Source of the DNA: Leptothrix sp. (in: b-proteobacteria) | GTDB taxonomy: Bacteria; Pseudomonadota; Gammaproteobacteria; Burkholderiales; Burkholderiaceae_C | Assembly (NCBI GenBank): GCA_013822685.1 | Contig: PNKV01000001.1 | Coordinates: 1-64,000 of the forward strand | Length of the DNA: 64,000 bases | Reading direction: 5' to 3' | In this document: positions 1-64,000 of the stretch, in pieces | Layout of the letters: each line of letters starts with the position of its first letter | Position numbering within the stretch: position 1 is the stretch's first letter | The notes under the pieces: generated by a model | Seen by the model: the letters and a program-made list of their open reading frames with translations, nothing else | Told to the model about the DNA's origin: nothing | The model's database searches: none | Position numbers and translations under genes: made by a program

Positions 1-16
1 GATCTATCTCGGTGAG

Positions 17-532
17 ATGTCTGTAGTGTGTTCCCATGCGCAGCAACTTTGTATGAGTAAAGTGTTGCACTTCAATTCCGAGGCCACCCTAGATCCAATG
101 AGAGCCATTTTTATCTACACACTTCTTGGTCCACCACTGGGTGGGTTGGCAGCTTTTTTCGTGGTTGCATATACTGGAAATTTGGCCCAGTTTGGAGAGC
201 CAGATGGACGCTGGCTAGAGGTATCAAGGCTATTAGCTGCAAGCTTAGCTTTCTCATTCCCATTCGGCGTTCTTCCAGCTCTTGCCGCAGGTTACACACA
301 CGTACTTTCCTATAAATACTTAAAGCTAAATCGCTTTTCTACCGTCTTAATTGTTTGCATTGCCGGAATTGGCGCCACCGCTATACTTCGTGCGGCCCTA
401 GGAAACTTGTCTCTGGCATTTGAGTCCTCGACTGGTTTAATGCTGTTGTGTGTGCCGCCACTAACGAGTACCCTACTTCTAGCCTCATTCATCACGAACA
501 AGCTGAAAAGCACATCATTACTCATGTCGTGA
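17..532 (+). CDS. hypothetical four-helix membrane protein
   Basis: I do not recognise the family. The product is hydrophobic, with four likely membrane segments at about residues 28-52, 67-97, 105-128 and 138-163, and short polar loops, so an inner-membrane location is expected. Start is uncertain: in-frame ATGs lie at 17, 53 and 98 and none has a convincing ribosome binding site; the membrane core begins only after the ATG at 98. The gene is AT-richer than the chromosomal genes beyond 5.8 kb and faces the same way as the cassette genes that follow, so it may be another integron cassette gene, but no attC is visible directly after it. Confidence 0.5.
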   Translation: MSVVCSHAQQLCMSKVLHFNSEATLDPMRAIFIYTLLGPPLGGLAAFFVVAYTGNLAQFGEPDGRWLEVSRLLAASLAFSFPFGVLPALAAGYTHVLSYKYLKLNRFSTVLIVCIAGIGATAILRAALGNLSLAFESSTGLMLLCVPPLTSTLLLASFITNKLKSTSLLMS

Positions 533-679
533 CCGTCAATGGAAAGTTCTAGTCAGGCATCCGTCTAAAAGCACTATCTGCTTGTTCTCTTGGATCGATT
601 TTCTAAAGGCATCTAGTAATGGCAATACCCAGCGCATCCTTGGTTTCTTCGGAGCATTGCCACAAGCAGCATTTGCATC

Positions 680-1105
680 ATGAGCCATGCCTGCAGACAT
701 CTCACCGAGACAGATCGCGTCAACATTGACACGATGCTCATGGCCGACCACAGCCAGCGCCAGGTGGCCAAGGCTTTGGGGTTCAGTGCCTCAACAATCT
801 CGCGCGAAGTCAGGCGAGCCGCAGTTCAGGGCTGCTGGCGCTACTTTGCATTCTTTGGCCAGCGCGTTCAACGTGCTGGCCGACGACGCGCCGGCCTGGC
901 TCGGCGCAAGCTGGGCAGTGACATCCGAACTCCGCTTTAGCGCACCGTCATCGCATGCCTGCGCCGCGGCTATTCTCCACAGTAAGTTGCTGGCAGACTT
1001 CGGTTCATGAACGCTCCAAGGCTTGTCAGCCACGAAACCATTTACTGCGCCATCTATGCCCAGCCTCGCGGCACGCTTCGCACCGAGCTCATCGCGCATT
1101 TCTAG
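680..1105 (+). pseudogene. IS30-family transposase relic
   Basis: The N-terminal helix-turn-helix typical of IS30 transposases is clear at 698-820, with the SQRQVAKALGFSASTISREV signature. The frame then breaks: after a stop near 940 the homology resumes in another frame with CLRRGYSP, followed by VAGRLRFMNAP and then VSHETIYCAIYAQPRGTL up to a stop at 1103-1105. The catalytic DDE half that should follow is missing and no terminal inverted repeats were found. This is a frameshifted, 3'-truncated remnant and cannot transpose. Confidence 0.8.
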
Positions 1106-1545
1106 GCACAGATCAACAGGCTTCGCGGGTCACGACTTGGTAGCCTGGCCAGTTTCAATCTGGCTGTCTGTCCCTCGGCAGCCTGCTCACCGCAACTCGG
1201 CGCCAAAGCGCCAGACGCCGTCGCCTTGTGGCTGCTCGTCCTACGGCGGCCAGTGCACTGTGGTGCCGTGGCAAGCCACCGCACTTGGCATGCGGCAGTC
1301 ATGGCCAAAGGCCATCAATGCCTGGCGCATTTCAAGTTTTGCGGCGAACTTGGGAGGCAGCAGGCCACAAGTTTTAGTGAACCAGCCCGCCTATCGCCGG
1401 TCTGCGAGTATTCGTCGGCTGGCTAGGCCGGGCATCAAGCAGAATATCTGTAATTCAAGTCAAGGGGGTGCAAGCGTGGCAAGGTCAAACATCTATCAGC
1501 AAAGCAAGGTCGGCTTGCCCTCATCAGCCGTTCCTTCTCGCCCCA
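1106..1545. other. 440-bp stretch without recognisable gene
   Basis: Both strands were read. The short open frames here (for example on + at 1226-1426) resemble no known family and lack ribosome binding sites. It lies between the IS30 relic and the first attC, so it may be the decayed body of a cassette whose gene was destroyed by the IS30 insertion; that is inference. Confidence 0.4.
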
Positions 1546-1638
1546 GCCTAACGGGCGATCAAGCCGACACCCACAAGTTTCACTTGTGGGCTCCCTATGC
1601 GCTTCGCGCTCCGGTGCCACTTACCTGTGGCGTTAGGA
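1546..1638 (+). other. integron attC recombination site
   Basis: The outer elements are GCCTAAC (R'', 1546-1552) and GTTAGGA (R', 1632-1638), complementary at six of seven positions and matching the inverse core RYYYAAC and most of the core GTTRRRY. Inside, AAGCCGACACC (L'') pairs with GGTGCCACTT (L') with an unpaired extra base, as attC sites usually show. Between them are perfect hairpins, CCCACAAG...CTTGTGGG and GCGC-TTC-GCGC. Length about 93 bp is normal. A gene begins 45 bp after R' on the + strand, as in an integron cassette. Confidence 0.75.
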
Positions 1639-1682
1639 TTTTCACGCGACCGACGTATGAAATACGAATCAGGGACTAAGTA

Positions 1683-2135
1683 ATGAAAAGAAAGTTCGTT
1701 GTTCTTCTAACAATCTCGGCATTGACTGGAGCTGTCATCAGCAAGCCAGCGCTCGCTCAAAACCGTATCCCCTCCGTATCTATTCGGCACATTTCCACGG
1801 CCTATGCAAACCAAGGAATTTGTTCGTTACGCTTTGGTCTTGGCACGTCAATGGGGAAAGGAGACGCGGGAGAGGTCACAGTGAAGCTCAAGTTCGTTGA
1901 CCCAAGAGGCCGTGAGATCTTCCAAGGTGAAATTTCCACATCTCTTGATGACTCGGAAGCCGGGCGATATCAAGAGGTATTCCTTGAAGATCAAAATGCT
2001 TGCCTCGATTCTTCGACAAAAATTCAAGTGTTGCGAGCCAGGGCAAAGATTGGCAAGAAAACCTTCGACCTATTGAAGCTTCGAAAGTTGGCTCTTGACG
2101 ACTTCAAGCCAATGACGATCATCATTCCAAAATGA
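1683..2135 (+). CDS. secreted small protein, cassette-borne (possibly IrmA-like)
   Basis: The 150-residue product starts with a clear Sec signal peptide: basic MKRKF, a hydrophobic core, and likely cleavage after PALAQ near residue 26. The mature part is a small beta-rich domain with two cysteines (about residues 48 and 107) that could form a periplasmic disulphide. The layout, GICSLRF near the start followed by a region of alternating strands, is reminiscent of IrmA-family secreted proteins, but I hold that at low confidence. The gene lies between one attC and the next, IS-split attC, so it is the single gene of an integron cassette. Base composition is AT-richer than the core chromosome. 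Confidence 0.65.
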   Translation: MKRKFVVLLTISALTGAVISKPALAQNRIPSVSIRHISTAYANQGICSLRFGLGTSMGKGDAGEVTVKLKFVDPRGREIFQGEISTSLDDSEAGRYQEVFLEDQNACLDSSTKIQVLRARAKIGKKTFDLLKLRKLALDDFKPMTIIIPK

Positions 2136-2218
2136 GTCAGATAGAGTTCACGCATTCGCCAGACGTACGCCCAAGATTTGGGCTAAGTCCATGCAACCTA
2201 TTTTGCTTGCGCGCACCA

Positions 2219-2280
2219 GCCTAACTGTAGGTTCAGCATGGACAAAAATGCTTCGCATTTTGCCAATTAACCTGGGCTAC
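2219..2280 (+). other. left part of attC site split by an IS1111 element
   Basis: GCCTAAC (2219-2225) followed by TGTAG begins an attC. A central hairpin (AAAATGC-TTC-GCATTTT) follows and the opposite arm returns as AACCTGGGCTAC(A) at 2269-2281. The missing partner of GCCTAAC is found at 3736-3742 (GTTAGGC), just beyond the insertion sequence. Joined, the two pieces give a perfect 12-bp outer stem, GCCTAACTGTAG with CTACAGTTAGGC, and an attC of about 70 bp. Confidence 0.75.
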
Positions 2281-2295
2281 AAGGGCTTCCCCATC

Positions 2296-2601
2296 TGTCA
2301 AGCAAAACGAATCCCGGCCAATAGCGCAAGCGATTGGCTTGATAAATATAAACCACCAATCTTCAGGGAGAACAAGCGCGGACATTGAGCAGGGATAAGG
2401 ACGGCGACACTAGAAACGCCTTTGTGGCAGCTCATCGCTGCGGGCCGTGATGAAGGGCGCGCGCAGGGGCTCCATTCGTTAGCCAAGGTCGCCAGATGGT
2501 GCCTTCCAAAGTTAACCGAGCATTCCCCGCGCAGGTCCAACCTGGCTCATCAACGCTGTCGTCACACCATGAAGATTCGGTTCATCAGTCGAGCGGCTTC
2601 A
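2296..2601 (-). ncRNA. candidate seekRNA/bridge RNA region of the IS1111 element
   Basis: IS110-family elements specify target sites with an element-encoded RNA; in the IS1111 group it is encoded in the non-coding end downstream of the transposase gene, which is this segment. It contains several short inverted repeats. At 2467-2484 the + strand reads GGGCTCCATTCGTTAGCC, which resembles the rebuilt target GGGCTACA-GTTAGGC: 13 of 15 bases agree if a TTC is allowed between the halves. The exact RNA ends cannot be set from sequence alone. Confidence 0.45.
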
Positions 2602-3618
2602 TCAAGCCAGCGGTTTGAACGCCTCGTCTTTGCTGAGCATCGCCCAAGCCATGCGCGCATTTTTGGCCGCAATGGCCACCACCGCTTTCCAGTAGCCTCG
2701 CCGCTCGGCCACGCTTTGCGCCCACCGGCTCAATCGGTCCGTCTTGTTCTTGCTGCTGATCAGCACCGCTCGGGCGCCCAGGATCAACAAGCATCTCAAG
2801 TACGAGTCGCCCGTTTTGGTGATGCGCCCCAGCCGCTGCTTGCCACCCGAGCTGTACTGCCCAGGCACCAGGCCCAGCCAGGCCGACGCTTGCCTCCCAC
2901 ACTTGAAGTCGTGGCCATTGCCAATGCTGGCAAGCAAGGCGCTGGCCGTGGTCGGGCCGATGCCGGGCATGGCCATCAACTGGCGGCCTCGCTCGTCGGA
3001 TTGCGCCATCACCTTGATGTGCTGGTCGTACTCGGCGATGCGCCCGTCCAGGTGGTGCAACTCGCTCAGACTGTCACCGATGGCGGTGTTGGCCCAACCG
3101 GGCAGGTCTTCCAGGTGCAGGCCCGCTTCGCGGCGAACCACTTCAGCCTTGAGCGGCAGCACGATGCCAAACTCCGACAGCAGGCCTCGGATGCGGTTGA
3201 TCGTGGCCGTGCGTTGCTCGACAAATCCTTGCCGCACCCGGTGGATGCTCAGTCGCCCTTGGGCGTCTTCGCTCTTGATCGGCACGAAGCGCATGTGCGG
3301 GCGCTGTACAGCTTCGCAGATGGCCTGCGCGTCGGCCGCGTCGTTCTTGCCTTTACGGCCACTGAGCCGGTACGGTGCCACGAACTTGGGCGCCATCAAG
3401 CGCACCGTGTGGCCAAAGGCCTGGAACTGGCGCGCCCAGTGGTGCGCACCAGAGCACGCTTCCATTCCAATCAGGCACGGCGGCAGCTTGGCGATCAGCT
3501 GCATCAGCGCTTCTCGCTTGACCGCAGGCTTGATCAGCGCCGCTTTGCCCGCTTCGTCGATGCCGTGTACTGCAAAAACGTTCTTGGCCAAATCCAGGCC
3601 GATGGCAATAATGCTCAT
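2602..3618 (-). CDS. IS110-family (IS1111 group) transposase
   Basis: A 338-residue DEDD recombinase. The N-terminal RuvC-like domain shows GLDLAKNVFAVHG (first Asp), MEACSGAHHWAR (Glu) and KGKNDAADAQAI (paired Asp). The middle is helical. The C-terminal domain has MPGIGPTTASALLA and WLGLVPGQYSSGGK with the conserved serine followed by RLGRITKTGD. All key residues appear intact, so it may be active. I chose the ATG at 3618 over upstream starts because AAGGGGA stands just before it and MSIIAIGLDLAKN is the usual N-terminus. It excises and integrates the element with an RNA guide. Confidence 0.9.
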   Translation of the reverse strand: MSIIAIGLDLAKNVFAVHGIDEAGKAALIKPAVKREALMQLIAKLPPCLIGMEACSGAHHWARQFQAFGHTVRLMAPKFVAPYRLSGRKGKNDAADAQAICEAVQRPHMRFVPIKSEDAQGRLSIHRVRQGFVEQRTATINRIRGLLSEFGIVLPLKAEVVRREAGLHLEDLPGWANTAIGDSLSELHHLDGRIAEYDQHIKVMAQSDERGRQLMAMPGIGPTTASALLASIGNGHDFKCGRQASAWLGLVPGQYSSGGKQRLGRITKTGDSYLRCLLILGARAVLISSKNKTDRLSRWAQSVAERRGYWKAVVAIAAKNARMAWAMLSKDEAFKPLA

Positions 3619-3735
3619 GACTTCCCCTTCCGAATGAACCGTTGATGGAGACTTCGCACTTCCCATCTTGGTCCTTCAAGACCGTTGCCGCCAATAGCTG
3701 GCCGATAGTTCGGGACGGGAAAGTCCCTTTCATCC

Positions 3736-3742
3736 GTTAGGC
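3736..3742 (+). other. right (R' core) part of the IS-split attC
   Basis: GTTAGGC, an exact complement of GCCTAAC at 2219-2225 and a canonical attC core. It abuts the right end of the IS1111 element, and a cassette-like gene starts 12 bp further on. Confidence 0.7.
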
Positions 3743-3753
3743 CTCCATAGCCC

Positions 3754-4071
3754 ATGAAATCCATTCGAGGTGCACCTGAAGCAAAGCTAAGACGAAGTTT
3801 TAAGTTGTCTTTAGCCATGGCAACTTTCTTCATCTGGTTAGCGGGAGCCACGTACGCAGAAATGCCGATTTCAAAACAAAGTGGAACGACTGACTTCGTT
3901 CTTTTCATCTCCCTCTTTCTGTGCGGCCTGAGCTTATTATCGAACTCATCTTTGTTCGTACGAGGATTTGTTTTCTCATGCGGCTTGTTTAGCCCTACAA
4001 GTCGTCGAACAAGCCTTCATGCGGCAATCTATTCTTTGGCGCTGCTAGCCCTTTACTTCTTTGCTCAATAG
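3754..4071 (+). CDS. small hypothetical membrane protein, cassette-borne
   Basis: The 105-residue product is unrecognised. It has a basic N-terminus and likely membrane segments at about residues 17-36, 46-63, 66-82 and 88-104. It begins 12 bp after the attC core at 3736-3742, the normal position of a gene in an integron cassette, and is AT-rich. No ribosome binding site is evident, which is common for cassette genes read from an upstream promoter. The insertion of the IS1111 element immediately upstream probably uncouples it from any promoter in the array. Confidence 0.55.
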   Translation: MKSIRGAPEAKLRRSFKLSLAMATFFIWLAGATYAEMPISKQSGTTDFVLFISLFLCGLSLLSNSSLFVRGFVFSCGLFSPTSRRTSLHAAIYSLALLALYFFAQ

Positions 4072-4251
4072 CAAGAAGAACTCACTATCCCAGCTGCTAG
4101 GCCCGGGACACAATGGTCAGCAGAAAATTAAGGGCGCAGCTATGCGGTTCGCAATCAAAATCACGGCACCCGGAAATGTTCTCAACGCATCGTCCACTTC
4201 GCGCATCAGCCTTTCAAGAAACAAGCCCTAGTGTGATTCGCAAAGGGTGTT

Positions 4252-4985
4252 TCATGCGGCCTCCATCGACACCAAGCGTAAGCCCAGCATCTCGGCCTTG
4301 CGCCGCAGGTTGATCTCAACGCGCTGTCGGTACCGTTCTTCGTAGTACGCCTGCCCTAATCCACGTATTCCTCGCTTTTGGTGATTATCGAGTAGATCAA
4401 CCTGGCTAGCTTACGCGCCGCCGCCGTGATGGCCTTGGGTTTGTCCATTTTGGCGCACATGCGCCGGTAATAGGCGCCCAGTGCCGATTGCCTGTTCTTC
4501 AAGCACGAGGTGGCCTGCCTTAATGCCTGCGCTGTCTTTTTGGCACATTTCTGCGTCTTGCTGCCCAGCACCTCGCTGCCAGATATCTTCGTACCCCCAA
4601 ACCAAGCCGCAAAGTGCTTGGCCGTCGGGAGTTTGCTCATGTCCACGCCCACCTCGGCCAGCACCGTCATGGCCGTGCACACATCAATGCCATCAATGTG
4701 TGTGAGGTCCACGCCGCACATCTGATAGCCGGCTACGCAGGTCAAGCTTGGGCTTGTTGCGGTGACTGGTCTTGCGGGCCTTGCCCGGCAAACGGTCATG
4801 CTGGCGCAACTCGATCATTTGCTGCTCAATGATCGCGTCGCAGTCGGCAACCTGCTTGGCGTAAAAATCAAATAACTCCAAGGCCTGCTTGAGGCAAACA
4901 CATGCTCATCGCGCCAGTTGCCACGGAGGCTCTGCACAATCTCTTCTTCGCTGGCCTTAATGCTCACGTTCCTCATCGCGGCCAG
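4252..4985 (-). pseudogene. IS110-family transposase relic, truncated and frameshifted
   Basis: Reading leftwards from about 4985 the minus strand encodes mid-protein sequence AAMRNVSIKASEEEIVQSLR, then ELFDFYAKQVADCDAIIEQQ (4881-4821), a frame change, then the C-terminal domain VDLTHIDGIDVCTAMTVLAE with KHFAAWFGGTKISGSEVLGS (4720-4550). After LIYSIITKSEEYVD another frameshift leads into YYEERYRQRVEINLRRKAEM, ending at 4252. The N-terminal catalytic half is absent. It belongs to a different branch from the intact IS1111-type transposase nearby. Confidence 0.8.
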
Positions 4986-5101
4986 CACATATGAGTTGCG
5001 CTCTCCGATATCAGGTATCGTTCTTCTCGGGCGTTTTGTTGTAATGTCAAGGTATCGCCCTTCTTCTTGCCGGAATCCCTATTTGAATCTGCGATCCATG
5101 G

Positions 5102-5176
5102 ACCTAACCCAAGCCACTGTCATAAAAATCAGACCAGCACCCGCCTACCAGCTTCGCTGGCAGTTGCATGTTAACT
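5102..5176 (+). other. degenerate attC-like site
   Basis: ACCTAAC (5102-5108, a correct inverse core) and GTTAACT (5170-5176, an imperfect core) bracket 75 bp. Next to them CAAGCCACTG pairs with CAGTTGCATG at eight of ten positions, and a CCAGC-TTC-GCTGG hairpin lies inside. A gene starts 26 bp further right on the + strand. Weaker than the other two sites. Confidence 0.4.
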
Positions 5177-5202
5177 CTGCGTCAACCGCGCATGCCCAAA
5201 AA

Positions 5203-5553
5203 ATGAATATTGACGCTGTCAAAGAGCACTGCAGCAGGTATTCCGGCGCTTCGTCAAAGTCGTATGGGCCACCCAGCAACGTGCTCGTCTACTACGCTGG
5301 TGGCAGAAAGTTTGCTTATTTCAAGACCAGTGAGCCGGAGCAGTGGCGTTTTAGCATTCGAACAACTCCGGAATACTTCTTAACACTCACTGACGTGCCT
5401 GGAATCAAGCCAGCGCGCTACATGGCCAGATTTCACTGGGTCACAATTGTGGACGTTGGTGCTGTCCCTAGCGACTATCTTCTCGAGCTAATTGATTGGT
5501 CATATACCAAGGCGGTCAATCGCACTAGGAAGAAGCTCCAACGCCATGGGTGA
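5203..5553 (+). CDS. MmcQ/YjbR-family protein
   Basis: A 116-residue protein of the MmcQ/YjbR (DUF419) family, a CyaY-like alpha/beta fold often called DNA-binding on structural grounds; its true role is unknown. Visible family features are NVLVYYAGGRKFAYF, SIRTTPEYFLTL, ARYMARFHWVTIV and LLELIDWSYTKAVN. I start at 5203 (MNIDAVKEHC), where family similarity begins; the open frame runs on upstream to 4918, but that part lies over the IS110 relic and is not credible. It follows an attC-like site closely, as a cassette gene would. Confidence 0.8.
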   Translation: MNIDAVKEHCSRYSGASSKSYGPPSNVLVYYAGGRKFAYFKTSEPEQWRFSIRTTPEYFLTLTDVPGIKPARYMARFHWVTIVDVGAVPSDYLLELIDWSYTKAVNRTRKKLQRHG

Positions 5554-5623
5554 GCAGCGTACCAATTCGAATTCGGATGTTGCGTTCATTCAAACGCGCA
5601 CGCTGCAAATAAACTTAAGAATT

Positions 5624-5688
5624 GCAGTTGGACAATAAAGCTAAATTTTGCATTTGATGCAATGCCTTAGCTTTAAGTCACAATTGCA
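5624..5688. repeat. large imperfect inverted repeat with inner hairpin
   Basis: Arms 5624-5644 and 5667-5688 share TAAAGCTAA exactly and GCA(G/A)TTG at the outer ends. Inside is a perfect stem TTGCAT-TTG-ATGCAA (5648-5662). It may be a bidirectional terminator or the end of the accessory region; it lacks attC core sequences. The remaining bases between the YjbR-like gene and the tRNA show nothing else. Confidence 0.5.
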
Positions 5689-5706
5689 GCACCCCATCGG
5701 GAGGGG

Positions 5707-5796
5707 TGGCGGAAGCGGTGAGATTCGAACTCACGGTAAGGTCGCCCCTACGCTAGTTTTCAAGACTAGAGCCTTAAACCACTCGGCCACACTTCC
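5707..5796 (-). tRNA. tRNA-Ser(UGA)
   Basis: The minus strand folds as a 90-nt class II tRNA. The acceptor strands are GGAAGTG and CGCTTCC, followed by a G discriminator and an encoded CCA. The anticodon loop is CTTGAAA with anticodon TGA, there is a long variable arm as expected for tRNA-Ser, and the T-loop is GTTCGAATC. Its 3' end faces the accessory region at 1-5700, a usual place for integrating elements. Confidence 0.95.
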
Positions 5797-5828
5797 TGGA
5801 AGGCCCGCATTGTAAGCCAAGCCAGGCC

Positions 5829-6653
5829 TCATTTGCCAGGCTTTTGCGACTGAGGGCAATCGATCTGGATCAACTCGCGCCCTTGGCCGTCAAGGCGCAC
5901 GGCGCTCAGTTGCCCACCCCAGACACAACCTGTGTCCAGCGACAGCAGCTTGTCCGTGTTGATCAACCCCAAAGTTGACCAGTGCCCAAAAGCCACTGGC
6001 GTGTCAGCCGTCCGCCGCCCCGGCAGCATGAACCAGGGCGCAAAACCAGCTGGTGCCTCGCCAGCGCCATCCTTGGTCGCAAACTCCATGGTGCCATCGG
6101 CGGCACAAAAGCGCAGGCGCGTCAGGCTGTTCACAATGCATCGCCATCGATCCGCGCCTTCCAAATCGTCTTGCCAGCGATTGGGTTGCGCGCCGTACAT
6201 CACGTTCAGGAAATCCCCAATGTCGGGGCTCTGGAGCATCGTTTCAACTTCTCTGGCCAAGGCCACCGTTTGCGCGGCATCCCATTGAGGCACCACGCCC
6301 GCGTGCACCATCAGCCAGCCATGCTCCCAAACCGCCATTCGGCGGTGGCGTAGCCAGTGCAACCAGTCTTCGCGATCCGGGGCCGACAGGATGCCATCCA
6401 GAGTGTCGTTTTTATGGGGTTTGCGCACGCCATGCGCCACGGCCAACAGGTGCAAATCGTGGTTGCCCAGCAGGCAAACCGCGGAATCACCCAGGCCGCG
6501 GAGCCGTTTGAGTACACCCAAGGAATCCAGCCCGCGGTTCACCAGGTCGCCCAAAACGTAGAGCCGGTCCCGCGAGGGAGAGAAGTCAATCGTGGCCAGC
6601 AACCGCTCAAGAGGGTCGCAACAGCCTTGCAAGTCGCCAACGAGGTAGATCAT
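5829..6653 (-). CDS. apaH: bis(5'-nucleosyl)-tetraphosphatase (symmetrical)
   Basis: ApaH hydrolyses Ap4A to two ADP and removes NpnN caps from RNA; it is cytoplasmic and metal-dependent. The 274-residue product has the phosphoesterase motifs GDLQGC (residues 6-11), GDLVNRG (35-41) and GNHD (63-66) in order and at normal spacing. I start at MIYLVGDLQG (6653) because the fold begins there; the frame runs to 6716 but those residues are not family sequence. It is divergent from the CNNM-type gene with 63 bp between. The tRNA-Ser gene lies just downstream. Confidence 0.95.
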   Translation of the reverse strand: MIYLVGDLQGCCDPLERLLATIDFSPSRDRLYVLGDLVNRGLDSLGVLKRLRGLGDSAVCLLGNHDLHLLAVAHGVRKPHKNDTLDGILSAPDREDWLHWLRHRRMAVWEHGWLMVHAGVVPQWDAAQTVALAREVETMLQSPDIGDFLNVMYGAQPNRWQDDLEGADRWRCIVNSLTRLRFCAADGTMEFATKDGAGEAPAGFAPWFMLPGRRTADTPVAFGHWSTLGLINTDKLLSLDTGCVWGGQLSAVRLDGQGRELIQIDCPQSQKPGK

Positions 6654-6668
6654 GGCACCGATTCTGCT
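6653..6668 (+). promoter_or_regulatory. weak sigma-54 -24/-12 candidate
   Basis: TGGCACCGATTCTGCT: the -24 half is good (TGGCAC) and GC stands at -12, but the second half has CTGC for TTGC. It overlaps the apaH start codon and reads toward the CNNM-type gene at 6717. It may be chance. Confidence 0.25.
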
Positions 6669-6716
6669 ACGCTTCGGCGGTGAAAATCGATGGCCCGGCC
6701 ATGCCCGGCGCCCCAC

Positions 6717-8024
6717 ATGGACGTTGCGCTTTTAATTTTTCTGACAATTCTCAACGGCTTGTTCGCCATGTCAGAGATGGCCCTGGCCGCCAGCCGCAAG
6801 GCGCGGCTTCAGGTGATGGCCGAAACCGGCGATGCCGGCGCCAAGGTGGCCATGGAGTTGCATGACAACCCCACCCAGTTCCTGTCAACCGTGCAAATTG
6901 GCATCACGTCCATCGGCGTGCTGAACGGTATCGTGGGCGACGCAGCCTTTTCTGGCGGTTTGTCGGTTTGGCTCCAAGCCCAGTTTCATCTCAGCGAGCA
7001 GGTTTCGGCCATCACGGCCACGGGCTTGGTGGTCATGATCATCACCTTCATAACCATCATTTTTGGCGAGTTGGTGCCGAAACGGGTGGGCCAGATGTAC
7101 CCGGAGCCTGTGGCCCGGTTGGTGGCGCAGCCCATGAAATGGCTGTCTCGCCTGACCAAACCCTTCGTGTACCTGCTAACCACCTGCACTGAGGGCCTGT
7201 TGAAGCTGATGGGCGTGCATGACATAGGTGGCCGCGGCGTGACCGAAGAAGAGATCAACGCCAGCTTGGAAGAAGGCCTGGACGCCGGTGTGATCGAGGC
7301 CAACGAGCACCAGATGGTGCGCAATGTGTTCCGCCTGGACGACCGCCAAGTGGGTTCGATGATGATTCCACGCAGCGACATCGCATGGCTGAACCTGGAA
7401 GCCTCGATGAAGCAAAACCTGGCGATCATCGCGCTGCACGGGCACTCACGCTACCCGGTTTGCCGTGGCGGCCTGGACGATGTGGTGGGCGTGATCACCG
7501 CGCAGCAGTTGCTGCACCAGATCACCCAAGGCGTGAGCAACGACTTGTCGCAAGGCCTGCAACCGGCCGTGTTCGTGCCCGAAACCTTGTCAGGCATGGA
7601 GTTGCTGGATCACTTCCGGGCATCGTCGGTGCAGATGGTGTTCGTCGTGGACGAGTACGGTGAGGTGCAGGGCGTGATCACCTTGCGCGACGTGCTGGAG
7701 GCCATCACTGGCGAGTTCACAACTCCGCAGGACGAGAACAGTTGGGCCGTGCAACGGGCGGACGGCTCATGGTTGGTCGATGGCCTGATCCCCGTGCCGG
7801 AGCTCAAGGACAGGCTGGGCTTCAAGGCTTTGCCCGATGAAGACCGCGGCCGCTACAACACGCTGGCCGGCATGGTGATGATGCTGCTGGGCCGCTTGCC
7901 GCAGACCACCGACACAGTCGAATGGGACGGCTGGCGCTTCGAGGTGGTGGACATGGATGGCAAGCGCATTGACAAGCTGCTGGTCTCACCTTTGCCTGAA
8001 GAAGAGGCTCATCAGTCCCAATAA
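6717..8024 (+). CDS. CNNM/HlyC-CorC family membrane protein
   Basis: A 435-residue inner-membrane protein. The N-terminal DUF21/CNNM domain with membrane helices occupies about residues 1-190 (MDVALLIFLTILNGLFAMSE onward). A pair of CBS domains follows at about 210-330, with IPRSDIAWLN and FVVDEYGEVQGVITLRDVLE, and then a CorC_HlyC domain at about 345-430. Family members are linked to magnesium or cobalt efflux; the haemolysin name is historical. The start at 6717 matches the DUF21 N-terminus; the frame begins at 6690. The 3' end overlaps comEC, on the other strand, by 13 bases. Confidence 0.92.
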   Translation: MDVALLIFLTILNGLFAMSEMALAASRKARLQVMAETGDAGAKVAMELHDNPTQFLSTVQIGITSIGVLNGIVGDAAFSGGLSVWLQAQFHLSEQVSAITATGLVVMIITFITIIFGELVPKRVGQMYPEPVARLVAQPMKWLSRLTKPFVYLLTTCTEGLLKLMGVHDIGGRGVTEEEINASLEEGLDAGVIEANEHQMVRNVFRLDDRQVGSMMIPRSDIAWLNLEASMKQNLAIIALHGHSRYPVCRGGLDDVVGVITAQQLLHQITQGVSNDLSQGLQPAVFVPETLSGMELLDHFRASSVQMVFVVDEYGEVQGVITLRDVLEAITGEFTTPQDENSWAVQRADGSWLVDGLIPVPELKDRLGFKALPDEDRGRYNTLAGMVMMLLGRLPQTTDTVEWDGWRFEVVDMDGKRIDKLLVSPLPEEEAHQSQ

Positions 8025-10534
8025 TGCCGGGATTTTTGGCGCCAGCATTCGCCCACGCGAAGGTGCTGCGCAGGATCGAGCTTGAGCACCTGTGGTTGGG
8101 CAAGCGGAGGTTCGCTGCTGTTCCACAGGAAGGCGCCGCAGGCCGGTGTGGCGACCCTTGCCACCGCCATCTCGTCATAGCGCGCCAAGACGTCGGGCGA
8201 AGGGTGACCATAGCCATTGCGCCGCCCGACCTGGATCACGGCTTGCGTGGGGCGCACCGCCTTGAGAAAAGCGTCGGATGACGAGGTTTTGCTGCCGTGG
8301 TGTGGCACGATGAGCACGGTGCTGTGCAGGGACTCCGCTCCAGCATCGTCATTGTCCGAAGACTGAGCCCGGGCCACCACATCGGCCTCTTGTTGGGCTT
8401 CGATGTCACCGGCCAGGAACACACTGGCGGCCTCACGCCCCGGCAAGCGCTTGGCTTGAATCCGCACGGCACAAGACAGGGCGTTGGGCGGCAGATCGGC
8501 GCGTCGTGCATAGTCTTCTGCGCGGGGATGCACCACCGTGAAATCGACGCCGTCCCATTGCCAATGCTGCCCCGCTTCGCACCGCAGGTGGCGCAAGGGC
8601 TCGCCATCCGCCATGGTCTGCCGCAAGGGGTGCTGGTCCTCCAAGGATGAGCGCAACAGCTTCACCTGCACCTCTCGCACCACCGTCGCAGCGCCACCAA
8701 CGTGATCGGCATCCCGGTGGCTGATGATCAACTCGTCGAGTTGGGTCACGCCCAGGGCCACGAGCAAGGGCACCATCACACGCTGGCCCGCGTCGCTTTG
8801 ATCGCCGATGTTGGGCCCAGCGTCGAACACCATCGCATGCCGCGCCGTGCGCACCAGCACCGAGGTGCCCTGCCCCACGTCCGCAGCCACGACGCTGAAC
8901 TGGCCAGGCAATGGCGGCCGCACCAGCGACCATTGGGCGGGCAGCAAAGGGAGCAACAACAAAGCTGGCAGGCCCACCAGCCGCCAACGCCAAGGCACTG
9001 GCAGCACGAGGGCGCCAGCGGCCAGAACCACCAGCATCGACAAGCCTGTGGGCAGCATGGGCACGTGCGTCGATGCCCATGGCCAGTGCGCCATCCAGGC
9101 GAGTGCTTTCACAATCATGTCCACACACCATGCAGCCACACTCCACAGCTGTGGCCAGACCACGCCCCCCAGGGCCAAGGGCGTGATCACACCAGTGAAC
9201 ACCGGAATGGCCCACAAATTGGCCGCGAACCCGACCACCGACACTTGCTGGAAGAACACGGCGGCCAGCGGTGTCAAAGACAAGGTCGTCAACCACTGGG
9301 TGTGCACCATGGACCGGCCCATGCGAGTGGCACGCCCAGACACGGAATCGTCCCCAGGCCTGAACGCCACGGCCGTCGTTCCGCTGGACATGAGCACACC
9401 CACGGCGACAAATGAGAGCCAGAAACTCGCCTGACAAAGCGCCCAAGGATCCATCACGGTGACCACCATCGCCGCCGCCAGCCAGACGGGCGGCCAAGGC
9501 CAGGGCCGGCCACCGATCCTCAACAGTGCCCACACGGCCATCATGCAAACCGTGCGCTGGGCGGGCACGCCCCAACCCGCCAACAAGGCATAAGCGGTGG
9601 CCACCATCACCCCACTGATCAACTGCACGACTGGCGCAGGCCACAGATGCATGAGGCGTGAACTGCGCCGCCACAGCCATGCCAGCAAGGCGCTGCCCAA
9701 CCAACCCACCATGGCAATGTGCAAGCCGCTGATGCTGATCAAGTGGGCAATGGATGTCTTTCGGAAGACGTCCCAGTCTTCACGGTCGATGGCAGATTGG
9801 TCACCAATGGTCAATCCAGCCAGCACGCCAGCCTGACGTGCATCGGGTACTTGGCGCTGAATGGCTTCACGGATGGATTGCCTGAGCCGGTCCACGGCAC
9901 CCGCCGACCACCAGTGGCTGGGCGATTGCAACAACTGCGCTTGTTGGCCTTTCTTCGTGCGGACTGAGCCCGTTGCACGCACGCCTTTGTCCAGCAACCA
10001 CAGGGCAGCGTCAAAGCCACCTGGGTTACCGGTGCGCTGGGGTGGCTGCAGTCGCACCGTCCAGCGCCAGACCTGGCCAGCCTGCACTTGCTGCGGCCCT
10101 TCATGGTCCACCCGCCAGTACAGCGCCACGCGTTGGGGCATGGCTTGCGGCAGGCTGACGCCTTCAAGCGTCAAGCTTTGCACCGCCACATCAAATCCCA
10201 GGCTGTTACCACGCAGGGTGGGCATCCCCAGAATCCGCCCTTCCAGCAACAAGTCCTGGTCCTGCCAGGATGGCGGCAAGGTCTGTTCCAGCACCACATG
10301 GGCGCGCCACGTGGTGCTGCCCCAAGCCAGCAAGGCACAAGCCGCCCACAACAAAGGCCAGGCCGCACGACGTTGCTTGTTGTGCCTGCGGCCAAACCAG
10401 GCGCTGGCCAACACCATGATCAGGGCCAAGGCACACGCGGCCCGGGCCCAAGGCAGCGCCGTCAAAGTGGATTGCTGCAACTGAAATGCCACGCCCACCA
10501 CCCAGGCGGCCATGGTCATCGTCCACAGGTTCAT
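8012..10534 (-). CDS. comEC: ComEC/Rec2 DNA-uptake channel protein
   Basis: ComEC forms the inner-membrane channel for single-stranded DNA during natural transformation. The 840-residue protein has the normal three-part layout: N-terminal helices and an OB-like DUF4131 domain (to about 190), the Competence membrane domain (about 225-500, with SIAHLISISGLHIAMVGWLG), and a C-terminal metallo-beta-lactamase-like domain (about 560-810) with DVGQGTSVLV, ISHRDADHVGGA and PHHGSKTSS. The zinc-binding HxDxDH motif is intact, so the putative nuclease is likely functional. Complete length and motifs suggest competence. It stands alone, and upstream is a 144-bp gap. Confidence 0.95.
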   Translation of the reverse strand: MNLWTMTMAAWVVGVAFQLQQSTLTALPWARAACALALIMVLASAWFGRRHNKQRRAAWPLLWAACALLAWGSTTWRAHVVLEQTLPPSWQDQDLLLEGRILGMPTLRGNSLGFDVAVQSLTLEGVSLPQAMPQRVALYWRVDHEGPQQVQAGQVWRWTVRLQPPQRTGNPGGFDAALWLLDKGVRATGSVRTKKGQQAQLLQSPSHWWSAGAVDRLRQSIREAIQRQVPDARQAGVLAGLTIGDQSAIDREDWDVFRKTSIAHLISISGLHIAMVGWLGSALLAWLWRRSSRLMHLWPAPVVQLISGVMVATAYALLAGWGVPAQRTVCMMAVWALLRIGGRPWPWPPVWLAAAMVVTVMDPWALCQASFWLSFVAVGVLMSSGTTAVAFRPGDDSVSGRATRMGRSMVHTQWLTTLSLTPLAAVFFQQVSVVGFAANLWAIPVFTGVITPLALGGVVWPQLWSVAAWCVDMIVKALAWMAHWPWASTHVPMLPTGLSMLVVLAAGALVLPVPWRWRLVGLPALLLLPLLPAQWSLVRPPLPGQFSVVAADVGQGTSVLVRTARHAMVFDAGPNIGDQSDAGQRVMVPLLVALGVTQLDELIISHRDADHVGGAATVVREVQVKLLRSSLEDQHPLRQTMADGEPLRHLRCEAGQHWQWDGVDFTVVHPRAEDYARRADLPPNALSCAVRIQAKRLPGREAASVFLAGDIEAQQEADVVARAQSSDNDDAGAESLHSTVLIVPHHGSKTSSSDAFLKAVRPTQAVIQVGRRNGYGHPSPDVLARYDEMAVARVATPACGAFLWNSSEPPLAQPQVLKLDPAQHLRVGECWRQKSRHYWD

Positions 10535-10591
10535 GCGAACCTGCCGGCGCGATGGGGTCGGGTGTTGTGGCTCATCAAGCGTTCTCAGCGG

Positions 10592-10611
10592 CTGCTTCTG
10601 GAAAGAAGCAG
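10592..10611. terminator. stem-loop between comEC and the desaturase-type gene
   Basis: CTGCTTCT-GGAA-AGAAGCAG forms a perfect 8-bp stem with a tetraloop. There is no T tract. It lies in the 144-bp gap upstream of comEC and downstream of the minus-strand gene ending at 10679, so it could end that operon. Confidence 0.4.
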
Positions 10612-10678
10612 ATTGTTGCTGTCAAACGCTAAGCCAAGGGCCACTCCAACAGGTGATGGACAAGGCGCCCAGCCTGGG

Positions 10679-11572
10679 TCAGTCGCGCACCGTGTCGACT
10701 GATGATGGGGGTGCCGGAACGGGCCTGGCCGGTGGTTGCCAAGCTGGCGGCATCACCAGGTGCAGCAGGGCCGACTTCAAGTTGGGCGCCTTGAGCATGT
10801 CCCGCCCCAGATCGATCCAGGCATCAAACTCCACCCGCAGTGGGTTGTAGCTGCGCTGCGGCTTGACCAGACCGTAGCGGATGGGGATGTCGTCGCGCTC
10901 GGCCACATATGTGCCAAACAGGCGGTCAAAAATGATCAACACACCGCCGTAGTTGGCGTCCAGGTACTGGGGGTTGCTGGCGTGGTGAACACGGTGCGCC
11001 GAAGGTGTGTTGAACACGTACTCCATCCAGCCCAACTTAGGAATCCAGGTGGCGTGGATCCAGAACTGGTACAGCAGATTCAAGGTCAAGGTCTGCGCCA
11101 CCAGCTTGGGTTCAAACCCCAGCCAGACCAGGGGCGCGAAGAACATGAAGGTGCCGGTGAGCTTGCCGAACAGGCCAATGCGCACGGCGGCCGTCAGGTT
11201 CAACTCGTTGGGCGAGTGGTGCACCGAATGGTTGCACCAGAACCAGCGCACACGGTGTGCGGCGCGGTGAAACCAGTAGTAGCAGAACTCCTGGCCGATG
11301 AACAGCAGCAGCACGGTCTGCCAGCCATCCAACTGCAGATCGGTGAGCCGGTGCTCACGCGCCCACTGCGTGACGGGCGTGGACAAGGCCAAGGGCACCA
11401 TCAGGTTGATGAGGATGCGCAGAATCAAATCCATGAAGGAAATGCCCGAAGCCCGCCAGTCATAGCGGGCGCGTCGGGACAGCACCCACGCCTCGATCAA
11501 CGAGGCCAACACGATCGCCGGCACCACCACGAACAAAAGGATGGCGTCAATCCGGTCGAGCTGGCTGTTCAT
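10679..11572 (-). CDS. sterol desaturase/fatty acid hydroxylase family protein
   Basis: A 297-residue integral membrane di-iron oxidase. The three histidine boxes are present: HRAAH (102-106), HSVHH (115-119) and HRVHH (193-197), among four or so membrane helices (about 8-30, 45-65, 84-102, 140-170). The family hydroxylates or desaturates lipids; the substrate here cannot be told, with hydroxylated lipids or hopanoid-like compounds possible. Its ATG overlaps the stop of the upstream histidine kinase by four bases, so the two are co-translated and the kinase may control it or share its signal. Confidence 0.85.
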   Translation of the reverse strand: MNSQLDRIDAILLFVVVPAIVLASLIEAWVLSRRARYDWRASGISFMDLILRILINLMVPLALSTPVTQWAREHRLTDLQLDGWQTVLLLFIGQEFCYYWFHRAAHRVRWFWCNHSVHHSPNELNLTAAVRIGLFGKLTGTFMFFAPLVWLGFEPKLVAQTLTLNLLYQFWIHATWIPKLGWMEYVFNTPSAHRVHHASNPQYLDANYGGVLIIFDRLFGTYVAERDDIPIRYGLVKPQRSYNPLRVEFDAWIDLGRDMLKAPNLKSALLHLVMPPAWQPPARPVPAPPSSVDTVRD

Positions 11573-13998
11573 GAGGTGACCACGCGGCTGGCCTTGTTCA
11601 AAGCACCTTGCATGGCCTGCTGCAAAGTCTCGGCGCCAAAGGGCTTGGGCAGCACGGCGATGCCTTCTTCAATGGCGCGGCACAACTCTTTGGTGTAGCC
11701 CGTCACCAGCAGCACGGCCAGTGTCGGGTAATCGCGGTGGATCATGGCCGCCAGGTCGATGCCACTGGCCTGCCCCGGCATGATGACATCGCTGATGACC
11801 AGGTCCACGCTCTCGTGATGCGCCGACAGCCAAGGCTGCGCGGCATCGGCACTGCCCAGATGGGTCACTTGACAACCGAGCATGCGGATCAACTCGCAGG
11901 TGGCTTCGGCCACTTCGGGGTTGTCCTCGACCAGCAATACCCTGGCCACCAGGGCCGGCAGCGTCGCCACTGGCGCCTCGGGTGCGGCTTCGATCTCTGC
12001 GACGTGCTCCACGGGCAACCTCATCAGCATCGTGGTGCCTTCGCCAAGCTTGGACCGGACCAGCACTTCGCCCTTGGCCTGCACGCAAAAACCGTAGACC
12101 TGGCTGAGGCCCAGGCCCGTGCCTTCGCCTGGCGCCTTGGTCGAGAAGAAGGGCTCAAAGATGCGATCACGGATGGCCTCGGGGATGCCTGCCCCCGTGT
12201 CGGTCACCACCAGTTCAACCGCAGGGCCACTCAGGGCGGATCCTTCGGCCACCAGGTCCGCGGTACCAAGATTGCGCGAACTGATGATCAACTGGCCACC
12301 GCTGGGCATGGCATCTCGCGCGTTGATGACCAGGTTCAGCAAGGCCAACTCCAACTCCGCCGGGTCCACCAACAGCGCAGACGTGTCGGGGTCGAGCTCG
12401 ATGTTCAACTGCACCGCGCCGCCCAAGGTGGTTCGGAACAGATCAGCCAGCGCCGGCAAGCTGTCTTGCAGCAGGAGGTGTTCGGGCCGGAGGGCTTGGC
12501 GGCGAGAAAAAGCCAGCAACTGCCGCGTGAGCTTGGTGCCGGCCGTCACCGCGCGGTTGATGGCCCCCAGCGGCTTGCTCTCTTTGACGTTGGGGTACAA
12601 CTGCCCGATCAGGTAAGCATTGGTGTTGACCACCATCAGCAGGTTGTTGAAGTCGTGCGCCACGCCGCCCGTGAGTTGCCCCAGGGCCTCAAGCTTTTGA
12701 GAGTGCCGCAGCGCCTCCTCCGCCCGCCGTCTTTGCTCTGACTCTTCCTGCAGGCGCCTCACCACGTTCAACTCGCGAGAAGCCCTTCGCAGCGCCACCG
12801 AGGCCACGTAAGCCAGTGCCAATCCAGCCGGGAACGTGGCCGCCGCCAGAACCGCCAGGCGACTTTGCCATTCGGCCAGCAGGGCCCGTCGGTCAATCGA
12901 GGCCGCGACATACACGGAGTACGGCTCCAGCCGCCGCAGCGACACCACCGGGCCCGCGTCGGACTCGATCATCGCAGCGGGAGGCTCACCGATATCTGCT
13001 TGCGGATAACGGGCCAGGACCGTGCCATCGTTGCGCATCAGTGAGACGTTCAAGCCTGGCTCAGACTCGGCCAACTTGCGGTAGAAATCGCTGAAATACT
13101 GCGGCAGCAGGGACACTGCCACCACCCCCAGCAAACTGCCATCCTCCGCCCGGCGGCATCGGCTGACATTGAAAAACGTGCGGCCCGTGGTGCGCCCAAT
13201 GGCCAGGTTGGAAATGAACCACGCATCTGAGCGCTTGTCGCAAAAAGCCAGGTAGTCCCGGTCGGTGACGTTCAAGTTCTGCGGCACAGGGAACAAGCGG
13301 TTCGACACCAACGGCGTGCCATCGGCCCCCCAAACCCAAATGGACCGCTCCTGCTTCACCTCAGAGGCAGCTTGCTTGAGCTTGCGGTGCAGGGCCTCTT
13401 CCTCAGCGCGGATCTCGGCTGCAGATTGCAAACCCAGTTCGTCCAAAATGACATTGACGATAACGCCATTGGTTTCGATGACACGCGAGGCGTGCTCTTG
13501 GACAATGGTGGCCGCCCGCTCGACCCGGGCTTGCCCTTCCTGCAGGACCTGGCCCCGGGTGTACCAGGCAATGCTGCAGAAAAACACCACGGGCAGCACC
13601 AGCGACATCGCGATCCAAACCCGCAACCACCACAGGGAGTCTTCAGGCCGCCCTTGGGCGTCACCCAGAACCGGCTCGGGCCGGCTCACCCCAATGAACC
13701 GCTCCAGGAAAAACACCACCGCCAAAGCGGCCACAAAGAAGATGGCGATGTGAAGGAGGCTGGGGTGCGGATTCAGCCCAGGAATGAGGGCCCACACCAC
13801 GCAGCCCACGGCGGTCCAGATCGCGGCCGCCCGCCCGGCCACGGCCTGCACCGCAATCAGCGAGGTGAACGCGAGGACAAAAGGAACGGCATCGGCCAGC
13901 CAGGGTTGCAGGAGGGCCCGCGTGCCCATGCCCACAAACACGCCTGCCAGCACCGCGCCGTACCAGCGCCACGACCTTTTTTCAGCTGAACCACTCAA
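11569..13998 (-). CDS. membrane hybrid sensor histidine kinase
   Basis: An 809-residue hybrid kinase. The N-terminus (about 1-100) is a cluster of membrane helices, a further helix lies at 118-138, a periplasmic cache-like sensor covers about 150-390 and another helix covers about 393-415. Then come HisKA with the H-box VAHDFNNLL (near 450), HATPase with [11 protein letters not shown] (about 550-670) and a C-terminal receiver (about 690-800) with LVEDN, the phospho-acceptor ISDVIMPG and the KPF lysine. All residues for phosphorelay are present but no output domain, so a partner regulator is needed. It overlaps the downstream desaturase-type gene. Confidence 0.92.
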
Positions 13999-14060
13999 GC
14001 GTTGTCTCCGATACGCCGACCGTCGGGGAATCCATGGCAGTCTACAACCGGTCAGGATAA

Positions 14061-17000
14061 TTGGCCTGTGTCAACATGGCGGTGTGTTGGCTGATGGCAA
14101 ACCCCATGCCCCCTCTCTTGCAAAATCTGCGGTCCCGGCTGAGCAAATTTCACGACCTTTTCCACTGGCCGTTGGCCTCGCTGCGCGGCTACCTCACGGC
14201 GGTCATCATCGTGGCGACGGTGCCCATGTCGGGTTTGGCCTGCTACCTGGTCGTGCAGGAAACCCTGGCCGGCAACCGGGCGCTGGAAGAGAGCTTGCTG
14301 CGCACCGCATCCACCTTCGCGCTCACCGTTGAGCGCGAAATGGTCTCGTCAATTGACGCCCTGTCCATCCTGTCCTATTCAGACTCCTTGCAGCGCGACG
14401 ACGTGGCCGGATTTTTCGCCACCCTCACCGCCCTGCCCAAGATGCGCAGCACCTGGAGCAGCGCCTACCTGGTCGAACTCAATGGCGACGTGATCTTCAA
14501 CACCCGCCAACCCCTGGGGAAACCCCTTGAAAAAATCAGCGACCGGTCGGCCCTGGAGCGCCTGATCCGCACCGGCGAGCCCGAAGTGACCAGCCTCATG
14601 GATGGCCCCAATGGCCAGCGCACGACGGGGGTGTTGGTACCAGTTTTTGTTCAAGGCAAGGTCAAGTACGCGCTGGGGGCCTGGATCACGCCAGCCAACT
14701 GGCAAAAGCTGATGAGCGGGGTGACCATTGCGCCCGGCGGTTTCGTCTCGATTTTTGACTCGCGCTTTCAGATCATCGCCCGAAGTCTGGACCCCCAGCA
14801 CTACGTGGGCCAGCCCCTTCCGCAGGCCGCGCAGAAGGTGATGGGTGACCAGATCGCGGGGATTCAACGAGCGCAGATGGCCGGTGACAAAAGCACTGAG
14901 GTGTACGTGGCCTGGAAGCGCGTCCCGATGGCTGGGTGGGGCGTTGGCGTGGGGGTGCCCGCCGCGCCCATCGACCGCAACCATGCCCGGTCGATCGCCA
15001 CGGCCTTGGGCGCCGGCATGCTGTCCCTGGCCGCTGGCCTGGCCTTGGCCATGCTGGTAGCCAGGCGCGTGACCAAGCCGCTGCAGCAATTGGCCATCGG
15101 CGGGCCCCAAGCCGTGCAACGCCCCAGCGAGGTCCGCGAGCTGGCCTTGCTGCAAAGCGCGCTTCGCGTGCTGGAATTGCAACGTGAACTGGCCCGTGAG
15201 CGGCTGCAGGCCAAGGCCGATGAGTTTGAAACGCTGTTTCAGAACAGTCCCATCGGCTTGGCCATCGCGCAGGACAAGGATTGCAACAGCGTTTTGCGCA
15301 ACCCAGCATTGGCGGCCATGTTCAATGAACTGGAAGATGGCCAACTGCCGCCCCACCTGGTGCTCAAAGAGGGGCGAGAACTGCAGCCCGACGAGCAGCC
15401 CCTCAAGCACGCGGCGCTGACCGGTGCCAAGACGAGCGACGTTGAGCTGGATGTCGTGCACCAGGACGGGCGCACCCTGCGCCTGATCGCCCATGCCGTG
15501 GCTTTGTATGACCACACCGGGCAACCGCGCGGTGCCATTGGCGCCTACACCGACATCTCTGAACGCAAGCGCGCCGAAGAGGCCTTGGTGACCGCCGAGC
15601 GCCGACTGCGGGAAAGCCAGCACATGGTGGAGCTGGCACAGGCCGCAGGCCACGTCGGCTTTTTTGATTACGAGTTCGTGCCCGACCGCACGACCTGGAC
15701 TTCGGGCATGGCGCCCCTGTTCGGCATCAAGGTGGCTGAGTTCGAGGGCACGTGGGAAGCCTGGCTCAAGCTCATCGACGAGAAAGACCGCCAGCAGGTT
15801 CAAGACATCCTGCAAACCGCCACCAGCCAGAAGCAAGAGCAAGCCGTGTTCGAGTTCCGCACCTGCCCGCCTGACCGGACCTTGCGCTGGCTGTCGGGCC
15901 GCGTGGTGCTCAAGTACGACGAGTCGGGACAGCCCTTGCACATGATCGGGGTGATGGTCGATGCCACCCAGCAAAAGTCGGTCGAGCTGGCCCGGGCCGA
16001 ATTCGTGGCCCGCGAGCAGGCGGCGCGTGTCGAGGCCGAGAACGCCAACCGCGCCAAGGACGAGTTCCTGGCCATGCTGGGCCACGAGTTGCGCAACCCC
16101 TTGGGCGCCATCGCCGCAGCCTCTGAGGTGCTGAACCGCCTGGGCTCTGAGAACCCCGCCGCCCTGAGCGCCCGCCAGATCATTGCCCGCCAGACCCGCC
16201 ACCTGGCGCGCTTGATGGACGACCTGCTGGACGTGGCCCGCGTGATCACGGGCAAGATCATGCTGACCCGCCATCCGCTGGACCTGGCCCAGGCCACGCA
16301 GCGCCTGGTGACCACACTGGAAGTCTCTGGCATGCTCAAGGCGCACACCCTTGAGACCGAGCTGGAAGAAGTCTGGGTGCAGGCCGACGGCACGCGTATC
16401 GAGCAGATCATCTACAACCTGTTGACCAACGCCCTGAAGTACACGCCCGACGGTGGCAGCGTCAAGGCCACCGTGCGCAAGGAAGGCGACATGGGCGTGC
16501 TGGAGGTGTCTGACAGCGGCGTGGGCATGACCGAGCCGCTGCTGTCACGGGTGTTTGACTTGTTCGTGCAAGGTGACCGGTCGCTGGACCGCCGGCAAGG
16601 CGGCCTGGGCATCGGCCTGACCTTGGTCAGGCGCTTGACCGAGCTGCATGGCGGCCAGGTCGCAGCCCGCAGTGACGGGCATCAGCAAGGCAGCACCTTC
16701 ATTGTTCGCCTGCCATTGGTGATGCCTGAAAGCGCCGCCCTGCCCAAACCAGAGAGCACTGAATCGAAGAGCCGCCGCGTGGTGGTGGTCGAGGACAATG
16801 AGGATGTCCGAGAAGCCTTGCAGGTGCTGCTGGCCCTGGCCGGGCACAGCGTGCTCACAGCCGAAGATGGAGAGGCCGGCGCTCAACTGGTGATCGACAC
16901 CCAGCCTGACATCGCCTTGATCGATATCGGCCTGCCCAAGATGAACGGTTACCAAGCTGCCCAACTCGTCCGGCAGGCCGGCTACAAAGGGCCATTGATT

Positions 17001-17120
17001 GCCCTGTCAGGCTATGGCCAACCCAAGGATGTGGCCCAGGCGCTGGAGGCCGGCTTCGATGCCCACCTGGTCAAACCGGTGGATCCGGTGGCCCTGGAAG
17101 AGCTGATGAACAAGGTTTGA
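14061..17120 (+). CDS. membrane PAS-containing hybrid histidine kinase
   Basis: A 1019-residue hybrid kinase. It has a membrane helix near residues 45-66, a periplasmic double-cache-like sensor to about 310, and a second helix at about 312-333. Two PAS domains follow at about 385-505 (FQNSPIGLAIAQ) and 520-655. HisKA with MLGHELRNPLGAI is near 670, HATPase with GGLGIGLTLVRRL ends near 890, and the receiver at about 905-1015 has VVEDN and IDIGLPKMNGY. The start is uncertain; ATGs at 14076 and 14103 are alternatives. It is divergent from the other membrane kinase with 62 bp between. A sigma-54 promoter lies immediately after its stop. Confidence 0.9.
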   Translation: MACVNMAVCWLMANPMPPLLQNLRSRLSKFHDLFHWPLASLRGYLTAVIIVATVPMSGLACYLVVQETLAGNRALEESLLRTASTFALTVEREMVSSIDALSILSYSDSLQRDDVAGFFATLTALPKMRSTWSSAYLVELNGDVIFNTRQPLGKPLEKISDRSALERLIRTGEPEVTSLMDGPNGQRTTGVLVPVFVQGKVKYALGAWITPANWQKLMSGVTIAPGGFVSIFDSRFQIIARSLDPQHYVGQPLPQAAQKVMGDQIAGIQRAQMAGDKSTEVYVAWKRVPMAGWGVGVGVPAAPIDRNHARSIATALGAGMLSLAAGLALAMLVARRVTKPLQQLAIGGPQAVQRPSEVRELALLQSALRVLELQRELARERLQAKADEFETLFQNSPIGLAIAQDKDCNSVLRNPALAAMFNELEDGQLPPHLVLKEGRELQPDEQPLKHAALTGAKTSDVELDVVHQDGRTLRLIAHAVALYDHTGQPRGAIGAYTDISERKRAEEALVTAERRLRESQHMVELAQAAGHVGFFDYEFVPDRTTWTSGMAPLFGIKVAEFEGTWEAWLKLIDEKDRQQVQDILQTATSQKQEQAVFEFRTCPPDRTLRWLSGRVVLKYDESGQPLHMIGVMVDATQQKSVELARAEFVAREQAARVEAENANRAKDEFLAMLGHELRNPLGAIAAASEVLNRLGSENPAALSARQIIARQTRHLARLMDDLLDVARVITGKIMLTRHPLDLAQATQRLVTTLEVSGMLKAHTLETELEEVWVQADGTRIEQIIYNLLTNALKYTPDGGSVKATVRKEGDMGVLEVSDSGVGMTEPLLSRVFDLFVQGDRSLDRRQGGLGIGLTLVRRLTELHGGQVAARSDGHQQGSTFIVRLPLVMPESAALPKPESTESKSRRVVVVEDNEDVREALQVLLALAGHSVLTAEDGEAGAQLVIDTQPDIALIDIGLPKMNGYQAAQLVRQAGYKGPLIALSGYGQPKDVAQALEAGFDAHLVKPVDPVALEELMNKV

Positions 17121-17124
17121 TTTT

Positions 17125-17140
17125 GGGCATGGCCATTGCT
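17125..17140 (+). promoter_or_regulatory. sigma-54 promoter (-24/-12)
   Basis: GGGCATGGCCATTGCT matches TGGCAYG-N4-TTGCW at all but the first base. It lies 50 bp before the Gln-rich small protein gene at 17190. Confidence 0.6.
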
Positions 17141-17189
17141 GGAATGATTTTGTGCAAGCCGCACGTTTGTCAAACGAAGGAGCACTTCC

Positions 17190-17402
17190 ATGACTCAGCA
17201 AAACCAATCCGGTCAAAAGAACTCGCCGAACCAACAGCAAGGCGGCGATCGTCAGCAGCAAGCCAATCGTCAGCAAGAGCAAGACCACAGCCAACGCCAT
17301 CAACAAGGCTCTGGCCAGATGGACTCACCCAGCAAGAATCAGTCGCAGCAAGGTGGCCAACCCAGCCGCAAGTCGTCCGACAACAAGTCTGACCAGCGCT
17401 GA
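17190..17402 (+). CDS. Gln/Ser/Asn-rich disordered small protein
   Basis: The 70-residue product is nearly devoid of hydrophobic residues and rich in Gln, Ser, Asn, Lys and Asp, so it is predicted to be wholly disordered, like hydrophilins. No family is recognised. AAGGAG stands eight bases before the ATG and a good sigma-54 promoter lies upstream, which supports a real gene. Neighbours (DUF883, CsbD) suggest a stress-protection role; that is inference. Confidence 0.65.
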   Translation: MTQQNQSGQKNSPNQQQGGDRQQQANRQQEQDHSQRHQQGSGQMDSPSKNQSQQGGQPSRKSSDNKSDQR

Positions 17403-17464
17403 CAAGGCACCATGAAGGCCGCTGGGCAAGCTGAAAAGGCTGCCCAGCCGGCCGCTTCAAAGCA

Positions 17465-17773
17465 TCAACGTGCCAGTCGGCTCAACAGAACACCCGCCAA
17501 CAAACCAATGGCGAGCGAAGTCAGGGGCTGTTCGCGAATGTGGGTACGCGCGCTGTCCAACCATTCACTCTCCCATTCACCCAAGGCGTCGGCCTTGCCA
17601 TGCAACGCTTCTGCAGCGTGACTGGCTGCAGACTGAACGCCTTCAACCGCAGGCTTCACCTTGGCCGCCACGGTGTCAATGGCTTCATGGGCTCGTTGCG
17701 CCACGCGGTCAACGGCAGCGCCGGAATCAAAAACGTCGCTGTCCTGAAGCAAGGTTTGCGTTCTGTCATTCAT
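17465..17773 (-). CDS. DUF883/ElaB-YqjD-like membrane-anchored protein
   Basis: The 102-residue product has the ElaB/YqjD/DUF883 layout: an amphipathic, alanine-rich helical region (about 20-70), the conserved motif REQPLTSLAIGLLAGVLLSR, and a C-terminal membrane anchor (about 81-99). In enterobacteria such proteins are RpoS-controlled, sit in the inner membrane and bind ribosomes in stationary phase. AGGAG precedes the ATG. Here a sigma-54 promoter at 17811-17826 (minus strand) reads into it. Confidence 0.85.
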   Translation of the reverse strand: MNDRTQTLLQDSDVFDSGAAVDRVAQRAHEAIDTVAAKVKPAVEGVQSAASHAAEALHGKADALGEWESEWLDSARTHIREQPLTSLAIGLLAGVLLSRLAR

Positions 17774-17810
17774 CGAGATTCTCCTGAGTTAGAAAAAGAT
17801 CATTGAGTTT

Positions 17811-17826
17811 GGCAAATGGCATGCCT
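17811..17826 (-). promoter_or_regulatory. sigma-54 promoter for the DUF883 gene
   Basis: On the minus strand AGGCATGCCATTTGCC matches TGGCAYG-N4-TTGC except at the first base. It is about 40 bp before the ATG at 17773, and overlaps an opposite-strand candidate. Confidence 0.65.
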
Positions 17827-17832
17827 TGTGCA
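17817..17832 (+). promoter_or_regulatory. sigma-54 candidate promoter for the 17988 kinase
   Basis: TGGCATGCCTTGTGCA has a perfect -24 half and the GC of the -12 half, with one mismatch (GTGC for TTGC). It shares the palindrome GGCATGCC with the divergent promoter 17811-17826, so the two could not be occupied at once. Confidence 0.45.
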
Positions 17833-17987
17833 TGGTTTTGGTCAGACAAATGAAAAGCCAAGGTTTGAGGCCAGAAATCGGCAAGATTTTCTGAACCGTG
17901 TAAGCGCTGCCGCAGCCGGCGGCCGCTTGATTGCAAGCTCGGTTCCGCACACATCAAAAAAGAGGAGCACTGCTAGCGCGGTTTGCC

Positions 17988-19622
17988 ATGACAACCCAAC
18001 AGGTTTCTTCCGTCACCACGCAAGCCCTTGAGCTTGTCATGGGTGAGATGCCGTTCCAGCGTTTCACCGAAAGCAGCGACGACGTTTTCTGGTTGGCTGA
18101 TTTGAAAACCCGACAATTGCTGTACGTCAACTCCCGCTTCGAACATTTCTGGGGCATTGCCGGCGACGCGCTGCTCAAAGACCCCTCGCTGTGGAACCAG
18201 GCCGTCGTAGAGGCGGATGCCCACCTTCTGCCCAGCCCCTTCTTCGCCGACACGGCGGCCTCTGAGAACTCCCTGCGCGAGTACCAGATCATGGATGCCC
18301 GAGGTCAATGCCACTGGATCCGTGACCGGCGTTTCTACGTGCGTGACGCGCATGACCAGGCGGTTCGGGTCGGCGGCATCGCCGAGGACATCACCGAGCG
18401 CAAGCAGGCCGAGATCCAGCGCGAGCAAATGCTGCAGCGCGAACAATTGGCACGCAAGGAGGCTGAGGCACTGGCCCTGTCCAAGGATGAGTTCTTGTCC
18501 GTGGTCACCCACGAGCTGCGCTCGCCCTTGAACGCATTGCGCGGCTGGGCCCACGTGCTGCGGCGCGCTGGCGAGCTCAGCGCCTTGCAGGAAAAGGCCT
18601 TGGATGCCATCGACCGCAACACGCAGGCCCAAGCCCGCCTGGTGGACGATTTGCTGGACAGCCAGCGCATTTTGCGCGGCACGCTTGAGTTGCAACTCGG
18701 GCTGATCAGCTTGGCCTCGCTGGTCGATGACACGGTGGCCTCCATGCATGAGCAAGCGGCGCGCAAGCACATTACCCTGGAAGTGACCCATGACAACAGC
18801 ATTGACGCCGTGTCGGCCGATCTGAACCGATTGCGCCAAGCCGTGACCAACCTGCTGTCCAACGCCATCAAGTTCTCACCCGAAGAGGGCCTCGTCAGCG
18901 TGCGGACTCTGCGCCTGAAGCAGGCCGTGGCCATTGAAGTGAAGGACCGCGGCATCGGGCTGGCACCGACCCAATTGCCCTTTTTGTTCAACCGCTTTCA
19001 GCAAGCCGACAGCTCCAGCACCCGGCGGCAAAGTGGGCTGGGACTGGGTTTGTCGCTCGCTCAACAGGTCATCGAGTTGCACGGCGGCCGCATCACCGCC
19101 CACAGCGATGGCGTGGGGCTGGGCGCCACCTTCACCATCGAGCTGCCCGACCAAGCCCATGCTGTCACGGCCGCTCTCTCGCTGCCCCACGCATCATTGA
19201 ACGCGCTGGCCGGCAAGCGGGTGGTGGTGGTCGAGGACGACCCCGATGGCCGCGAGATTCTCGAATTGCTGCTGCGAGACGCCAATGTCGAGCCCCGCAG
19301 CTTTGACCGCGCGGCAGGCGCTTACGAGCACCTGGCCCACGCCGCGCCCGAAGAACAGCCCGACGCCTTGATCTCCGACATCGCCATGCCGGACGAAGAT
19401 GGCTACGCCTTCATCCAGCGGGTTCGCGAAATGGAAGCACGCCTGAATCGGCCCCGGATGGTGGCCCTGGCCCTGACGGCCTTCTCCCGCAAAGAAGACC
19501 GCCAACGCGCCTTGGCCGCTGGCTTCGACGAACACGTGGGCAAACCCATCGATTCCCAGGTGGTGCTTCAAACCCTGGAGAGCGCGCTGGACAACAAACG
19601 CGCCGCCGAGCCAACGCCATGA
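17988..19622 (+). CDS. soluble PAS hybrid histidine kinase
   Basis: A cytoplasmic hybrid kinase of 544 residues from the ATG at 17988. A PAS domain (about 25-145, FWLADLKTRQLLYVNSRFE) is followed by HisKA with VVTHELRSPLNAL (near 175), HATPase with SGLGLGLSLAQQV (to about 385) and a receiver (about 405-535) with VVEDD, the acceptor Asp in ISDIAMPDEDGY and the KP lysine. No membrane segment is seen. The start is uncertain: a good AGAGGAG lies near 17961, rather far from this ATG, and the frame is open to 17931. A terminator follows its stop. Confidence 0.88.
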   Translation: MTTQQVSSVTTQALELVMGEMPFQRFTESSDDVFWLADLKTRQLLYVNSRFEHFWGIAGDALLKDPSLWNQAVVEADAHLLPSPFFADTAASENSLREYQIMDARGQCHWIRDRRFYVRDAHDQAVRVGGIAEDITERKQAEIQREQMLQREQLARKEAEALALSKDEFLSVVTHELRSPLNALRGWAHVLRRAGELSALQEKALDAIDRNTQAQARLVDDLLDSQRILRGTLELQLGLISLASLVDDTVASMHEQAARKHITLEVTHDNSIDAVSADLNRLRQAVTNLLSNAIKFSPEEGLVSVRTLRLKQAVAIEVKDRGIGLAPTQLPFLFNRFQQADSSSTRRQSGLGLGLSLAQQVIELHGGRITAHSDGVGLGATFTIELPDQAHAVTAALSLPHASLNALAGKRVVVVEDDPDGREILELLLRDANVEPRSFDRAAGAYEHLAHAAPEEQPDALISDIAMPDEDGYAFIQRVREMEARLNRPRMVALALTAFSRKEDRQRALAAGFDEHVGKPIDSQVVLQTLESALDNKRAAEPTP

Positions 19623-19650
19623 AAAAAGCGCTCCGAGGAGCGCCTTTTTA
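19623..19650. terminator. bidirectional intrinsic terminator
   Basis: GCGCTCC-GA-GGAGCGC (19628-19643) is flanked by AAAAA on the left and CTTTTT on the right, so it can end transcription of the kinase from the left and of the PEP-CTERM gene from the right. Confidence 0.85.
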
Positions 19651-19682
19651 CCGTCAAGCTGGGTGAGTCCCGAATGGGTGAC

Positions 19683-20180
19683 TCAGGACTGCTTGCGACG
19701 GCGGTACATGCTGCCCGCAGCCACCAGGCCAGCCAATGTCATGGCCAGGGTGGTGGGTTCTGGCACCGGCGTGGTGGCCGAGCTCAGCGAGTAGAAACCG
19801 CCAATCGAACCTGTTGCCTGGCCAACCACGTTGTAGTAGTACTCGCCGGGCGAAGTGAGGTCGAAGTAGTGGAAAGTGCTGCCAGTGGTGCCGTCGAACG
19901 TGTAGCTGCCCAGGAAGGTGTCTTCAACACCGGTTTCCTTGTAGAGCTTGACAGCGCCGTTGGAGATGTTCAGCAAACCTGGCGAACCCAGCGACACCGC
20001 CGAGCTCACAACGCTGGAGCTTTCGCCCAGCACAAACTTGAAGATGTCATTGATGTCACCGGCCTCGGACAAGTTGCTGCCCAGTTCGAGCGTGCCGTGG
20101 GTGCCCCAGTCGGTGGTGTTGGCGTGTGCGTTGAATGCCAGAACGCTGGCGAAGGCGACCGTTAAAAGTTTAATGCCCAT
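19683..20180 (-). CDS. PEP-CTERM sorting-domain protein
   Basis: A 165-residue exported protein. Signal peptide at 1-20 (cleavage after AHA), then a beta-rich domain with DIFKFVL-type strands, and a classic C-terminal sorting signal (from about 138): VPEPTTLAMTLAGLVAAGSM, then RRRK. The exosortase (XrtA/EpsH) that would cleave it is not in this window. PEP-CTERM proteins are exported to the surface with exopolysaccharide and support flocs or biofilm. A near-consensus sigma-54 promoter precedes it, in line with the PrsK/PrsR-RpoN control known for XrtA systems. Confidence 0.9.
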   Translation of the reverse strand: MGIKLLTVAFASVLAFNAHANTTDWGTHGTLELGSNLSEAGDINDIFKFVLGESSSVVSSAVSLGSPGLLNISNGAVKLYKETGVEDTFLGSYTFDGTTGSTFHYFDLTSPGEYYYNVVGQATGSIGGFYSLSSATTPVPEPTTLAMTLAGLVAAGSMYRRRKQS

Positions 20181-20230
20181 GTGGATTCCCCCAAATAAAA
20201 CGAACTCCGATTGAGTTCAGCGTTGTTTAG

Positions 20231-20246
20231 AGCAAACCCTGTGCCA
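20231..20246 (-). promoter_or_regulatory. sigma-54 promoter for the PEP-CTERM gene
   Basis: TGGCACAGGGTTTGCT on the minus strand: TGGCAC and TTGCT are both perfect with the correct spacing. It ends 50 bp before the ATG at 20180. Confidence 0.75.
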
Positions 20247-20265
20247 ACTTTGCAACAGTGCCTTT

Positions 20266-20281
20266 GGGCCTCCCATTTGCC
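20266..20281 (+). promoter_or_regulatory. sigma-54 candidate promoter for the csbD-like gene
   Basis: GGGCCTCCCATTTGCC has GGC at -24 and TTGC at -12 with correct spacing. The upstream half is imperfect. It is divergent from the PEP-CTERM promoter 20 bp away. Confidence 0.5.
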
Positions 20282-20342
20282 TGATGTGAAACAGAGTCGG
20301 GATCAAGGTGGTCCCGTCCAAATCACCTTCAGGAGTTTGACC

Positions 20343-20528
20343 ATGAACAAAGACCAAGTGTCCGGCCGGGCCGAAGAAGTCAAGGGCAAGATCAAGGAAG
20401 CCGCTGGTTCAGCGACGGACAACGAACGCCTGAAGGCGGAAGGCAAAGCCGACCAGCTCACAGGCAAAGTCAAGGCAGGCTATGGCGATGCCAAGGAAAA
20501 AGTCAAAGACGCCATTGACAAGGCATGA
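20343..20528 (+). CDS. CsbD family stress protein
   Basis: The 61-residue product is a typical CsbD: MNKDQVSGRAEEVKGKIKEA followed by GSATDNERLKAEGKADQLTG and a lysine-rich tail. CsbD proteins are small, very hydrophilic helical proteins of general stress responses (sigma-B-controlled in Bacillus), of unknown mechanism. CAGGAG precedes the ATG at good spacing; the upstream extension of the frame to 20211 overlaps the promoter and is not used. Confidence 0.95.
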   Translation: MNKDQVSGRAEEVKGKIKEAAGSATDNERLKAEGKADQLTGKVKAGYGDAKEKVKDAIDKA

Positions 20529-20603
20529 ACCTTTGAAGGGGTGGCGACCAGTCACCACCTCTTTCCACGCGTCATTTTTACGGCACCGTCTGCCTGCCTG
20601 TCC

Positions 20604-21026
20604 ATGAACAACCTTACTGCCCTGCGGATGTTCCTGGGTCCTGCACCCACGCCATCACCCGTGCCGCCGCACACGCCGGCGCCACCACAAACGCCATCGC
20701 CGCCACCAAGCCCTGATCTGCCGCCGCCCGAAGTGGAGGACCCTCCGCCGGACGAAATCAAGATCCCTGTGCACGAACCCCCGGTGATGCCCACGCCCAT
20801 GGCGCTGCGCGTTGTCATCCGGACCCAACCGACATTGGAAACACGCCATGACTTCATCTTCGACCACACCCGAACAAACGCTCTGGAAGCTGATCCGCGA
20901 CATCCGCTTTGGCATGCTGACCACGCAAGCCGATTCAGGCGATTTGCGTTCGCACCCGCTCACCACGCAAAACCGCAAGGAGGACGAAGGTTCGATCATC
21001 TGGTTCTTCGTGTCGGCGCGCAGTGA
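20604..21026 (+). CDS. proline-rich small ORF (uncertain)
   Basis: From the ATG at 20604 the frame encodes a striking Pro-rich stretch (about residues 14-62, repeated PxP, PPP and DPPP) and then 80 residues of less convincing composition that overlap the next gene in another frame. Small proline-rich proteins of unknown role occur next to stress genes in Burkholderiales. I see no clear ribosome binding site. Only the N-terminal half is plausible; the coding status is open. Confidence 0.3.
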   Translation: MNNLTALRMFLGPAPTPSPVPPHTPAPPQTPSPPPSPDLPPPEVEDPPPDEIKIPVHEPPVMPTPMALRVVIRTQPTLETRHDFIFDHTRTNALEADPRHPLWHADHASRFRRFAFAPAHHAKPQGGRRFDHLVLRVGAQ

Positions 21027-21354
21027 AACCGTGAAGGACGTGTTGGCCCGACACAAGGTGAACCTGGCTTACGCCTCGCCCGACGACGACCGCTATGTGT
21101 CTATCAGTGGCCGCGCGCGCCTGGTCAATGACTTGCAGAAAAAGCAAGAGCTGTGGTCAACCGCATCGCAAGCCTGGTTTCCAGGTGGTGTCACCGACCC
21201 CGATCTGGCCTTGCTGGCCATCGACATCAACCAGGCGGAGTACTGGGACGTCAAGAGCAGCAAGATGGTTCAATTGCTCAAAATGGCCCAGGCGGCCATC
21301 ACCGGCAAACCACCCACGCACATGGCTGAACATGAAAAAGTGCAGCTGGGCTGA
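20848..21354 (+). CDS. pyridoxamine 5'-phosphate oxidase-family general stress protein
   Basis: A 168-residue split-barrel flavin-binding protein of the general stress protein 26 type. Typical features are KLIRDIRFGMLTTQ near the N-terminus, LRSHPLTTQ, IIWFFVSARSETV and VNLAYASPDDDRYVSISGRA, with a late tryptophan in AEYWDVKSSKMVQLLK. Such proteins bind FMN or FAD and are not true PdxH enzymes. The start at 20848 (MTSSSTTPEQ) fits the domain edge. It probably belongs with csbD and is followed by a hairpin. Confidence 0.88.
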   Translation: MTSSSTTPEQTLWKLIRDIRFGMLTTQADSGDLRSHPLTTQNRKEDEGSIIWFFVSARSETVKDVLARHKVNLAYASPDDDRYVSISGRARLVNDLQKKQELWSTASQAWFPGGVTDPDLALLAIDINQAEYWDVKSSKMVQLLKMAQAAITGKPPTHMAEHEKVQLG

Positions 21355-21396
21355 CGGCCACTGAGTTTGAGCGGACTTTCTCTTTTTGCCACAATC

Positions 21397-21430
21397 GGCG
21401 CCCGGGGTTCACCTCGGGCGCCTTTGTGTG
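21397..21430 (+). terminator. GC-rich hairpin after the stress-protein gene
   Basis: GGCGCCCG (21397-21404) pairs with CGGGCGCC (21415-21422), followed by TTTGTGTG. A plausible intrinsic terminator with a weak T tract, 42 bp past the stop at 21354. Confidence 0.6.
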
Positions 21431-21547
21431 TTTGCGCGATCTTTTCGCCCTGCCAAACTTCGAAATCTCAGGGAAGTTACGGACACACGGCGGGTGATCG
21501 CTCATAATTGTTTTTGAACTGGTTTTTACACTTTCAAGGATTTTGGA

Positions 21548-22954
21548 ATGCCTCACGCATTGGTGGTGGATGACGAAGCCGACTCGGCGGAGATGATGGC
21601 CACATTGATCGCGATGGAAGGTTTCACCGTCGCGACCGCGGGCTCGCTTCGTGATGCACGCAAGCAACTCGCGCTGCAGGAACCCGACATCGTTCTGCTC
21701 GACCTGATGCTCCCCGATGGCAGCGGCATGCAGCTGTTCGACGACGGCAAGAACCTGACCAACACTGAAGTGGTTTTGATCACCGGGCATGCCAGCCTGG
21801 AGACCTCCATCCAGGCGCTGCGCCTGGGCGCGGTGGACTACCTGGTCAAACCCGTCAACATGAAGCAGTTGCACGGCATCTTGTCCCGTGTGACCAAGCC
21901 TTCTGCCTTGAAGGCCGAGGCCGCCGATCTGCAGACGGGCCTGGAAGAAGAAGGCCACTTTGGCTTGCTGTGGGGGCGTTCGGCCGTCATGCGCCACGTG
22001 TACGAGCAGATCCTGCGCGTCTCGGGCACGGCGGTGACGGTTTTCATCACTGGCGAAAGCGGCAGCGGCAAGGAAGTCGTGGCCAGCACGGTCCACGACC
22101 TGAGCCGCCGGCGCGGCCGCCCCTTCCTGGGTGTCAACTGCGGCGCCATCTCGCCCCACCTGATCGAAAGCGAAATCTTCGGCCACGAAAAGGGCAGCTT
22201 CACCGGCGCGGATCGGCAGCACCAGGGCTTCTTTGAGCGCGCCAGCGGCGGCACCCTGTTCCTGGACGAAGTAACCGAGATGCCACTGGATCTTCAGGTC
22301 AAGCTGTTGCGGGTGCTGGAAACCGGCACCTTCATGCGGGTGGGTTCCACCCAGGTCCAGGAAACCGACGTCCGCATCATCGCCGCCACCAACCGCTCGC
22401 CCATGCAGGCGGTGAAGGAAGGCAAGCTGCGCGAAGACTTGCTGTACCGCTTGAATGTGTTCCCGATCCACCTGCCCGCCTTGCGCGAGCGCGCCGAAGA
22501 CGTGCCCTTGATCGCCGAGCATTTCCTGGAGGAAATCTCACGCCGCGAAGGCCAGGTCAAAACCTTCGACCCGGAAGCCCTCAAGCGGCTGTCGGAATAC
22601 AACTGGCCGGGCAATGTGCGTGAGCTGCGAAACATCGTCCACCGCGCCTATGTGATGGCGCGAGGCAGCGTGATCGTTGACGAGTGCCTGCCCACCACCG
22701 ATGCGCCATTGCCCGTGTTGACCGGCGCGCCCATCTTGTCGATCCGCGTGGGCACCACGCTGGCAGAGATCGAGCGTCAGGTCACGCTGGCCACGCTGGA
22801 ATACCTGGGCAGGCACAAGGAGAAGACGGCTGCCACGCTCGGCGTCAGCCTGAAGACCTTGTACAACCGCCTGAAGGAATACTCCACCGTGCCGGTCAGC
22901 CTGGATGGTGACCTGCCTTCAGACTCGTCGTCCTGGGGTGACCTGGGGCACTGA
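21548..22954 (+). CDS. sigma-54-dependent response regulator (NtrC type)
   Basis: A 468-residue activator of sigma-54 RNA polymerase. Receiver domain 1-120 (acceptor in VLLDLMLPDGSG), AAA+ domain about 140-375 with Walker A GESGSGKE (near 168), the loop motif as GSFTGA (near 216; Ser replaces the usual Ala, a known tolerated variant), Walker B GGTLFLDEV and arginine finger region LREDLLYRLNVFPIHLP. A Fis-type helix-turn-helix ends the protein (ATLEYLGRHKEKTAATLGVS, then LKTLYNRL). It is the only enhancer-binding protein here and so the natural candidate to fire the many -24/-12 promoters around it. No kinase is adjacent; the hybrid kinases nearby may phosphorylate it. Confidence 0.95.
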   Translation: MPHALVVDDEADSAEMMATLIAMEGFTVATAGSLRDARKQLALQEPDIVLLDLMLPDGSGMQLFDDGKNLTNTEVVLITGHASLETSIQALRLGAVDYLVKPVNMKQLHGILSRVTKPSALKAEAADLQTGLEEEGHFGLLWGRSAVMRHVYEQILRVSGTAVTVFITGESGSGKEVVASTVHDLSRRRGRPFLGVNCGAISPHLIESEIFGHEKGSFTGADRQHQGFFERASGGTLFLDEVTEMPLDLQVKLLRVLETGTFMRVGSTQVQETDVRIIAATNRSPMQAVKEGKLREDLLYRLNVFPIHLPALRERAEDVPLIAEHFLEEISRREGQVKTFDPEALKRLSEYNWPGNVRELRNIVHRAYVMARGSVIVDECLPTTDAPLPVLTGAPILSIRVGTTLAEIERQVTLATLEYLGRHKEKTAATLGVSLKTLYNRLKEYSTVPVSLDGDLPSDSSSWGDLGH

Positions 22955-22960
22955 CCCGAT

Positions 22961-22999
22961 CAACCCGGGTGACCGGGTTGAAGGGCCGCCTTGAGCGGC
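22961..22999. terminator. two hairpins between convergent genes
   Basis: CAACCCGG-GTGA-CCGGGTTG (22961-22980) is a perfect 8-bp stem and GCCGC-CTTGA-GCGGC follows (22985-22999), between the regulator and the convergent small gene. No T tract. Confidence 0.5.
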
Positions 23000-23218
23000 T
23001 TACCGCTGGCTCGGCATGTGGCGTTCTAGCGCCGGCATCCTTCTGCGGTAAGTCTGGCCGCCGAGTTCATCTTCTATTTCAGCAAAGTCGGCCTCGGCCT
23101 GGAGTTGGGCCTTGCGGGTCGCATACCAGCCTTTGCGCGATTTCGAAGCATCACGCGTGGCTTTGGTGGACTCGAATTCATCGCGCAATGCATGCCGTTG
23201 GTCAGAAGATGACTTCAT
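23000..23218 (-). CDS. small hypothetical charged protein
   Basis: The 72-residue product (MKSSSDQRHALRDEFES start) is highly charged and helical, with many Lys, Arg, Glu and Gln and no membrane segment. I recognise no family. GGAG precedes the ATG at 23218. It starts 20 bp after the stop of the single-domain response regulator and is very likely in the same operon, transcribed from the sigma-54 promoter at 23731-23746. A coiled, protein-binding helper is possible; that is speculation. Confidence 0.55.
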   Translation of the reverse strand: MKSSSDQRHALRDEFESTKATRDASKSRKGWYATRKAQLQAEADFAEIEDELGGQTYRRRMPALERHMPSQR

Positions 23219-23238
23219 CGTGAGCTCCATTGAAAAAT

Positions 23239-23694
23239 TCAGCGGGCAAAGGCTGACATGCCCGCCATGGACCTGGCTTTCATGCCCCAAGGGGCTTCGG
23301 CGAAAAAGGTCGACGATCGCCCTAGCAGCAACTGGTCAAGCCTTTTGAGGATGGACGGGATGTCCAAAGGCTTTTGCCAAACTTCGAGGAACGTCGTCTC
23401 GTTCAAATGTTGAACATCGGCGGCCGTTACCGCGATGGCAGGCACGGAAGACAGAACCGGTTGCGCACGAAGGCGTTCCAGCAACTCGCTGCCATGGCAA
23501 TCGGGCAGGTTCAGATCCAGCAGCAAAAGGGCCGGAGGCCGCTTGATTGCGGCCTGGTAGCCATCCTCACCATTGGTCGCAATGGTTAGCTCCAGCGACG
23601 GCAGTTGCGCAAACAAAGCCTGCATCAACTGCACATTGACCGGGTGGTCTTCCACGTACAGGACCTGGGGGCGGGACTGGTGAGCTGAATGCAC
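23239..23694 (-). CDS. single-domain response regulator
   Basis: A 151-residue receiver-only protein: acidic pocket in VLYVEDHPVNVQLM, acceptor Asp in ALLLLDLNLPDCHG, conserved threonine in AIAVTAAD and lysine in VWQKPLDI, followed by about 25 extra residues with no domain. It has no output, so it acts by phosphotransfer or protein contact, perhaps with the hybrid kinases nearby. A fully matching sigma-54 promoter lies 37 bp upstream of the ATG. Confidence 0.9.
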   Translation of the reverse strand: MHSAHQSRPQVLYVEDHPVNVQLMQALFAQLPSLELTIATNGEDGYQAAIKRPPALLLLDLNLPDCHGSELLERLRAQPVLSSVPAIAVTAADVQHLNETTFLEVWQKPLDIPSILKRLDQLLLGRSSTFFAEAPWGMKARSMAGMSAFAR

Positions 23695-23730
23695 GTCGAT
23701 TCCTCGGCGAGGTTGATTTCACTTGGCTTG

Positions 23731-23746
23731 AGCAAGCGATATGCCA
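23731..23746 (-). promoter_or_regulatory. sigma-54 promoter for the response-regulator operon
   Basis: On the minus strand TGGCATATCGCTTGCT has perfect TGGCA and TTGCT halves at the correct spacing, ending 37 bp before the ATG at 23694. Confidence 0.75.
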
Positions 23747-23877
23747 CCCTTTGTCGCCCTCTGTTTTTGCCTGTGCAGGCCACGCGCCAACCGGGGCATC
23801 GGGAAAATTTACAGAAAAGCATGCAACACGATGGCGAATGCACGCGCATTGATTCTGAATGTAACGAATGTAGCTGC

Positions 23878-23893
23878 AGGCCCCTCAATTGCC
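23878..23893 (+). promoter_or_regulatory. sigma-54 candidate promoter for the fumarase-like gene
   Basis: AGGCCCCTCAATTGCC has GGC and TTGC at correct spacing. Placed about 75 bp before the ATG at 23969 and inside the upstream extension of that frame, it favours the later start. Confidence 0.45.
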
Positions 23894-23968
23894 CTGATGA
23901 ACGCGCACGGGCATCGGGCCCTGGCGCTGGAGATTTTCCCCATGCCCTCAAGGACTGAACAACACGCC

Positions 23969-24787
23969 ATGCAAACGAAGCCCATGCCTTCGGAGTTGAT
24001 CGCGGCCATGGCCATGGTGAAGCGCGCGTGTGCCAAAGCTGGCCACGATCTGGCGCTGGCCTACCCGGGCACCGCCCAGGCCATCGACTTGGCGACCTTG
24101 CAGATCACCTCAGACCCTTGTGCAGGCTTGCATGTCGCTGCCAGCATGGGTGTGGTCCAAAATCTCTTGCCGGCCCTGGTCGGGTTGAGTGCGGAATTAG
24201 AGAAGAGCGCCCTGTTGCAAAGCGCCGCCAAATCGCGAGAGCTTTCGCGGCATGCTGAGCAGCTGAGGTCTTCGCACGAAGCCATCACAGCCGCCCTGCC
24301 CTGCGCTCACCAACTGGTCATGCACCGAAGCACATCACCCCAAGTGCGTGAGCAATTGGCCAAAGCGCTGACCCGCAGCTTGAGTCTGCCTTTCCTGGAC
24401 GCTGATGACGCCGCCCTGACACCTGAAGACGCCTTGGGCAAGCTGGCCAGCCTGCATGGCGCTCTGGCCTCGGCCGCCATGGCCTTGAGCCACATTGGCG
24501 AAACCATGCGCGAGCTGGCCCCATCCCGGCAAGACACCATGCAATGCGACGCCTTGGCCATGGTGTGTCGCCAGGTGATGGACAACGACCAGGCGCTGGG
24601 CGAAAGGGCGGATGCGAGGCAACTGGCGCACAAGCTTTTGCAAAGCATCCGCCTTTTGACCGACGCGACGACGGTGTTCACGGACTATGTGGTTCAAGGG
24701 CTCACCGCGAATCGTGGTGACCGCCACGCGCTTGGCCTGGCCAGCTCCTTGATGCTGGCCACCTCGAACTCACTTCAAACGGTTTGA
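23969..24787 (+). CDS. degenerate fumarase-C-like protein without catalytic loops
   Basis: The 272-residue product aligns by eye with class II fumarase in blocks: MPSELIAAMAMVKRACAKAG near the start, LHVAASMGVVQNLLPALVGL, a later block around LGKLASLHGALASAAMALSH, and QCDALAMVCRQVMDND with LLQSIRLLTDATTVF and GLTAN at the end. FumC is about 460 residues. The segments between blocks, holding the GSGTQSNMN, SSNDVFPT, GRTHLQDATP and SSIMPGKVNP active-site elements, are deleted or replaced, so it cannot be a fumarase. The frame is intact, which argues against simple decay. The helical-bundle core may persist as a regulator or scaffold. The start could also be 23831. Confidence 0.75.
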   Translation: MQTKPMPSELIAAMAMVKRACAKAGHDLALAYPGTAQAIDLATLQITSDPCAGLHVAASMGVVQNLLPALVGLSAELEKSALLQSAAKSRELSRHAEQLRSSHEAITAALPCAHQLVMHRSTSPQVREQLAKALTRSLSLPFLDADDAALTPEDALGKLASLHGALASAAMALSHIGETMRELAPSRQDTMQCDALAMVCRQVMDNDQALGERADARQLAHKLLQSIRLLTDATTVFTDYVVQGLTANRGDRHALGLASSLMLATSNSLQTV

Positions 24788-24795
24788 TGCTTGCT
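24780..24795 (+). promoter_or_regulatory. weak sigma-54 candidate for the 24825 gene
   Basis: CGGTTTGATGCTTGCT has GG at -24 and a perfect TTGCT at -12, 29 bp before the ATG at 24825; the rest of the -24 half is poor. It overlaps the stop of the preceding gene. Confidence 0.35.
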
Positions 24796-24824
24796 CTTCA
24801 CTCACAACCAGACAGGAGATCACC

Positions 24825-25025
24825 ATGACACGCAACCTTTATCACCTGGCCTTGGCGGCCTTGTTCACCGGCACGGTCTGGTCACTGCGGCAACAGGCCC
24901 GCCAAAAGCGCCAAACGGCGCTGCGCTCCAAGACCAGGCCGGACGCCGAGCAAACCTGGGAACATGAAGGTGGTGCGCTGCCCCAAACCGGCAGTCACAT
25001 GGGCCCAAATCCAACGCTGCCCTGA
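24825..25025 (+). CDS. small protein with N-terminal membrane segment
   Basis: The 66-residue product begins with a short hydrophobic stretch (about 5-21), then a basic region and a C-terminal EGGALPQTGSHMGPNP-type tail that I have the impression recurs in Burkholderiales small proteins. Function unknown. CAGGAG lies six bases before the ATG. Its end overlaps the convergent DJ-1-like gene by 31 bp. Expression probably comes from the upstream gene or the weak -24/-12 site. Confidence 0.6.
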   Translation: MTRNLYHLALAALFTGTVWSLRQQARQKRQTALRSKTRPDAEQTWEHEGGALPQTGSHMGPNPTLP

Positions 25026-25645
25026 TTGAACGGCAGCGCCGTGGACGTGGTGGCCACGTCCATGTCTTCAATGCGCCGCCAATGCCTGTCCTTCACGATG
25101 GCATCGATGAACTGATCAGCCACCTCCTCCAGAGCCTCTTCGTGCAGGTCGGTCACGATGCCGTGAGCCTTGGGGTCATCAGCATGGAATGGCAACGGCA
25201 CCCCCACCTCTCTCAGCAACTCGACACCCTCGCCGGTTGCCGCCACCGACTTGCCATGCTCGTAGGCCTCGCGCATGAAATGGAGGGCGTCGGGGTCTTC
25301 TTGCAAGAGGGCCACGCTGCCTGTGCCACCTGGCACATAGACGGCATCGAACATCACCGAAGGCATGTCCAGCCAATGGTGGTCCACCGGCACTTGCCCA
25401 CCCGACTCACCCCACAAGGGGCCGGCGCAGTTGGAGACCACATCAACTTGGGCACCGCCCAATTCCAACGCACGCCGCACAGCCTCAAGCTGCACCTCGT
25501 TCAAGCCATCACGCGCCAGCACCGCCACACGGCGTGATGCCAATGCGGGCGGTGCTGGCTCGGCCGCCAGGGAGTCAGCCTGGAGCATGCCCAAGGCCGT
25601 GATGGACGAATCCACCAAGAGGTCGATGAGTGGTGGCTTGCTCAT
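24995..25645 (-). CDS. stand-alone catalase C-terminal-type DJ-1/PfpI domain protein
   Basis: The 216-residue product matches the C-terminal GATase1-like domain of large-subunit (KatE-type) catalases rather than a protease: RRVAVLARDGLNEVQLEAV, VDHHWLDMPSVMFDAVYVPG with GGTGSVALL and HFMREAYEHGKSVAATGEGV. The nucleophile-elbow Cys of true PfpI proteins is replaced. No catalase core is fused to it; a catalase-like gene lies 5 kb away. It starts 18 bp after a 25-codon membrane peptide and shares its sigma-54 promoter, so it is probably part of the same stress operon. Confidence 0.85.
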   Translation of the reverse strand: MSKPPLIDLLVDSSITALGMLQADSLAAEPAPPALASRRVAVLARDGLNEVQLEAVRRALELGGAQVDVVSNCAGPLWGESGGQVPVDHHWLDMPSVMFDAVYVPGGTGSVALLQEDPDALHFMREAYEHGKSVAATGEGVELLREVGVPLPFHADDPKAHGIVTDLHEEALEEVADQFIDAIVKDRHWRRIEDMDVATTSTALPFNQGSVGFGPM

Positions 25646-25663
25646 GATGCCCTCGCTGCCTTG

Positions 25664-25741
25664 TCAATTGAATAGCAGATAGAGGATGACCAACACAAAC
25701 GCGGGGACGCCTAACAGCCAGCCCAGGATGTACTTGCCCAT
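25664..25741 (-). CDS. 25-residue single-pass membrane peptide
   Basis: A minus-strand ORF of 25 codons: MGKYILGWLLGVPAFVLVIL then YLLFN and TGA. A strong AAGGAG lies seven bases before the ATG. Nearly the whole peptide is one membrane helix with a helix-breaking GVP in the middle. I have the impression that similar MGKYxLGWLLGVP peptides recur in proteobacteria, but this needs a search. A very good sigma-54 promoter lies 36 bp upstream, and the DJ-1-like gene follows 18 bp downstream. Confidence 0.75.
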   Translation of the reverse strand: MGKYILGWLLGVPAFVLVILYLLFN

Positions 25742-25776
25742 TTTGATTCTCCTTCAGTTGCAGATGCCTTCGTTCC

Positions 25777-25792
25777 AGCAAAGGGCGTGCCC
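25777..25792 (-). promoter_or_regulatory. sigma-54 promoter for the membrane peptide/DJ-1 operon
   Basis: On the minus strand GGGCACGCCCTTTGCT matches TGGCACG-N4-TTGCT except at the first base. It ends 36 bp before the peptide ATG. Confidence 0.7.
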
Positions 25793-25798
25793 CTCGAC

Positions 25799-25814
25799 AG
25801 GCATACCGATTGCC
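25799..25814 (+). promoter_or_regulatory. sigma-54 candidate divergent, toward asmA-like gene
   Basis: AGGCATACCGATTGCC has good GGCA and TTGC halves. The start point would fall at about 25825, directly at the ATG at 25826, implying a leaderless message; no ribosome binding site is seen there, which fits, but chance is possible. Confidence 0.4.
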
Positions 25815-25825
25815 GTTAGCCCAGC

Positions 25826-27841
25826 ATGACGACCAAACGAGGAAAGACAGGGAAGCTGCTGGCATTGGGGATCGTGACCGTGACCATTGCAGCGATCGCC
25901 GTGTGCGAGTACCAAGGTTGGCCCTTCTTGAGGGGCCCACTGGAGCGCACCCTTGCTGAAAAACTGCAGCGGCGCGTCGCCGTGGGCGATCAGTTCACCC
26001 TGCACCTGCTGGGCTCCATCCGCCTCAGCACCAACCGTTTGACGATCGGCTCACCTGGCGCTGATCCTGATCTGTTGAACGCGGTCAACACACGCCTCGA
26101 TCTGCCTTACTCCACTGTTTTTGACTTGATGGGCTCGGGCCCCAAAGAGCCCATCCACATCACCTCGCTGACTTTGGATCAGATGGACGCCAATCTGCGC
26201 CGTGACGCGCAAGGCCAGGCGAACTGGCAATTTGCACCGGCATCGGCAAAGAAGACCGATTCACCGGGCATGGACCTGCCACGGTTTGACAAGCTCATCG
26301 TCAAAGCAGGCCGCCTGCAAATGCAGGACGATCTGATGAAACTGAACCTGGATGCGCAAGTCAGCACCGCCGAGGGTGATGCCACCAAAGGCGCTGGCGG
26401 CCTGTCGATCAATGGCAAAGGCCAGTACCTCAAGCGCCCTTTTGACCTGAACATCAAGTCCAGTGGCTTGCTGCCTTTGGCGGCTTCGCCTGAATCGGCC
26501 GTGGCGGTTCCCATCACGGTGGAAGCCAACGCCGGCCAGTCCAAGTTGCGTTTCAATGGCCAAGGTGTGGATGTGCTGACCTTGTCCAGCCTTGACGGCA
26601 AGCTCACCTTGTCGGGCCCTTCGCTGGCGGCGGTGGGCGATGCAGTCGGCGTGACACTGCCCACCACCACGCTGTTCACTTTGAAAGGGCAACTCAGCAA
26701 GAAAGGCGATGTGTGGTCGCTCAAGCAAACCAGTCTTGACGTGGGCACCAGCCAGTTGGGCGGCTCATTCACCTTTGACCGCCGGCCCAAGGTGCCACTG
26801 CTCACTGGCGAGCTGACAGGCTCCCGCTTTGTGTTGAGTGACCTGGCCCCGGCATTTGGCGCCCAGGCCCCGGGCGCCAACAACCCGGCACCGCCCGATG
26901 GCCGTGTGGTGCCCCAACGCACCTTCGACATCCCTTCCTTGCACGCGATGAATGCGGATCTGAAGGTGGGCTTGAAGCGCGTGGAGCTGGGCTCATTGTT
27001 CGCACGGCCACTGGAACCTTTGAACGGGCAACTGAAGCTGCAGTCGGGCGTGCTGACAATCTCGGATCTGTTGGCCAGCACCGCGGATGGCCAAGTGAGC
27101 GGACGCGTCGGCCTGGACGGCAATCCCAAGCCGCCCACCTGGGAGGCGGACGTGCAATGGAAGGGCATCCGGCTTGAGCAATGGCTGAGCCCCCGCAACC
27201 AGTTTGCCAATCAGGAAGAAGCCGACAAGGCCAAGCGCGACAGCTATGTGACCGGCCAGTTGGGTGGACACGCCAAGCTGCATGGCCGTGGCAACTCGGC
27301 CGCTCAGATGCTGGGGACCATGGATGGCGACGCCCAAGCCTGGGTGCAGGACGGCGCTGTATCACACCTGGTGGTCGAGGCCATTGGCCTGGACGTGGCC
27401 CAGGCCCTGGGCGTGGTGGTGGCGGGTGACGACCTCATGCCCATGCAATGCGCTGCCGTGCGCCTGAAGGCACAGCAAGGCGCCTTGAAGCCGGAGGTCG
27501 GTGTGATCGACACCGACGACTCCACCATCCTGGTGTCCGGCTCGCTGTCATTGGTGGACGAAAGCCTCGACCTGATCATGACCGCCAAGCCCAAGGACAT
27601 CAGCCCCCTGACCCTGAGATCGCCCTTGAAGGTTCAGGGCACGTTCGCCGATCCCAAGTTCAGGCTCGAGGCCAAGCCTCTGGGCTTGAAGGTTCTTTCC
27701 GCGGTAGCCTTGGGCTTCGTCAACCCGCTGGCCAGCATCATTCCCCTGATCGATCTGGGCGACAAGACCGATGGTGGTTGCCAGCAGGCTTTGGCGAAGC
27801 TCAAAGGTGATCGGCCCAAGGCCAAAGCGGCCCGCCCATGA
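25826..27841 (+). CDS. AsmA family protein
   Basis: A 671-residue AsmA-like protein: a short N-terminal membrane anchor (about 10-27, LLALGIVTVTIAAIAV), then a long periplasmic beta-strand-rich region typical of the AsmA/TamB/YhdP repeating-groove proteins, and the AsmA C-terminal domain (about 470-640) with LDLIMTAKPKDISPLTLRSP and VQGTFADPKFRLEAK. Family members are thought to move phospholipids between membranes. No ribosome binding site is evident at 25826. The next two genes follow closely, so it heads an operon with a lipoprotein and a DUF2177 protein. Confidence 0.88.
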   Translation: MTTKRGKTGKLLALGIVTVTIAAIAVCEYQGWPFLRGPLERTLAEKLQRRVAVGDQFTLHLLGSIRLSTNRLTIGSPGADPDLLNAVNTRLDLPYSTVFDLMGSGPKEPIHITSLTLDQMDANLRRDAQGQANWQFAPASAKKTDSPGMDLPRFDKLIVKAGRLQMQDDLMKLNLDAQVSTAEGDATKGAGGLSINGKGQYLKRPFDLNIKSSGLLPLAASPESAVAVPITVEANAGQSKLRFNGQGVDVLTLSSLDGKLTLSGPSLAAVGDAVGVTLPTTTLFTLKGQLSKKGDVWSLKQTSLDVGTSQLGGSFTFDRRPKVPLLTGELTGSRFVLSDLAPAFGAQAPGANNPAPPDGRVVPQRTFDIPSLHAMNADLKVGLKRVELGSLFARPLEPLNGQLKLQSGVLTISDLLASTADGQVSGRVGLDGNPKPPTWEADVQWKGIRLEQWLSPRNQFANQEEADKAKRDSYVTGQLGGHAKLHGRGNSAAQMLGTMDGDAQAWVQDGAVSHLVVEAIGLDVAQALGVVVAGDDLMPMQCAAVRLKAQQGALKPEVGVIDTDDSTILVSGSLSLVDESLDLIMTAKPKDISPLTLRSPLKVQGTFADPKFRLEAKPLGLKVLSAVALGFVNPLASIIPLIDLGDKTDGGCQQALAKLKGDRPKAKAARP

Positions 27842-27863
27842 CCGCCACAACACAAGGAGATCC

Positions 27864-28748
27864 ATGCCGATCACACGCCGTGTCCCCCGCTCTTTGAGCG
27901 TCTCGCTCCTCCTGATGATGGTGCTGGCCTTGGCGGCCTGCAGTGTGGTCAGATTGGCTTACAACCAGGCCGACCACCTGGCCTACTGGCAGTTGAACCG
28001 GGCCTTCGATTTCAATGAGGAGCAGTCCGTCAAGGTGAAGAGTGCCATCAGGCAATGGTTCCAGTGGCACCGCCAAACCCAGTTGCCGGTGTATGTGCCC
28101 TTTCTGGCGCGCGCCGAAAAAGAAGCACTGGCACCGGTGTCACCCGCGCTGGCCTGCGAACGCCGCACGGAGCTTGAGGGCTGGGGCCGAAAGGCCATCG
28201 ACCAGGCTGTGCCCGCCATGGCTGATCTGGTTCTGTCGCTGACGCCCGATCAGGTCACGCACCTGGAGAAGTACCAGGCCAAGACCAACGAAGACTTCCG
28301 CGATGACTACGTGGAAGACGACATGGAGGATCGCAACGAGGCTGCGGCCAAGTTTGTGCTCAAAGTGGCCGAGCTCTTTTATGGCCGCCTGAACGACGCA
28401 CAACGTGATCATGTGAAGGCTGAGATCGCCGCGCTGCCCCTGAATGCGCAGGACGTATACGAGGAACGCTTGATGTACCAGCGCGATTTCGTGCAATTGA
28501 TCCGCAAGCTGAACGCTCAAAAAGCCACCCCGGCGCAAGCCCAGCAGGCGCTGCGCGAACTGTTCCAGCAATTCTTCGATCCGCCCAAGGAGCCATTGCG
28601 CAGCCAGCGCCAGCAATGGATTGCGGCAGGCTGTAAGCTGACGTCAAGCCTGCACCAGCAGACGACGCCAGAGCAGAAAGCCAAGGCCGCGCAACGCCTG
28701 CGTGACTGGGAATACGATCTGCGCATCCTGAACAAACAACCGGCATGA
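27864..28748 (+). CDS. DUF6279 family lipoprotein
   Basis: A 294-residue envelope protein. The signal peptide ends in LALAAC (Cys near residue 26), a lipobox, so it should be lipid-anchored. The mature part is helical, with NQADHLAYWQLNRAFDFNEE and repeated acidic segments, in line with DUF6279, whose role is unknown. I start at 27864, where AAGGAG stands six bases upstream; the frame opens earlier inside asmA. The stop overlaps the next ATG. Confidence 0.85.
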   Translation: MPITRRVPRSLSVSLLLMMVLALAACSVVRLAYNQADHLAYWQLNRAFDFNEEQSVKVKSAIRQWFQWHRQTQLPVYVPFLARAEKEALAPVSPALACERRTELEGWGRKAIDQAVPAMADLVLSLTPDQVTHLEKYQAKTNEDFRDDYVEDDMEDRNEAAAKFVLKVAELFYGRLNDAQRDHVKAEIAALPLNAQDVYEERLMYQRDFVQLIRKLNAQKATPAQAQQALRELFQQFFDPPKEPLRSQRQQWIAAGCKLTSSLHQQTTPEQKAKAAQRLRDWEYDLRILNKQPA

Positions 28749-29158
28749 ACACCATGAAGCACCTGCAAATTTATGGCGGCACCGCGGTGGTCATGCTGCT
28801 GCTGGATGCCATCTGGCTGGGCTTCATCGCCAAGGGCTGGTACCAGCAAGGCATCGGGCACCTGATGGCCGAGCAGCCCAACCTGGCCATCGGGGCATTG
28901 TTCTACCTGCTCTTTCCCATCGGTTTGGTGGTCTTTGCCGTGTTGCCCAGCAGCGATGCACAGGGCTGGACCACGGCGGCCCTGATGGGCGCGCTGTTTG
29001 GCTTCTTTGCCTATGCGACCTACGACATCACCAACCTGGCCACGTTGCGCGACTGGCCGCTCAAGCTGTCGATCATGGACGTGGCGTGGGGCAGCTTGGC
29101 CAGCGGCTTGGCTGCCGGTGCCGGCAAAGCGGTGCAGATCCACGTCGGACATGTCTGA
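28745..29158 (+). CDS. DUF2177 family membrane protein
   Basis: The 137-residue product has four membrane helices (about 10-30, 45-65, 75-93, 105-128) and the DUF2177 signatures LLLDAIWLGFIAKGWYQQGIG, shortened here, and ATYDITNLATLRDWP. Function unknown. Its ATG overlaps the stop of the lipoprotein gene (ATGA), showing translational coupling in the asmA operon. Confidence 0.88.
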   Translation: MNTMKHLQIYGGTAVVMLLLDAIWLGFIAKGWYQQGIGHLMAEQPNLAIGALFYLLFPIGLVVFAVLPSSDAQGWTTAALMGALFGFFAYATYDITNLATLRDWPLKLSIMDVAWGSLASGLAAGAGKAVQIHVGHV

Positions 29159-29245
29159 CAAGCTCTTAGGCAACAGCCTATGGGCAGGCGGCGGCAACAA
29201 GACGACAGTGACAGCCAACTGAACCCGTTACAAAAAGGCCTTCTC

Positions 29246-30601
29246 ATGCTGCAAACAAAACCGGCCCGGACATTGGCCTTGACCGCGCTGGTGGCATCTT
29301 TGAGCGCAGTGGCCTGGGCCGATGCGCAATTGCCCGTCTCTGCCGGCACCGGACCCAACCCGCAACTGCCCAAGCCCGACAAGTCATTGATCCCCACGGT
29401 GAACATTGCCCCCGCCAAGGGTTGGCCTGCCGGCGGCAAGCCATCGTCCGCCAGCGGGACGGCGGTGGCCCGCTTCGCCGACAAACTAGATCACCCTCGT
29501 TGGTTGTACGTGCTGCCCAATGGCGACGTGCTCGTGGCAGAGACCAACGCCCCGCCCAAGCCCGAAGATGGCAAAGGCCTCAAAGGCTGGGTGATGAAGA
29601 AGGTCATGAACAAAGCGGGTGCCGGTGTGCCCAGTGCCAACCGCATCACCCTGCTGCGCGATGCCAACGCCGATGGCGTGGCTGAAACCCGCACCGTTTT
29701 CCTGCAGGGCTTGAATTCGCCATTCGGCATGGCCCTGGTCGGCACCGACTTCTATGTGGCCAACACCGATGCGGTCTGGCGCTACACCTACACCCCGGGC
29801 CAAAGCCAGATCACGGGCCCCGGCACCAAGGTGGTCGACCTGCCGGGTGGCCCCATCAACCACCATTGGACCAAAAACCTGATTGCCAGCAAGGATGGCA
29901 GCAAGCTTTATGTGACCGTGGGCTCCAACAGCAACGTGGCCGAGAACGGCATGGACGCTGAAAAAGACCGCGCAGCCATCCTGGAGGTGGACCTCAAAAC
30001 AGGTGGCCGCCGCGTGTTCGCCTCGGGCCTGCGCAACCCCAATGGCCTGGGATGGGAGCCTGAAAGCGGCGCCTTGTGGACGACCGTCAACGAACGCGAC
30101 GAGCTGGGCAGCGACCTGGTGCCCGACTACATGACCTCCGTCAAGGATGGCGGGTTCTATGGCTGGCCCTACAGCTACTTTGGCCGGCACGTGGATGACC
30201 GCGTCAAACCGGCGAATCCTGGGCTGGTGGCCAAGGCCATCGTGCCCGACTACGCGCTGGGCCCGCACACAGCCTCATTGGGGCTGGCATTCTCGCAAGG
30301 CACCACCTTGCCGCTGCAGTTCTCCAACGGCGTGTTCATCGGCCAGCATGGCTCCTGGAACCGCGAGCCGCGCAGTGGCTACAAGGTGATCTTCGTGCCG
30401 TTCAGCAAAGGCAAGCCCACGGGCGAACAACCGCTGGACGTGCTGACCGACTTCGTCAACAAGGATGGCAATGCCTTGGGCCGGCCCGTGGGTGTGGTCA
30501 TTGACAAGCAAGGCGCCTTGCTGGTGGCAGACGACGTGGGCAACGTGGTCTGGCGCGTGACGGCACTGCCCACCTCAACGCCTCCGCCCAAAACCCCTTA
30601 A
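29246..30601 (+). CDS. PQQ-dependent sugar/sorbosone dehydrogenase-like protein
   Basis: A 451-residue exported six-bladed propeller enzyme. Signal peptide at about 1-26 (cleavage after AWA). The sequence shows [20 protein letters not shown] and [20 protein letters not shown], plus a late [20 protein letters not shown]; such residues line the cofactor site of soluble aldose and L-sorbosone dehydrogenases. Substrate unknown; electrons would go to a periplasmic acceptor. The ATG at 29246 fits the signal peptide. The catalase-like gene follows 11 bp after its stop, so the two are probably co-transcribed. Confidence 0.85.
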
Positions 30602-30612
30602 GGAATTGCACC

Positions 30613-31725
30613 ATGCCCAAGCCCGACATCGTCTCGCCCTTCCCCGTGCGTTACGAGGCGCGGTTTGAGCATGCTGAAGATGACGAGGCCGTCACGCAGG
30701 ACGGCCTGCTCGAAACCCTGCGGGGCATCTCTGAGAAGACTTGGGCCGACGAAGGACACGCGCTGCGCAGCGTTCACGCCAAGAGCCATGGCCTGCTGCG
30801 CGGCGAGTTGAAGGTCCTCACAGGCCTGCCCCCAGAACTGGCCCAAGGCCTGTTCACCTCTCCCAAGACCTACCCCATTGTCATGCGCCTGTCGACCATC
30901 CCGGGCGACTTGCTGCACGACAGGGTGTCGACCCCCAGGGGCATGGCCATCAAGGTGGTGGGCGCGGAAGGTGAGCGCTTGCCCGGCTCCGAGGGCCAGG
31001 TGACCCAGGATTTCGTGCTGGTCAACGGCCCGCAATTTGTGGCCCCCGATGGCAAGAGCTTTTTGAAAAGCCTGAAGCTGCTGGCCAGCACCACCGACAA
31101 GGCGCCCGGCCTGAAGAAGGTGTTCTCGGCCGTGGCGCGTGGTGCTGAAAAGGTCATTGAAAGCGTGGGGGGCGAAAGCGCCACCCTCAAGAGCATCGGC
31201 GGCCACCCCGAGACTCACATCATCGGCGAAACGTTCTACTCGCAAGTGCCCATGCTGCACGGGCCCTACATGGCCAAGCTCTCGGTGGTGCCCATCTCGC
31301 CTGGCATGCTGCTCTTGAAGAGCGCCCACCTGGATTTGCGCGGCAAGCCCAACGGGCTGCGCGAAGCGGTGGTTGATTTTTTTTCAAGCCACAGCGCCGA
31401 GTGGGAAGTGCGGGTGCAGCTTTGCACTGACATCAATCTGATGCCGATCGAGGATGCCTCGGCCGTGTGGCCTGAAGAGGCCAGCGCTTACCTGCCCGTG
31501 GCCCGCATCACGGTGCCGCCCCAGGTGGCCTGGAGCGAAGCACGCTCTGCCGTGGTTGATGACACCTATTCCTTCAGCCCTTGGCATGGCCTGGCCGCGC
31601 ACCGGCCATTGGGCGCCATCATGCGGCTGCGCAAAGCGGCCTATGAAATGTCAGCGCAGTTCCGCGCCGCTCACAACGGGCGGCCCATCCAGGAGCCGCG
31701 CTCACTGGACGACCTGCCCGACTGA
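30613..31725 (+). CDS. catalase-like haem protein (small, cytoplasmic)
   Basis: A 370-residue member of the catalase superfamily, of the y4iL-like group and shorter than clade 1-3 catalases. The distal His is in SVHAKSHGLLRGEL. It has VMRLSTIPGDLLHDRVSTPR, and FVLVNGPQFVAPDG, where catalases have the conserved Asn region, and ends in DDTYSFSPWHGLAAHRPLGA followed by IMRLR, close to the proximal haem-ligand region. There is no signal peptide. Such proteins are often peroxidases rather than strong catalases. AAGGAATTG precedes the ATG. It follows the dehydrogenase gene directly. Confidence 0.85.
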   Translation: MPKPDIVSPFPVRYEARFEHAEDDEAVTQDGLLETLRGISEKTWADEGHALRSVHAKSHGLLRGELKVLTGLPPELAQGLFTSPKTYPIVMRLSTIPGDLLHDRVSTPRGMAIKVVGAEGERLPGSEGQVTQDFVLVNGPQFVAPDGKSFLKSLKLLASTTDKAPGLKKVFSAVARGAEKVIESVGGESATLKSIGGHPETHIIGETFYSQVPMLHGPYMAKLSVVPISPGMLLLKSAHLDLRGKPNGLREAVVDFFSSHSAEWEVRVQLCTDINLMPIEDASAVWPEEASAYLPVARITVPPQVAWSEARSAVVDDTYSFSPWHGLAAHRPLGAIMRLRKAAYEMSAQFRAAHNGRPIQEPRSLDDLPD

Positions 31726-31732
31726 CGGCGGC

Positions 31733-33193
31733 TCACGCCGCCACGTGCTTGCGCCGGCGATCCACCGGCGGCACCTTCAGCAACTGGCGGTATTTGGTGA
31801 CGGTGCGGCGCGCCACCTGCAGGCCCTGACGGGCCAGTTGGCGGGCGATCTCGGCGTCCGACAAAGGATTGGCCAGGTTCTCCGCATCGATCATGTCCTT
31901 GATGACCCCGCGGATGGCCGTGGCCGAGCATTCGCCACCACTGGCCGTGGGCATGGCGCGCGAGAAGAAATACTTCAGCTCAAACACGCCCACGGGTGTC
32001 GCCATGAACTTGTTGTTGGTCACGCGGCACACGGTGGATTCGTGCAAGCCCACCTCTTCGGCGATCTCGCGCAAACCCAGCGGCTTCATCGCCAGGGGGC
32101 CAAATTCCAGGAAGTGATGCTGGCGCTTCAAGATGGCCTGCGACACCGTCAGGATGGTCGAAAAGCGCTGCTCCACATTGCGCACGGTCCAGCGCGCCTC
32201 TTGCAGATTGGCGGCCAGCTCGGCGTGGTTGGAGTCGCGGTGTTTCTGAAACAGCTCCGCGTACATCTGGTTGATGCGCACGCGTGGCACCACGGCCGGG
32301 TTCAGCGAAGCCACCCATTCGCCACGCACTTGCTTGACGATGACATCGGGTGTCACGAACTGGGTGTCCGAGGCCGTGCCAAAGCGCCAACCAGGCCTTG
32401 GATCCAGGTGACGAATGCGTTCGCACGCGGCGTCAATGTCGGCCGCCTTGCAGCTCAGTGTTTTGGCCAAACCGGCCACATCGCGCTGCGCCAAACGGCT
32501 CAGGTAATGCGTGACGATGATGCGGGCCAAATCGCGCACTTGTTCGTCTTCGATGGACGGCACTTGCAACAGCAGGCACTCGGACACGCTGCGGGCACCC
32601 ACGCCCATCGGATCCAGCGTCTGGACCTGCTTGAGCGCAGCTTCCATCTCGGCCTCATCGGCCAAGGGCGACAAATCGGTCAGGGCCGACAGCTCCATCA
32701 AAGGCGTGCGCAGGTAGCCATCGTCATCCAGCGACTCAATGATGGTGACCACGAGCACACGCTCGCGGTCGCTCAAAGGCCAGGCGTTCATCTGGTTGCG
32801 CAGGTAGGCGCGCAGGCCCAGATCGTCGGCCACCATGTCGATCATGCTGGTGTCCGAATCTCCGCCTGAACCAACGCGGGTGCCAGTGGCGGATTGCCAG
32901 CTGTCACGCTCCCAGGAGGGCTCGGCATCGCTCATGGCGGAAGGGGTCTCGGCGTCCATGGCTTCGTTGGCGGCACTGACCACGGGCTCGGCCACGGTAG
33001 GGGTTTCAACGGGATCGGCGGCATCCGTGCCGGGCGAGTCTTCCGGCTCCAAAAAGGGGTTCTTGCCCATCGCGTCACGCACTTCCTGGGCAAAGTCCAA
33101 CGATGACAGTTGCAGAAGGCGCACCGCTTGCTGCAAGCGGGGTGTCAGAGCCTGATGCTGCCGGTGTTCCTGGCGAATGGCCGGTGAGTTCAT
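31733..33193 (-). CDS. rpoN: RNA polymerase sigma-54 factor
   Basis: A 486-residue sigma-54. Region I with LTPRLQQAVRLLQLSSLDFA, an acidic region II, the core-binding domain, and the C-terminal DNA-binding part with the RpoN box ARRTVTKYRQLL that reads the -24 element. I start at MNSPAIRQEHRQ (33193), as the frame upstream lies over the promoter. The usual neighbours (lptB upstream, hpf and ptsN downstream) are absent, so this may be a second rpoN copy of the genome. A -24/-12 promoter matching 15 of 16 positions precedes it, indicating autoregulation. Confidence 0.95.
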   Translation of the reverse strand: MNSPAIRQEHRQHQALTPRLQQAVRLLQLSSLDFAQEVRDAMGKNPFLEPEDSPGTDAADPVETPTVAEPVVSAANEAMDAETPSAMSDAEPSWERDSWQSATGTRVGSGGDSDTSMIDMVADDLGLRAYLRNQMNAWPLSDRERVLVVTIIESLDDDGYLRTPLMELSALTDLSPLADEAEMEAALKQVQTLDPMGVGARSVSECLLLQVPSIEDEQVRDLARIIVTHYLSRLAQRDVAGLAKTLSCKAADIDAACERIRHLDPRPGWRFGTASDTQFVTPDVIVKQVRGEWVASLNPAVVPRVRINQMYAELFQKHRDSNHAELAANLQEARWTVRNVEQRFSTILTVSQAILKRQHHFLEFGPLAMKPLGLREIAEEVGLHESTVCRVTNNKFMATPVGVFELKYFFSRAMPTASGGECSATAIRGVIKDMIDAENLANPLSDAEIARQLARQGLQVARRTVTKYRQLLKVPPVDRRRKHVAA

Positions 33194-33231
33194 GGGGCGT
33201 CTCTCTGAGGTGTCATGGGAGTGACTCTCTT

Positions 33232-33247
33232 TGCAACACCCGTGCCG
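33232..33247 (-). promoter_or_regulatory. sigma-54 promoter for rpoN itself
   Basis: On the minus strand CGGCACGGGTGTTGCA matches TGGCACG-N4-TTGCA at all but the first base; it ends 39 bp before the rpoN ATG. Confidence 0.75.
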
Positions 33248-33355
33248 GACCGGTTTCCCCTGGGGCCCAGGGGCAAAGCCCGTTTCAAGGCGTGCAAATT
33301 TCAAAAAGCCATGTTCGATTTACCGCAACAACTGCCGATGGGCAAGATTTTTGCT

Positions 33356-33619
33356 CTAGCGGCGCGGCTTGGCTTGTCCGCCTGTCGGTTTTCCCGACTT
33401 GAGGGTGCGGTTATAGACCTCGTCCGTCACTGGGGAACGGTCGGTGTCCACCAAACCGCGTTGCACATCGGCGTGCGCCTGCTTCATCTCTGGCCGGGGT
33501 TCGCTGACCTGGCTGTCTGAAGACTCGTCGTGCTCATGCGGCAAACGGGGCGAGGGCTTGCCTTTGACGCGGGGCAAAGTGTCGCCTTGGGGAGGGGAGT
33601 TTTTGTCAATGGGATTCAT
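33356..33619 (-). CDS. small hypothetical hydrophilic protein
   Basis: An 87-residue, Pro/Lys/Ser-rich and probably disordered product (MNPIDKNSPPQGD start; KSGKPTGGQAKPRR end). No known domain. AAGGG lies five bases before the ATG at 33619, and the gene overlaps the end of the YihY gene by 14 bp, so it is the last gene of that operon. Confidence 0.6.
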   Translation of the reverse strand: MNPIDKNSPPQGDTLPRVKGKPSPRLPHEHDESSDSQVSEPRPEMKQAHADVQRGLVDTDRSPVTDEVYNRTLKSGKPTGGQAKPRR

Positions 33620-34529
33620 GCCCTTGAGCGGGCAATCCACGTGCCGGCCGCTCCAAGGGGTAGTGCTCGTCCACCACCGCGCCCAAGGCGCCGCCCAGCA
33701 GCAGGATCTGTGCGGAGTAATAAACCCACAGCATCACCACCACGAAGGAACCCGCAGCGCCATAGCTGGATGCCACGCTGGCATGCACCAGGTACAGCCC
33801 GATCAGGTGCTTGCCCACCGAAAACATCACCGCGCTGCTGATCGCGCCCACCCACACCGCCAGGCGGCTGGGCTTTCTTTCAGGCAACCACCGCAACAAG
33901 GCGGCGAAGGCCATCACCAGCACGCCTGTGGACACCGCCACATCCAGCAAGCCCATCAGCTCGGCCAGGGTGGGAAAGCGGGTGGACATGTAGGCACTGA
34001 GGGCCGCCAGCACAGCACTGAGCAAAAGCGAAACGATGGCCAGGAAGCCAAACCCCAGCACCAGCGCAAAACCAATCAAGCGCGCACGCACAAAGGCCGA
34101 GATGGCCGAAGATTGGTCGGGCACCACGCGCGCGATGGCATTGAGCGCACGCCGCAATTCGGCAAACACGCCGGTGGCACCCACCAGCAAGGTGACCACG
34201 CCCAGCAAACTGGCCCACAGGCCATTAGGATGGCGCCAGGCCGACTCGATCATGGCTTCGATGCCTTTGGCAGCGGCCTGGCCTACCAGGCCCTCGATCT
34301 CGCCAACGATCTGCCCACGGGCCGCGTCTTCACCAAACACCGCGCCCGCGATGGCGATGGCCACCACCAGCAAAGGCGCCACCGCGAACATCGTGTAGAA
34401 GGCGATGGCTGCGCCCAACTGAGGGCCTCGGTCGTCCAGCCAACGGTTCACTGCCTTGAAAAGGATTTGCACAGGCCGCCGCAACACCGTCGGCACCAGG
34501 CTCCACAATCGATCAGGCCAGGAAGCCAT
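33606..34529 (-). CDS. YihY/BrkB family membrane protein
   Basis: The 307-residue product has six membrane helices and the YihY/BrkB signatures DRGPQLGAAIAFYTMFAVAP near residue 35 and SYGAAGSFVVVMLWVYYSAQ near 265. The old label ribonuclease BN is wrong; the family is of unknown or transport-related function. It follows the outer-membrane-barrel gene by six bases. Confidence 0.92.
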   Translation of the reverse strand: MASWPDRLWSLVPTVLRRPVQILFKAVNRWLDDRGPQLGAAIAFYTMFAVAPLLVVAIAIAGAVFGEDAARGQIVGEIEGLVGQAAAKGIEAMIESAWRHPNGLWASLLGVVTLLVGATGVFAELRRALNAIARVVPDQSSAISAFVRARLIGFALVLGFGFLAIVSLLLSAVLAALSAYMSTRFPTLAELMGLLDVAVSTGVLVMAFAALLRWLPERKPSRLAVWVGAISSAVMFSVGKHLIGLYLVHASVASSYGAAGSFVVVMLWVYYSAQILLLGGALGAVVDEHYPLERPARGLPAQGHESH

Positions 34530-34535
34530 CGGCGT

Positions 34536-35198
34536 TCAATAGCGGTAACGCAAACTCAGCGCCGCCGTGTCCACGTTGTCGCGGCCGGTCACGAACTTGA
34601 AGTCATGCCGGTTCAAGTCCGCCGATGCCGACCAGTTCTGCGAAACATGCCAGTTCACGCCCACGCCATACGACAGGCCAAGACCATGCGCTGAGCCGGT
34701 GGGAACGGAGGCATTGGTGGCCAGGTCCATGCGCGTGCGGGCATAGTTGGCGCCCAGCCGGCCAATGAGGCTCACACGCGAGCCCAGGGGCATTTCGCCC
34801 AGCAGGTTCACGTTCAGGCCACGGACACGAACGGCGTTGCCCACATGCTCGAGGTTGCTCATGCGCATGTAGGCCAGCTCAAACCCCCAACGCTGACTGA
34901 ACTCACCGCCAGCGTACAAAGTAATGGCGCGGCCATTGCGGCGGCAGACCATGCCTTCGGGGCAAGGCATCCGCGCTGAACCGATGCTCAAACCCACATG
35001 GTGCTTGGCTTGGCGAGGCCGCCAACCAGGGGCGGATGGATCGGTGGCTTCGGGGCTGTACGCCAGATTGCTGGCGAACGGACCATCCTTGCCAGGCAGG
35101 TCGTCTGGCGCATCGGCGGCTTGGCTGAACTGTGAACAAACACACAACAAGACCAAGCACCACTTTCGCAGCCTGAGTTGTTGTTGCGGGAAATTCAT
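34536..35198 (-). CDS. outer-membrane beta-barrel protein
   Basis: The 220-residue product has a signal peptide (cleavage after QAA near residue 28) and an eight-strand-type barrel of alternating strands, such as GLNVNLLGEMPLGSRVSLIG, ending in LSLRYRY with a terminal aromatic residue. It resembles OmpA-like/OmpW-like small porin barrels but no family is certain. Two Cys near 78-84 (MPCPEGMVCR) may form a disulphide. It heads the operon with yihY, read from the sigma-54 promoter at 35251-35266. Confidence 0.75.
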   Translation of the reverse strand: MNFPQQQLRLRKWCLVLLCVCSQFSQAADAPDDLPGKDGPFASNLAYSPEATDPSAPGWRPRQAKHHVGLSIGSARMPCPEGMVCRRNGRAITLYAGGEFSQRWGFELAYMRMSNLEHVGNAVRVRGLNVNLLGEMPLGSRVSLIGRLGANYARTRMDLATNASVPTGSAHGLGLSYGVGVNWHVSQNWSASADLNRHDFKFVTGRDNVDTAALSLRYRY

Positions 35199-35250
35199 CG
35201 CGGCTCCTTGGGGGAAAAAGCACGGTGCGCCGTGTGATCAACCATTGATC

Positions 35251-35266
35251 AGCAACTGGCGTGCCG
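35251..35266 (-). promoter_or_regulatory. sigma-54 promoter for the barrel/yihY operon
   Basis: On the minus strand CGGCACGCCAGTTGCT matches TGGCACG-N4-TTGCT at all but the first base; about 50 bp before the ATG at 35198. Confidence 0.7.
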
Positions 35267-35296
35267 TGCCCGCGAGCCCTCGTTGCAAATGGCATG

Positions 35297-35312
35297 CGGC
35301 ACGCTGCTTGCC
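35297..35312 (+). promoter_or_regulatory. sigma-54 promoter, distal, for the PA2169-type gene
   Basis: CGGCACGCTGCTTGCC has GGCACG and TTGC at correct spacing; 100 bp upstream of the ATG at 35413, divergent from the barrel-operon promoter. Confidence 0.6.
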
Positions 35313-35355
35313 TGTCATGGTAGGCATCAACCCCAACGGGCAATCGCTCGAAATG

Positions 35356-35371
35356 TGGCTGATTCATTGCT
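35356..35371 (+). promoter_or_regulatory. sigma-54 promoter, proximal, for the PA2169-type gene
   Basis: TGGCTGATTCATTGCT has TGGC and TTGCT at correct spacing; it ends 41 bp before the ATG at 35413. One of the two tandem sites may be the active promoter. Confidence 0.55.
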
Positions 35372-35412
35372 TCACAACGGCGTTAACGCGCCTCACATCA
35401 AAGGATGACACC

Positions 35413-35868
35413 ATGACGAACGACAACATTGTTGACACACTCAACGACCTCATCGAAACCTCCAAAGATGGCGAGCAAGGCTTCAACGCCTGCGCCAAGC
35501 ACGTCACCAACTCGGAACTCAAGAGCCTGTTCATCCAGCGCGCCATCGAGTGCCAACGTGCCGCGGCCGAGCTGCAACCTTTCGTGCTGCAGTACGGTGG
35601 CAAGCCCGAGCAAAGCGGCAGCGTTGCTGGCGCCCTGCACCGTGGCTGGGTGGCCGTGCGTGACTCACTGACCGGCTACAGCGATGCCGCCGTGCTGGAA
35701 GAGTGTGAGCGTGGCGAAGACACCGCACTGGCCCGCTACCGCAAGGCCTTGAAGGAAGACGCCCTGCCGCCCGCCTTGCGTGCCGTCATCGAGCGCCAAC
35801 TCATTGGCGTGCAGCGCAACCACGATCAGGTCAAGTTGCTGCGCGACCAACACAAGGCCACTCTGTAG
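35413..35868 (+). CDS. PA2169/DUF2383 family four-helix-bundle protein
   Basis: The 151-residue product is ferritin-like in helical layout: DTLNDLIETSKDGEQGFNAC, FIQRAIECQRAAAELQPFV, then YSDAAVLEECERGEDTALAR, matching the PA2169 family (DUF2383). Members are stress-linked and of unknown function. The ATG at 35413 follows AAGGATGACACC. It heads an operon with the DUF4142 protein and topoisomerase IB. Confidence 0.9.
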   Translation: MTNDNIVDTLNDLIETSKDGEQGFNACAKHVTNSELKSLFIQRAIECQRAAAELQPFVLQYGGKPEQSGSVAGALHRGWVAVRDSLTGYSDAAVLEECERGEDTALARYRKALKEDALPPALRAVIERQLIGVQRNHDQVKLLRDQHKATL

Positions 35869-35903
35869 AAGCTTCTGCAGCCTTTACCCACTGAGGAGAA
35901 ACC

Positions 35904-36644
35904 ATGAAAACCAAAAGTCGAATCCTGGGTCTGGCGGGCGTCGCGGTGTCCGCCACCCTGGCATTGAGCGCTTGCAACCGGCAGGATGAAGTTTCCTCCC
36001 GCACGGCGAACTCCGCCGACACGCCCTTGCAGGACAGTGCCATGGTGGCGGCCAATGAGTCGGGGGCGTCGGCCGCCAACAGCAGCAACCCCACGGGGGA
36101 CAGCAGCCTGATGCGCGATCCCAATGACCAGCTGAACAACCAGCCCACGGCGGCCGGCGTGCCCACCTCGCCAACGGCGGCCACCACGGCCTTGAACGCA
36201 TCAGAAAAGAAGTTCCTTTCTGACGCGGCCGTTGCTGGCCAGTACGAGTTGGCTTTGGCACAGTTGGCGACGGCCAATGCCTCCGATTCGTCGGTCAAGT
36301 CGTATGCAACGATGCTGGTCAGTGACCACACCATGGCCAATCAAAAGCTCCAACTGCTGGCCCAGCGGCGCAACGTGGTGTTGCCCACCACCTTGCCGCA
36401 AGACAAGCAGGAGGTGATCGACCGGTTGACCAAGCTGACGGGCGCGGATTTTGACCGGCAGTTTGTCCAGACGGTGGGTCTGCACGACCACAAGACGGAC
36501 ATCACCCTGTTCGAGAAGGCCACCCGTGAGGCCAAGGACAGCGAGGTCCGCGACTTTGCATCGTCCACCCTGCCCACCCTGCGGGCTCACCTCAGTGCAG
36601 CGCAAAACCTGCCATCCAACGTGAAGGGCAGCGCCGGAAGCTGA
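35904..36644 (+). CDS. DUF4142 family exported protein (probable lipoprotein)
   Basis: A 246-residue envelope protein. The N-terminus has a signal with a lipobox-like LALSAC (Cys near 24), then a low-complexity Ser/Ala/Asn linker to about residue 95. The DUF4142 four-helix domain covers about 95-235, with KKFLSDAAVAGQYELALAQL and VSDHTMANQKLQLLA, where the conserved DH pair stands. The fold is ferritin-like, the function unknown. GAGGAG precedes the ATG. Operon with the genes on both sides. Confidence 0.88.
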   Translation: MKTKSRILGLAGVAVSATLALSACNRQDEVSSRTANSADTPLQDSAMVAANESGASAANSSNPTGDSSLMRDPNDQLNNQPTAAGVPTSPTAATTALNASEKKFLSDAAVAGQYELALAQLATANASDSSVKSYATMLVSDHTMANQKLQLLAQRRNVVLPTTLPQDKQEVIDRLTKLTGADFDRQFVQTVGLHDHKTDITLFEKATREAKDSEVRDFASSTLPTLRAHLSAAQNLPSNVKGSAGS

Positions 36645-36648
36645 CTGC

Positions 36649-37707
36649 ATGGACAAGCCTCATGAATCCGTGCCCTCGGGCCTGGTTTATGTGAGCAGCG
36701 ACATGCCCGGCATCCGCCGGGTGCGTCGCGGCCAGCAGTTCGGCTACCGCCTGCCGAACGGTCGTTGGCTGAAAGACCAGAAGGCATTGGAGCGCATCAG
36801 GCGCCTGGCCATTCCCCCCGCTTATGCCGATGTGTGGATCTGCCCCTTGCCGCAAGGCCACCTGCAGGCCACGGGCCGCGATGCGCGAGGCCGCAAGCAG
36901 TACCGCTATCACCCCGACTGGCGCGTGGCGCGCGATGTTCACAAGTTTGAGCGCATGGCTGAGTTTGGCCTGGCCTTGCCGCGCATTCGCGAGCAGGTGG
37001 CGCACGACCTGGCCTTGCGGGTCGGTGACAAACCACAGCGGGCCTCTGTGCTGGCCGCGATCGTGCGCTTGCTGGACACCACCCTGGTCCGCGTGGGCAA
37101 CGAGGAGTACGCCAAGGCCAACGGCTCTTTCGGCCTGACGACCTTGCGCAACAAACATGCGGCGGTGCAAGGCCACACCTTGAAATTGCGATTCAAAGGC
37201 AAGAGCGGCGTGCCCCACCAGGTGACGCTGCAGGATGCCCGGGTGAGCCGGATCGTTCAGCGCTGCCAATCCATGCCGGGACAAGCCCTGTTCCAGTACG
37301 AGGATGATGACGGCACCTTGCACACGATCGGCTCGGGCGATGTGAACGACTACCTGCGCAGCGCTGGCGGTGCGGACTTCACCGCCAAAGACTTCCGGAC
37401 CTGGCATGCCACGGTGCATGCCCTTGACCTGATGTGCCAAGGTTGCACAGAAGACGGCTCAGCCCAGCCCACGGCCAACGAGGTGCTGAAGCAAGTCTCG
37501 GCTTTGCTGCGCAACACGGTGGCCGTGTGCCGCAAGTCCTACGTGCACCCGCACGTGTTGATGGCCAGCCAGGACATGATCAAGACGCTGAAGGTGAAGG
37601 CCCAACGCCAGCGCCAGCAAGCACAGGCGCTGACGCCATCAGAGCGCCGACTGTTGGCTTTCTTGAAGAACATTGGTGAGGATCAGGGCTCGTTGCCCCA
37701 ACCCTGA
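36649..37707 (+). CDS. DNA topoisomerase IB (poxvirus type)
   Basis: A 352-residue type IB topoisomerase that relaxes supercoils by a 3'-phosphotyrosyl intermediate. N-terminal domain with GIRRVRRGQQFGYRLPNG, catalytic domain with VRVGNEEYAKANGSFGLTTL, the FTAKDFRTWHATV motif, and the active Tyr in CRKSYVHPHV (near 298). All five catalytic residues seem present. It follows the DUF4142 gene by four bases and so falls under the same stress promoter. The 3' end overlaps kefC, on the opposite strand, by 25 bp. Confidence 0.93.
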   Translation: MDKPHESVPSGLVYVSSDMPGIRRVRRGQQFGYRLPNGRWLKDQKALERIRRLAIPPAYADVWICPLPQGHLQATGRDARGRKQYRYHPDWRVARDVHKFERMAEFGLALPRIREQVAHDLALRVGDKPQRASVLAAIVRLLDTTLVRVGNEEYAKANGSFGLTTLRNKHAAVQGHTLKLRFKGKSGVPHQVTLQDARVSRIVQRCQSMPGQALFQYEDDDGTLHTIGSGDVNDYLRSAGGADFTAKDFRTWHATVHALDLMCQGCTEDGSAQPTANEVLKQVSALLRNTVAVCRKSYVHPHVLMASQDMIKTLKVKAQRQRQQAQALTPSERRLLAFLKNIGEDQGSLPQP

Positions 37708-39500
37708 GGCCGGTTGCCCTGGGGTGCCTCCCGTTCTTGGGCAAACAACTCTTCCAGTTGCTGGCGCCCTTGCTTGGCCATGGCCACCAGGGCCTTCTGA
37801 TCCTTGTGATGGGGCCAGAACTGCTCCAGTTGATTCACGGAGTGGCGCCTGAAACGCATGGCCATCTGCCGTGCATGGTGGGGGTGCCAGCCCATCAGCT
37901 CCAGCACACTGCGCCCGCTCAGCAGTGCCGAATCCAAAGTCTCACGCTCGATCAAGCTCACGCCCCGGTCGCGCAAGGCATACCAGTGCTGCACATTGCG
38001 CGCCCGTGCCACGATGGCCAGGTGCGGGAAATGCGCCTTGGCCAAGTCCACCAACTTCAGGCTTTGCTCGACATCGTCAATCGCCACGACCAGGGCCTTG
38101 GCCGACTCGGCGCCAGCCATGCGCAGCAGGTCAAGGCGGGTGGCGTCGCCGTAATGCACCCGAAAGCCAAAGCGGCGCAGCGCCTCGACCTGCTCGGCAT
38201 CGTGGTCCAGCACCGTGGCCTTCAGGCCGTTCGCATACATCAGGCGACCCACCACCTGGCCATAGCGCCCAAAGCCGGCAATGATGACGGGCGCTTCCTG
38301 GCGCTCAGCCAGCGAGGCCTCTGGCGACGGCGCCGCCAGCCGCGCAAAACGGGGCAGCAACCAGCGGTCAACGCATACCAGCAACAAGGGCGTGATCAGC
38401 ATCGACAAGGCCACGGTGCCGATCAACAGCGAGGACACTTCGGCCGAGAACACCTGGGCCCCTGCGGCCTGCTGGAACACCACGAACGCGAACTCGCCAC
38501 CCTGGGCCAGCAACAGCGTGAACACCGGCCGCTCACCCACGGGCACCTTGACCAGCTTGGCCAGCCCCCACAGCACGATGCCCTTGATCAGCAGGAAGCC
38601 GAGCAGGATGACCGCGACCAACCAGAGGTGCTGCGCCAGGGCGCCGAAATCGATGGTCATGCCCACGGCCATGAAGAACAGGCCCAGCAGCAGGCCTTTG
38701 AACGGCTCCACATCGGTTTCCAGCTCACGTTTGTATTCGCTCTCGGCCAGCAGCACGCCGCCCAGAAAGGCGCCCAGCGCCATCGACAAGCCCACAGCCT
38801 GCATCAAGGTGGCAATACCCACCACCAAGGCCAGCGAAGCGGCGGTGAAAATTTCTTGCGACTGGCTGCGCGCGATCCAGCGCAAGGCGTGGCGCAAGAG
38901 CAAGCGCCCCACCACCACGATGCCCGCGATGACGGCCAGGGCACGCAAAGCCTCCAGCCAGGGGCTGCCGCCCGCATCGGCTTTGGGGCCCAGCAAAGGG
39001 ATCAAGGCGAGGATGGGGATGGCCGCCACATCCTGGAATAACAAGATGGCAAAGCCCGCCTGCCCGGCGGACGTGGGCAGCATGTTGCGCTCGTTCATCA
39101 CCTGCAAGGCCACGGCCGTGGACGACAGGGCCAGGCCCAGGCCGGCCACCACCGCGATCTGCCAGGACACGCCAAAGGCCATGGCCGCTGCCGCCAAGGC
39201 CAACGCGCAGCCCAGCAACTGCAGGCTGCCCCAGCCGAAGATGGGCCGGCGCAAGGCCCACAAGCGGGGCGGCTCCAGCTCCAGGCCAATCAGGAACAGC
39301 ATCAGCACCACACCAAACTCGGCGAAATGCAGGATGGATTCGGTGTCATCCACCAACTTCAGGCCGAAGGGCCCAATGGCGATGCCCGCGGCCAGGTAGC
39401 CGATGATCGAGCCCAGGCCAAGCTTCTTGGCCAAAGGCACCGCGATGATCGCGGCCGACAAATAGACCAGGGTGCTGAGCAACCAGTTGCTGTGTTCCAT
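37683..39500 (-). CDS. kefC: glutathione-gated potassium/proton antiporter (KefB/KefC type)
   Basis: A 605-residue CPA2-family antiporter: about 12 membrane helices over residues 1-385, with GLELEPPRLWALRRPIFGWG and GQAGFAILLFQDVAAIPILA, then an RCK/TrkA-N domain (about 405-520) with the nucleotide-binding IIAGFGRYGQVVGRLMY and a conserved acidic end to the beta-strand. Kef systems release potassium to acidify the cell during electrophile stress. It is translated two bases after its partner flavodoxin-like gene. KefB and KefC cannot be told apart from sequence by eye. Confidence 0.9.
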   Translation of the reverse strand: MEHSNWLLSTLVYLSAAIIAVPLAKKLGLGSIIGYLAAGIAIGPFGLKLVDDTESILHFAEFGVVLMLFLIGLELEPPRLWALRRPIFGWGSLQLLGCALALAAAAMAFGVSWQIAVVAGLGLALSSTAVALQVMNERNMLPTSAGQAGFAILLFQDVAAIPILALIPLLGPKADAGGSPWLEALRALAVIAGIVVVGRLLLRHALRWIARSQSQEIFTAASLALVVGIATLMQAVGLSMALGAFLGGVLLAESEYKRELETDVEPFKGLLLGLFFMAVGMTIDFGALAQHLWLVAVILLGFLLIKGIVLWGLAKLVKVPVGERPVFTLLLAQGGEFAFVVFQQAAGAQVFSAEVSSLLIGTVALSMLITPLLLVCVDRWLLPRFARLAAPSPEASLAERQEAPVIIAGFGRYGQVVGRLMYANGLKATVLDHDAEQVEALRRFGFRVHYGDATRLDLLRMAGAESAKALVVAIDDVEQSLKLVDLAKAHFPHLAIVARARNVQHWYALRDRGVSLIERETLDSALLSGRSVLELMGWHPHHARQMAMRFRRHSVNQLEQFWPHHKDQKALVAMAKQGRQQLEELFAQEREAPQGNRPQGWGNEP

Positions 39501-39502
39501 GC

Positions 39503-40117
39503 TCAGGCGTCCTCGGTCGGGCGATCATTGGCGGGCACCTCGCACAGCGGGCAGCTCCCCAGCTCGGCCATCTCCGGCCACAGGGGGTAGGTGCTCAAGC
39601 GATCTCGGTACACCTCGACGTGCGCCTCCAGGGCCTGGGGTGACACAGTGTGGGCACCATGCAAGACCAATGGCGGCAAGAAGCGCAAGCCGCACAAGGC
39701 CGCAGTCTGCTCGTAGGGCGGCAGAAAAGCGTCGAAGAAATAACGGTTGTAGCCCGTCGGGCTGTAGGCGTCCTGCATGCCACCGGTGGTGACCACCAGC
39801 CACAAGTCCTTGCCACGCAAGGCGTTGCCACCTTGGCCATAAGCCCAACCCAGTGTCAGCACCTCGTCCAGCCACAGCTTCATCAGCGGCGGCATGCTGT
39901 ACCAATGGATGGGGTGCTGCCAGACGATCAAATCGGCCTGGGCGGCCAAGGCCTGCTCGACAGGCGCGTCGATCACGTGGTCGGGGTACAGGGCGTACAA
40001 GTCACGCACGGTGACGTTCGCGAGCGACTGGCCCGACTGCATCAAGGCGCGGTTGACCCGCGAATGCCGCAGATCGGGGTGCGCGGCCAGGACAAGGATG
40101 GAAGGAGAATCGGACAT
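39503..40117 (-). CDS. Kef ancillary NAD(P)H oxidoreductase (KefF/KefG type)
   Basis: A 204-residue flavodoxin-fold quinone reductase-like protein: ILVLAAHPDLRHSRVNRALM, then LIVWQHPIHWYSMPPLMKLW, GWAYGQGGNALRGKDLWLVV, and a late HGAHTVSPQALEAHVEVYRD. KefF/KefG bind the Kef antiporter and are needed for full activity. I start at MSDSPSILVLAAHP (40117), three codons into the open frame. Operon with kefC downstream. Confidence 0.88.
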   Translation of the reverse strand: MSDSPSILVLAAHPDLRHSRVNRALMQSGQSLANVTVRDLYALYPDHVIDAPVEQALAAQADLIVWQHPIHWYSMPPLMKLWLDEVLTLGWAYGQGGNALRGKDLWLVVTTGGMQDAYSPTGYNRYFFDAFLPPYEQTAALCGLRFLPPLVLHGAHTVSPQALEAHVEVYRDRLSTYPLWPEMAELGSCPLCEVPANDRPTEDA

Positions 40118-40180
40118 CGGGCACAAAGTAGCGCAGGTGCGCCTTTGTACCCGATTGGCCGGCGAGCGGCCGGCGCGGGC

Positions 40181-40738
40181 TTACTCTTCCAGCCAGTCTT
40201 TCAGTTCGTCGGCGTGCTCTTGCTCGTCGCTGAGGATGTCTTCCAGCAAGCGGCGGGTGGTCGAATCCTTGTCGCCAATCAGGTCGATCATCTGGCTGTA
40301 GGTTTCAATGGCCACACGCTCGGCGATCAGGTTGGCGCGGATCATGGCGGACAAGTCCAGCGACTCGTCGTACTCGGCGTGGCTGCGCTTGGTCAGGCTG
40401 TCGGGCGAAAAATTGGGTTCGCCGCCCAGCTGCGAGATGCGGGTGGCCAGGCGATCGGCGTGGGCCGCTTCTTCGTTGGCGTGCACCATGAACTCCTCGG
40501 CGATCTTGGGCGAAGCCCGGCCCTCGGCGGTGAAGTGGTGGCGCTTGTAGCGCAGCACGCACACCAGTTCCGTGGCCAGTGCATCGTTCAGCAGCTTGAT
40601 GATGTCCTCGCGCCAGGGCGCATCGTGCGGGGTGACGGCTCCCTCGCCCAAGCCGGATTTGGCGGCGTTGATGGCCGCTTCGTCCAGCACCAGCCGTTGG
40701 CCTGTTGCATTTGATGTCGTGGGGGCGTCGGTGCTCAT
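40181..40738 (-). CDS. bacterioferritin-like protein
   Basis: The 185-residue product is a four-helix ferritin. The di-iron ligands of bacterioferritin are present: Glu in DALATELVCVLRYKRHH, Glu and His in HANEEAAHADRLA, Glu in ERVAIETYSQMIDL, and Glu/His in DEQEHADEL. A 30-residue N-terminal extension precedes the first helix, and the haem-binding Met is not obvious. It could store iron or act as a Dps-like protector. It stands alone between the kef operon and the glucan synthase. Confidence 0.85.
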   Translation of the reverse strand: MSTDAPTTSNATGQRLVLDEAAINAAKSGLGEGAVTPHDAPWREDIIKLLNDALATELVCVLRYKRHHFTAEGRASPKIAEEFMVHANEEAAHADRLATRISQLGGEPNFSPDSLTKRSHAEYDESLDLSAMIRANLIAERVAIETYSQMIDLIGDKDSTTRRLLEDILSDEQEHADELKDWLEE

Positions 40739-40846
40739 GGTGCGGTCCTCGTCTGCTGGGGTGATGCCATGGGTTTAAATTTACGGTCGGCGGCCGCCAG
40801 CCTGCATCGGCGTTTGGCGCGTGCGTTTGTAGGACATCACCGCATG

Positions 40847-43800
40847 TCAGTCGGCCAGGGGAATCACGAACCAAGCCTCCGCGGCCAGCCCATCCCAGCG
40901 CACCGTGTCACCGGGCCTGAGCACGGTGGCGCCTTGGCTGGTGGCCTGGGCCATTTGCTCAGACGCAGCAGGCCGGCACAGCTTGAAATGGAGGGTGCGG
41001 CCACCTCGGCGCACCGTCATGTCGGCATGCTGCCAGTGCGAGGGCAGGCAGGGCTTGAAGCTCAAGGCGCCATCGCGCTCCTGAAGGCCAAAGATGGACT
41101 CGGTGGCCGCCCGGTACAGCCAGGCCGCAGCACCGGTGTACCAACTCCAGCCGCCACGTCCCACATAGGGCGGCTGTGTGTAAACATCGCCCGCCATCAC
41201 ATAAGGTTCGATGCCATAGGCGGGGCCTCGCACGGGGTGTGCAGTGCGGTGGGCCGGGCTCAGGTAGGTGAAGTAGCGGTAGGCCGCGTCACCGTCGCCC
41301 CGCTGGGCCTGCGCCATGAGCGCCCACACACCGGCGTGCGAATACTGCCCGCCGTTTTCGCGGACGCCCGGGGGGTAAGCCTGGATGTAGCCGGCGCTGG
41401 GCTCGGCGTGCGCCAAAGGCGGGTCAAGCAACTTGATCAACCCCGCTTGGTGATCGACCAGGTGGGTTTCAACCGCCGACATGGCCATGCGCTGGTAGGC
41501 CGGTGCAGCTGCCTGCGACAGCAAAGCCCAGGCCTGTGCAATCAAGTCGATGCGGCACTCGGCGTTGGCGCTGGCCCCCAGAGCTTGCCCATCATCAAAG
41601 AAGGCGCGGCGGTACCACTGGCCATCCCAAGCGTGCTCTTGCAAGGCGCTTTTCCAGCCGGCCATGGCCTCTTCCCAACGCCGGGCACGGGCGGTCTCGC
41701 CCTGCGCTTTGGCGATCGGGGCAAAGTCGGTCACGATGCGGCAGAGGAACCAGGCCAGCCAGACCGACTCGCCCCGCCCTTCCGAGCCCACCCGATTCAT
41801 GCCGTCGTTCCAGTCGCCCACGCCCATCAAGGGCAGCCCATGCGCCCCCACCTTCAAGCTGCGGTCGATGGCCCGGGCGCAATGCTCAAACAGGCTCGCG
41901 GTCTGCGGGCTGATGGCGGGCGTGTAGTAAGCGTCTTCGGCACCCTCGGGTATCGCGGCCCCTTCCAGGAAAGGCACTTGTTCATCGAGCAGGCTGGCAT
42001 CACCCGTGGTGTTCACGTAATGCACGCTGGCATAGGCCAGCCAAAGCAGATCGTCCGAGAAGTGGGTGCGCACGCCGGCACCAGTGGGTGCATGCCACCA
42101 ATGCTGCACATCGCCCTCGGGGAACTGGCGTGAGGCCCCCAGCAGGATTTGCTGACGCAGCATCTCGGGGGCAGAGCCTGCTAAAGCCAGCGAATCTTGC
42201 AACTGATCGCGGAAACCAAACGCGCCACCGGCTTGGTAAAAGCCTGCTTTTGACCACAGGCGACAGGTCACGGTTTGGTACAGCAACCAGCGGTTGACCA
42301 TGGCGTCGAACAATGGATCCGGGGTTTTGACGGTGGTGGCGCCCAGGCGCTGGTTCCAATCTTCGCGCACCTGCTGCAAGCGCAGGCCCGGCGACACAAA
42401 GGCGCTGGTGACCGCCAGGTGCCTGGCTTCGTCCAGGCTGTTGGCGTGCCCCAGCAAGAACACCTGCTCCAGCTCGGTGCCCGGGTCCACCGACAGCCGC
42501 ACCGACAAGACCGCACAAGGGTCCAAGCCAACACCCCGCTTTTGTCCCAGGTAGTCGGGCACGACCAGGCGGCCGCGGGCGTCGAAGCATTCACGGCGGT
42601 CACAGGTCCAGTCCTCGGACACACCAGCGTCGTCCAGTTCGCTGACCATGGCCAGGAAGGCCGTGCCGCCCCCGAAGCCGGCCGAATGCTCGCGTTGCGT
42701 GGCCATGAGCGCCGTGATGCGCCGCACGCCCCCGATGCCGCGGGGGTCGGGCAAGGTTTGCGTCAGCGTGCTGGTGCGCACCGAATGGCGGTCGGTGCGG
42801 TTGGCGCCCATCACCCACTCCACCAGTTTGATGGCGCGCAGCTTTACGGGCTTGCTGCCCTGGTTGACCAGCTTCAGTTTGATCTGCTTGACGGCGTGCT
42901 TCGGATCCACGCACCAACTCACCTCCACTTCCAGCTCACCCTGCTGATGGCTGATCGTGGTGATGCCTTGGCCATGTCTGACCCGGTAGTTCACCGGCGC
43001 GCCGCCCAGACCGCCGGGGGTCACATTCCAGACCTCGCGCGTCCTCTCGTCTTGAAGCAGCAGCCATTCGCCGGACGGATCACCCACCGGGTCGTTGGAC
43101 CATGGCGTGACCTGGTTCAAGCGGCTGTTCACCGCCCAGGTGTAGCAGCCACCGGCCTCTGAGACCTGGCCGCCAAAACCGGGATTGGACAACACGTTGA
43201 TCCAAGGGCGGGTGGGCCGTTGACCTGGGCTGACCACAAAGCGGAATTCGCCGCTGGGCTCGTGGAAAGTGCCCGTGGGGGGATTGGCTGACGGGCCCGG
43301 GCCGGTGCTGGCGGGCACGGCCACTTGAGGTGGGTGGGTGCGTTCTTCCAGGGCCAGCTCATGCCGCTCAATCCACTCGCTGATGTGGTGGGCCAAAGGC
43401 CGGCCGTCGGCGTTCAGGTGCAGGCGAGCCAAGGCGTGCAGCGTGCGCAATTCTTCAGGTGACAGCTCGTTGCTGCGCAGCACATGGAAGCCCGACGCGG
43501 CCGAGGGACCGGGGTTGCCGGCAATGTCCGACACATAGCGTTCGCGCAAGGCACCGATGTCACGCTGAAGGGCCATCAGGTAGGACGTGGGCTCGGCATT
43601 CACCACCACCAGATCGCAAACGACCGCACCCCAAGTCCACAGGCGCAAAGCCTGGGCGAGTGAGCGGACGAGCCCCAAGCCTTGCGGCACGCCGGCCGAC
43701 ACCAGCACGATGGGTCGGTCGCCCGAGATGCCAAAGCGCCACAGCAGCTTGCGGTCACAGGCCGTGGCCGGGCTTTCGTCGCTCAGGTTGATCGGCCGGG

Positions 43801-46800
43801 TCACCACCATGGCCAGCGCCGTCGTCAGCGTCTGGATGGACGCGAAGGTCTCGGCATTGAGCCGAAGGTCGCGCAGCTTGATGCCCGCCAAGGTGGCCGA
43901 CATCAGCGATGCACGCTCGATGTGGGGGGTTTGGCGGTACTTGTCCATCACCGAGCGCAAGGTCGCCACATTGTCGGACGCCGCAGTGCACAAAGTCAGG
44001 CTGGCTTTGCTTTGCGCTGGGATGTGCAGGCGCACTAGCAAACCCGCCACCGGGTCCAGGCCCGTGTTCAGCACCACACCCTCATCAGGCCTGGATGGAT
44101 CGGGCTCGGGAGGCGCGTCAAACATGGCCTGTGGGTTACTCACATCATGGTTTCGGCCCAGCCAGCGAAGGCGGTCGGTCTGGATGCGAACGTCGGTGAT
44201 CAGGCCGGCGTGGCCATCGGCCAGGAAGTGCACGGCCGACAACCCTTTCTCGGTGACCAGGCGCGGTCGTCGCTCGAACACCAGGGCCTGCTGCGCGGCC
44301 ACCCATTCGGCCCTGACGAACAGGTTGGAGAAGGCCGGGTGGGCCTCATCGGCCCGGGGATCGGCCAGGGTCACATCGAAGGCGGACATGAACTCCAGAT
44401 CGATGTCGCGGTCGCTCACGTTGCGGATCTCGACCTGGCGGAACTCGATGTCGTCTTCAGGGCTGACCCACACCGTGACGCGCGTTTCAAGCTCTGGCCA
44501 GATGGCGTCAAAGCTGACCCGCTCGGCGTGGTAGGTGCTGCGGTAGTGGGCGCGAGGGTCAGGCGCGGGGTGCTGCGTGAGCGACACCGGTGCCACGGCC
44601 TGGTCCCAGCGCAGGTACATGAAACTGCCGCAGGCATCGCGCAGGGCATCGTCACGCCAACGGGTGATGCCGGCGTTGCCCCAGCGGCTCCAACCGGCGC
44701 CATTGGGCCGCAAGGCCACGCTGTAGCGCCCATTGGACAAGAGGTGGGTAGGCTCGACCGCGGCAAGCCCTGGCGTGACATCGCGCAGCATGCCCAAGGC
44801 ATCGCGCTGTTGGCCATCCGTGACGGTGCTAGCGGGGGGCGTGTGCAAGACCGAGATTTCGCGGGGCACCCGCTCGTGCAGCAAGGAGGTCACCGCCTTG
44901 ATGTGCGCGTTGGCCATGCCCCATCGGCGCGGCGCGCCGTCCAGCAGCACATTGGCCAGCGACACGATGCTCATGCCCTGGTGGTGGGCCATGAAGGTGC
45001 TGACGCGCGAAACGCGGTCAATGCCTGTCTGCCGGGATGGCGAAAAATCAAGGGCTTCGATCAAGCCATAACGCCCACGTCCCAGGAGCAACTCGATGCG
45101 CCGCATGTTGCTCACGGCTTGGTGGGGCATGAGTTCAGCCGCCAACACAGTGGCGTAGGGGGCGATCACCAACTCGTCCTGCGGCGTTCGCCTCAAGGCC
45201 AGGCGAGGCACGCCTTGGGGCGAGTACTGGTAGGCCAAGGTGTGGTCACTGGCCGCGTAGGCCGACTCGGACATGCCCCAGGGCGTGCGCTGCTTTTGCG
45301 CATAGGCCATCTGCTCCAGCACCGCGGCGTGCCCCGCGCTGTGCAAGAGGCTGCCGTGGGGCTCGTCCAGCACCAGGGAAGGCATCAGGTATTCGAACAT
45401 CGAGCCTGACCAAGAGCGCAGCCCTGCATGCGTGCCCGCCGCGTAAGTGGGGCGGCCCAGGGCGGCCCAATGCGCCACCGGCACATCGCCCTTGGCGATG
45501 GCCAGCAGGCTGGTCAAGCGCGATTCAGACGCCAACAGGTCGTAGAAACTGGCGTCCAGTTGCTGCTCGGCAATCCGGTAGCCAATGTGGAAGAGGTGCC
45601 GCTTGCGGTGGTACAGGAAGCTGTAGTCGGGCTCCCAGGCCATGCGCTTGAATTGCCGGGCCAGCTCGTCCAGGCGCGCCACCATGCGCTGCTGCTCATG
45701 CCCGCGGCCTGCCTGATCACGCCAGGCCGAGCGCAAGGTGTTGAGGTGATCGGCCAGGCACCACAGCAGGGTCTGGCATTCAGGTCGGGCTTGGGCAAAC
45801 AGCTGCAAAGCCTCCAGCTCCTGGCTGGCGTCCGCCAACAGGGCTTGCTTGCCGTCGGGCAAATGGGTGTCGCTGCCCAATGGATCGTTCCAGGCCAGCA
45901 AGGCCATCAGGGCCTGGTGCCCCGGCAGCTCGGCCAGCAATGGCAGCATGGGCCGCAAGCGCTGCATGGAGGTTTGAAGGGCCGCTCTGGCGGCTTGCTC
46001 ATCCAAGGGCGCATGCCGGAGTTCAAGGCAGGCCTGCGCGGTGGCCAGCAGGTGGCCGCTCAGGTTGCCGCTGTCCACGGTGGACACATAACTGGGCAGC
46101 AAAGGGCGCAGGGTTTCAGTGTCATACCAATTCAGGAAGTGGCCGCGGTAGCGCTGCATGTTGAGCAAGGAGCCCAACGTGGCTTCCAGCCTGTCCAGCA
46201 TCTCCAGTGTGCCGATCCAGCCAAACTGGCGTGCGCAGGCGGTGCTGAGCAGGTAGAGCCCGATGTTGGTGGGCGATGTCCGGTGGGCCACCATGTCGTA
46301 GGGCAAGGTCTGCAGGTTGTCGGGCGGCAGGTGCTGGTCCTGCGGCCCCACGCAGCGCTCGAACAAGCGCCAGGTGTCGCGGGCCACGCCGGCCAAATAG
46401 AACCGATCGGCCGGGGCCACGGTGTCGGCCACCACGGCCTCACTGGGGCGACTCACCCACCAGGTCCACAGCGGGGACAAGGCCCAGGCCAGGCACAGCG
46501 CCAAGGCCAGCCAGGGGTATGGCGAGGTGAAGAACAAAAAGGCACCCAGGACCAGCGCGCCGGCCGTCACATTCCGATGGCGCCGAACGGTGGCCGCCAG
46601 GGCATGGCTGGTGGCCGCCTGGGCTGCTGCGGCCGTGGTCCACTGCAGCAGGTGCCGCTGGCTGAACAGCATGCGGTACAAGGTGCGCACGATCGCGTCA
46701 ACGGCCATCACGCCTTCGTTCAATAACTGCATCAAGTGCCACAGGCCAGCGCCCACAGCGCGGCCCAGGTCTGCGAAGGCGAGCCGGTAGAAGTGCGCCA

Positions 46801-49432
46801 TGGCGATGCCATCGCGGCTGGGCGCCAAGCCCGCCACCGCGCCCAGCACTGGCCCACCGGCAAAGGCCACCAGCACCAGGGCGATCACGGCCCAAGGTGA
46901 GACCACGCCACTGGCCAGCGCCAGGATCAGCAAGGCGAAGGACATGGGGGCGACCAAGGAGCGGCGCAGGTTGTCGATCATCTTCCAGCGGTTGATGCCG
47001 GAGATGCTGAACCAGCCGCCGCGGAACAGGAAGCTCAGCAACTGCCAATCACCGCGGATCCACCGGTGCAGGCGCGAGGCCGCGACATCAGCGTGGAAGG
47101 GCGCATCCTCAATCAAGGTAATGTCGGTGACACCAGCGCAACGGCACAGCGATCCCTCCAGCAAGTCGTGGCTCAGCACCCTACCCTCGGGCAGCCGGCC
47201 CGACAGCACCGCGTGCACGGCCTGGACGTTCAACAAGCCTTTTCCAGTGAAAGAACCCTCGTCAAACACATCCTGGTAGACCTCGGAGCTGGCCGCGCTG
47301 TAGGGATCGATGCCCAGCTGGCCCGCGAACAACCAGTGAAAGCGCGTGCGATCGCGCGGAGCCGGTAGGGGCGTCACGATGCGCGGCTGCAAGATGCCGT
47401 GGCCACTGATGACCCTCGTGCCGCGCGCGTCCAACCGGGGCCGGTTGTGCGGATGCGCGGCCACGCCCACCAGTTCACGCAAACGCCCCGGAGGCAGTTG
47501 GGTGTCGCTGTCCAAGGTGACCACATAACGCGTGTTCGCCGCGATGCTGGACACGCTTCCCACGTTCAAGAAAGCCCCGGCCTGACCCGTGGCCAATGCC
47601 GCCACCAATTGCTCCAGCTTGCCGCGCTTGCGCTCCCAGCCCATCCAGGTCTGCTCGGTCTCGCTGAAACGCCGCTCGCGGTGCAAGATGATGAAGCGAG
47701 GTGGCACATCGCCGTCCACCGGGAAGCGCTCGTTCAACTCGCCCAGGGCCTGCACCGCTGCTTGCAGCAAAGCGGCGTCGGTCGGCTGGCTGGCCGCGTC
47801 GGCGTCGGCCCAATCGGTCAACAAGGCGAACTGCGCGTGGGGCTCGGGGTTGGCCAAGTAATGCAGGCACAACTGGTGAACCAATGCTTGCACTGAAGCC
47901 GCATTGGTCATCATGGCCGGGATCACCACCATCACGCGGTGTTCTGGCGGGATGCCGTCATTCAACGCCAGCCTGGGGAAACGAACGGGCCGCACCGACT
48001 CGCTGATCAGGCGGTTCACCATGGCCACAACGGCCTCGGACGCCGGGAAGACCATCAAGATCATGGCCAGGCCGACCAGCGCGGCAGGCCCCTGCCAGCC
48101 CAGGGCATTTGGGCCGTGCTGGCCCATCACCCAAGCCACCAATGCGGCAGTGCCCATGAACAAGGCTGCCAGGTAAGCCGCCACGGCGCCGGCACGCCAG
48201 GCGAATCGCCAGGCCATGGCCGCGTGCTCCTGCAAGCCCAGCGCACTGATCAGCTGAGGGCGCCCAGGGCCTTGCAGCCAATGGCTGGCCACTGCCACGT
48301 CGTCGGCCATGTCGGGTGGCATCGACGAGGCCTGGGCGCGGTTCATCAAGGCCAACAAGGCACGGGCCACAGCCAGCTCGCTCTGGCCGCTGCGGCGTGC
48401 CAGGTCCTCGATGTCATGCAGTGTCTGGCTGCGCGTGTCATCGCGCTCGGCCTGGAAGGTCGGGGCCGACATCATCAGTTGCATGAGCGAGCTGGTTTGC
48501 CCGACGATGTCGGTCCAGTCGGCATCGCCAATCGCGCGCAGGGCGCTGATGGCGTTGCTCATGCTCAGGTTGTTGGCCGTTCGCTCCACGGGCTGTTGCA
48601 TCTGCACGGTGGCCAGATCAGGCAAGGTCTTGGTCAACCACTCGTGGTACCGCTCATGCCCCACACCGGCGATCTGCGAATCCTGCAGGCGCTGGGCCAT
48701 CTGCGTCAGGAAAGCATGGCCTGCGCCCCGGGCGTTCATCAAGGCCAGCAAGGCGTCGAGCTGGTGGGGGCTGTAGGTTTCAATGCGGTCGCAGCACAGG
48801 TTGGCCACTTCGCGCGCTGCCTTGCTGGTGGCCACGTTCTCGGCCAGGCGGCGCAGGTTCTCGATCAGCACCACGCGCAAGGTGGTCGGCAAGGCCCACA
48901 GCTCGCCCAGCGTCAGGTCACGCACCTCTTGGTAAGCACGCAGAAATTGCGTCAACAGGTCGTCGTCAAAAGCGCTGTCGTTGTGGGCCACAAAGGCCCA
49001 CGCCACGCCATACACGCGAGGCAAGCCGGCCAGCGGCTCATCGATCAGCACAGGCAGGTCGCGGAAATAACGGCGCGGTAAACCGTCCCGAATCTCCTTG
49101 AGCTGCGATTCGATCAGGTGGAAGTTGTCCAGCAACCATTCGGCCGCCGGGCTCACATCATGGCCGGTGATGGCCTGGGTGCTGATGTAGTGGTGGGCTT
49201 CACGCAGAACGCGGATGTTGTCCCGCAAGCGTGGAAAGAAAGCGGTTGACCGCAGCGCGGCATTGCGTGCGCGGTGCGTGGCGGCCAAGCTGCGGCCATG
49301 GTCGGCAAAGCGGCTGACACCAAATATCTCGGAGCGGTTGGCGGGCGCCACCGGCCCGCGCGACGGCGACAAGATGTCGCAGACCTCTGCCGATGCTTCT
49401 GGCAAGAGCAGAAGCAAGGGTGATCGGGACAT
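40847..49432 (-). CDS. ndvB: cyclic beta-1,2-glucan synthase
   Basis: A very large 2861-residue inner-membrane enzyme that makes periplasmic cyclic beta-1,2-glucan. N-terminal soluble part, membrane helices near residues 400-480, the family 84 glycosyltransferase domain (LDSDTQLPPGRL near 635), further membrane segments near 820-870 and 950-992, a glycoamylase-like domain (about 1460), two glycosyltransferase-36 type domains, and a family 94 phosphorylase-like C-terminus with GDWNDGMNRVGSEGRGESVW near 2535. Length matches the 2.8-kb-codon norm of NdvB/ChvB. I start at MSRSPLLLLLP (49432); the frame opens at 49573. Such glucans serve osmoadaptation and host contact. Confidence 0.92.
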   Translation of the reverse strand: MSRSPLLLLLPEASAEVCDILSPSRGPVAPANRSEIFGVSRFADHGRSLAATHRARNAALRSTAFFPRLRDNIRVLREAHHYISTQAITGHDVSPAAEWLLDNFHLIESQLKEIRDGLPRRYFRDLPVLIDEPLAGLPRVYGVAWAFVAHNDSAFDDDLLTQFLRAYQEVRDLTLGELWALPTTLRVVLIENLRRLAENVATSKAAREVANLCCDRIETYSPHQLDALLALMNARGAGHAFLTQMAQRLQDSQIAGVGHERYHEWLTKTLPDLATVQMQQPVERTANNLSMSNAISALRAIGDADWTDIVGQTSSLMQLMMSAPTFQAERDDTRSQTLHDIEDLARRSGQSELAVARALLALMNRAQASSMPPDMADDVAVASHWLQGPGRPQLISALGLQEHAAMAWRFAWRAGAVAAYLAALFMGTAALVAWVMGQHGPNALGWQGPAALVGLAMILMVFPASEAVVAMVNRLISESVRPVRFPRLALNDGIPPEHRVMVVIPAMMTNAASVQALVHQLCLHYLANPEPHAQFALLTDWADADAASQPTDAALLQAAVQALGELNERFPVDGDVPPRFIILHRERRFSETEQTWMGWERKRGKLEQLVAALATGQAGAFLNVGSVSSIAANTRYVVTLDSDTQLPPGRLRELVGVAAHPHNRPRLDARGTRVISGHGILQPRIVTPLPAPRDRTRFHWLFAGQLGIDPYSAASSEVYQDVFDEGSFTGKGLLNVQAVHAVLSGRLPEGRVLSHDLLEGSLCRCAGVTDITLIEDAPFHADVAASRLHRWIRGDWQLLSFLFRGGWFSISGINRWKMIDNLRRSLVAPMSFALLILALASGVVSPWAVIALVLVAFAGGPVLGAVAGLAPSRDGIAMAHFYRLAFADLGRAVGAGLWHLMQLLNEGVMAVDAIVRTLYRMLFSQRHLLQWTTAAAAQAATSHALAATVRRHRNVTAGALVLGAFLFFTSPYPWLALALCLAWALSPLWTWWVSRPSEAVVADTVAPADRFYLAGVARDTWRLFERCVGPQDQHLPPDNLQTLPYDMVAHRTSPTNIGLYLLSTACARQFGWIGTLEMLDRLEATLGSLLNMQRYRGHFLNWYDTETLRPLLPSYVSTVDSGNLSGHLLATAQACLELRHAPLDEQAARAALQTSMQRLRPMLPLLAELPGHQALMALLAWNDPLGSDTHLPDGKQALLADASQELEALQLFAQARPECQTLLWCLADHLNTLRSAWRDQAGRGHEQQRMVARLDELARQFKRMAWEPDYSFLYHRKRHLFHIGYRIAEQQLDASFYDLLASESRLTSLLAIAKGDVPVAHWAALGRPTYAAGTHAGLRSWSGSMFEYLMPSLVLDEPHGSLLHSAGHAAVLEQMAYAQKQRTPWGMSESAYAASDHTLAYQYSPQGVPRLALRRTPQDELVIAPYATVLAAELMPHQAVSNMRRIELLLGRGRYGLIEALDFSPSRQTGIDRVSRVSTFMAHHQGMSIVSLANVLLDGAPRRWGMANAHIKAVTSLLHERVPREISVLHTPPASTVTDGQQRDALGMLRDVTPGLAAVEPTHLLSNGRYSVALRPNGAGWSRWGNAGITRWRDDALRDACGSFMYLRWDQAVAPVSLTQHPAPDPRAHYRSTYHAERVSFDAIWPELETRVTVWVSPEDDIEFRQVEIRNVSDRDIDLEFMSAFDVTLADPRADEAHPAFSNLFVRAEWVAAQQALVFERRPRLVTEKGLSAVHFLADGHAGLITDVRIQTDRLRWLGRNHDVSNPQAMFDAPPEPDPSRPDEGVVLNTGLDPVAGLLVRLHIPAQSKASLTLCTAASDNVATLRSVMDKYRQTPHIERASLMSATLAGIKLRDLRLNAETFASIQTLTTALAMVVTRPINLSDESPATACDRKLLWRFGISGDRPIVLVSAGVPQGLGLVRSLAQALRLWTWGAVVCDLVVVNAEPTSYLMALQRDIGALRERYVSDIAGNPGPSAASGFHVLRSNELSPEELRTLHALARLHLNADGRPLAHHISEWIERHELALEERTHPPQVAVPASTGPGPSANPPTGTFHEPSGEFRFVVSPGQRPTRPWINVLSNPGFGGQVSEAGGCYTWAVNSRLNQVTPWSNDPVGDPSGEWLLLQDERTREVWNVTPGGLGGAPVNYRVRHGQGITTISHQQGELEVEVSWCVDPKHAVKQIKLKLVNQGSKPVKLRAIKLVEWVMGANRTDRHSVRTSTLTQTLPDPRGIGGVRRITALMATQREHSAGFGGGTAFLAMVSELDDAGVSEDWTCDRRECFDARGRLVVPDYLGQKRGVGLDPCAVLSVRLSVDPGTELEQVFLLGHANSLDEARHLAVTSAFVSPGLRLQQVREDWNQRLGATTVKTPDPLFDAMVNRWLLYQTVTCRLWSKAGFYQAGGAFGFRDQLQDSLALAGSAPEMLRQQILLGASRQFPEGDVQHWWHAPTGAGVRTHFSDDLLWLAYASVHYVNTTGDASLLDEQVPFLEGAAIPEGAEDAYYTPAISPQTASLFEHCARAIDRSLKVGAHGLPLMGVGDWNDGMNRVGSEGRGESVWLAWFLCRIVTDFAPIAKAQGETARARRWEEAMAGWKSALQEHAWDGQWYRRAFFDDGQALGASANAECRIDLIAQAWALLSQAAAPAYQRMAMSAVETHLVDHQAGLIKLLDPPLAHAEPSAGYIQAYPPGVRENGGQYSHAGVWALMAQAQRGDGDAAYRYFTYLSPAHRTAHPVRGPAYGIEPYVMAGDVYTQPPYVGRGGWSWYTGAAAWLYRAATESIFGLQERDGALSFKPCLPSHWQHADMTVRRGGRTLHFKLCRPAASEQMAQATSQGATVLRPGDTVRWDGLAAEAWFVIPLAD

Positions 49433-49437
49433 GGTGG

Positions 49438-49680
49438 TCAGAGCGCCAAGGACGCTATGCCAATGATCATCGTCGCAGTGACCAGAGAGGTCACGAAACG
49501 CGGTGCCACGAAGCCATGGGCCGATTCGGCCAGGCAATGCAAGCCGAACCACCGGCCGCGCGAGTCCTGGCAAGCGTCGAAGTGCCCCACTAAGGATGTC
49601 AGGTCCATGGACGACGTGTCAGGCGCATCGGGGATCGAAGCGGTGCTCCAGCGGGGGGAGAGTGTTCTTGGCGAAGTCAT
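49438..49680 (-). CDS. small ORF ahead of the glucan synthase
   Basis: The 80-residue ORF ends five bases before the glucan-synthase ATG. A strong CTAGGAGA stands seven bases before its own ATG, and the C-terminus (about 62-80) is a hydrophobic segment that could span the membrane. No family is recognised. It could be a translationally coupled leader gene for ndvB or a real small membrane protein. Residues 1-45 are of ordinary composition. Confidence 0.4.
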   Translation of the reverse strand: MTSPRTLSPRWSTASIPDAPDTSSMDLTSLVGHFDACQDSRGRWFGLHCLAESAHGFVAPRFVTSLVTATMIIGIASLAL

Positions 49681-49757
49681 GCAGGCTCTCCTAGTGGTTT
49701 TAAGCCATGCTAGGACTCACACCACGCCGCGTATGTCGGTACACCGCTTCGCCCCCG

Positions 49758-49773
49758 GTAAGACGTGTCCTAC
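49758..49773. promoter_or_regulatory. 16-bp near-perfect palindrome at the end of the metallopeptidase gene
   Basis: GTAAGACGTGTCCTAC is a near-perfect inverted repeat, about 80 bp upstream of the small ORF before ndvB. It could be an operator or a recombination relic; evidence is weak. Confidence 0.2.
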
Positions 49774-50270
49774 GCTGCCTTGCTCAGGTCCAGGTTCGTC
49801 AAGTACAGGCGCAAGTCGAACTCGTACTGGTGGTAGTCGGGTTCCATGTGCGTGCACAGTTGATAAAACGCCTTGTCGTGGTCTTTCACTTTCAAGTGCG
49901 CGAGCTCGTGCACCACGATCATTTTTAGGAACTCGGGCGGCGCCTCTTTGAACAAAGCGGCCACGCGGATCTCACGCTTGGCCTTGAGCTTGCCGCCCTG
50001 CACGCGCGAGATCGCTGTGTGCGTGCCCAAGGCGTGCTGGATCACCTTGAGCTTGCCGTCAAAGGCCACTTTGTGGATGGCCTCTGCATTGCGCATGTGG
50101 CGTGCCTTCAGATCCAGCACGTAGTCGTACAGTGCCTTGTCGGTGCGCACCTCATGGCGCTCGCCATACTTTCGCTGCAACACTTCGCCCAGCTTGCCCT
50201 GGTCGATGATCTTCTGCACCTGCACCAGCACATGCTCCGGGTAGCCCGACAGGTACTTCAAATCGCTCAT
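49770..50270 (-). CDS. YgjP-like M48-family metallopeptidase
   Basis: The 166-residue product has a zinc-binding HELAHLK motif (near residue 121) followed by HDKAFYQLCTHMEPDY, typical of the YgjP/WLM-like metallopeptidase family (DUF45), usually a lone minimal protease domain. Substrate unknown. Its ATG overlaps the stop of sbcB by four bases, so it is the last gene of the rluA-UPF0158-sbcB operon. Confidence 0.88.
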   Translation of the reverse strand: MSDLKYLSGYPEHVLVQVQKIIDQGKLGEVLQRKYGERHEVRTDKALYDYVLDLKARHMRNAEAIHKVAFDGKLKVIQHALGTHTAISRVQGGKLKAKREIRVAALFKEAPPEFLKMIVVHELAHLKVKDHDKAFYQLCTHMEPDYHQYEFDLRLYLTNLDLSKAA

Positions 50271-51697
50271 GGTGCGATCTGCTCGGCGTAATCGTACAGG
50301 GCACCCAAGATGCCCTCGCCACGCTCATCGGCCGTCTCGCTGAGTTCGTCAATGCGGTCAAAGAAGGCCTGCAGCGACAGGCCCCCACCGGCGCCTTCGT
50401 GCAAACGCTCAACCCTCAGTTGCTGCCATCGCTCCTGGTCAGACGCGCTCAAGGTTTGCGGGAAATTGCGCGCGCGGTAACGGAACAGCAACTCGTCCAG
50501 GCGCGCGTCTTCAAAGCCTGTGCGTCGCTCGGCCAGCAACTCGGGGCTCAAGGCCCGCAAGCGGTCCAGTGCGTTGCGGTCATCCTTGCTCAAGAAACCG
50601 CCATACAAATCCTCGTCCACGTCGGCGGCCTGGCTTCGCGGCGGGCGCGCGAACACGTCGGGCCAGATGCCGGCCATCGAGGCGCCCAAACGCGCGGCCA
50701 CCTCGGCATGGCGCAAGGCCTGGTCAACGTCCAGGCCCCAACGCGCGGCCACTTCGGGCGTCACGGTCTTGAGGTTGCCGATCACGATGGGCGATTTGTT
50801 GATGTGGATGGAACGCAATGGCAGACGGGTCATGCCCTCGGGCAGCTCATCGGCCTTGCTGAAGGTGCGCTGGCGGATGGCCTCGGCGTTGAGCGAGAAC
50901 AGCTCGTTCGGGTCCACCGACAAGTCCCACACGATCAGCTCGTTCTTGTTGGTGGGGTGAGGCGCCAGGGGCCACACGATGGCCAGGCAACCGCGCTCCA
51001 CGCCGTATTGGCCCGACACATGCAGGAAGGGCTTGCCCACGCCGATCTCGGCCAGCACGGCGTCTTTCTTGCGCAGCTTCAGGCAGAACTCGAACAGCTT
51101 GGGCTGCCTTTGCAGGATCAAACGGGCCAGGCCAATGGTGGCACGCACATCCGACAAGGCATCGTGCGCCGCTTCGTGCGACAGGCCATTGGCGGCCGTC
51201 AGGTGCTCCAGCTTGAACGAGGGGCGGCCGTCATCGTGAAGCGGCCATGCGATGCCTTCAGGGCGCAAGGACCAGGTGCAGCGCACCACGTCCAGCAAAT
51301 CCCAGCGGCCGCAGTTGTTCTGCCACTCGCGGGCATAGGGGTCGATCAGGTTGCGCCAGAACAGGTGCCGTGTCACCTCGTCGTCAAAGCGGATGGTGTT
51401 GTAGCCCACGCCGATGGTGCCTGGCCATGCCAGCTCGCGTTCAATGGCCTGGGCAAAAGCGTGCTCAGGCAGGCCGCGCTCCAGGCAGGTCTGCGGCAGG
51501 ATGCCCGTGAGCAGGCAGGATTCGGGATCGGGCAGGTAGTCGGGCGCGGGCTGGCAATAGTGCATCACCGGCTCGCCCATTTCCTGAAGTTGCGCATCGG
51601 TGCGGATGCCCGCGAACTGTGCTGGCCGGTCGCGCCTGGGCACCCGGCCAAAGGTTTCGTAGTCGTGCCAGAAAAAGGTGAAGTCGCTCACTGCCAT
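50267..51697 (-). CDS. sbcB: exodeoxyribonuclease I
   Basis: A 476-residue 3'-5' single-strand DNA exonuclease for mismatch repair and recombination. The DnaQ-like domain has the ExoI motif FFWHDYETFGRVPRRDRPAQ, then VGYNTIRFDDEVTRHLFWRN and AAHDALSDVRATIGLARLIL, covering the catalytic Asp and Glu residues; the SH3-like and C-terminal domains follow. Length is normal. It starts inside the end of the UPF0158 gene (10-bp overlap). Confidence 0.95.
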   Translation of the reverse strand: MAVSDFTFFWHDYETFGRVPRRDRPAQFAGIRTDAQLQEMGEPVMHYCQPAPDYLPDPESCLLTGILPQTCLERGLPEHAFAQAIERELAWPGTIGVGYNTIRFDDEVTRHLFWRNLIDPYAREWQNNCGRWDLLDVVRCTWSLRPEGIAWPLHDDGRPSFKLEHLTAANGLSHEAAHDALSDVRATIGLARLILQRQPKLFEFCLKLRKKDAVLAEIGVGKPFLHVSGQYGVERGCLAIVWPLAPHPTNKNELIVWDLSVDPNELFSLNAEAIRQRTFSKADELPEGMTRLPLRSIHINKSPIVIGNLKTVTPEVAARWGLDVDQALRHAEVAARLGASMAGIWPDVFARPPRSQAADVDEDLYGGFLSKDDRNALDRLRALSPELLAERRTGFEDARLDELLFRYRARNFPQTLSASDQERWQQLRVERLHEGAGGGLSLQAFFDRIDELSETADERGEGILGALYDYAEQIAP

Positions 51698-52116
51698 TGG
51701 GGTTCAATGCCTTGTTGCTGGCACCAGTCTTGCGCCATGGCCAGATAGGCCTGGTGGTGGAATGAAAACCAAGCGTCCCTCCATTGCGGCAAGGCCTGCA
51801 TGGCCTCCTTGAAGGCCTCGAAGGGTTCGTCATCATTGAAAGCCGCGGTCAAGGTGACCCGTGCCTGCGGCTCACCCACCTGTGCGATGAACGCCTCGAT
51901 GACTTGCAAAGCCGGCTCTGCCTGCACTGGCTCGATCCAGCGGTAGCGCGGGTTGTCCGCCAGGTCGGGCGGCAAGGCTTCCAACCCCTCGCCGGCGTAG
52001 ATCACCTCACCCGTGTCCAAGTCCAGGTAGTGGCTGGGATCGTCCAGCTCATAGCGGGTGGCCAGCGCGATGATCAGGTCATCCAGGTCGATGGTCAATG
52101 TCTTCATGGTGGTCAT
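51688..52116 (-). CDS. UPF0158 family protein
   Basis: The 142-residue product has the UPF0158 features: [40 protein letters not shown], and a late [20 protein letters not shown]. Cytoplasmic, role unknown. It starts 12 bp after the rluA-like gene. MTTMKTL or MKTL (52107) may be the start. Confidence 0.88.
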
Positions 52117-52128
52117 TCAAGGCTCATG

Positions 52129-52824
52129 TCAAAACGGGACGGGGCTGACAACGTGCACCGTCTCGCCCGTCTGGGGATGCTGAAACGTCAGCTCGGCCGC
52201 GTGCAGCGACAAGCGATCAGCCCGCGCCCGCACAGCGTCGCTGGCATACAAGGGGTCGCCCACGATGGCGTGGCCGATCGACATCATGTGCACACGCAAC
52301 TGGTGGGATCGTCCGGTCACCGGCTCAAGTTCAACCCGCGTGGTGTCATGCAAGGCATCACGCGAGGCGACCTGCCAGCGCGTCAAGGCTGGCTTGCCCT
52401 CCGTCCAATCCACTTTCTGGCGCGGGCGATGGGGCCAATCGGTGATCAAGGGCAACGCCACCTCACCCTGGTCGGCTTGCATCAAACCCGTCACCTGCGC
52501 CACATAGCGCTTGTGCACCTGCCGCGTCTGGAACAAGGCACTCAGATCCCGGTGCGCCTGCGGGCCCAGCGCCATGACCAGCAGGCCGGAGGTCTGCATG
52601 TCCAGGCGGTGCACGATCAAGGCCTGGGGGTACTCCAGCATCACGCGCGAGGCCAGGCTGTCATGAAACCGCTCACCGCGGCCTGGCACGCTCAGCAAGC
52701 CGCTGGGCTTGTTGACGATCAGCAGGGTGCTGTCCGCGTAGGCGATGTCCAGCCCGGTGTGCAGTGGGGGCGTGTAGTCGGCCAACTGGTGCTCGGTCAC
52801 GCCCACGGAAGGGTTAGTCATCAT
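52129..52824 (-). CDS. RluA family pseudouridine synthase
   Basis: A 231-residue RNA pseudouridine synthase. The catalytic Asp is in [20 protein letters not shown], preceded by [14 protein letters not shown] and followed by the C-terminal motif [15 protein letters not shown]. No S4 domain is fused, so it is of the RluA rather than RluC/D type; target RNA cannot be deduced. First gene of the operon with UPF0158, sbcB and the metallopeptidase. Divergent from acnA with 129 bp between. Confidence 0.9.
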
Positions 52825-52953
52825 GAACGAAACACCTCATTACCCCAAACCCGGACATCACAAAACCCCATGGCGACTAGCCTAGCGCAGAACCTGGCAG
52901 GCCCTGCCACAATGGTATTTTCGCATTGCGTCTGTTTTGCACGGAGAGTCCAC

Positions 52954-55803
52954 ATGGCCAAAGTCCCCAAGCATGCGTTTGCCAAAACGCTCAAGACATT
53001 CAAGACCGCATCAGGCAAGTCGCTGCAGTTCTACTCGCTGCCCGAATTGACCAAGCAATACCCGAGCGTGGCGCGCCTGCCGGTGTCGATCCGGATCGTG
53101 CTGGAGTCCGTGCTGCGCAACTGCGATGGCAAGAAGGTCACCGCCGAACACGTGGCCGAGCTGGCCAACTGGGCCCCTGTGGCGCCCCGCACCGATGAAA
53201 TTCCCTTTGTGGTGGCCCGCGTGGTGCTGCAGGATTTCACCGGCGTGCCCCTGTTGGCCGACCTGGCCGCCATGCGCAATGTGGCCGCCAGCCTGGGCAA
53301 GGCGCCCAAAAGCATCGAACCTTTGGTGCCCGTGGACCTGGTGGTCGACCACTCCGTGATGATCGACCATTACGGCACCAAGAACTCGCTCGATCTGAAC
53401 ATGAAGCTGGAGTTCCAGCGCAACCAGGAGCGCTACCAGTTCATGAAGTGGGGCATGCAGGCCTTCGACACCTTTGGCGTGGTGCCGCCCGGCTTCGGCA
53501 TCGTCCACCAGGTCAACCTGGAATACCTGGCGCGTGGCGTGCACCAAACCAAGGAAGGTGTGGCCTACCCCGACACCCTGGTGGGCACCGATAGCCACAC
53601 CACCATGATCAATGGCATTGGTGTGGTGGGCTGGGGCGTGGGCGGCATTGAGGCCGAGGCGGGCATGCTTGGCCAGCCTGTGTACTTCCTGACGCCCGAT
53701 GTGGTGGGCTTTGAGCTGACCGGCCAACTGCGCGAAGGCGTCACCGCCACCGACCTGGTGCTGACCGTGACCGAAATCCTCCGCAAGGAGAAGGTCGTTG
53801 GCAAGTTCGTCGAATTTTTTGGGGCGGGCACCACCACCCTGGCCCTGCCCGACCGGGCCACCATCGCCAACATGGCCCCTGAATATGGCGCCACCATGGG
53901 CTTTTTCCCCGTTGATGACAAGACCATCGACTATTTCAAGGGCACCGGCCGCACCAAGGCCGAGATCGAATCGTTCGAGGCCTACTTCAAGGCGCAGAAG
54001 CTCTACGGCGTGCCGCAAGCCGGCGAGATCGATTACTCCAGCGTCGTCAAACTGGACCTGGGCACCGTTACGCCCTCCCTGTCCGGCCCCAAACGCCCCC
54101 AGGATCGGATCGAGTTGGGCAATGTGAAAAGCCAGTTCACCAGCCTGTTCAGCAAGAGCCCGGTGGAGAACGGCTTCAACCAGCCGGCCGACAAACTGAA
54201 CCAGCGCTACCCGCTGGTGGGCGGCGAACCAGCCCCCCCTGCCAAACCCACCCCCCTGGGCGCCCCACGCCCGGTGCTTGAAATGGTGGCCAACCGGCCC
54301 ACCCTGGAATCCGCCCAGGGGAAGCCCATCAACAATGTCGATGCCGTCAACATCGGCAACGGCGATGTGCTGATCGCCGCCATCACTTCCTGCACCAACA
54401 CCTCCAACCCCAGCGTGTTGCTGGGGGCTGGGCTGCTGGCCAAGAAGGCGGTTGAAGCGGGCCTGACGGTCAAACCCCATGTCAAGACCTCCCTGGCACC
54501 GGGCTCGCGCATCGTCACCGAGTACCTCGAGAAAGCCGGCTTGTTGCCCTACCTTGAGAAACTGGGCTTCACCCTCGCCGCCTACGGCTGCACCACCTGC
54601 ATCGGTAACGCAGGCGACCTGACACCTGAGATCAACGAGGTCATCACCAAGAACGACCTGGTGTGCGCGGCCGTGCTGTCGGGCAACCGCAATTTCGAGG
54701 CACGCATCCACCCGAATCTGAAGGCCAATTTCCTGGCCTCTCCGCCGCTGGTGGTGGCCTATGCCATTGCCGGCAACGTCATGAAGGACCTGATGACCGA
54801 GCCCGTGGGCCAGGGCAAAAACGGCAAGGACATCTACCTGGGCGACATCTGGCCCAGCAGCGACGAGATCTACAAGCTCCTCAAGTTCGCGCTGAATGGC
54901 AAGGCCTACCGCGAGAACTACGACAAAGTCACCAGCGACCCGGGCAAGTTGTGGAACAACATCAAGGGCGTGAAGGGCAATGTGTACTCATGGCCGCACA
55001 GCACCTACATCGCCGAGCCGCCCTTCTTCAAGGACTTCACGCAAGAGCCCGTGTTCTCGGCCCCTGGCGTGACTGGCGCACGCGTCATGGCCCTGTTTGG
55101 AGACTCAATCACCACCGACCACATCTCGCCCGCAGGCTCCTTCAAGGAAACCACGCCAGCCGGCCAATACCTGCTGGCGCACGGCGTGCAGAAGGCCGAC
55201 TTCAACAGCTATGGCTCACGCCGCGGCAACCACGAGGTGATGATGCGTGGCACCTTCGCCAATGTGCGCATCAAGAACCTCATGCTGCCGCCCAAGCCCG
55301 ATGGCTCGCGCGAAGAAGGCGGCTACACCCTGTACCAGCTGGACGACGAGGACAAGGGCGCCAAGCTGCCCATCTATGACGCAGCCATGAAGTACCAGGC
55401 GGTCAAGGTGCCCACCATCATTCTGGCCGGCGAAGAATACGGCACCGGCTCCAGCCGCGACTGGGCCGCCAAGGGCACGCAACTGCTGGGCATCAAGGCC
55501 GTGGTGGCGCGCAGCTTCGAGCGCATCCACCGCTCCAACCTGGTCGGCATGGGCGTGTTGCCCCTGCAGTTCAAGGGCACGGACAACTGGGAATCGCTTG
55601 GCCTGAAGGGTGATGAGACCATCGACGTGCAACTGGGCGACGAGATCAAGCCGCAAGCGGATGCCAAGCTCGTCATCCACCGCCTGGATGGCAGCGTGCA
55701 GGAAGTGGTCGTCACCTTGCGGATCGACACCCCGATCGAGGTGGACTACTACCAGCACGGCGGCATCCTGCCCTTCGTGCTGCGGCAGCTGCTGGCCGCC
55801 TGA
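52954..55803 (+). CDS. acnA: aconitate hydratase A
   Basis: A 949-residue aconitase of the AcnA/IRP type, isomerising citrate and isocitrate with a 4Fe-4S cluster. The cluster Cys are in [19 protein letters not shown] and [19 protein letters not shown]; the C-terminal swivel domain holds [20 protein letters not shown] and [20 protein letters not shown]. Compared with usual 890-905 residues it carries a Pro-rich insertion of about 40 before the first Cys, around [18 protein letters not shown]. The true start is the ATG at 52954, with ACGGAGAG upstream; the frame opens far earlier by chance. Confidence 0.95.
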
Positions 55804-55820
55804 CAGCCCGGCACAGAAGT

Positions 55821-56180
55821 TCAGGGCCGCTGATCCAGCAGGACAGCGGCCTTTTTCTCGTCGAAGCCCACCACCCTCACCTGCCCATACTGCTCGATCA
55901 CCGGCCGCTTGATCACGCTGGCGTTGGCCAGCATCAAAGCCTTGGCGCTGGCCGCGTCAGTCACACCTGCCTTGGTCGCCTCGTCCAGCTTGCGCCAGGT
56001 CGTGCCTTGCCGGTTGACCAGCACTTCCCATCCGACCGCCTTGACCCAGGCGTCCAGCCGGTCTGCGGGCACGCCCTGCTTCTTGTAATCGTGGAACTGA
56101 AAATCAAGCCCTTGGGCCGTCAGCCAGGTGCGCGCCTTCTTGACCGTGTCGCAATTGGGGATCCCATAAACCGTCAACAT
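55821..56180 (-). CDS. ArsC/Spx-type thioredoxin-fold protein (YffB-like)
   Basis: The 119-residue product is of the ArsC/Spx/YffB family: [20 protein letters not shown] with a single Cys (no CXXC), [38 protein letters not shown] and [19 protein letters not shown]. It resembles YffB more than arsenate reductase; a glutathione-dependent thiol role is likely. I start at [11 protein letters not shown] (56180). Convergent to acnA. Confidence 0.88.
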
Positions 56181-56239
56181 CGCGGCCCTTTCACAAAAGC
56201 CCCATTTTGCCCGCCGCGCCACGCGGTAGGATGACGCCC

Positions 56240-56950
56240 ATGATGACGAACGCCGACCCCCAAGAACTGGCCAAATTCAGCGACCTGGCCCACCGCTGGT
56301 GGGACCCTGAAAGCGAGTTCCGCCCCCTGCACCAGATCAACCCGCTGCGGCTGGACTGGATCGACCAGCAAGCCAACATCAGTGGCAAGCGCGTGGTGGA
56401 TGTGGGCTGCGGCGGCGGCATCCTGGCCGAGTCGATGGCACGCCGGGGCGCCAACGTGCTGGGCATCGACCTGGCCGACCGGCCCTTGAAGGTTGCCCAA
56501 CTGCACGCCATGGAAAGCGGCGTGGCCAACCTGGACTACCGCAGCGTGTCGGCCGAGGCCTTGGCCGCCGAGCAGCCCGGCCAGTTCGACGTCGTCACCT
56601 GCATGGAAATGCTGGAGCACGTGCCCGACCCCTCCTCGGTGGTGCGCGCCTGCGCGCAGATGGCCAAGCCCGGCGGCTGGATCTTCTTCTCCACGCTCAA
56701 CCGCAATCCCAAGTCATTCCTCTTCGCCATCGTGGGCGCCGAATACCTGCTCAAGCTGCTGCCCAAGGGCACGCACGAGTTCGCGCGCTTCATCCGCCCG
56801 GCCGAACTGACCCGCTGGGCCCGCGAAGCCGACTTGTCGACCACGCAGATGAAAGGGCTGGAATACAACCCCATCACCCGCCGCTACTGGCTGTCGGGTG
56901 ACACCAGCGTCAACTACATGATCGCTTGCCGCAAGCCCGCCAAGGCATGA
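56240..56950 (+). CDS. ubiG: ubiquinone biosynthesis O-methyltransferase
   Basis: A 236-residue SAM-dependent methyltransferase that performs both O-methylations of ubiquinone synthesis. N-terminal [20 protein letters not shown] is diagnostic of UbiG; SAM motif [36 protein letters not shown] and [20 protein letters not shown] follow. I prefer the ATG at 56240, nine bases after TAGGA. The gph ATG overlaps its stop. Confidence 0.95.
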
Positions 56951-57642
56951 GCACAAGCCTGGCATTGAAGTGGGCCACGCCCCCCCAAGCGGTGCTGTTT
57001 GACCTGGACGGCACGCTCGCCGACACGGCTGGCGACCTGGGCGGCGCGCTCAACCACCTGCGGGTGCAGCGTGGTTTGCCGCCCATGCTTTTGGACTTGT
57101 TGCGGCCCCATGCCTCGGCCGGCGCGCGCGGGCTCATTGGCGTGGGCCTGGACATCCACCCCGGCCACGCTGAATACGAAGACCTGAGGCTGGCCTTTCT
57201 GGACGCCTACACGCAATGCCTGAGCGACACCACTGCCTTGTTCGACGGCGTGGCAGAGTTGTTGTCCACGCTTGAACAAGCAGGATTGAAATGGGGCGTG
57301 GTCACCAACAAGCCCCACCGCTTCACCATCCCAGTGATGCGCGGGCTGGGCCTGGAAAGCCGCAGCATGACCACCATCAGCGGTGACACCACGGCCCATG
57401 CCAAACCACATCCCTTGCCGCTGCTTACCGCCTGCGAACAGATCAAATCAGACCCGGCCGCCACACTGTACGTTGGCGACGACCTGCGAGACATCCAGGC
57501 CGCCCAAGCCGCCGGCATGCCCAGCGCTGCGGCAGGCTGGGGCTACTTGGGCCACAGCCACGACATCCGCGACTGGGGCGCCGACGTGATCACGGAGCGG
57601 CCGCTGGATTTGCTGGCCGTGCTCGGTTTGGGCCAACGCTGA
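56947..57642 (+). CDS. gph: phosphoglycolate phosphatase (HAD family)
   Basis: A 231-residue HAD phosphatase: motif [13 protein letters not shown], motif II VVTNKP, conserved Lys in [10 protein letters not shown] and acidic motif [19 protein letters not shown]. Cleaves 2-phosphoglycolate. The pairing with ubiG (ATGA overlap) is a standard proteobacterial arrangement. A strong hairpin covers its stop codon. Confidence 0.93.
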
Positions 57643-57667
57643 GCGCGTTGGCCTGGAGGCTCAGGCC
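57631..57667. terminator. overlapping hairpins between convergent gph and manC
   Basis: GGCCAACGC-TGAGC-GCGTTGGCC (57631-57653) spans the gph stop with a perfect 9-bp stem; GGCCTG-GAGGCT-CAGGCC follows at 57650-57667. They overlap, so only one forms at a time. No T tract. Confidence 0.55.
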
Positions 57668-59115
57668 GAACGGCCGTAGTTGTCCTGGAACCGGACGATG
57701 TCGTCCTCACCCAGGTAGCTGCCCGACTGCACTTCAATGATCTCCAGCGGGATCGTGCCGGGGTTGACCAGGCGGTGCACGGTGCCCAGAGGGATGTAGG
57801 TCGACTGGTTCTCGGACAGCATCAGCACCTTGTCACCATTGGTGACCTCGGCCGTGCCGCTGACCACGATCCAGTGCTCGGCGCGGTGGTGGTGCATCTG
57901 CAAGCTGAGGCTGGCCTTGGGCTTGACCATGATGCGCTTGACCTGAAAACGCGGCCCGAAATCGATCGAGTCGTACCAGCCCCAAGGCCGGTGCACGCGG
58001 CGGTGCACGGTGCCTTCACTGCGCTCACGCACCGACAAGGCATTGACAATCTGTTTGACGTCCTGGCTGCAACTGCGGTCGGCCACCAGCACGGCATCTG
58101 GCGTCTCGACCACCACGATGTTGTCCAGGCCCACCGTGGCCACAAGGCGGCTCGTGGCGTGGACCAAGGTGTTGCGGCTGTTGTGCAGCAAGGCGTCGCC
58201 CTGGCTGGCGTTGCCTTGGCCATCCTGCGGGCTGACCTGCCAAACGGCATCCCAGGCTCCCAGGTCAGACCAACCCGCATCCAGCGGCACCATGCGCACC
58301 ACGAATCCGCTGGCGGGCTTGCCGGGGCACTGTTCCATCACGGCATAGTCGACCGACTCGGACGGCACGACGGAGAACTCGGCCTTGCCGGGGCGCACGA
58401 AGCTTGCATCAGTGGTGCGCACATCAAATGACTTGCGTGTGGCTTCCAGGATGTCTGGGCGGAAATGCTCCAGTGCGGCCAACCAGCGTGATGCACGCAT
58501 CACGAACATGCCGCTGTTCCAGAAATAGCCACCTTCAGCCACGTAGCCCTTGGCGGTTTCCAGATTGGGTTTTTCAACGAAAGCGACCACCGCCCGCGCG
58601 CCGTCGGCCTGCGCCTGCTCAGTGCGGATGTAGCCAAAACCGGTTTCAGGCCGGTCGGGCGTGATACCCAGGATCACGATGTCGCCCTTGGCAGCGCAAC
58701 GCACTGCCGTCTGCAAGGCTTTGGTGTAGGCGGCCTCATCAGTCACCGTCTGATCGGCGGGGGTCACCACCAAGATTGGGTCATCCCCTTCGGCCACAGC
58801 TTGCAAGGCGGCCAGCGCCACGGCAGGCGCGGTGTTGCGCCCCACGGGCTCCAGCAGCAATGACGACGGCTCGCCCTTGAGTTCACGAAGTTGGTCGAGC
58901 ACCAAAAAACGATGCTCTTCGTTGCCCACCACACAAGGCTTGGCCACGCTGATGTCTTCAGCCCCTAGAGACTGCAAACGCAAATGGGCTTGCTGGAACA
59001 GGCTCTGATTGCCTTGCAACACCAGGAACTGCTTGGGGTACAAGGCGCGGGACAACGGCCAAAGGCGGGTGCCCGATCCACCGGCCATGATCACGGGAAG
59101 CAAATTGAGTTTCAT
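57661..59115 (-). CDS. manC: mannose-1-phosphate guanylyltransferase/mannose-6-phosphate isomerase
   Basis: A 484-residue bifunctional enzyme for GDP-mannose. Pyrophosphorylase motif VIMAGGSGTRLWPLSRALYP near the start, FVEKPNLETAKGYV in the middle, and a C-terminal cupin (about 370-475) with RPWGWYDSIDFGPRFQVKRI and the metal-binding LQMHHHRAEHWIVV. Both domains complete. Last gene of the exopolysaccharide operon with galE, the EpsL-like barrel and the priming glycosyltransferase. Confidence 0.95.
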   Translation of the reverse strand: MKLNLLPVIMAGGSGTRLWPLSRALYPKQFLVLQGNQSLFQQAHLRLQSLGAEDISVAKPCVVGNEEHRFLVLDQLRELKGEPSSLLLEPVGRNTAPAVALAALQAVAEGDDPILVVTPADQTVTDEAAYTKALQTAVRCAAKGDIVILGITPDRPETGFGYIRTEQAQADGARAVVAFVEKPNLETAKGYVAEGGYFWNSGMFVMRASRWLAALEHFRPDILEATRKSFDVRTTDASFVRPGKAEFSVVPSESVDYAVMEQCPGKPASGFVVRMVPLDAGWSDLGAWDAVWQVSPQDGQGNASQGDALLHNSRNTLVHATSRLVATVGLDNIVVVETPDAVLVADRSCSQDVKQIVNALSVRERSEGTVHRRVHRPWGWYDSIDFGPRFQVKRIMVKPKASLSLQMHHHRAEHWIVVSGTAEVTNGDKVLMLSENQSTYIPLGTVHRLVNPGTIPLEIIEVQSGSYLGEDDIVRFQDNYGRSA

Positions 59116-59164
59116 ACGGTTCTATTCAGCAAAATTCAGGCCTAGTTTCTAGGCCAACCATTGG

Positions 59165-60196
59165 TCATCCAGCAAAGCCCTGGGGATTGTTGAACTGCCA
59201 GCGCCAGGAGTCTGCGCACATGTCGTCCAGGCCGCGCCGCGCCTTCCAGCCCATGGTGTTCAGCGCATGCGCCGGGTCAGCGTAGCAGGCATCTATGTCA
59301 CCCGGGCGACGAGGGGCAAACACCACGGGGATGTCGCGCCCCGACGCCTTGCCATAGGCCTGGGCCAGTTCCAGCACGCTGTAGCCCTGTCCTGTTCCAA
59401 GGTTCACCGTCAAGGAGCGATTCTGGTCGGCCAGGTAACGCAATGCCGCCACATGGCCTTCAGCCAAGTCGCAAACGTGGATGTAGTCGCGCACACCTGT
59501 GCCATCGGGCGTGTCGTAATCGTTGCCATAAACATTCAGGTGCTCGCGCCTGCCCGCCGCCACCTGAGCCACATAGGGCATCAGGTTGTTGGGGATGCCG
59601 CGCGGGTCTTCGCCAATCTGGCCACTTTCGTGGGCACCCACGGGGTTGAAGTAGCGCAGATACGCCACATGCCAGCCATTGTCGCAACGCTCCAACTCGC
59701 GCAGGATTTCTTCGCCCATCAGCTTGGTCTGACCGTAGGGATTGGTCACCCGCAAGGCGGCGCTTTCGGTGATGGGCAGTTGCTCAGGCTTGCCATAAAC
59801 AGTGGCCGAGGAGCTGAACACCACCTTGAACACCCCGTGCCTTTTCATGGCCTGGGTCACCGACAGCAACCCACCCAGGTTGTTCTCGAAGTAATCCAAG
59901 GGCTTTTCAATGGACTCACCCACGGCTTTCAAGGCCGCGAAATGCACCACCGCCGAAATACCGCCAAACTCGGATTGGCCCAGCTTGAAACACTGGTCAA
60001 GCACCGCGGCATCGCGCACATCGCCTTCGACAAACATGGGCTTGATCTTGCCCAGGTGCTCCAAGCGCTGCAGCACTTTGGGCGAGCTGTTCACGAAGTT
60101 GTCCACGCCCACCACATTAAACCCGGCGTTTTGCAGCGCCAACCAGGTGTGGGAGCCGATGTAGCCGGTGGCGCCGGTCAGGAGGATACAGGGCAT
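59165..60196 (-). CDS. galE: UDP-glucose 4-epimerase
   Basis: A 343-residue extended short-chain dehydrogenase. ILLTGATGYIGSHTWLAL binds NAD, the catalytic pair is in YGQTKLMGEEIL, and VFSSSATVYGKPEQLP holds the conserved Ser. Start at MPCILLTG (60196), where the fold begins. It supplies UDP-galactose for exopolysaccharide, 13 bp downstream of the EpsL-like gene. Confidence 0.94.
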   Translation of the reverse strand: MPCILLTGATGYIGSHTWLALQNAGFNVVGVDNFVNSSPKVLQRLEHLGKIKPMFVEGDVRDAAVLDQCFKLGQSEFGGISAVVHFAALKAVGESIEKPLDYFENNLGGLLSVTQAMKRHGVFKVVFSSSATVYGKPEQLPITESAALRVTNPYGQTKLMGEEILRELERCDNGWHVAYLRYFNPVGAHESGQIGEDPRGIPNNLMPYVAQVAAGRREHLNVYGNDYDTPDGTGVRDYIHVCDLAEGHVAALRYLADQNRSLTVNLGTGQGYSVLELAQAYGKASGRDIPVVFAPRRPGDIDACYADPAHALNTMGWKARRGLDDMCADSWRWQFNNPQGFAG

Positions 60197-60209
60197 GAGC
60201 GCGTTGAAC

Positions 60210-61499
60210 TCAGTTGATGGTGAAGCTGGCGTTGCAGCTGAACTGGCGTCCATCGTGCGCAACGCGCTGAACATTGATGGACACTGCTGGATTGCTTTCA
60301 GCGGACTGCTTGTATTGCTGGATTGAGCAGCCCACCGAGATAGCACGTGAGAAGTTGTAGTCTGAGGACAAAGACACTACTGTGTAGTCGCTTGAGGTCT
60401 TCCCAGACATGCCCACTAAAGCCACAGAGCGGGTAGTTGTCACGTTATAGCGATCCCAACCCAAGCCGGCATTGAATCCGAGCTTCGCAGTAGGGGTCCA
60501 TCGGATCCGGCCGTCCACGGAAGTGGTGACACTATTGATAGTTGTGTCTACGTACCGACCAGGTATTTCTAAAATTATTTCCTCAATGGTTTGAGGCAAT
60601 TGCAAATTATTCCGAAGGCCAGTTCCGCTGCCATCGTTATTGGTACTGCGTGCCGCCGATAAAGAATAAGTCGTCAACCCTGTCGGCTTATAATCCCAAT
60701 TCAAACGACCAGTAAAGCCCTTGAAATTCGCGCGCGAATCCGACCTGTACTTATTCTTGGCGTAACTCAGGATGGAGTCCAAACGGCTGAAGCCCGTCAC
60801 TTGCCAATTGGTCGTAAAATCAATACTGTTTTGCTTGACTTCTTCAGGCACTCCGGCAATGATCAACTTAGAGTATTCTGTATTAGCAGTCGACATGCCC
60901 AAGCCAAAACTCAACAAATCACTGGTGTTGTAAACCAGGCGCAAGCCGCCAGAGCTTTGTTTGCGATTTTGGAATGCATCGTATGCAGCCAGCGAGTATG
61001 ACGTGCGGGCCATGCCCAGCGACCCCAACAAAGACCAACGCCCTGCCACGCCATACTGCAAATTCATGCCTGCAGCGTTGGAACTGACCATGTTTTTGGC
61101 CAAACGATTTGTGAGCAGGTTGCTTTCCACCGAGTTGAGTTTTTCGCTGGTAGACCCATTGAGCGCCACGGCCCAATTGGAACCGACTTCAGACACGAAA
61201 CCACCGCTCAGATCGTAGTTGTTATTGTCTTGCTCTTTGAAGTTTTTATGCTTGTCGATGCCAAATTTGGCCGACGCGCTGTAGTTTTGTCGTCCATAGC
61301 TCTTATTCAAACCTAAAGCAACCCCAGTGCTGGAAACCACCTCGGCATCATCAGAGGTATTTCTGGCGTAGTTGGTGTCATAGGTCACCGTCTCGCTCAA
61401 CTTCAAGGAAAGAGGGTCCGCATAAGCCGTCGCAGAACAGGCCAGCAGAGCAGCCAAAGACACCAAACTCAGCGTGTATTGATTCATTTTTTGTTTCAC
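60210..61499 (-). CDS. EpsL-like outer-membrane beta-barrel of exopolysaccharide export
   Basis: A protein of about 429 residues with a signal peptide (cleavage after TAYA) and a long array of alternating beta strands ending in CNASFTIN, the layout of EpsL/TIGR03014-type barrels in XrtA/EpsH exopolysaccharide clusters. Probably the outer-membrane pore or its companion. Start choice: a GTG at 61499 has AAGAGG at ideal spacing; the ATG at 61487 and TTG at 61505 are less well placed. The gene is AT-richer than its neighbours, as often seen for surface polysaccharide genes. Confidence 0.75.
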   Translation of the reverse strand: MKQKMNQYTLSLVSLAALLACSATAYADPLSLKLSETVTYDTNYARNTSDDAEVVSSTGVALGLNKSYGRQNYSASAKFGIDKHKNFKEQDNNNYDLSGGFVSEVGSNWAVALNGSTSEKLNSVESNLLTNRLAKNMVSSNAAGMNLQYGVAGRWSLLGSLGMARTSYSLAAYDAFQNRKQSSGGLRLVYNTSDLLSFGLGMSTANTEYSKLIIAGVPEEVKQNSIDFTTNWQVTGFSRLDSILSYAKNKYRSDSRANFKGFTGRLNWDYKPTGLTTYSLSAARSTNNDGSGTGLRNNLQLPQTIEEIILEIPGRYVDTTINSVTTSVDGRIRWTPTAKLGFNAGLGWDRYNVTTTRSVALVGMSGKTSSDYTVVSLSSDYNFSRAISVGCSIQQYKQSAESNPAVSINVQRVAHDGRQFSCNASFTIN

Positions 61500-61511
61500 T
61501 GCCAACCTCTT

Positions 61512-62906
61512 TCAGTAAGCGTTGCGGTCAAAGATCATCAGCCGAATCGTGCGGATGATGATTTGCAAATCCAGCCCCAGCGACCAGTTGCGCAGATATT
61601 CCAGGTCATATTCAACCCGCGCTTGCATCTTGTCGATGGTCTCGGTCTCACCCCGGTAGCCATTCACCTGGGCCCAGCCCGTGATGCCCGGGCGCACTTT
61701 GTGGCGCACCATGTACGCCTTGATCAGGCGCCGGTATTCCTCGTTGTGCGCCACGGCATGCGGGCGTGGGCCCACGATGCTCATGCGCCCTTGCAGAACA
61801 TTGATGAATTGCGGCAGTTCGTCAAGCGAGGTTCTGCGGATGAACGCGCCAAATGGCGTGATCCGCGAATCGCCCTTCGTGGCCTGCTTGACCACCGACC
61901 CATTGTCTTGCGAACGCATTGAGCGAAACTTGTAGACGATGATTTCCTCGCCATCCAGGCCATTGCGCTTTTGTCGGAAGATCGCCGGGCCGGGTGAGCT
62001 CAACTTCACCCCGATGGCCAGGCCCAGCAAGATGGGCGAGATCAGCACCAGGATGATGCTGCCCAAGATGATGTCGGACACCCGCTTGACCAACTCGTTG
62101 GTCCCAGTGAACGGAGTTTCGCAAATGCCCACCACTGGCACGCCGTTCATGTCTTGCAGGCGGCCTTGGATGATGCTGATGCCAAACACGTCGGGCACGA
62201 AGTAAAGCGAGGCCGTGGTGCCTTGCACCGCTTCCAGCAATTCCACAATGCGGGGCTGGGAGCCCAGCGGCAAGGTGATGTAGACCTCGTGGATGCTTTG
62301 GGCGTAGACGTAGTTGGCGACATCGCGCAGGCCGCCCAGGCGCATGCTGACGGCCTCAGAGAGCACGCGGCTGTCGGTGCGGTCGTCGAAATAACCGACG
62401 AACTCGGTGCCTTGGTCCAGGTTGCTCTGCAGGGCGCGGGCGACCTTGCCGCCCAAAGGCCCCGCCCCGACCACGATGGCGCGCCGGCGAGCGTTGGGCT
62501 GAGAGGCTCGGTGCTTCAGGATGGCCTTGCCGATCAGCACCGCGATCCATTGCAGCACCGGCGTGACCACGGCCCACGTCAACATGACCGTGAAGTCGAA
62601 GAACATCAGGCTGTTGGTGGCATAACCGCAAAGCCACAAGATCAGCAACATCGACACCCATGAACTGGCGATGTCCACACCGGCTTCCAGCCGAGAATCA
62701 TTGAAGCGATTGCGGCCAGGGAATGTCAGGGCAAACACCAGCAAGCACAGCGCCATGGATGCGCGCAGGACTGGCTCGTCGTAGTACGCCATGGTGCCCA
62801 GCAGGGAAACCACCGTGACCAGAGGCTCCAGGAATGCTGCGATGAAAGACGTGACCGACTGCGGTGCGTTGAAAAACGTGCGGTTGTAATTGCGGTTATT
62901 GAACAT
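61512..62906 (-). CDS. undecaprenyl-phosphate glucose phosphotransferase
   Basis: A 464-residue WcaJ/EpsB-type initiating enzyme: it moves glucose-1-phosphate to the lipid carrier. Four N-terminal membrane helices (about 22-130), a CoA-binding-like domain (about 145-260, VVGAGPLGGKVARALQSNLD), another membrane segment (VSDIILGSIILVLISPILLG), and the catalytic C-terminus with VYKFRSMRSQDNG and RRTSLDELPQFINVLQGRMS, RPH after it. Start at MFNNRNYNRTFFN (62906). It heads the operon; a sigma-54 candidate lies upstream at 63011-63026. Confidence 0.92.
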   Translation of the reverse strand: MFNNRNYNRTFFNAPQSVTSFIAAFLEPLVTVVSLLGTMAYYDEPVLRASMALCLLVFALTFPGRNRFNDSRLEAGVDIASSWVSMLLILWLCGYATNSLMFFDFTVMLTWAVVTPVLQWIAVLIGKAILKHRASQPNARRRAIVVGAGPLGGKVARALQSNLDQGTEFVGYFDDRTDSRVLSEAVSMRLGGLRDVANYVYAQSIHEVYITLPLGSQPRIVELLEAVQGTTASLYFVPDVFGISIIQGRLQDMNGVPVVGICETPFTGTNELVKRVSDIILGSIILVLISPILLGLAIGVKLSSPGPAIFRQKRNGLDGEEIIVYKFRSMRSQDNGSVVKQATKGDSRITPFGAFIRRTSLDELPQFINVLQGRMSIVGPRPHAVAHNEEYRRLIKAYMVRHKVRPGITGWAQVNGYRGETETIDKMQARVEYDLEYLRNWSLGLDLQIIIRTIRLMIFDRNAY

Positions 62907-63010
62907 GTGCACCAGGGGCAGACCCCGAGGCCCCGGAAATCGTTGAACTCTGCCCACGTCATGGTCGCGTAGACAGCCCATGACCACAGCTGGCCCAGGG
63001 TCGGGCGCCA

Positions 63011-63026
63011 TGCATAAAGTCTGCCA
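63011..63026 (-). promoter_or_regulatory. sigma-54 candidate promoter for the exopolysaccharide operon
   Basis: On the minus strand TGGCAGACTTTATGCA has a perfect TGGCA, correct spacing and ATGCA in place of TTGCA. About 105 bp before the ATG at 62906. The rest of the 215-bp gap shows nothing else. Confidence 0.5.
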
Positions 63027-63121
63027 ACGATTGTGGCTCAAAAAACATGACAAATGAAACGGCGCCCACCCCAATTGGTAGCCGTCCGTTTCAACTGTCG
63101 GCCCACACCTACAATTAGTTC

Positions 63122-63694
63122 ATGGCAATTAACCCCCTCTCCTGGATTGGCCCGCTGGCGTTGCCGCGGCTTGCACTGCTGCTCAACCACGTGGTGGCCA
63201 GCGAACCTGTGGCCATGGCCAAGCTCAAGTCGCACGTGGGCCGAACCATCGACATCCGCTGGACTTCCTCGTTCGTGCCGCCTTTCGCGGCTTGGCTGGC
63301 ACCGGGCAGCGCCAGCGCCGACTGGGCCCCCCGCCCCGTCCGCCTGACCATCACCCCGGCCGGCCTGTTCGAGGTGGCCACCGCCGATGGCGCCCCCGAC
63401 ACCCCTGTCGGCTTGACCCTGACCGTGCACCTGACCGCCCCCTGGACCATGGCGCGGCGAGCGCTTCAGGGCGAGCGCCCCGAAGTCAGCATCGACGGCG
63501 ACGCTGCACTGGCTGAAACGGCATCCTGGCTGATGAAAAACCTGCGCTGGGACCTCGAGGACGATCTGGCCAGGTGGTTGGGCAACACGCCCAGCCAGGT
63601 GCTGCGTTCCGTGGGCGAGAGCCTGAAAGAAGCCATGCTGCGCTGGCGCCCGGATGCGGGCCGCCGATCCGGCTTCCATGACGCCAAGCGCTGA
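63122..63694 (+). CDS. ubiJ: ubiquinone biosynthesis accessory factor UbiJ
   Basis: The 190-residue product has an N-terminal SCP2-like domain (about 20-130), with LLNHVVASEPVAMAKLKSHV, and a helical C-terminus beginning LAETASWLMKNLRWDLEDDL. UbiJ binds ubiquinone precursors in the Ubi complex. The ubiB gene follows 18 bp later, which is the normal arrangement. Confidence 0.9.
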   Translation: MAINPLSWIGPLALPRLALLLNHVVASEPVAMAKLKSHVGRTIDIRWTSSFVPPFAAWLAPGSASADWAPRPVRLTITPAGLFEVATADGAPDTPVGLTLTVHLTAPWTMARRALQGERPEVSIDGDAALAETASWLMKNLRWDLEDDLARWLGNTPSQVLRSVGESLKEAMLRWRPDAGRRSGFHDAKR

Positions 63695-63712
63695 ACGGCC
63701 GCGGGAGCCCTG

Positions 63713-64000
63713 ATGCGCGCCTTGTTCATTGGCTTGATCTTCTTGCGGTACGGACTGGATGCACTGGCGCTGGACAGCCTGCAGCGCCCCAGCCTGCGCT
63801 TGCTGTCCCGCATCATCTCGACGGGGCGGCGATTGCACGCGCCGCGCGGCGAGCGCTTGCGTCAGGCTCTGGAACGCCTGGGCCCCGTCTTCGTTAAGTT
63901 TGGGCAGATGCTGTCCACCCGCCGCGACCTACTGCCCCCCGATGTGGCCGATGAGCTGGCCAAGCTGCAGGATCGGGTTCCGCCCTTCCCGGGCGAAGAG
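63713..64000 (+). CDS. ubiB: ubiquinone biosynthesis regulatory kinase-like protein UbiB (partial)
   Basis: The first 96 codons of an ABC1/ADCK-type protein, cut by the window edge. The ATG at 63713 follows [25 protein letters not shown] is the KxGQ motif found at the start of the UbiB kinase-like domain; [20 protein letters not shown] follows. UbiB is an ATPase with an unusual kinase fold needed for ubiquinone production. Confidence 0.93.

Follow-up and report, generated by a model that had tools for sequence, protein, structure and literature searches.

The window, the 64,000-nucleotide stretch of DNA analysed here, carries a local cluster of sigma-54-type promoters upstream of stress and envelope genes. 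Judged from the sequence, an enhancer-binding response regulator (EBR) of two-component type and a dedicated second sigma-54 (RpoN2) probably run a general-stress-type regulon, with this region as its core. A locally clustered sigma-54 regulon had been proposed in an earlier note. It was supported by same-genome controls and by site conservation. Other betaproteobacteria, in which the arrangement recurs, and the co-occurrence of regulator, sigma factor and target gave further support.

The earlier note listed 13 coordinates, described as mostly having full halves. Nine were perfect GGCA-N6-TTGC sites (Table 1). The remaining four (17817, 20266, 23878 and 35356) retained GG-N10-GC only, with one half imperfect. 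Three exact sites lay beyond that list, at 33341+, 33632- and 27195-. The features of sigma-54 promoters were found: GG and GC ten bases apart, GGCA and TTGC halves, and positions upstream of genes. The interval of 17.1-35.4 kb held 12 exact sites, compared to 1.43 expected from the genome-wide count (330 per 4.21 Mb). Intergenic DNA of 17.1-36 kb had 10 sites in 2,135 bp (4.7/kb), compared to 0.31/kb in the intergenic DNA of 20 control stretches from this genome (31,906 bp, 10 exact sites). The local clustering was thus borne out, and equal density in random intergenic DNA, which would speak against it, was not seen. Under a first-order Markov model, 0.32 exact sites were expected in the region's intergenic DNA, with a maximum of 3 in 500, and 10 were observed. 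Permuted half-sites on 17-36 kb gave a mean of 1.0 and a maximum of 6 matches, compared to 12 for the real pattern. When the spacer was 3, 4, 5, 7, 8 or 9 instead of 6, at most three matches were found in the region and at most one was intergenic.

Sites 17126, 17811/17812 and 33233 were identical in two or three close relatives, and sites 20267(+) and 25800 were nearly identical, with diverging flanks in both cases. It is extremely improbable that chance or base composition produced the sites: the bare GG-N10-GC rule, rejected as too weak a count, barely exceeded expectation (45 observed, 32.4 expected, maximum 49), and spacers 5 and 8 gave 11 and 10 matches compared to 16 for spacer 6 over the entire, mostly coding window, so that whole-window totals alone are misleading, but the permutation, in-region spacer, Markov and same-genome controls and the conservation all opposed this explanation. 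Chance was refuted for the region's exact sites taken together, although individual ones, 27195- or 17817+ for instance, may be chance matches. Site 27195-, inside AsmA, probably is one, and 17817, which overlaps the minus-strand site 17812, is probably not a separate promoter.

Table 1. Promoter-like sites, candidate enhancers and genes of the region, in window coordinates
Feature	Position	Strand	Remark
Hybrid histidine kinase, candidate input	14061..17120	+	PAS/HisKA/HATPase/REC; dCache match just under cut-off
Exact -24/-12 site	17126..17139	+	Upstream of small Q-rich ORF 17190-17402
DUF883-like small protein	17465..17773	-	No Pfam match at 0.001
Imperfect site, uncertain	17811..17824	+	ATGC at -12; overlaps minus-strand site 17812; faces kinase 17988-19622
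Exact -24/-12 site	17812..17825	-	17811 in the earlier note; upstream of DUF883-like ORF 17465-17773
Putative EBR enhancer	17879..17893	.	2 mismatches to CGGYAANNNTTRCCG; 61 bp upstream of 17812-
Weaker second enhancer copy	17898		3 mismatches
Hybrid histidine kinase, candidate input	17988..19622	+	PAS/HisKA/HATPase/REC
Exact -24/-12 site	20232..20245	-	Upstream of PEP-CTERM gene 19683-20180
Imperfect site GGCC-N6-TTGC	20267..20280	+	Upstream of CsbD
CsbD-like stress protein	20343..20528	+	
Pyrid_ox_like family	20848..21354	+	No own site noted; general stress protein 26-type
EBR, proposed activator	21548..22954	+	Response regulator: REC - AAA+ (GSFTGA) - Fis-type HTH
Single-domain receiver (REC)	23239..23694	-	
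Exact -24/-12 site	23732..23745	-	Upstream of REC 23239-23694
Putative EBR enhancer	23800..23814	.	2 mismatches; 62 bp upstream of 23732-; between divergent sites
Imperfect site GGCC-N6-TTGC	23879..23892	+	Upstream of ORF 23942-24787
Exact -24/-12 site	25778..25791	-	Upstream of 25-codon ORF (25664-25741-) and DJ-1/HPII-C-like gene 24995-25645
Exact -24/-12 site	25800..25813	+	Upstream of AsmA 25826-27841; later genes to 31725 if one operon
rpoN2, second sigma-54, 486 aa	31733..33193	-	AID, core-binding and DNA-binding domains; RpoN box ARRTVTKYRQ
Exact -24/-12 site	33233..33246	-	40 bp upstream of rpoN2
Putative EBR enhancer	33323..33337	.	2 mismatches; 84 bp upstream of rpoN2 site
Exact site	33341	+	Beside putative enhancer of rpoN2
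Exact -24/-12 site	33632..33645	-	Upstream of 87-aa ORF (33356-33619-)
Exact -24/-12 site	35252..35265	-	Upstream of outer-membrane beta-barrel gene 34536-35198; BrkB 33606-34529 if one operon
Exact -24/-12 site	35298..35311	+	Upstream of DUF2383, DUF4142 35904-36644 and topoisomerase IB 36649-37707
Second site, imperfect GGCT-N6-TTGC	35357..35370	+	About 43 bp upstream of DUF2383
DUF2383 / PA2169-family four-helix protein	35413..35868	+	

The DUF883, PA2169, AsmA, DJ-1-type and PEP-CTERM genes, which the earlier note had placed behind -24/-12 sequences, each had an exact site upstream. For CsbD, its statement held in part: an imperfect GGCC-N6-TTGC was present and an exact site was absent. 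The window's CsbD had no match among the 208 genes behind exact sites placed just upstream of gene starts. A relative of the DUF883-like protein matched DUF883_C below that family's cut-off. The 87-aa ORF matched no Pfam family, and its relatives (BLAST E 3e-22 to 2e-8) were also behind exact sites in four loci.

The 66 betaproteobacterial loci with EBR orthologues carried 198 exact sites just upstream of gene starts. On the same loci, 143 permuted patterns gave a mean of 5 and a maximum of 19 placed sites. Among spacers N3-N9 in 51 long loci of relatives, only N6 was enriched (290 sites, 176 placed), and the other spacers gave at most 85 sites, 14 placed. Distances to gene starts in the relatives are approximate because the starts came from a simple gene caller. 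The genes behind placed sites in relatives were rpoN2, receivers, DUF883-like, KGG, YmgE-type, PRC, hemerythrin, DJ-1 and others, with Ku and Hsp20 in single loci. Among the target clusters near EBR, that of the receiver proteins was the largest (25 sites, 20 loci), and 14 receiver sites were upstream of genes matching the REC of the window. As far as these loci indicate, the set-up of a second sigma-54, an activator and matching promoters is kept in many related bacteria.

The rpoN gene reported for the window was present; moreover, it is a second, divergent paralogue, which had been missed, and the earlier case is therefore stronger. RpoN2 matched Pfam PF00309, PF04963 and PF04552 and scored 424 bits with TIGR02395 (cut-off 277). 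It was 43% identical to the lptB-linked RpoN (RpoN1) of the same genome. The window copy is not the canonical RpoN, since an lptB-like ATPase adjoins the other copy, on C26. In the tree, RpoN2 and three further EBR-linked RpoN formed a clan apart from RpoN1 (branches 100/98 and 100/99). In two genomes (G041, G138), however, the RpoN linked to EBR fell outside this clan. The RpoN box was TVTKYR in RpoN2 and T[VI]AKYR in RpoN1. A plasmid origin was not supported: among 153 plasmid records with RpoN, none was at least 60% identical to RpoN2, and the 15 matches listed had 37-45% identity, with no close plasmid relative among them.

Among 37 same-genus genomes, RpoN2 was detected in 17 and EBR in exactly these 17 (Fisher 6e-11, descent not corrected for); the two genes were about 240 kb apart in one of them. 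DUF2383 (PA2169 family) occurred in 16 of the 17 genomes with RpoN2 and in none of the 20 without it. In 6 of the 16 it was on a different contig or at a distance of over 75 kb, and in 6 of 17 DUF2383 loci the 320 bp next to the domain contained no site on the same strand. At the order level, 14 of 21 EBR-positive genomes had an RpoN no more than about 20 kb from EBR, 10 of these 14 showing at least two RpoN; in the other 7, no RpoN over threshold was near EBR. The EBR loci of Aquabacterium humicola and Hydrogenophaga palleronii were among those containing RpoN2. The coincidence in the genus and the linkage in the order are as expected of a dedicated RpoN-activator pair.

Exact sites were found upstream of rpoN genes in 19 loci, one gene in each and the window included, and rpoN2 is predicted to be autoregulated through site 33233-. 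The variant GGCAYRN4TTGCC was denser in RpoN2-positive genomes (7.3 vs 4.8 per Mb, p 6e-5), and the canonical TGGCAYRN4TTGCW was not denser in them. In the window and the two closest loci, T and C were about equally frequent after TTGC, which means that the RpoN2-type variant is not strictly kept in them. The promoters could be real and driven by EBR yet read by the canonical RpoN1, RpoN2 serving a few other promoters or only adding to the sigma-54 dose. The window sites would suit this reading, because they fit the ordinary GGCA/TTGC consensus, some with a T preceding GG and a T or A following TTGC, as would the EBR loci of the Noviherbaspirillum/Herminiimonas group, which have sites and enhancers with no RpoN2 within the flanks examined. 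We consider it unlikely, however, given the exact co-occurrence of RpoN2 and EBR in the genus, the same kind of site before rpoN2 itself, the altered RpoN box, and the altered flanking bases in most other loci. We infer that RpoN2, not RpoN1, reads these promoters.

The single enhancer-binding regulator announced for the window was confirmed as EBR. It had the REC, Sigma54_activat and HTH_8 domains of bacterial enhancer-binding proteins, and GSFTGA was present in its translation. Its scores were under the NCBIfam cut-offs for NtrC (378 vs 558.6), AtoC (403 vs 714), ZraR (340.5 vs 760) and PrsR (338 vs 502.6), and a profile search of the genome gave no PrsR over cut-off. Homologues of both hybrid kinases were near EBR in many loci, and these kinases are its candidate partners. 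An enriched repeat, CGGYAA-N3-TTRCCG, was found as the candidate enhancer. Its position peaked 60-80 bp upstream of promoters, with the motif statistics computed on its own discovery set. Only 44 of 208 placed promoters, and 3 promoters in the window, had a recognisable copy at a distance of 40-200 bp upstream. The first candidate, GGCA-N7-TGCC, was discarded as oppositely oriented sigma-54 sites, and no motif stood out in the search after crude masking. GTAA-N3-TTAC, and then CGGYAA-N3-TTRCCG, emerged only with composition-matched intergenic controls. EBR would be the protein that binds this repeat.

RpoS (TIGR02394) was not found over the curated cut-off in any of the 37 genus genomes, the assembly studied here being 93.6% complete. 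One genome (G010) had a sub-cut-off match of 362.7 bits. The idea that RpoN2 replaces RpoS was weakened: the system is not a simple replacement, because RpoS over cut-off was equally absent from the 20 genus genomes that had neither RpoN2 nor EBR. The negative link to RpoS at the order level was weak (4/21 vs 90/199, p 0.02, descent not corrected for). CsbD, KGG, YmgE-type, DJ-1/HPII, Ku and similar families would count as typical of RpoS, sigma-B or EcfG regulons. The general-stress-like label is taken solely from such gene families, and stress is the presumed signal.

Behind the sites, stress-type families were mixed with envelope and unknown families, and many targets were envelope or sugar genes. 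The regulon might instead serve the envelope and exopolysaccharide (remodelling of the surface, flocs or biofilms), much as PrsK/PrsR and RpoN control PEP-CTERM genes. PEP-CTERM, AsmA and outer-membrane protein genes were behind exact window sites, and glycosyltransferase, GLF, epimerase and PLD families were behind sites of relatives. Sigma-54 has been put forward as a controller of the cell exterior (PMC3162934), and a PEP-CTERM gene of Aquincola depends on RpoN1 (PMC9850573). The PrsR results given above do not fit this explanation, to which we assign only a small chance. To our knowledge, moreover, there are no known surface genes among the DUF883-like, KGG, Ku, Hsp20, hemerythrin, DJ-1, DUF2383 and topoisomerase IB families.

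We return to the probable general-stress-type regulon run by EBR and RpoN2. The hybrid kinases would pass a signal to EBR. Phosphorylated EBR would bind the inverted repeats about 60-85 bp upstream of the -24/-12 promoters, and its AAA+ GSFTGA domain would open the complexes formed by RpoN2. A positive loop would arise because rpoN2 stands behind the same kind of promoter. In the window, the output would be the DUF883-like protein, DUF2383/PA2169 with DUF4142 and topoisomerase IB, the DJ-1-type, AsmA, outer-membrane and PEP-CTERM proteins and the conserved 87-aa protein, with downstream genes presumably in operons. CsbD would probably be added through its imperfect site. In relatives, the output would also include KGG, YmgE-type, PRC and hemerythrin proteins, and Ku and Hsp20 in single loci. 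These would be protective and envelope proteins of the type run elsewhere by RpoS, sigma-B or EcfG.

General stress responses are textbook cases of sigma-70-family sigma factors. RpoS, sigma-B and EcfG belong to this family, are not known to use an ATP-driven activator and have promoters that differ from those of sigma-54. Their regulons and the present one would overlap in the families named above. Cereibacter (Rhodobacter) sphaeroides likewise has more than one sigma-54, and every copy is paired with a separate enhancer-binding protein (RpoN1/NifA, RpoN2/FleQ, RpoN3/AprX); which promoter is chosen depends in part on the base at -11 (PMC11999139). Those pairs concern nitrogen fixation, flagella and a repressor gene, whereas here stress-type genes are clustered round the sigma factor and activator in betaproteobacteria. 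The PrsK/PrsR system also combines an NtrC-like response regulator, -24/-12 sites and an upstream activator motif, and was found by matching phylogenetic profiles (PMC1569441). Unlike that system, EBR is below the PrsR cut-off, and most target families here are not PEP-CTERM. Another second RpoN is the megaplasmid RpoNp of Bradyrhizobium sp. DOA9, for which the authors describe an influence on adaptation to stress (PMC13207237). It is alphaproteobacterial and plasmid-borne, unlike the window system, and the accessible part of that paper describes neither a dedicated activator nor a clustered stress regulon.

These results suggest that, in Aquabacterium and related bacteria, a general-stress-type programme is turned on through a mechanism not previously known to serve this purpose. 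It is possible, and we propose it tentatively, that a duplicated sigma-54, served by a separate enhancer-binding activator of two-component type and by a positive rpoN2 loop, is the general stress master in Aquabacterium and its kin without a recognised RpoS. If so, this would be a further general stress route beside RpoS, sigma-B and EcfG, silent until ATP-driven activation. A stress programme would then be rewirable to an activator-dependent sigma factor, which would help to explain the extra rpoN genes kept by many betaproteobacteria and, where RpoS is missing, would give many orphan stress genes of bacteria a testable regulator. The system would also be a natural case of how paralogous sigma-54 factors separate their promoters, through the RpoN box (TVTKYR vs TVAKYR) and the bases flanking GG and GC.

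The earlier note had described a local cluster of 13 sites resembling sigma-54 promoters at 17-36 kb of the window. Nine of the 13 were perfect GGCA-N6-TTGC matches (exact sites), and the other four had one imperfect half. For the listed 17811, the exact match was the minus-strand one at 17812. Exact matches in 17.1-35.4 kb numbered 12, compared with 1.43 predicted by the genome-wide rate of 330 in 4.21 Mb (Poisson 4e-8). In the case of intergenic DNA, 10 exact sites were found in 2,135 bp of 17.12-36 kb (4.7 per kb), whereas twenty 20-kb control stretches of the own genome gave 10 in 31,906 intergenic bp (0.31 per kb). A first-order Markov model of the region's intergenic DNA gave 0.32 expected exact sites and a maximum of 3 (of 500). 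With a spacer of 3, 4, 5, 7, 8 or 9, the region held at most 3 matches, at most 1 of them intergenic. Counted over all 64 kb of the window, spacer 5 gave 11 matches and spacer 8 gave 10, compared with 16 for spacer 6. The refuting condition set in the earlier note, an equal density in random intergenic DNA, thus did not hold for the full sites, and the clustering survived. On the bare GG-N10-GC rule, which was uninformative in the region (45 observed, 32.4 expected, maximum 49), the same comparison would nearly have overturned it.

Intergenic alignments were made between the window and two close Aquabacterium loci (L033, L034), and for the rpoN2 region with three genomes of the genus. The genus goes by the name Aquabacterium here, as it does in the records whose genes are identical or 96-98% identical. 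The conservation of the sites, together with other features of the window, is given in the table.

Features of the window
Position (strand)	Feature	Observation
17126; 17811/17812; 33233	sigma-54 sites	identical in all aligned rows while neighbouring DNA diverges
20267 (+); 25800	sigma-54 sites	nearly identical across aligned rows, flanks divergent
20232; 23732; 23879; 25778	sigma-54 sites	both halves kept in aligned rows, flanks divergent
33341 (+); 33632 (-); 27195 (-)	exact sites	absent from the earlier list; last inside AsmA
10477 (-); 14097 (-); 51720 (+)	3 of the window's 10 placed sites	outside the region; may be chance matches
17811-17825; 20232-20280; 25778-25813; 35252-35311	divergent sigma-54 site pairs	such pairs frequent
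21548-22954 (+)	EBR, enhancer-binding response regulator	
23239-23694 (-)	REC, single-domain receiver	
31733-33193 (-)	rpoN2, second sigma-54	
23046-23060	one-mismatch match to the enhancer consensus	in or beside small ORF 23003-23219 (-), distant from known sites
23942-24787 (+)	ORF	resembles fumarase C-type lyases weakly and below cut-off; a FumC-type lyase is among genes behind sites in relatives
24995-25645 (-)	DJ-1-type protein	matches the large-catalase (HPII) C-terminal domain; catalase domain absent
25664-25741 (-)	25-codon hydrophobic ORF	between exact site and DJ-1-type gene; stretch largely kept in L033 and L034
33356-33619 (-)	87-aa ORF without Pfam family	exact site upstream, inside end of BrkB; matches (BLAST E 3e-22 to 2e-8) a small-protein cluster that stands behind exact sites in four relatives
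40847-49573 (-)	very large ORF (2,834-2,908 aa), GH94 and glucoamylase-like domains	just past cluster; of the cyclic beta-glucan synthase kind

Sites of the same kind were found around the EBR gene in relatives. The 80 EBR loci kept from a longer list of named genomes were split into 66 betaproteobacterial loci (EBR at least 53% identity) and 14 distant ones (below 50%, mostly Acidobacteria). In the 66 loci, GGCA-N6-TTGC occurred 329 times, and 198 matches were placed, that is, 5-250 bp ahead of a called gene start on the same strand. For 143 permuted patterns, the mean of placed matches was 5.2 and the maximum 19. In the 14 distant loci there were 11 sites, 3 of them placed, near the permuted means of 11.6 and 0.9. 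The own-genome control gave 25 sites with 10 placed (permuted means 17.9 and 1.7; maximum placed 8). In 28 hand-picked, less redundant loci, 114 were placed, and permuted patterns gave 2.7 on average and 10 at most. Of the 51 loci of at least 20 kb, 45 had one or more placed sites (median 4), compared with 8 of 20 control stretches, and in the 51 loci the excess was gone when spacer 6 was changed to 3-5 or 7-9.

The genome (93.6% complete) carried two rpoN genes. The copy on another contig (C26) was taken as the canonical one because it adjoined an lptB-like ATPase gene, and its product was 43% identical to RpoN2. In an unrooted RpoN tree of 71 rows (66 different), RpoN2 fell in a group of 39 rows (support 100/100). 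A branch with 100/98 support set this group, along with three EBR-linked sequences of other families, apart from the 29 remaining rows. The clan of the canonical RpoN1 had 26 rows (100/99), and three further RpoN fell in between, two of them EBR-linked (G041, G138). The RpoN box was ARRTVTKYR in the RpoN2 rows that showed it. Of the three EBR-linked sequences on the RpoN2 side, two had this box as well and one had TVAKYR. In the RpoN1 clan the box was ARRT[VI]AKYR, and two partial rows of the tree gave no box.

RpoN2 (at least 53% identity) was present in 17 of 37 Aquabacterium genomes, own included, and EBR (at least 68% identity, best 26 of about 100 candidates scored per genome) in the same 17 (Fisher 6e-11). 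DUF2383 (E 1e-15 or better) was present in 16 of these 17 (not in G003) and in none of the other 20 (Fisher 1e-9). Both p-values overstate the number of events, since genomes of one genus are not independent. Several of the 20 genomes scored as lacking RpoN2 and EBR were incomplete (in G009 and G031 no RpoN was found). The genes were not always neighbours: RpoN2 and EBR were about 240 kb apart in G012, and in 6 of 16 genomes DUF2383 was either over 75 kb away from EBR or on a different contig. Upstream of DUF2383 no intergenic alignment was obtained, and this stretch was examined separately in 17 genomes having DUF2383, G058 from outside the genus included. A same-strand exact site within 320 bp of the domain was found in 8 of them, CTGC at -12 in three more, and no site within that distance in 6. 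In the wider order, EBR was found in 21 of 220 genomes (7 candidates scored per genome). RpoN lay within about 20 kb of it in 14 of the 21, and at least two RpoN were seen in 10 of these 14.

The genes behind the promoters were grouped by sequence. With the window included, 208 placed sites in 55 of 67 loci, about 5 of them expected by chance, gave 67 clusters, many of which were singletons or without a Pfam family. Receiver-domain proteins were most frequent (25 sites in 20 loci; 14 match REC). The rpoN gene was behind a placed site in 19 loci, window counted, including 15 of the 22 where rpoN had been found near EBR. Further counts were DUF883-like, 15; glycosyltransferase 4, 10; PRC-barrel, hemerythrin and KGG, 8 each; YmgE/Transgly_assoc, 7; AsmA, 5; DUF2383, DJ-1 and PEP-CTERM, 4 each; SDR, 3; topoisomerase IB and DUF4142, 2 each. 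Ku, Hsp20, CBS, DUF421, Nramp and others occurred singly. The family of the window's 87-aa ORF was behind sites in 4 loci besides the window, whose own site, inside BrkB, was not counted as placed. The window's CsbD had no match among genes behind the 208 sites. Pfam families in the window were CsbD, Pyrid_ox_like, DJ-1/Catalase_C, AsmA, DUF6279, DUF2177, GSDH, a catalase match below its cut-off, BrkB, OMP, DUF2383, DUF4142 and topoisomerase IB. Families such as CsbD and KGG count among the stress proteins that RpoS, sigma-B or EcfG control elsewhere. Outside the cluster, 400 kb of the own genome held 10 placed sites (nine scanned), whose genes are candidate members of the regulon. These included a second DUF883-like ORF, recognised by eye, with the same site GGCATGCCATTTGCC, and DUF3606, thioredoxin, patatin, MdoG, sulfate transporter and NUDIX protein genes, among others. 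The MdoG gene (L126) had an exact match 7 bp before its called start.

The base preference of the 208 sites was GGCA[C/T]G..G.TTGCC; T preceded GG in 10% of them, and C followed TTGC in 71%. GGCAYRN4TTGCC was denser in RpoN2-positive than in RpoN2-negative genomes of the genus (medians 7.3 and 4.8 per Mb, p 6e-5), and TGGCAYRN4TTGCW was not (1.3 and 1.9 per Mb, p 0.12). The former variant was not strictly kept in the window or in the two loci closest to it. A composition-matched search for an enhancer compared 82 kb of site-bearing with 139 kb of site-free intergenic DNA. GTAA-N3-TTAC had 24 exact matches in the former and 3 in the latter. Among 12 permutations it alone was enriched, and among nine spacers N3 was the strongest. 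The motif came mostly from Noviherbaspirillum/Herminiimonas loci, some copies being exactly 20 bp apart. In the other loci a fuller CGGYAA-N3-TTRCCG was enriched (57 and 30 hits at up to 2 mismatches, ratio 4.2), the best of 60 permutations; the near-identical permutation YGGCAA gave 3.6 and other spacers at most 1.8. At 44 of the 208 promoters it lay between 40 and 200 bp upstream of GG, compared with 37 of 983 control genes, with a peak at 60-80 bp. In the window, the putative enhancer preceded the DUF883-like promoter by 61 bp, that of REC by 62 bp and that of rpoN2 by 84 bp. The EBR recognition helix was LG[IV]SLKTLYN in the near loci displayed. An oppositely oriented exact site was within 150 bp upstream of 37 of the 208 placed sites, and one enhancer could serve two divergent promoters.

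RpoS over the curated TIGR02394 cut-off was found in 0 of 37 Aquabacterium genomes, including the 20 without RpoN2 and EBR; G010 had a sub-cut-off hit (362.7 bits, 319-aa frame). It was found in 11 of 24 other genomes of the same scan and in 94 of 220 in the wider draw, where 4 of 21 EBR-positive and 90 of 199 EBR-negative genomes had it (p 0.02). This negative link between EBR and RpoS was suggestive only.

In C. sphaeroides, paralogous sigma-54 factors are known to have cognate activators, and the base at -11 contributes to the choice of promoter (PMC11999139). Some Burkholderiales are noted to carry two variants of RpoN (PMC3162934). Aquincola RN12 has four rpoN paralogues, and a PEP-CTERM gene is driven by one of them (PMC9850573), while a Bradyrhizobium RpoNp is linked to stress (PMC13207237). 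In the main text of PMC12316311, neither "general stress" nor "Burkholderiales" occurs. Among the top open-licence matches listed, none presented by title and abstract start a regulon of general-stress type that a sigma-54 paralogue controls in Burkholderiales. A paralogous RpoN with a cognate EBR is a known arrangement, and the regulon content is unusual. We conclude that the sigma-54 regulon is real and conserved, and that it has a sigma paralogue to itself. EBR is most likely its dedicated activator, and we infer that the regulon likely functions in stress.
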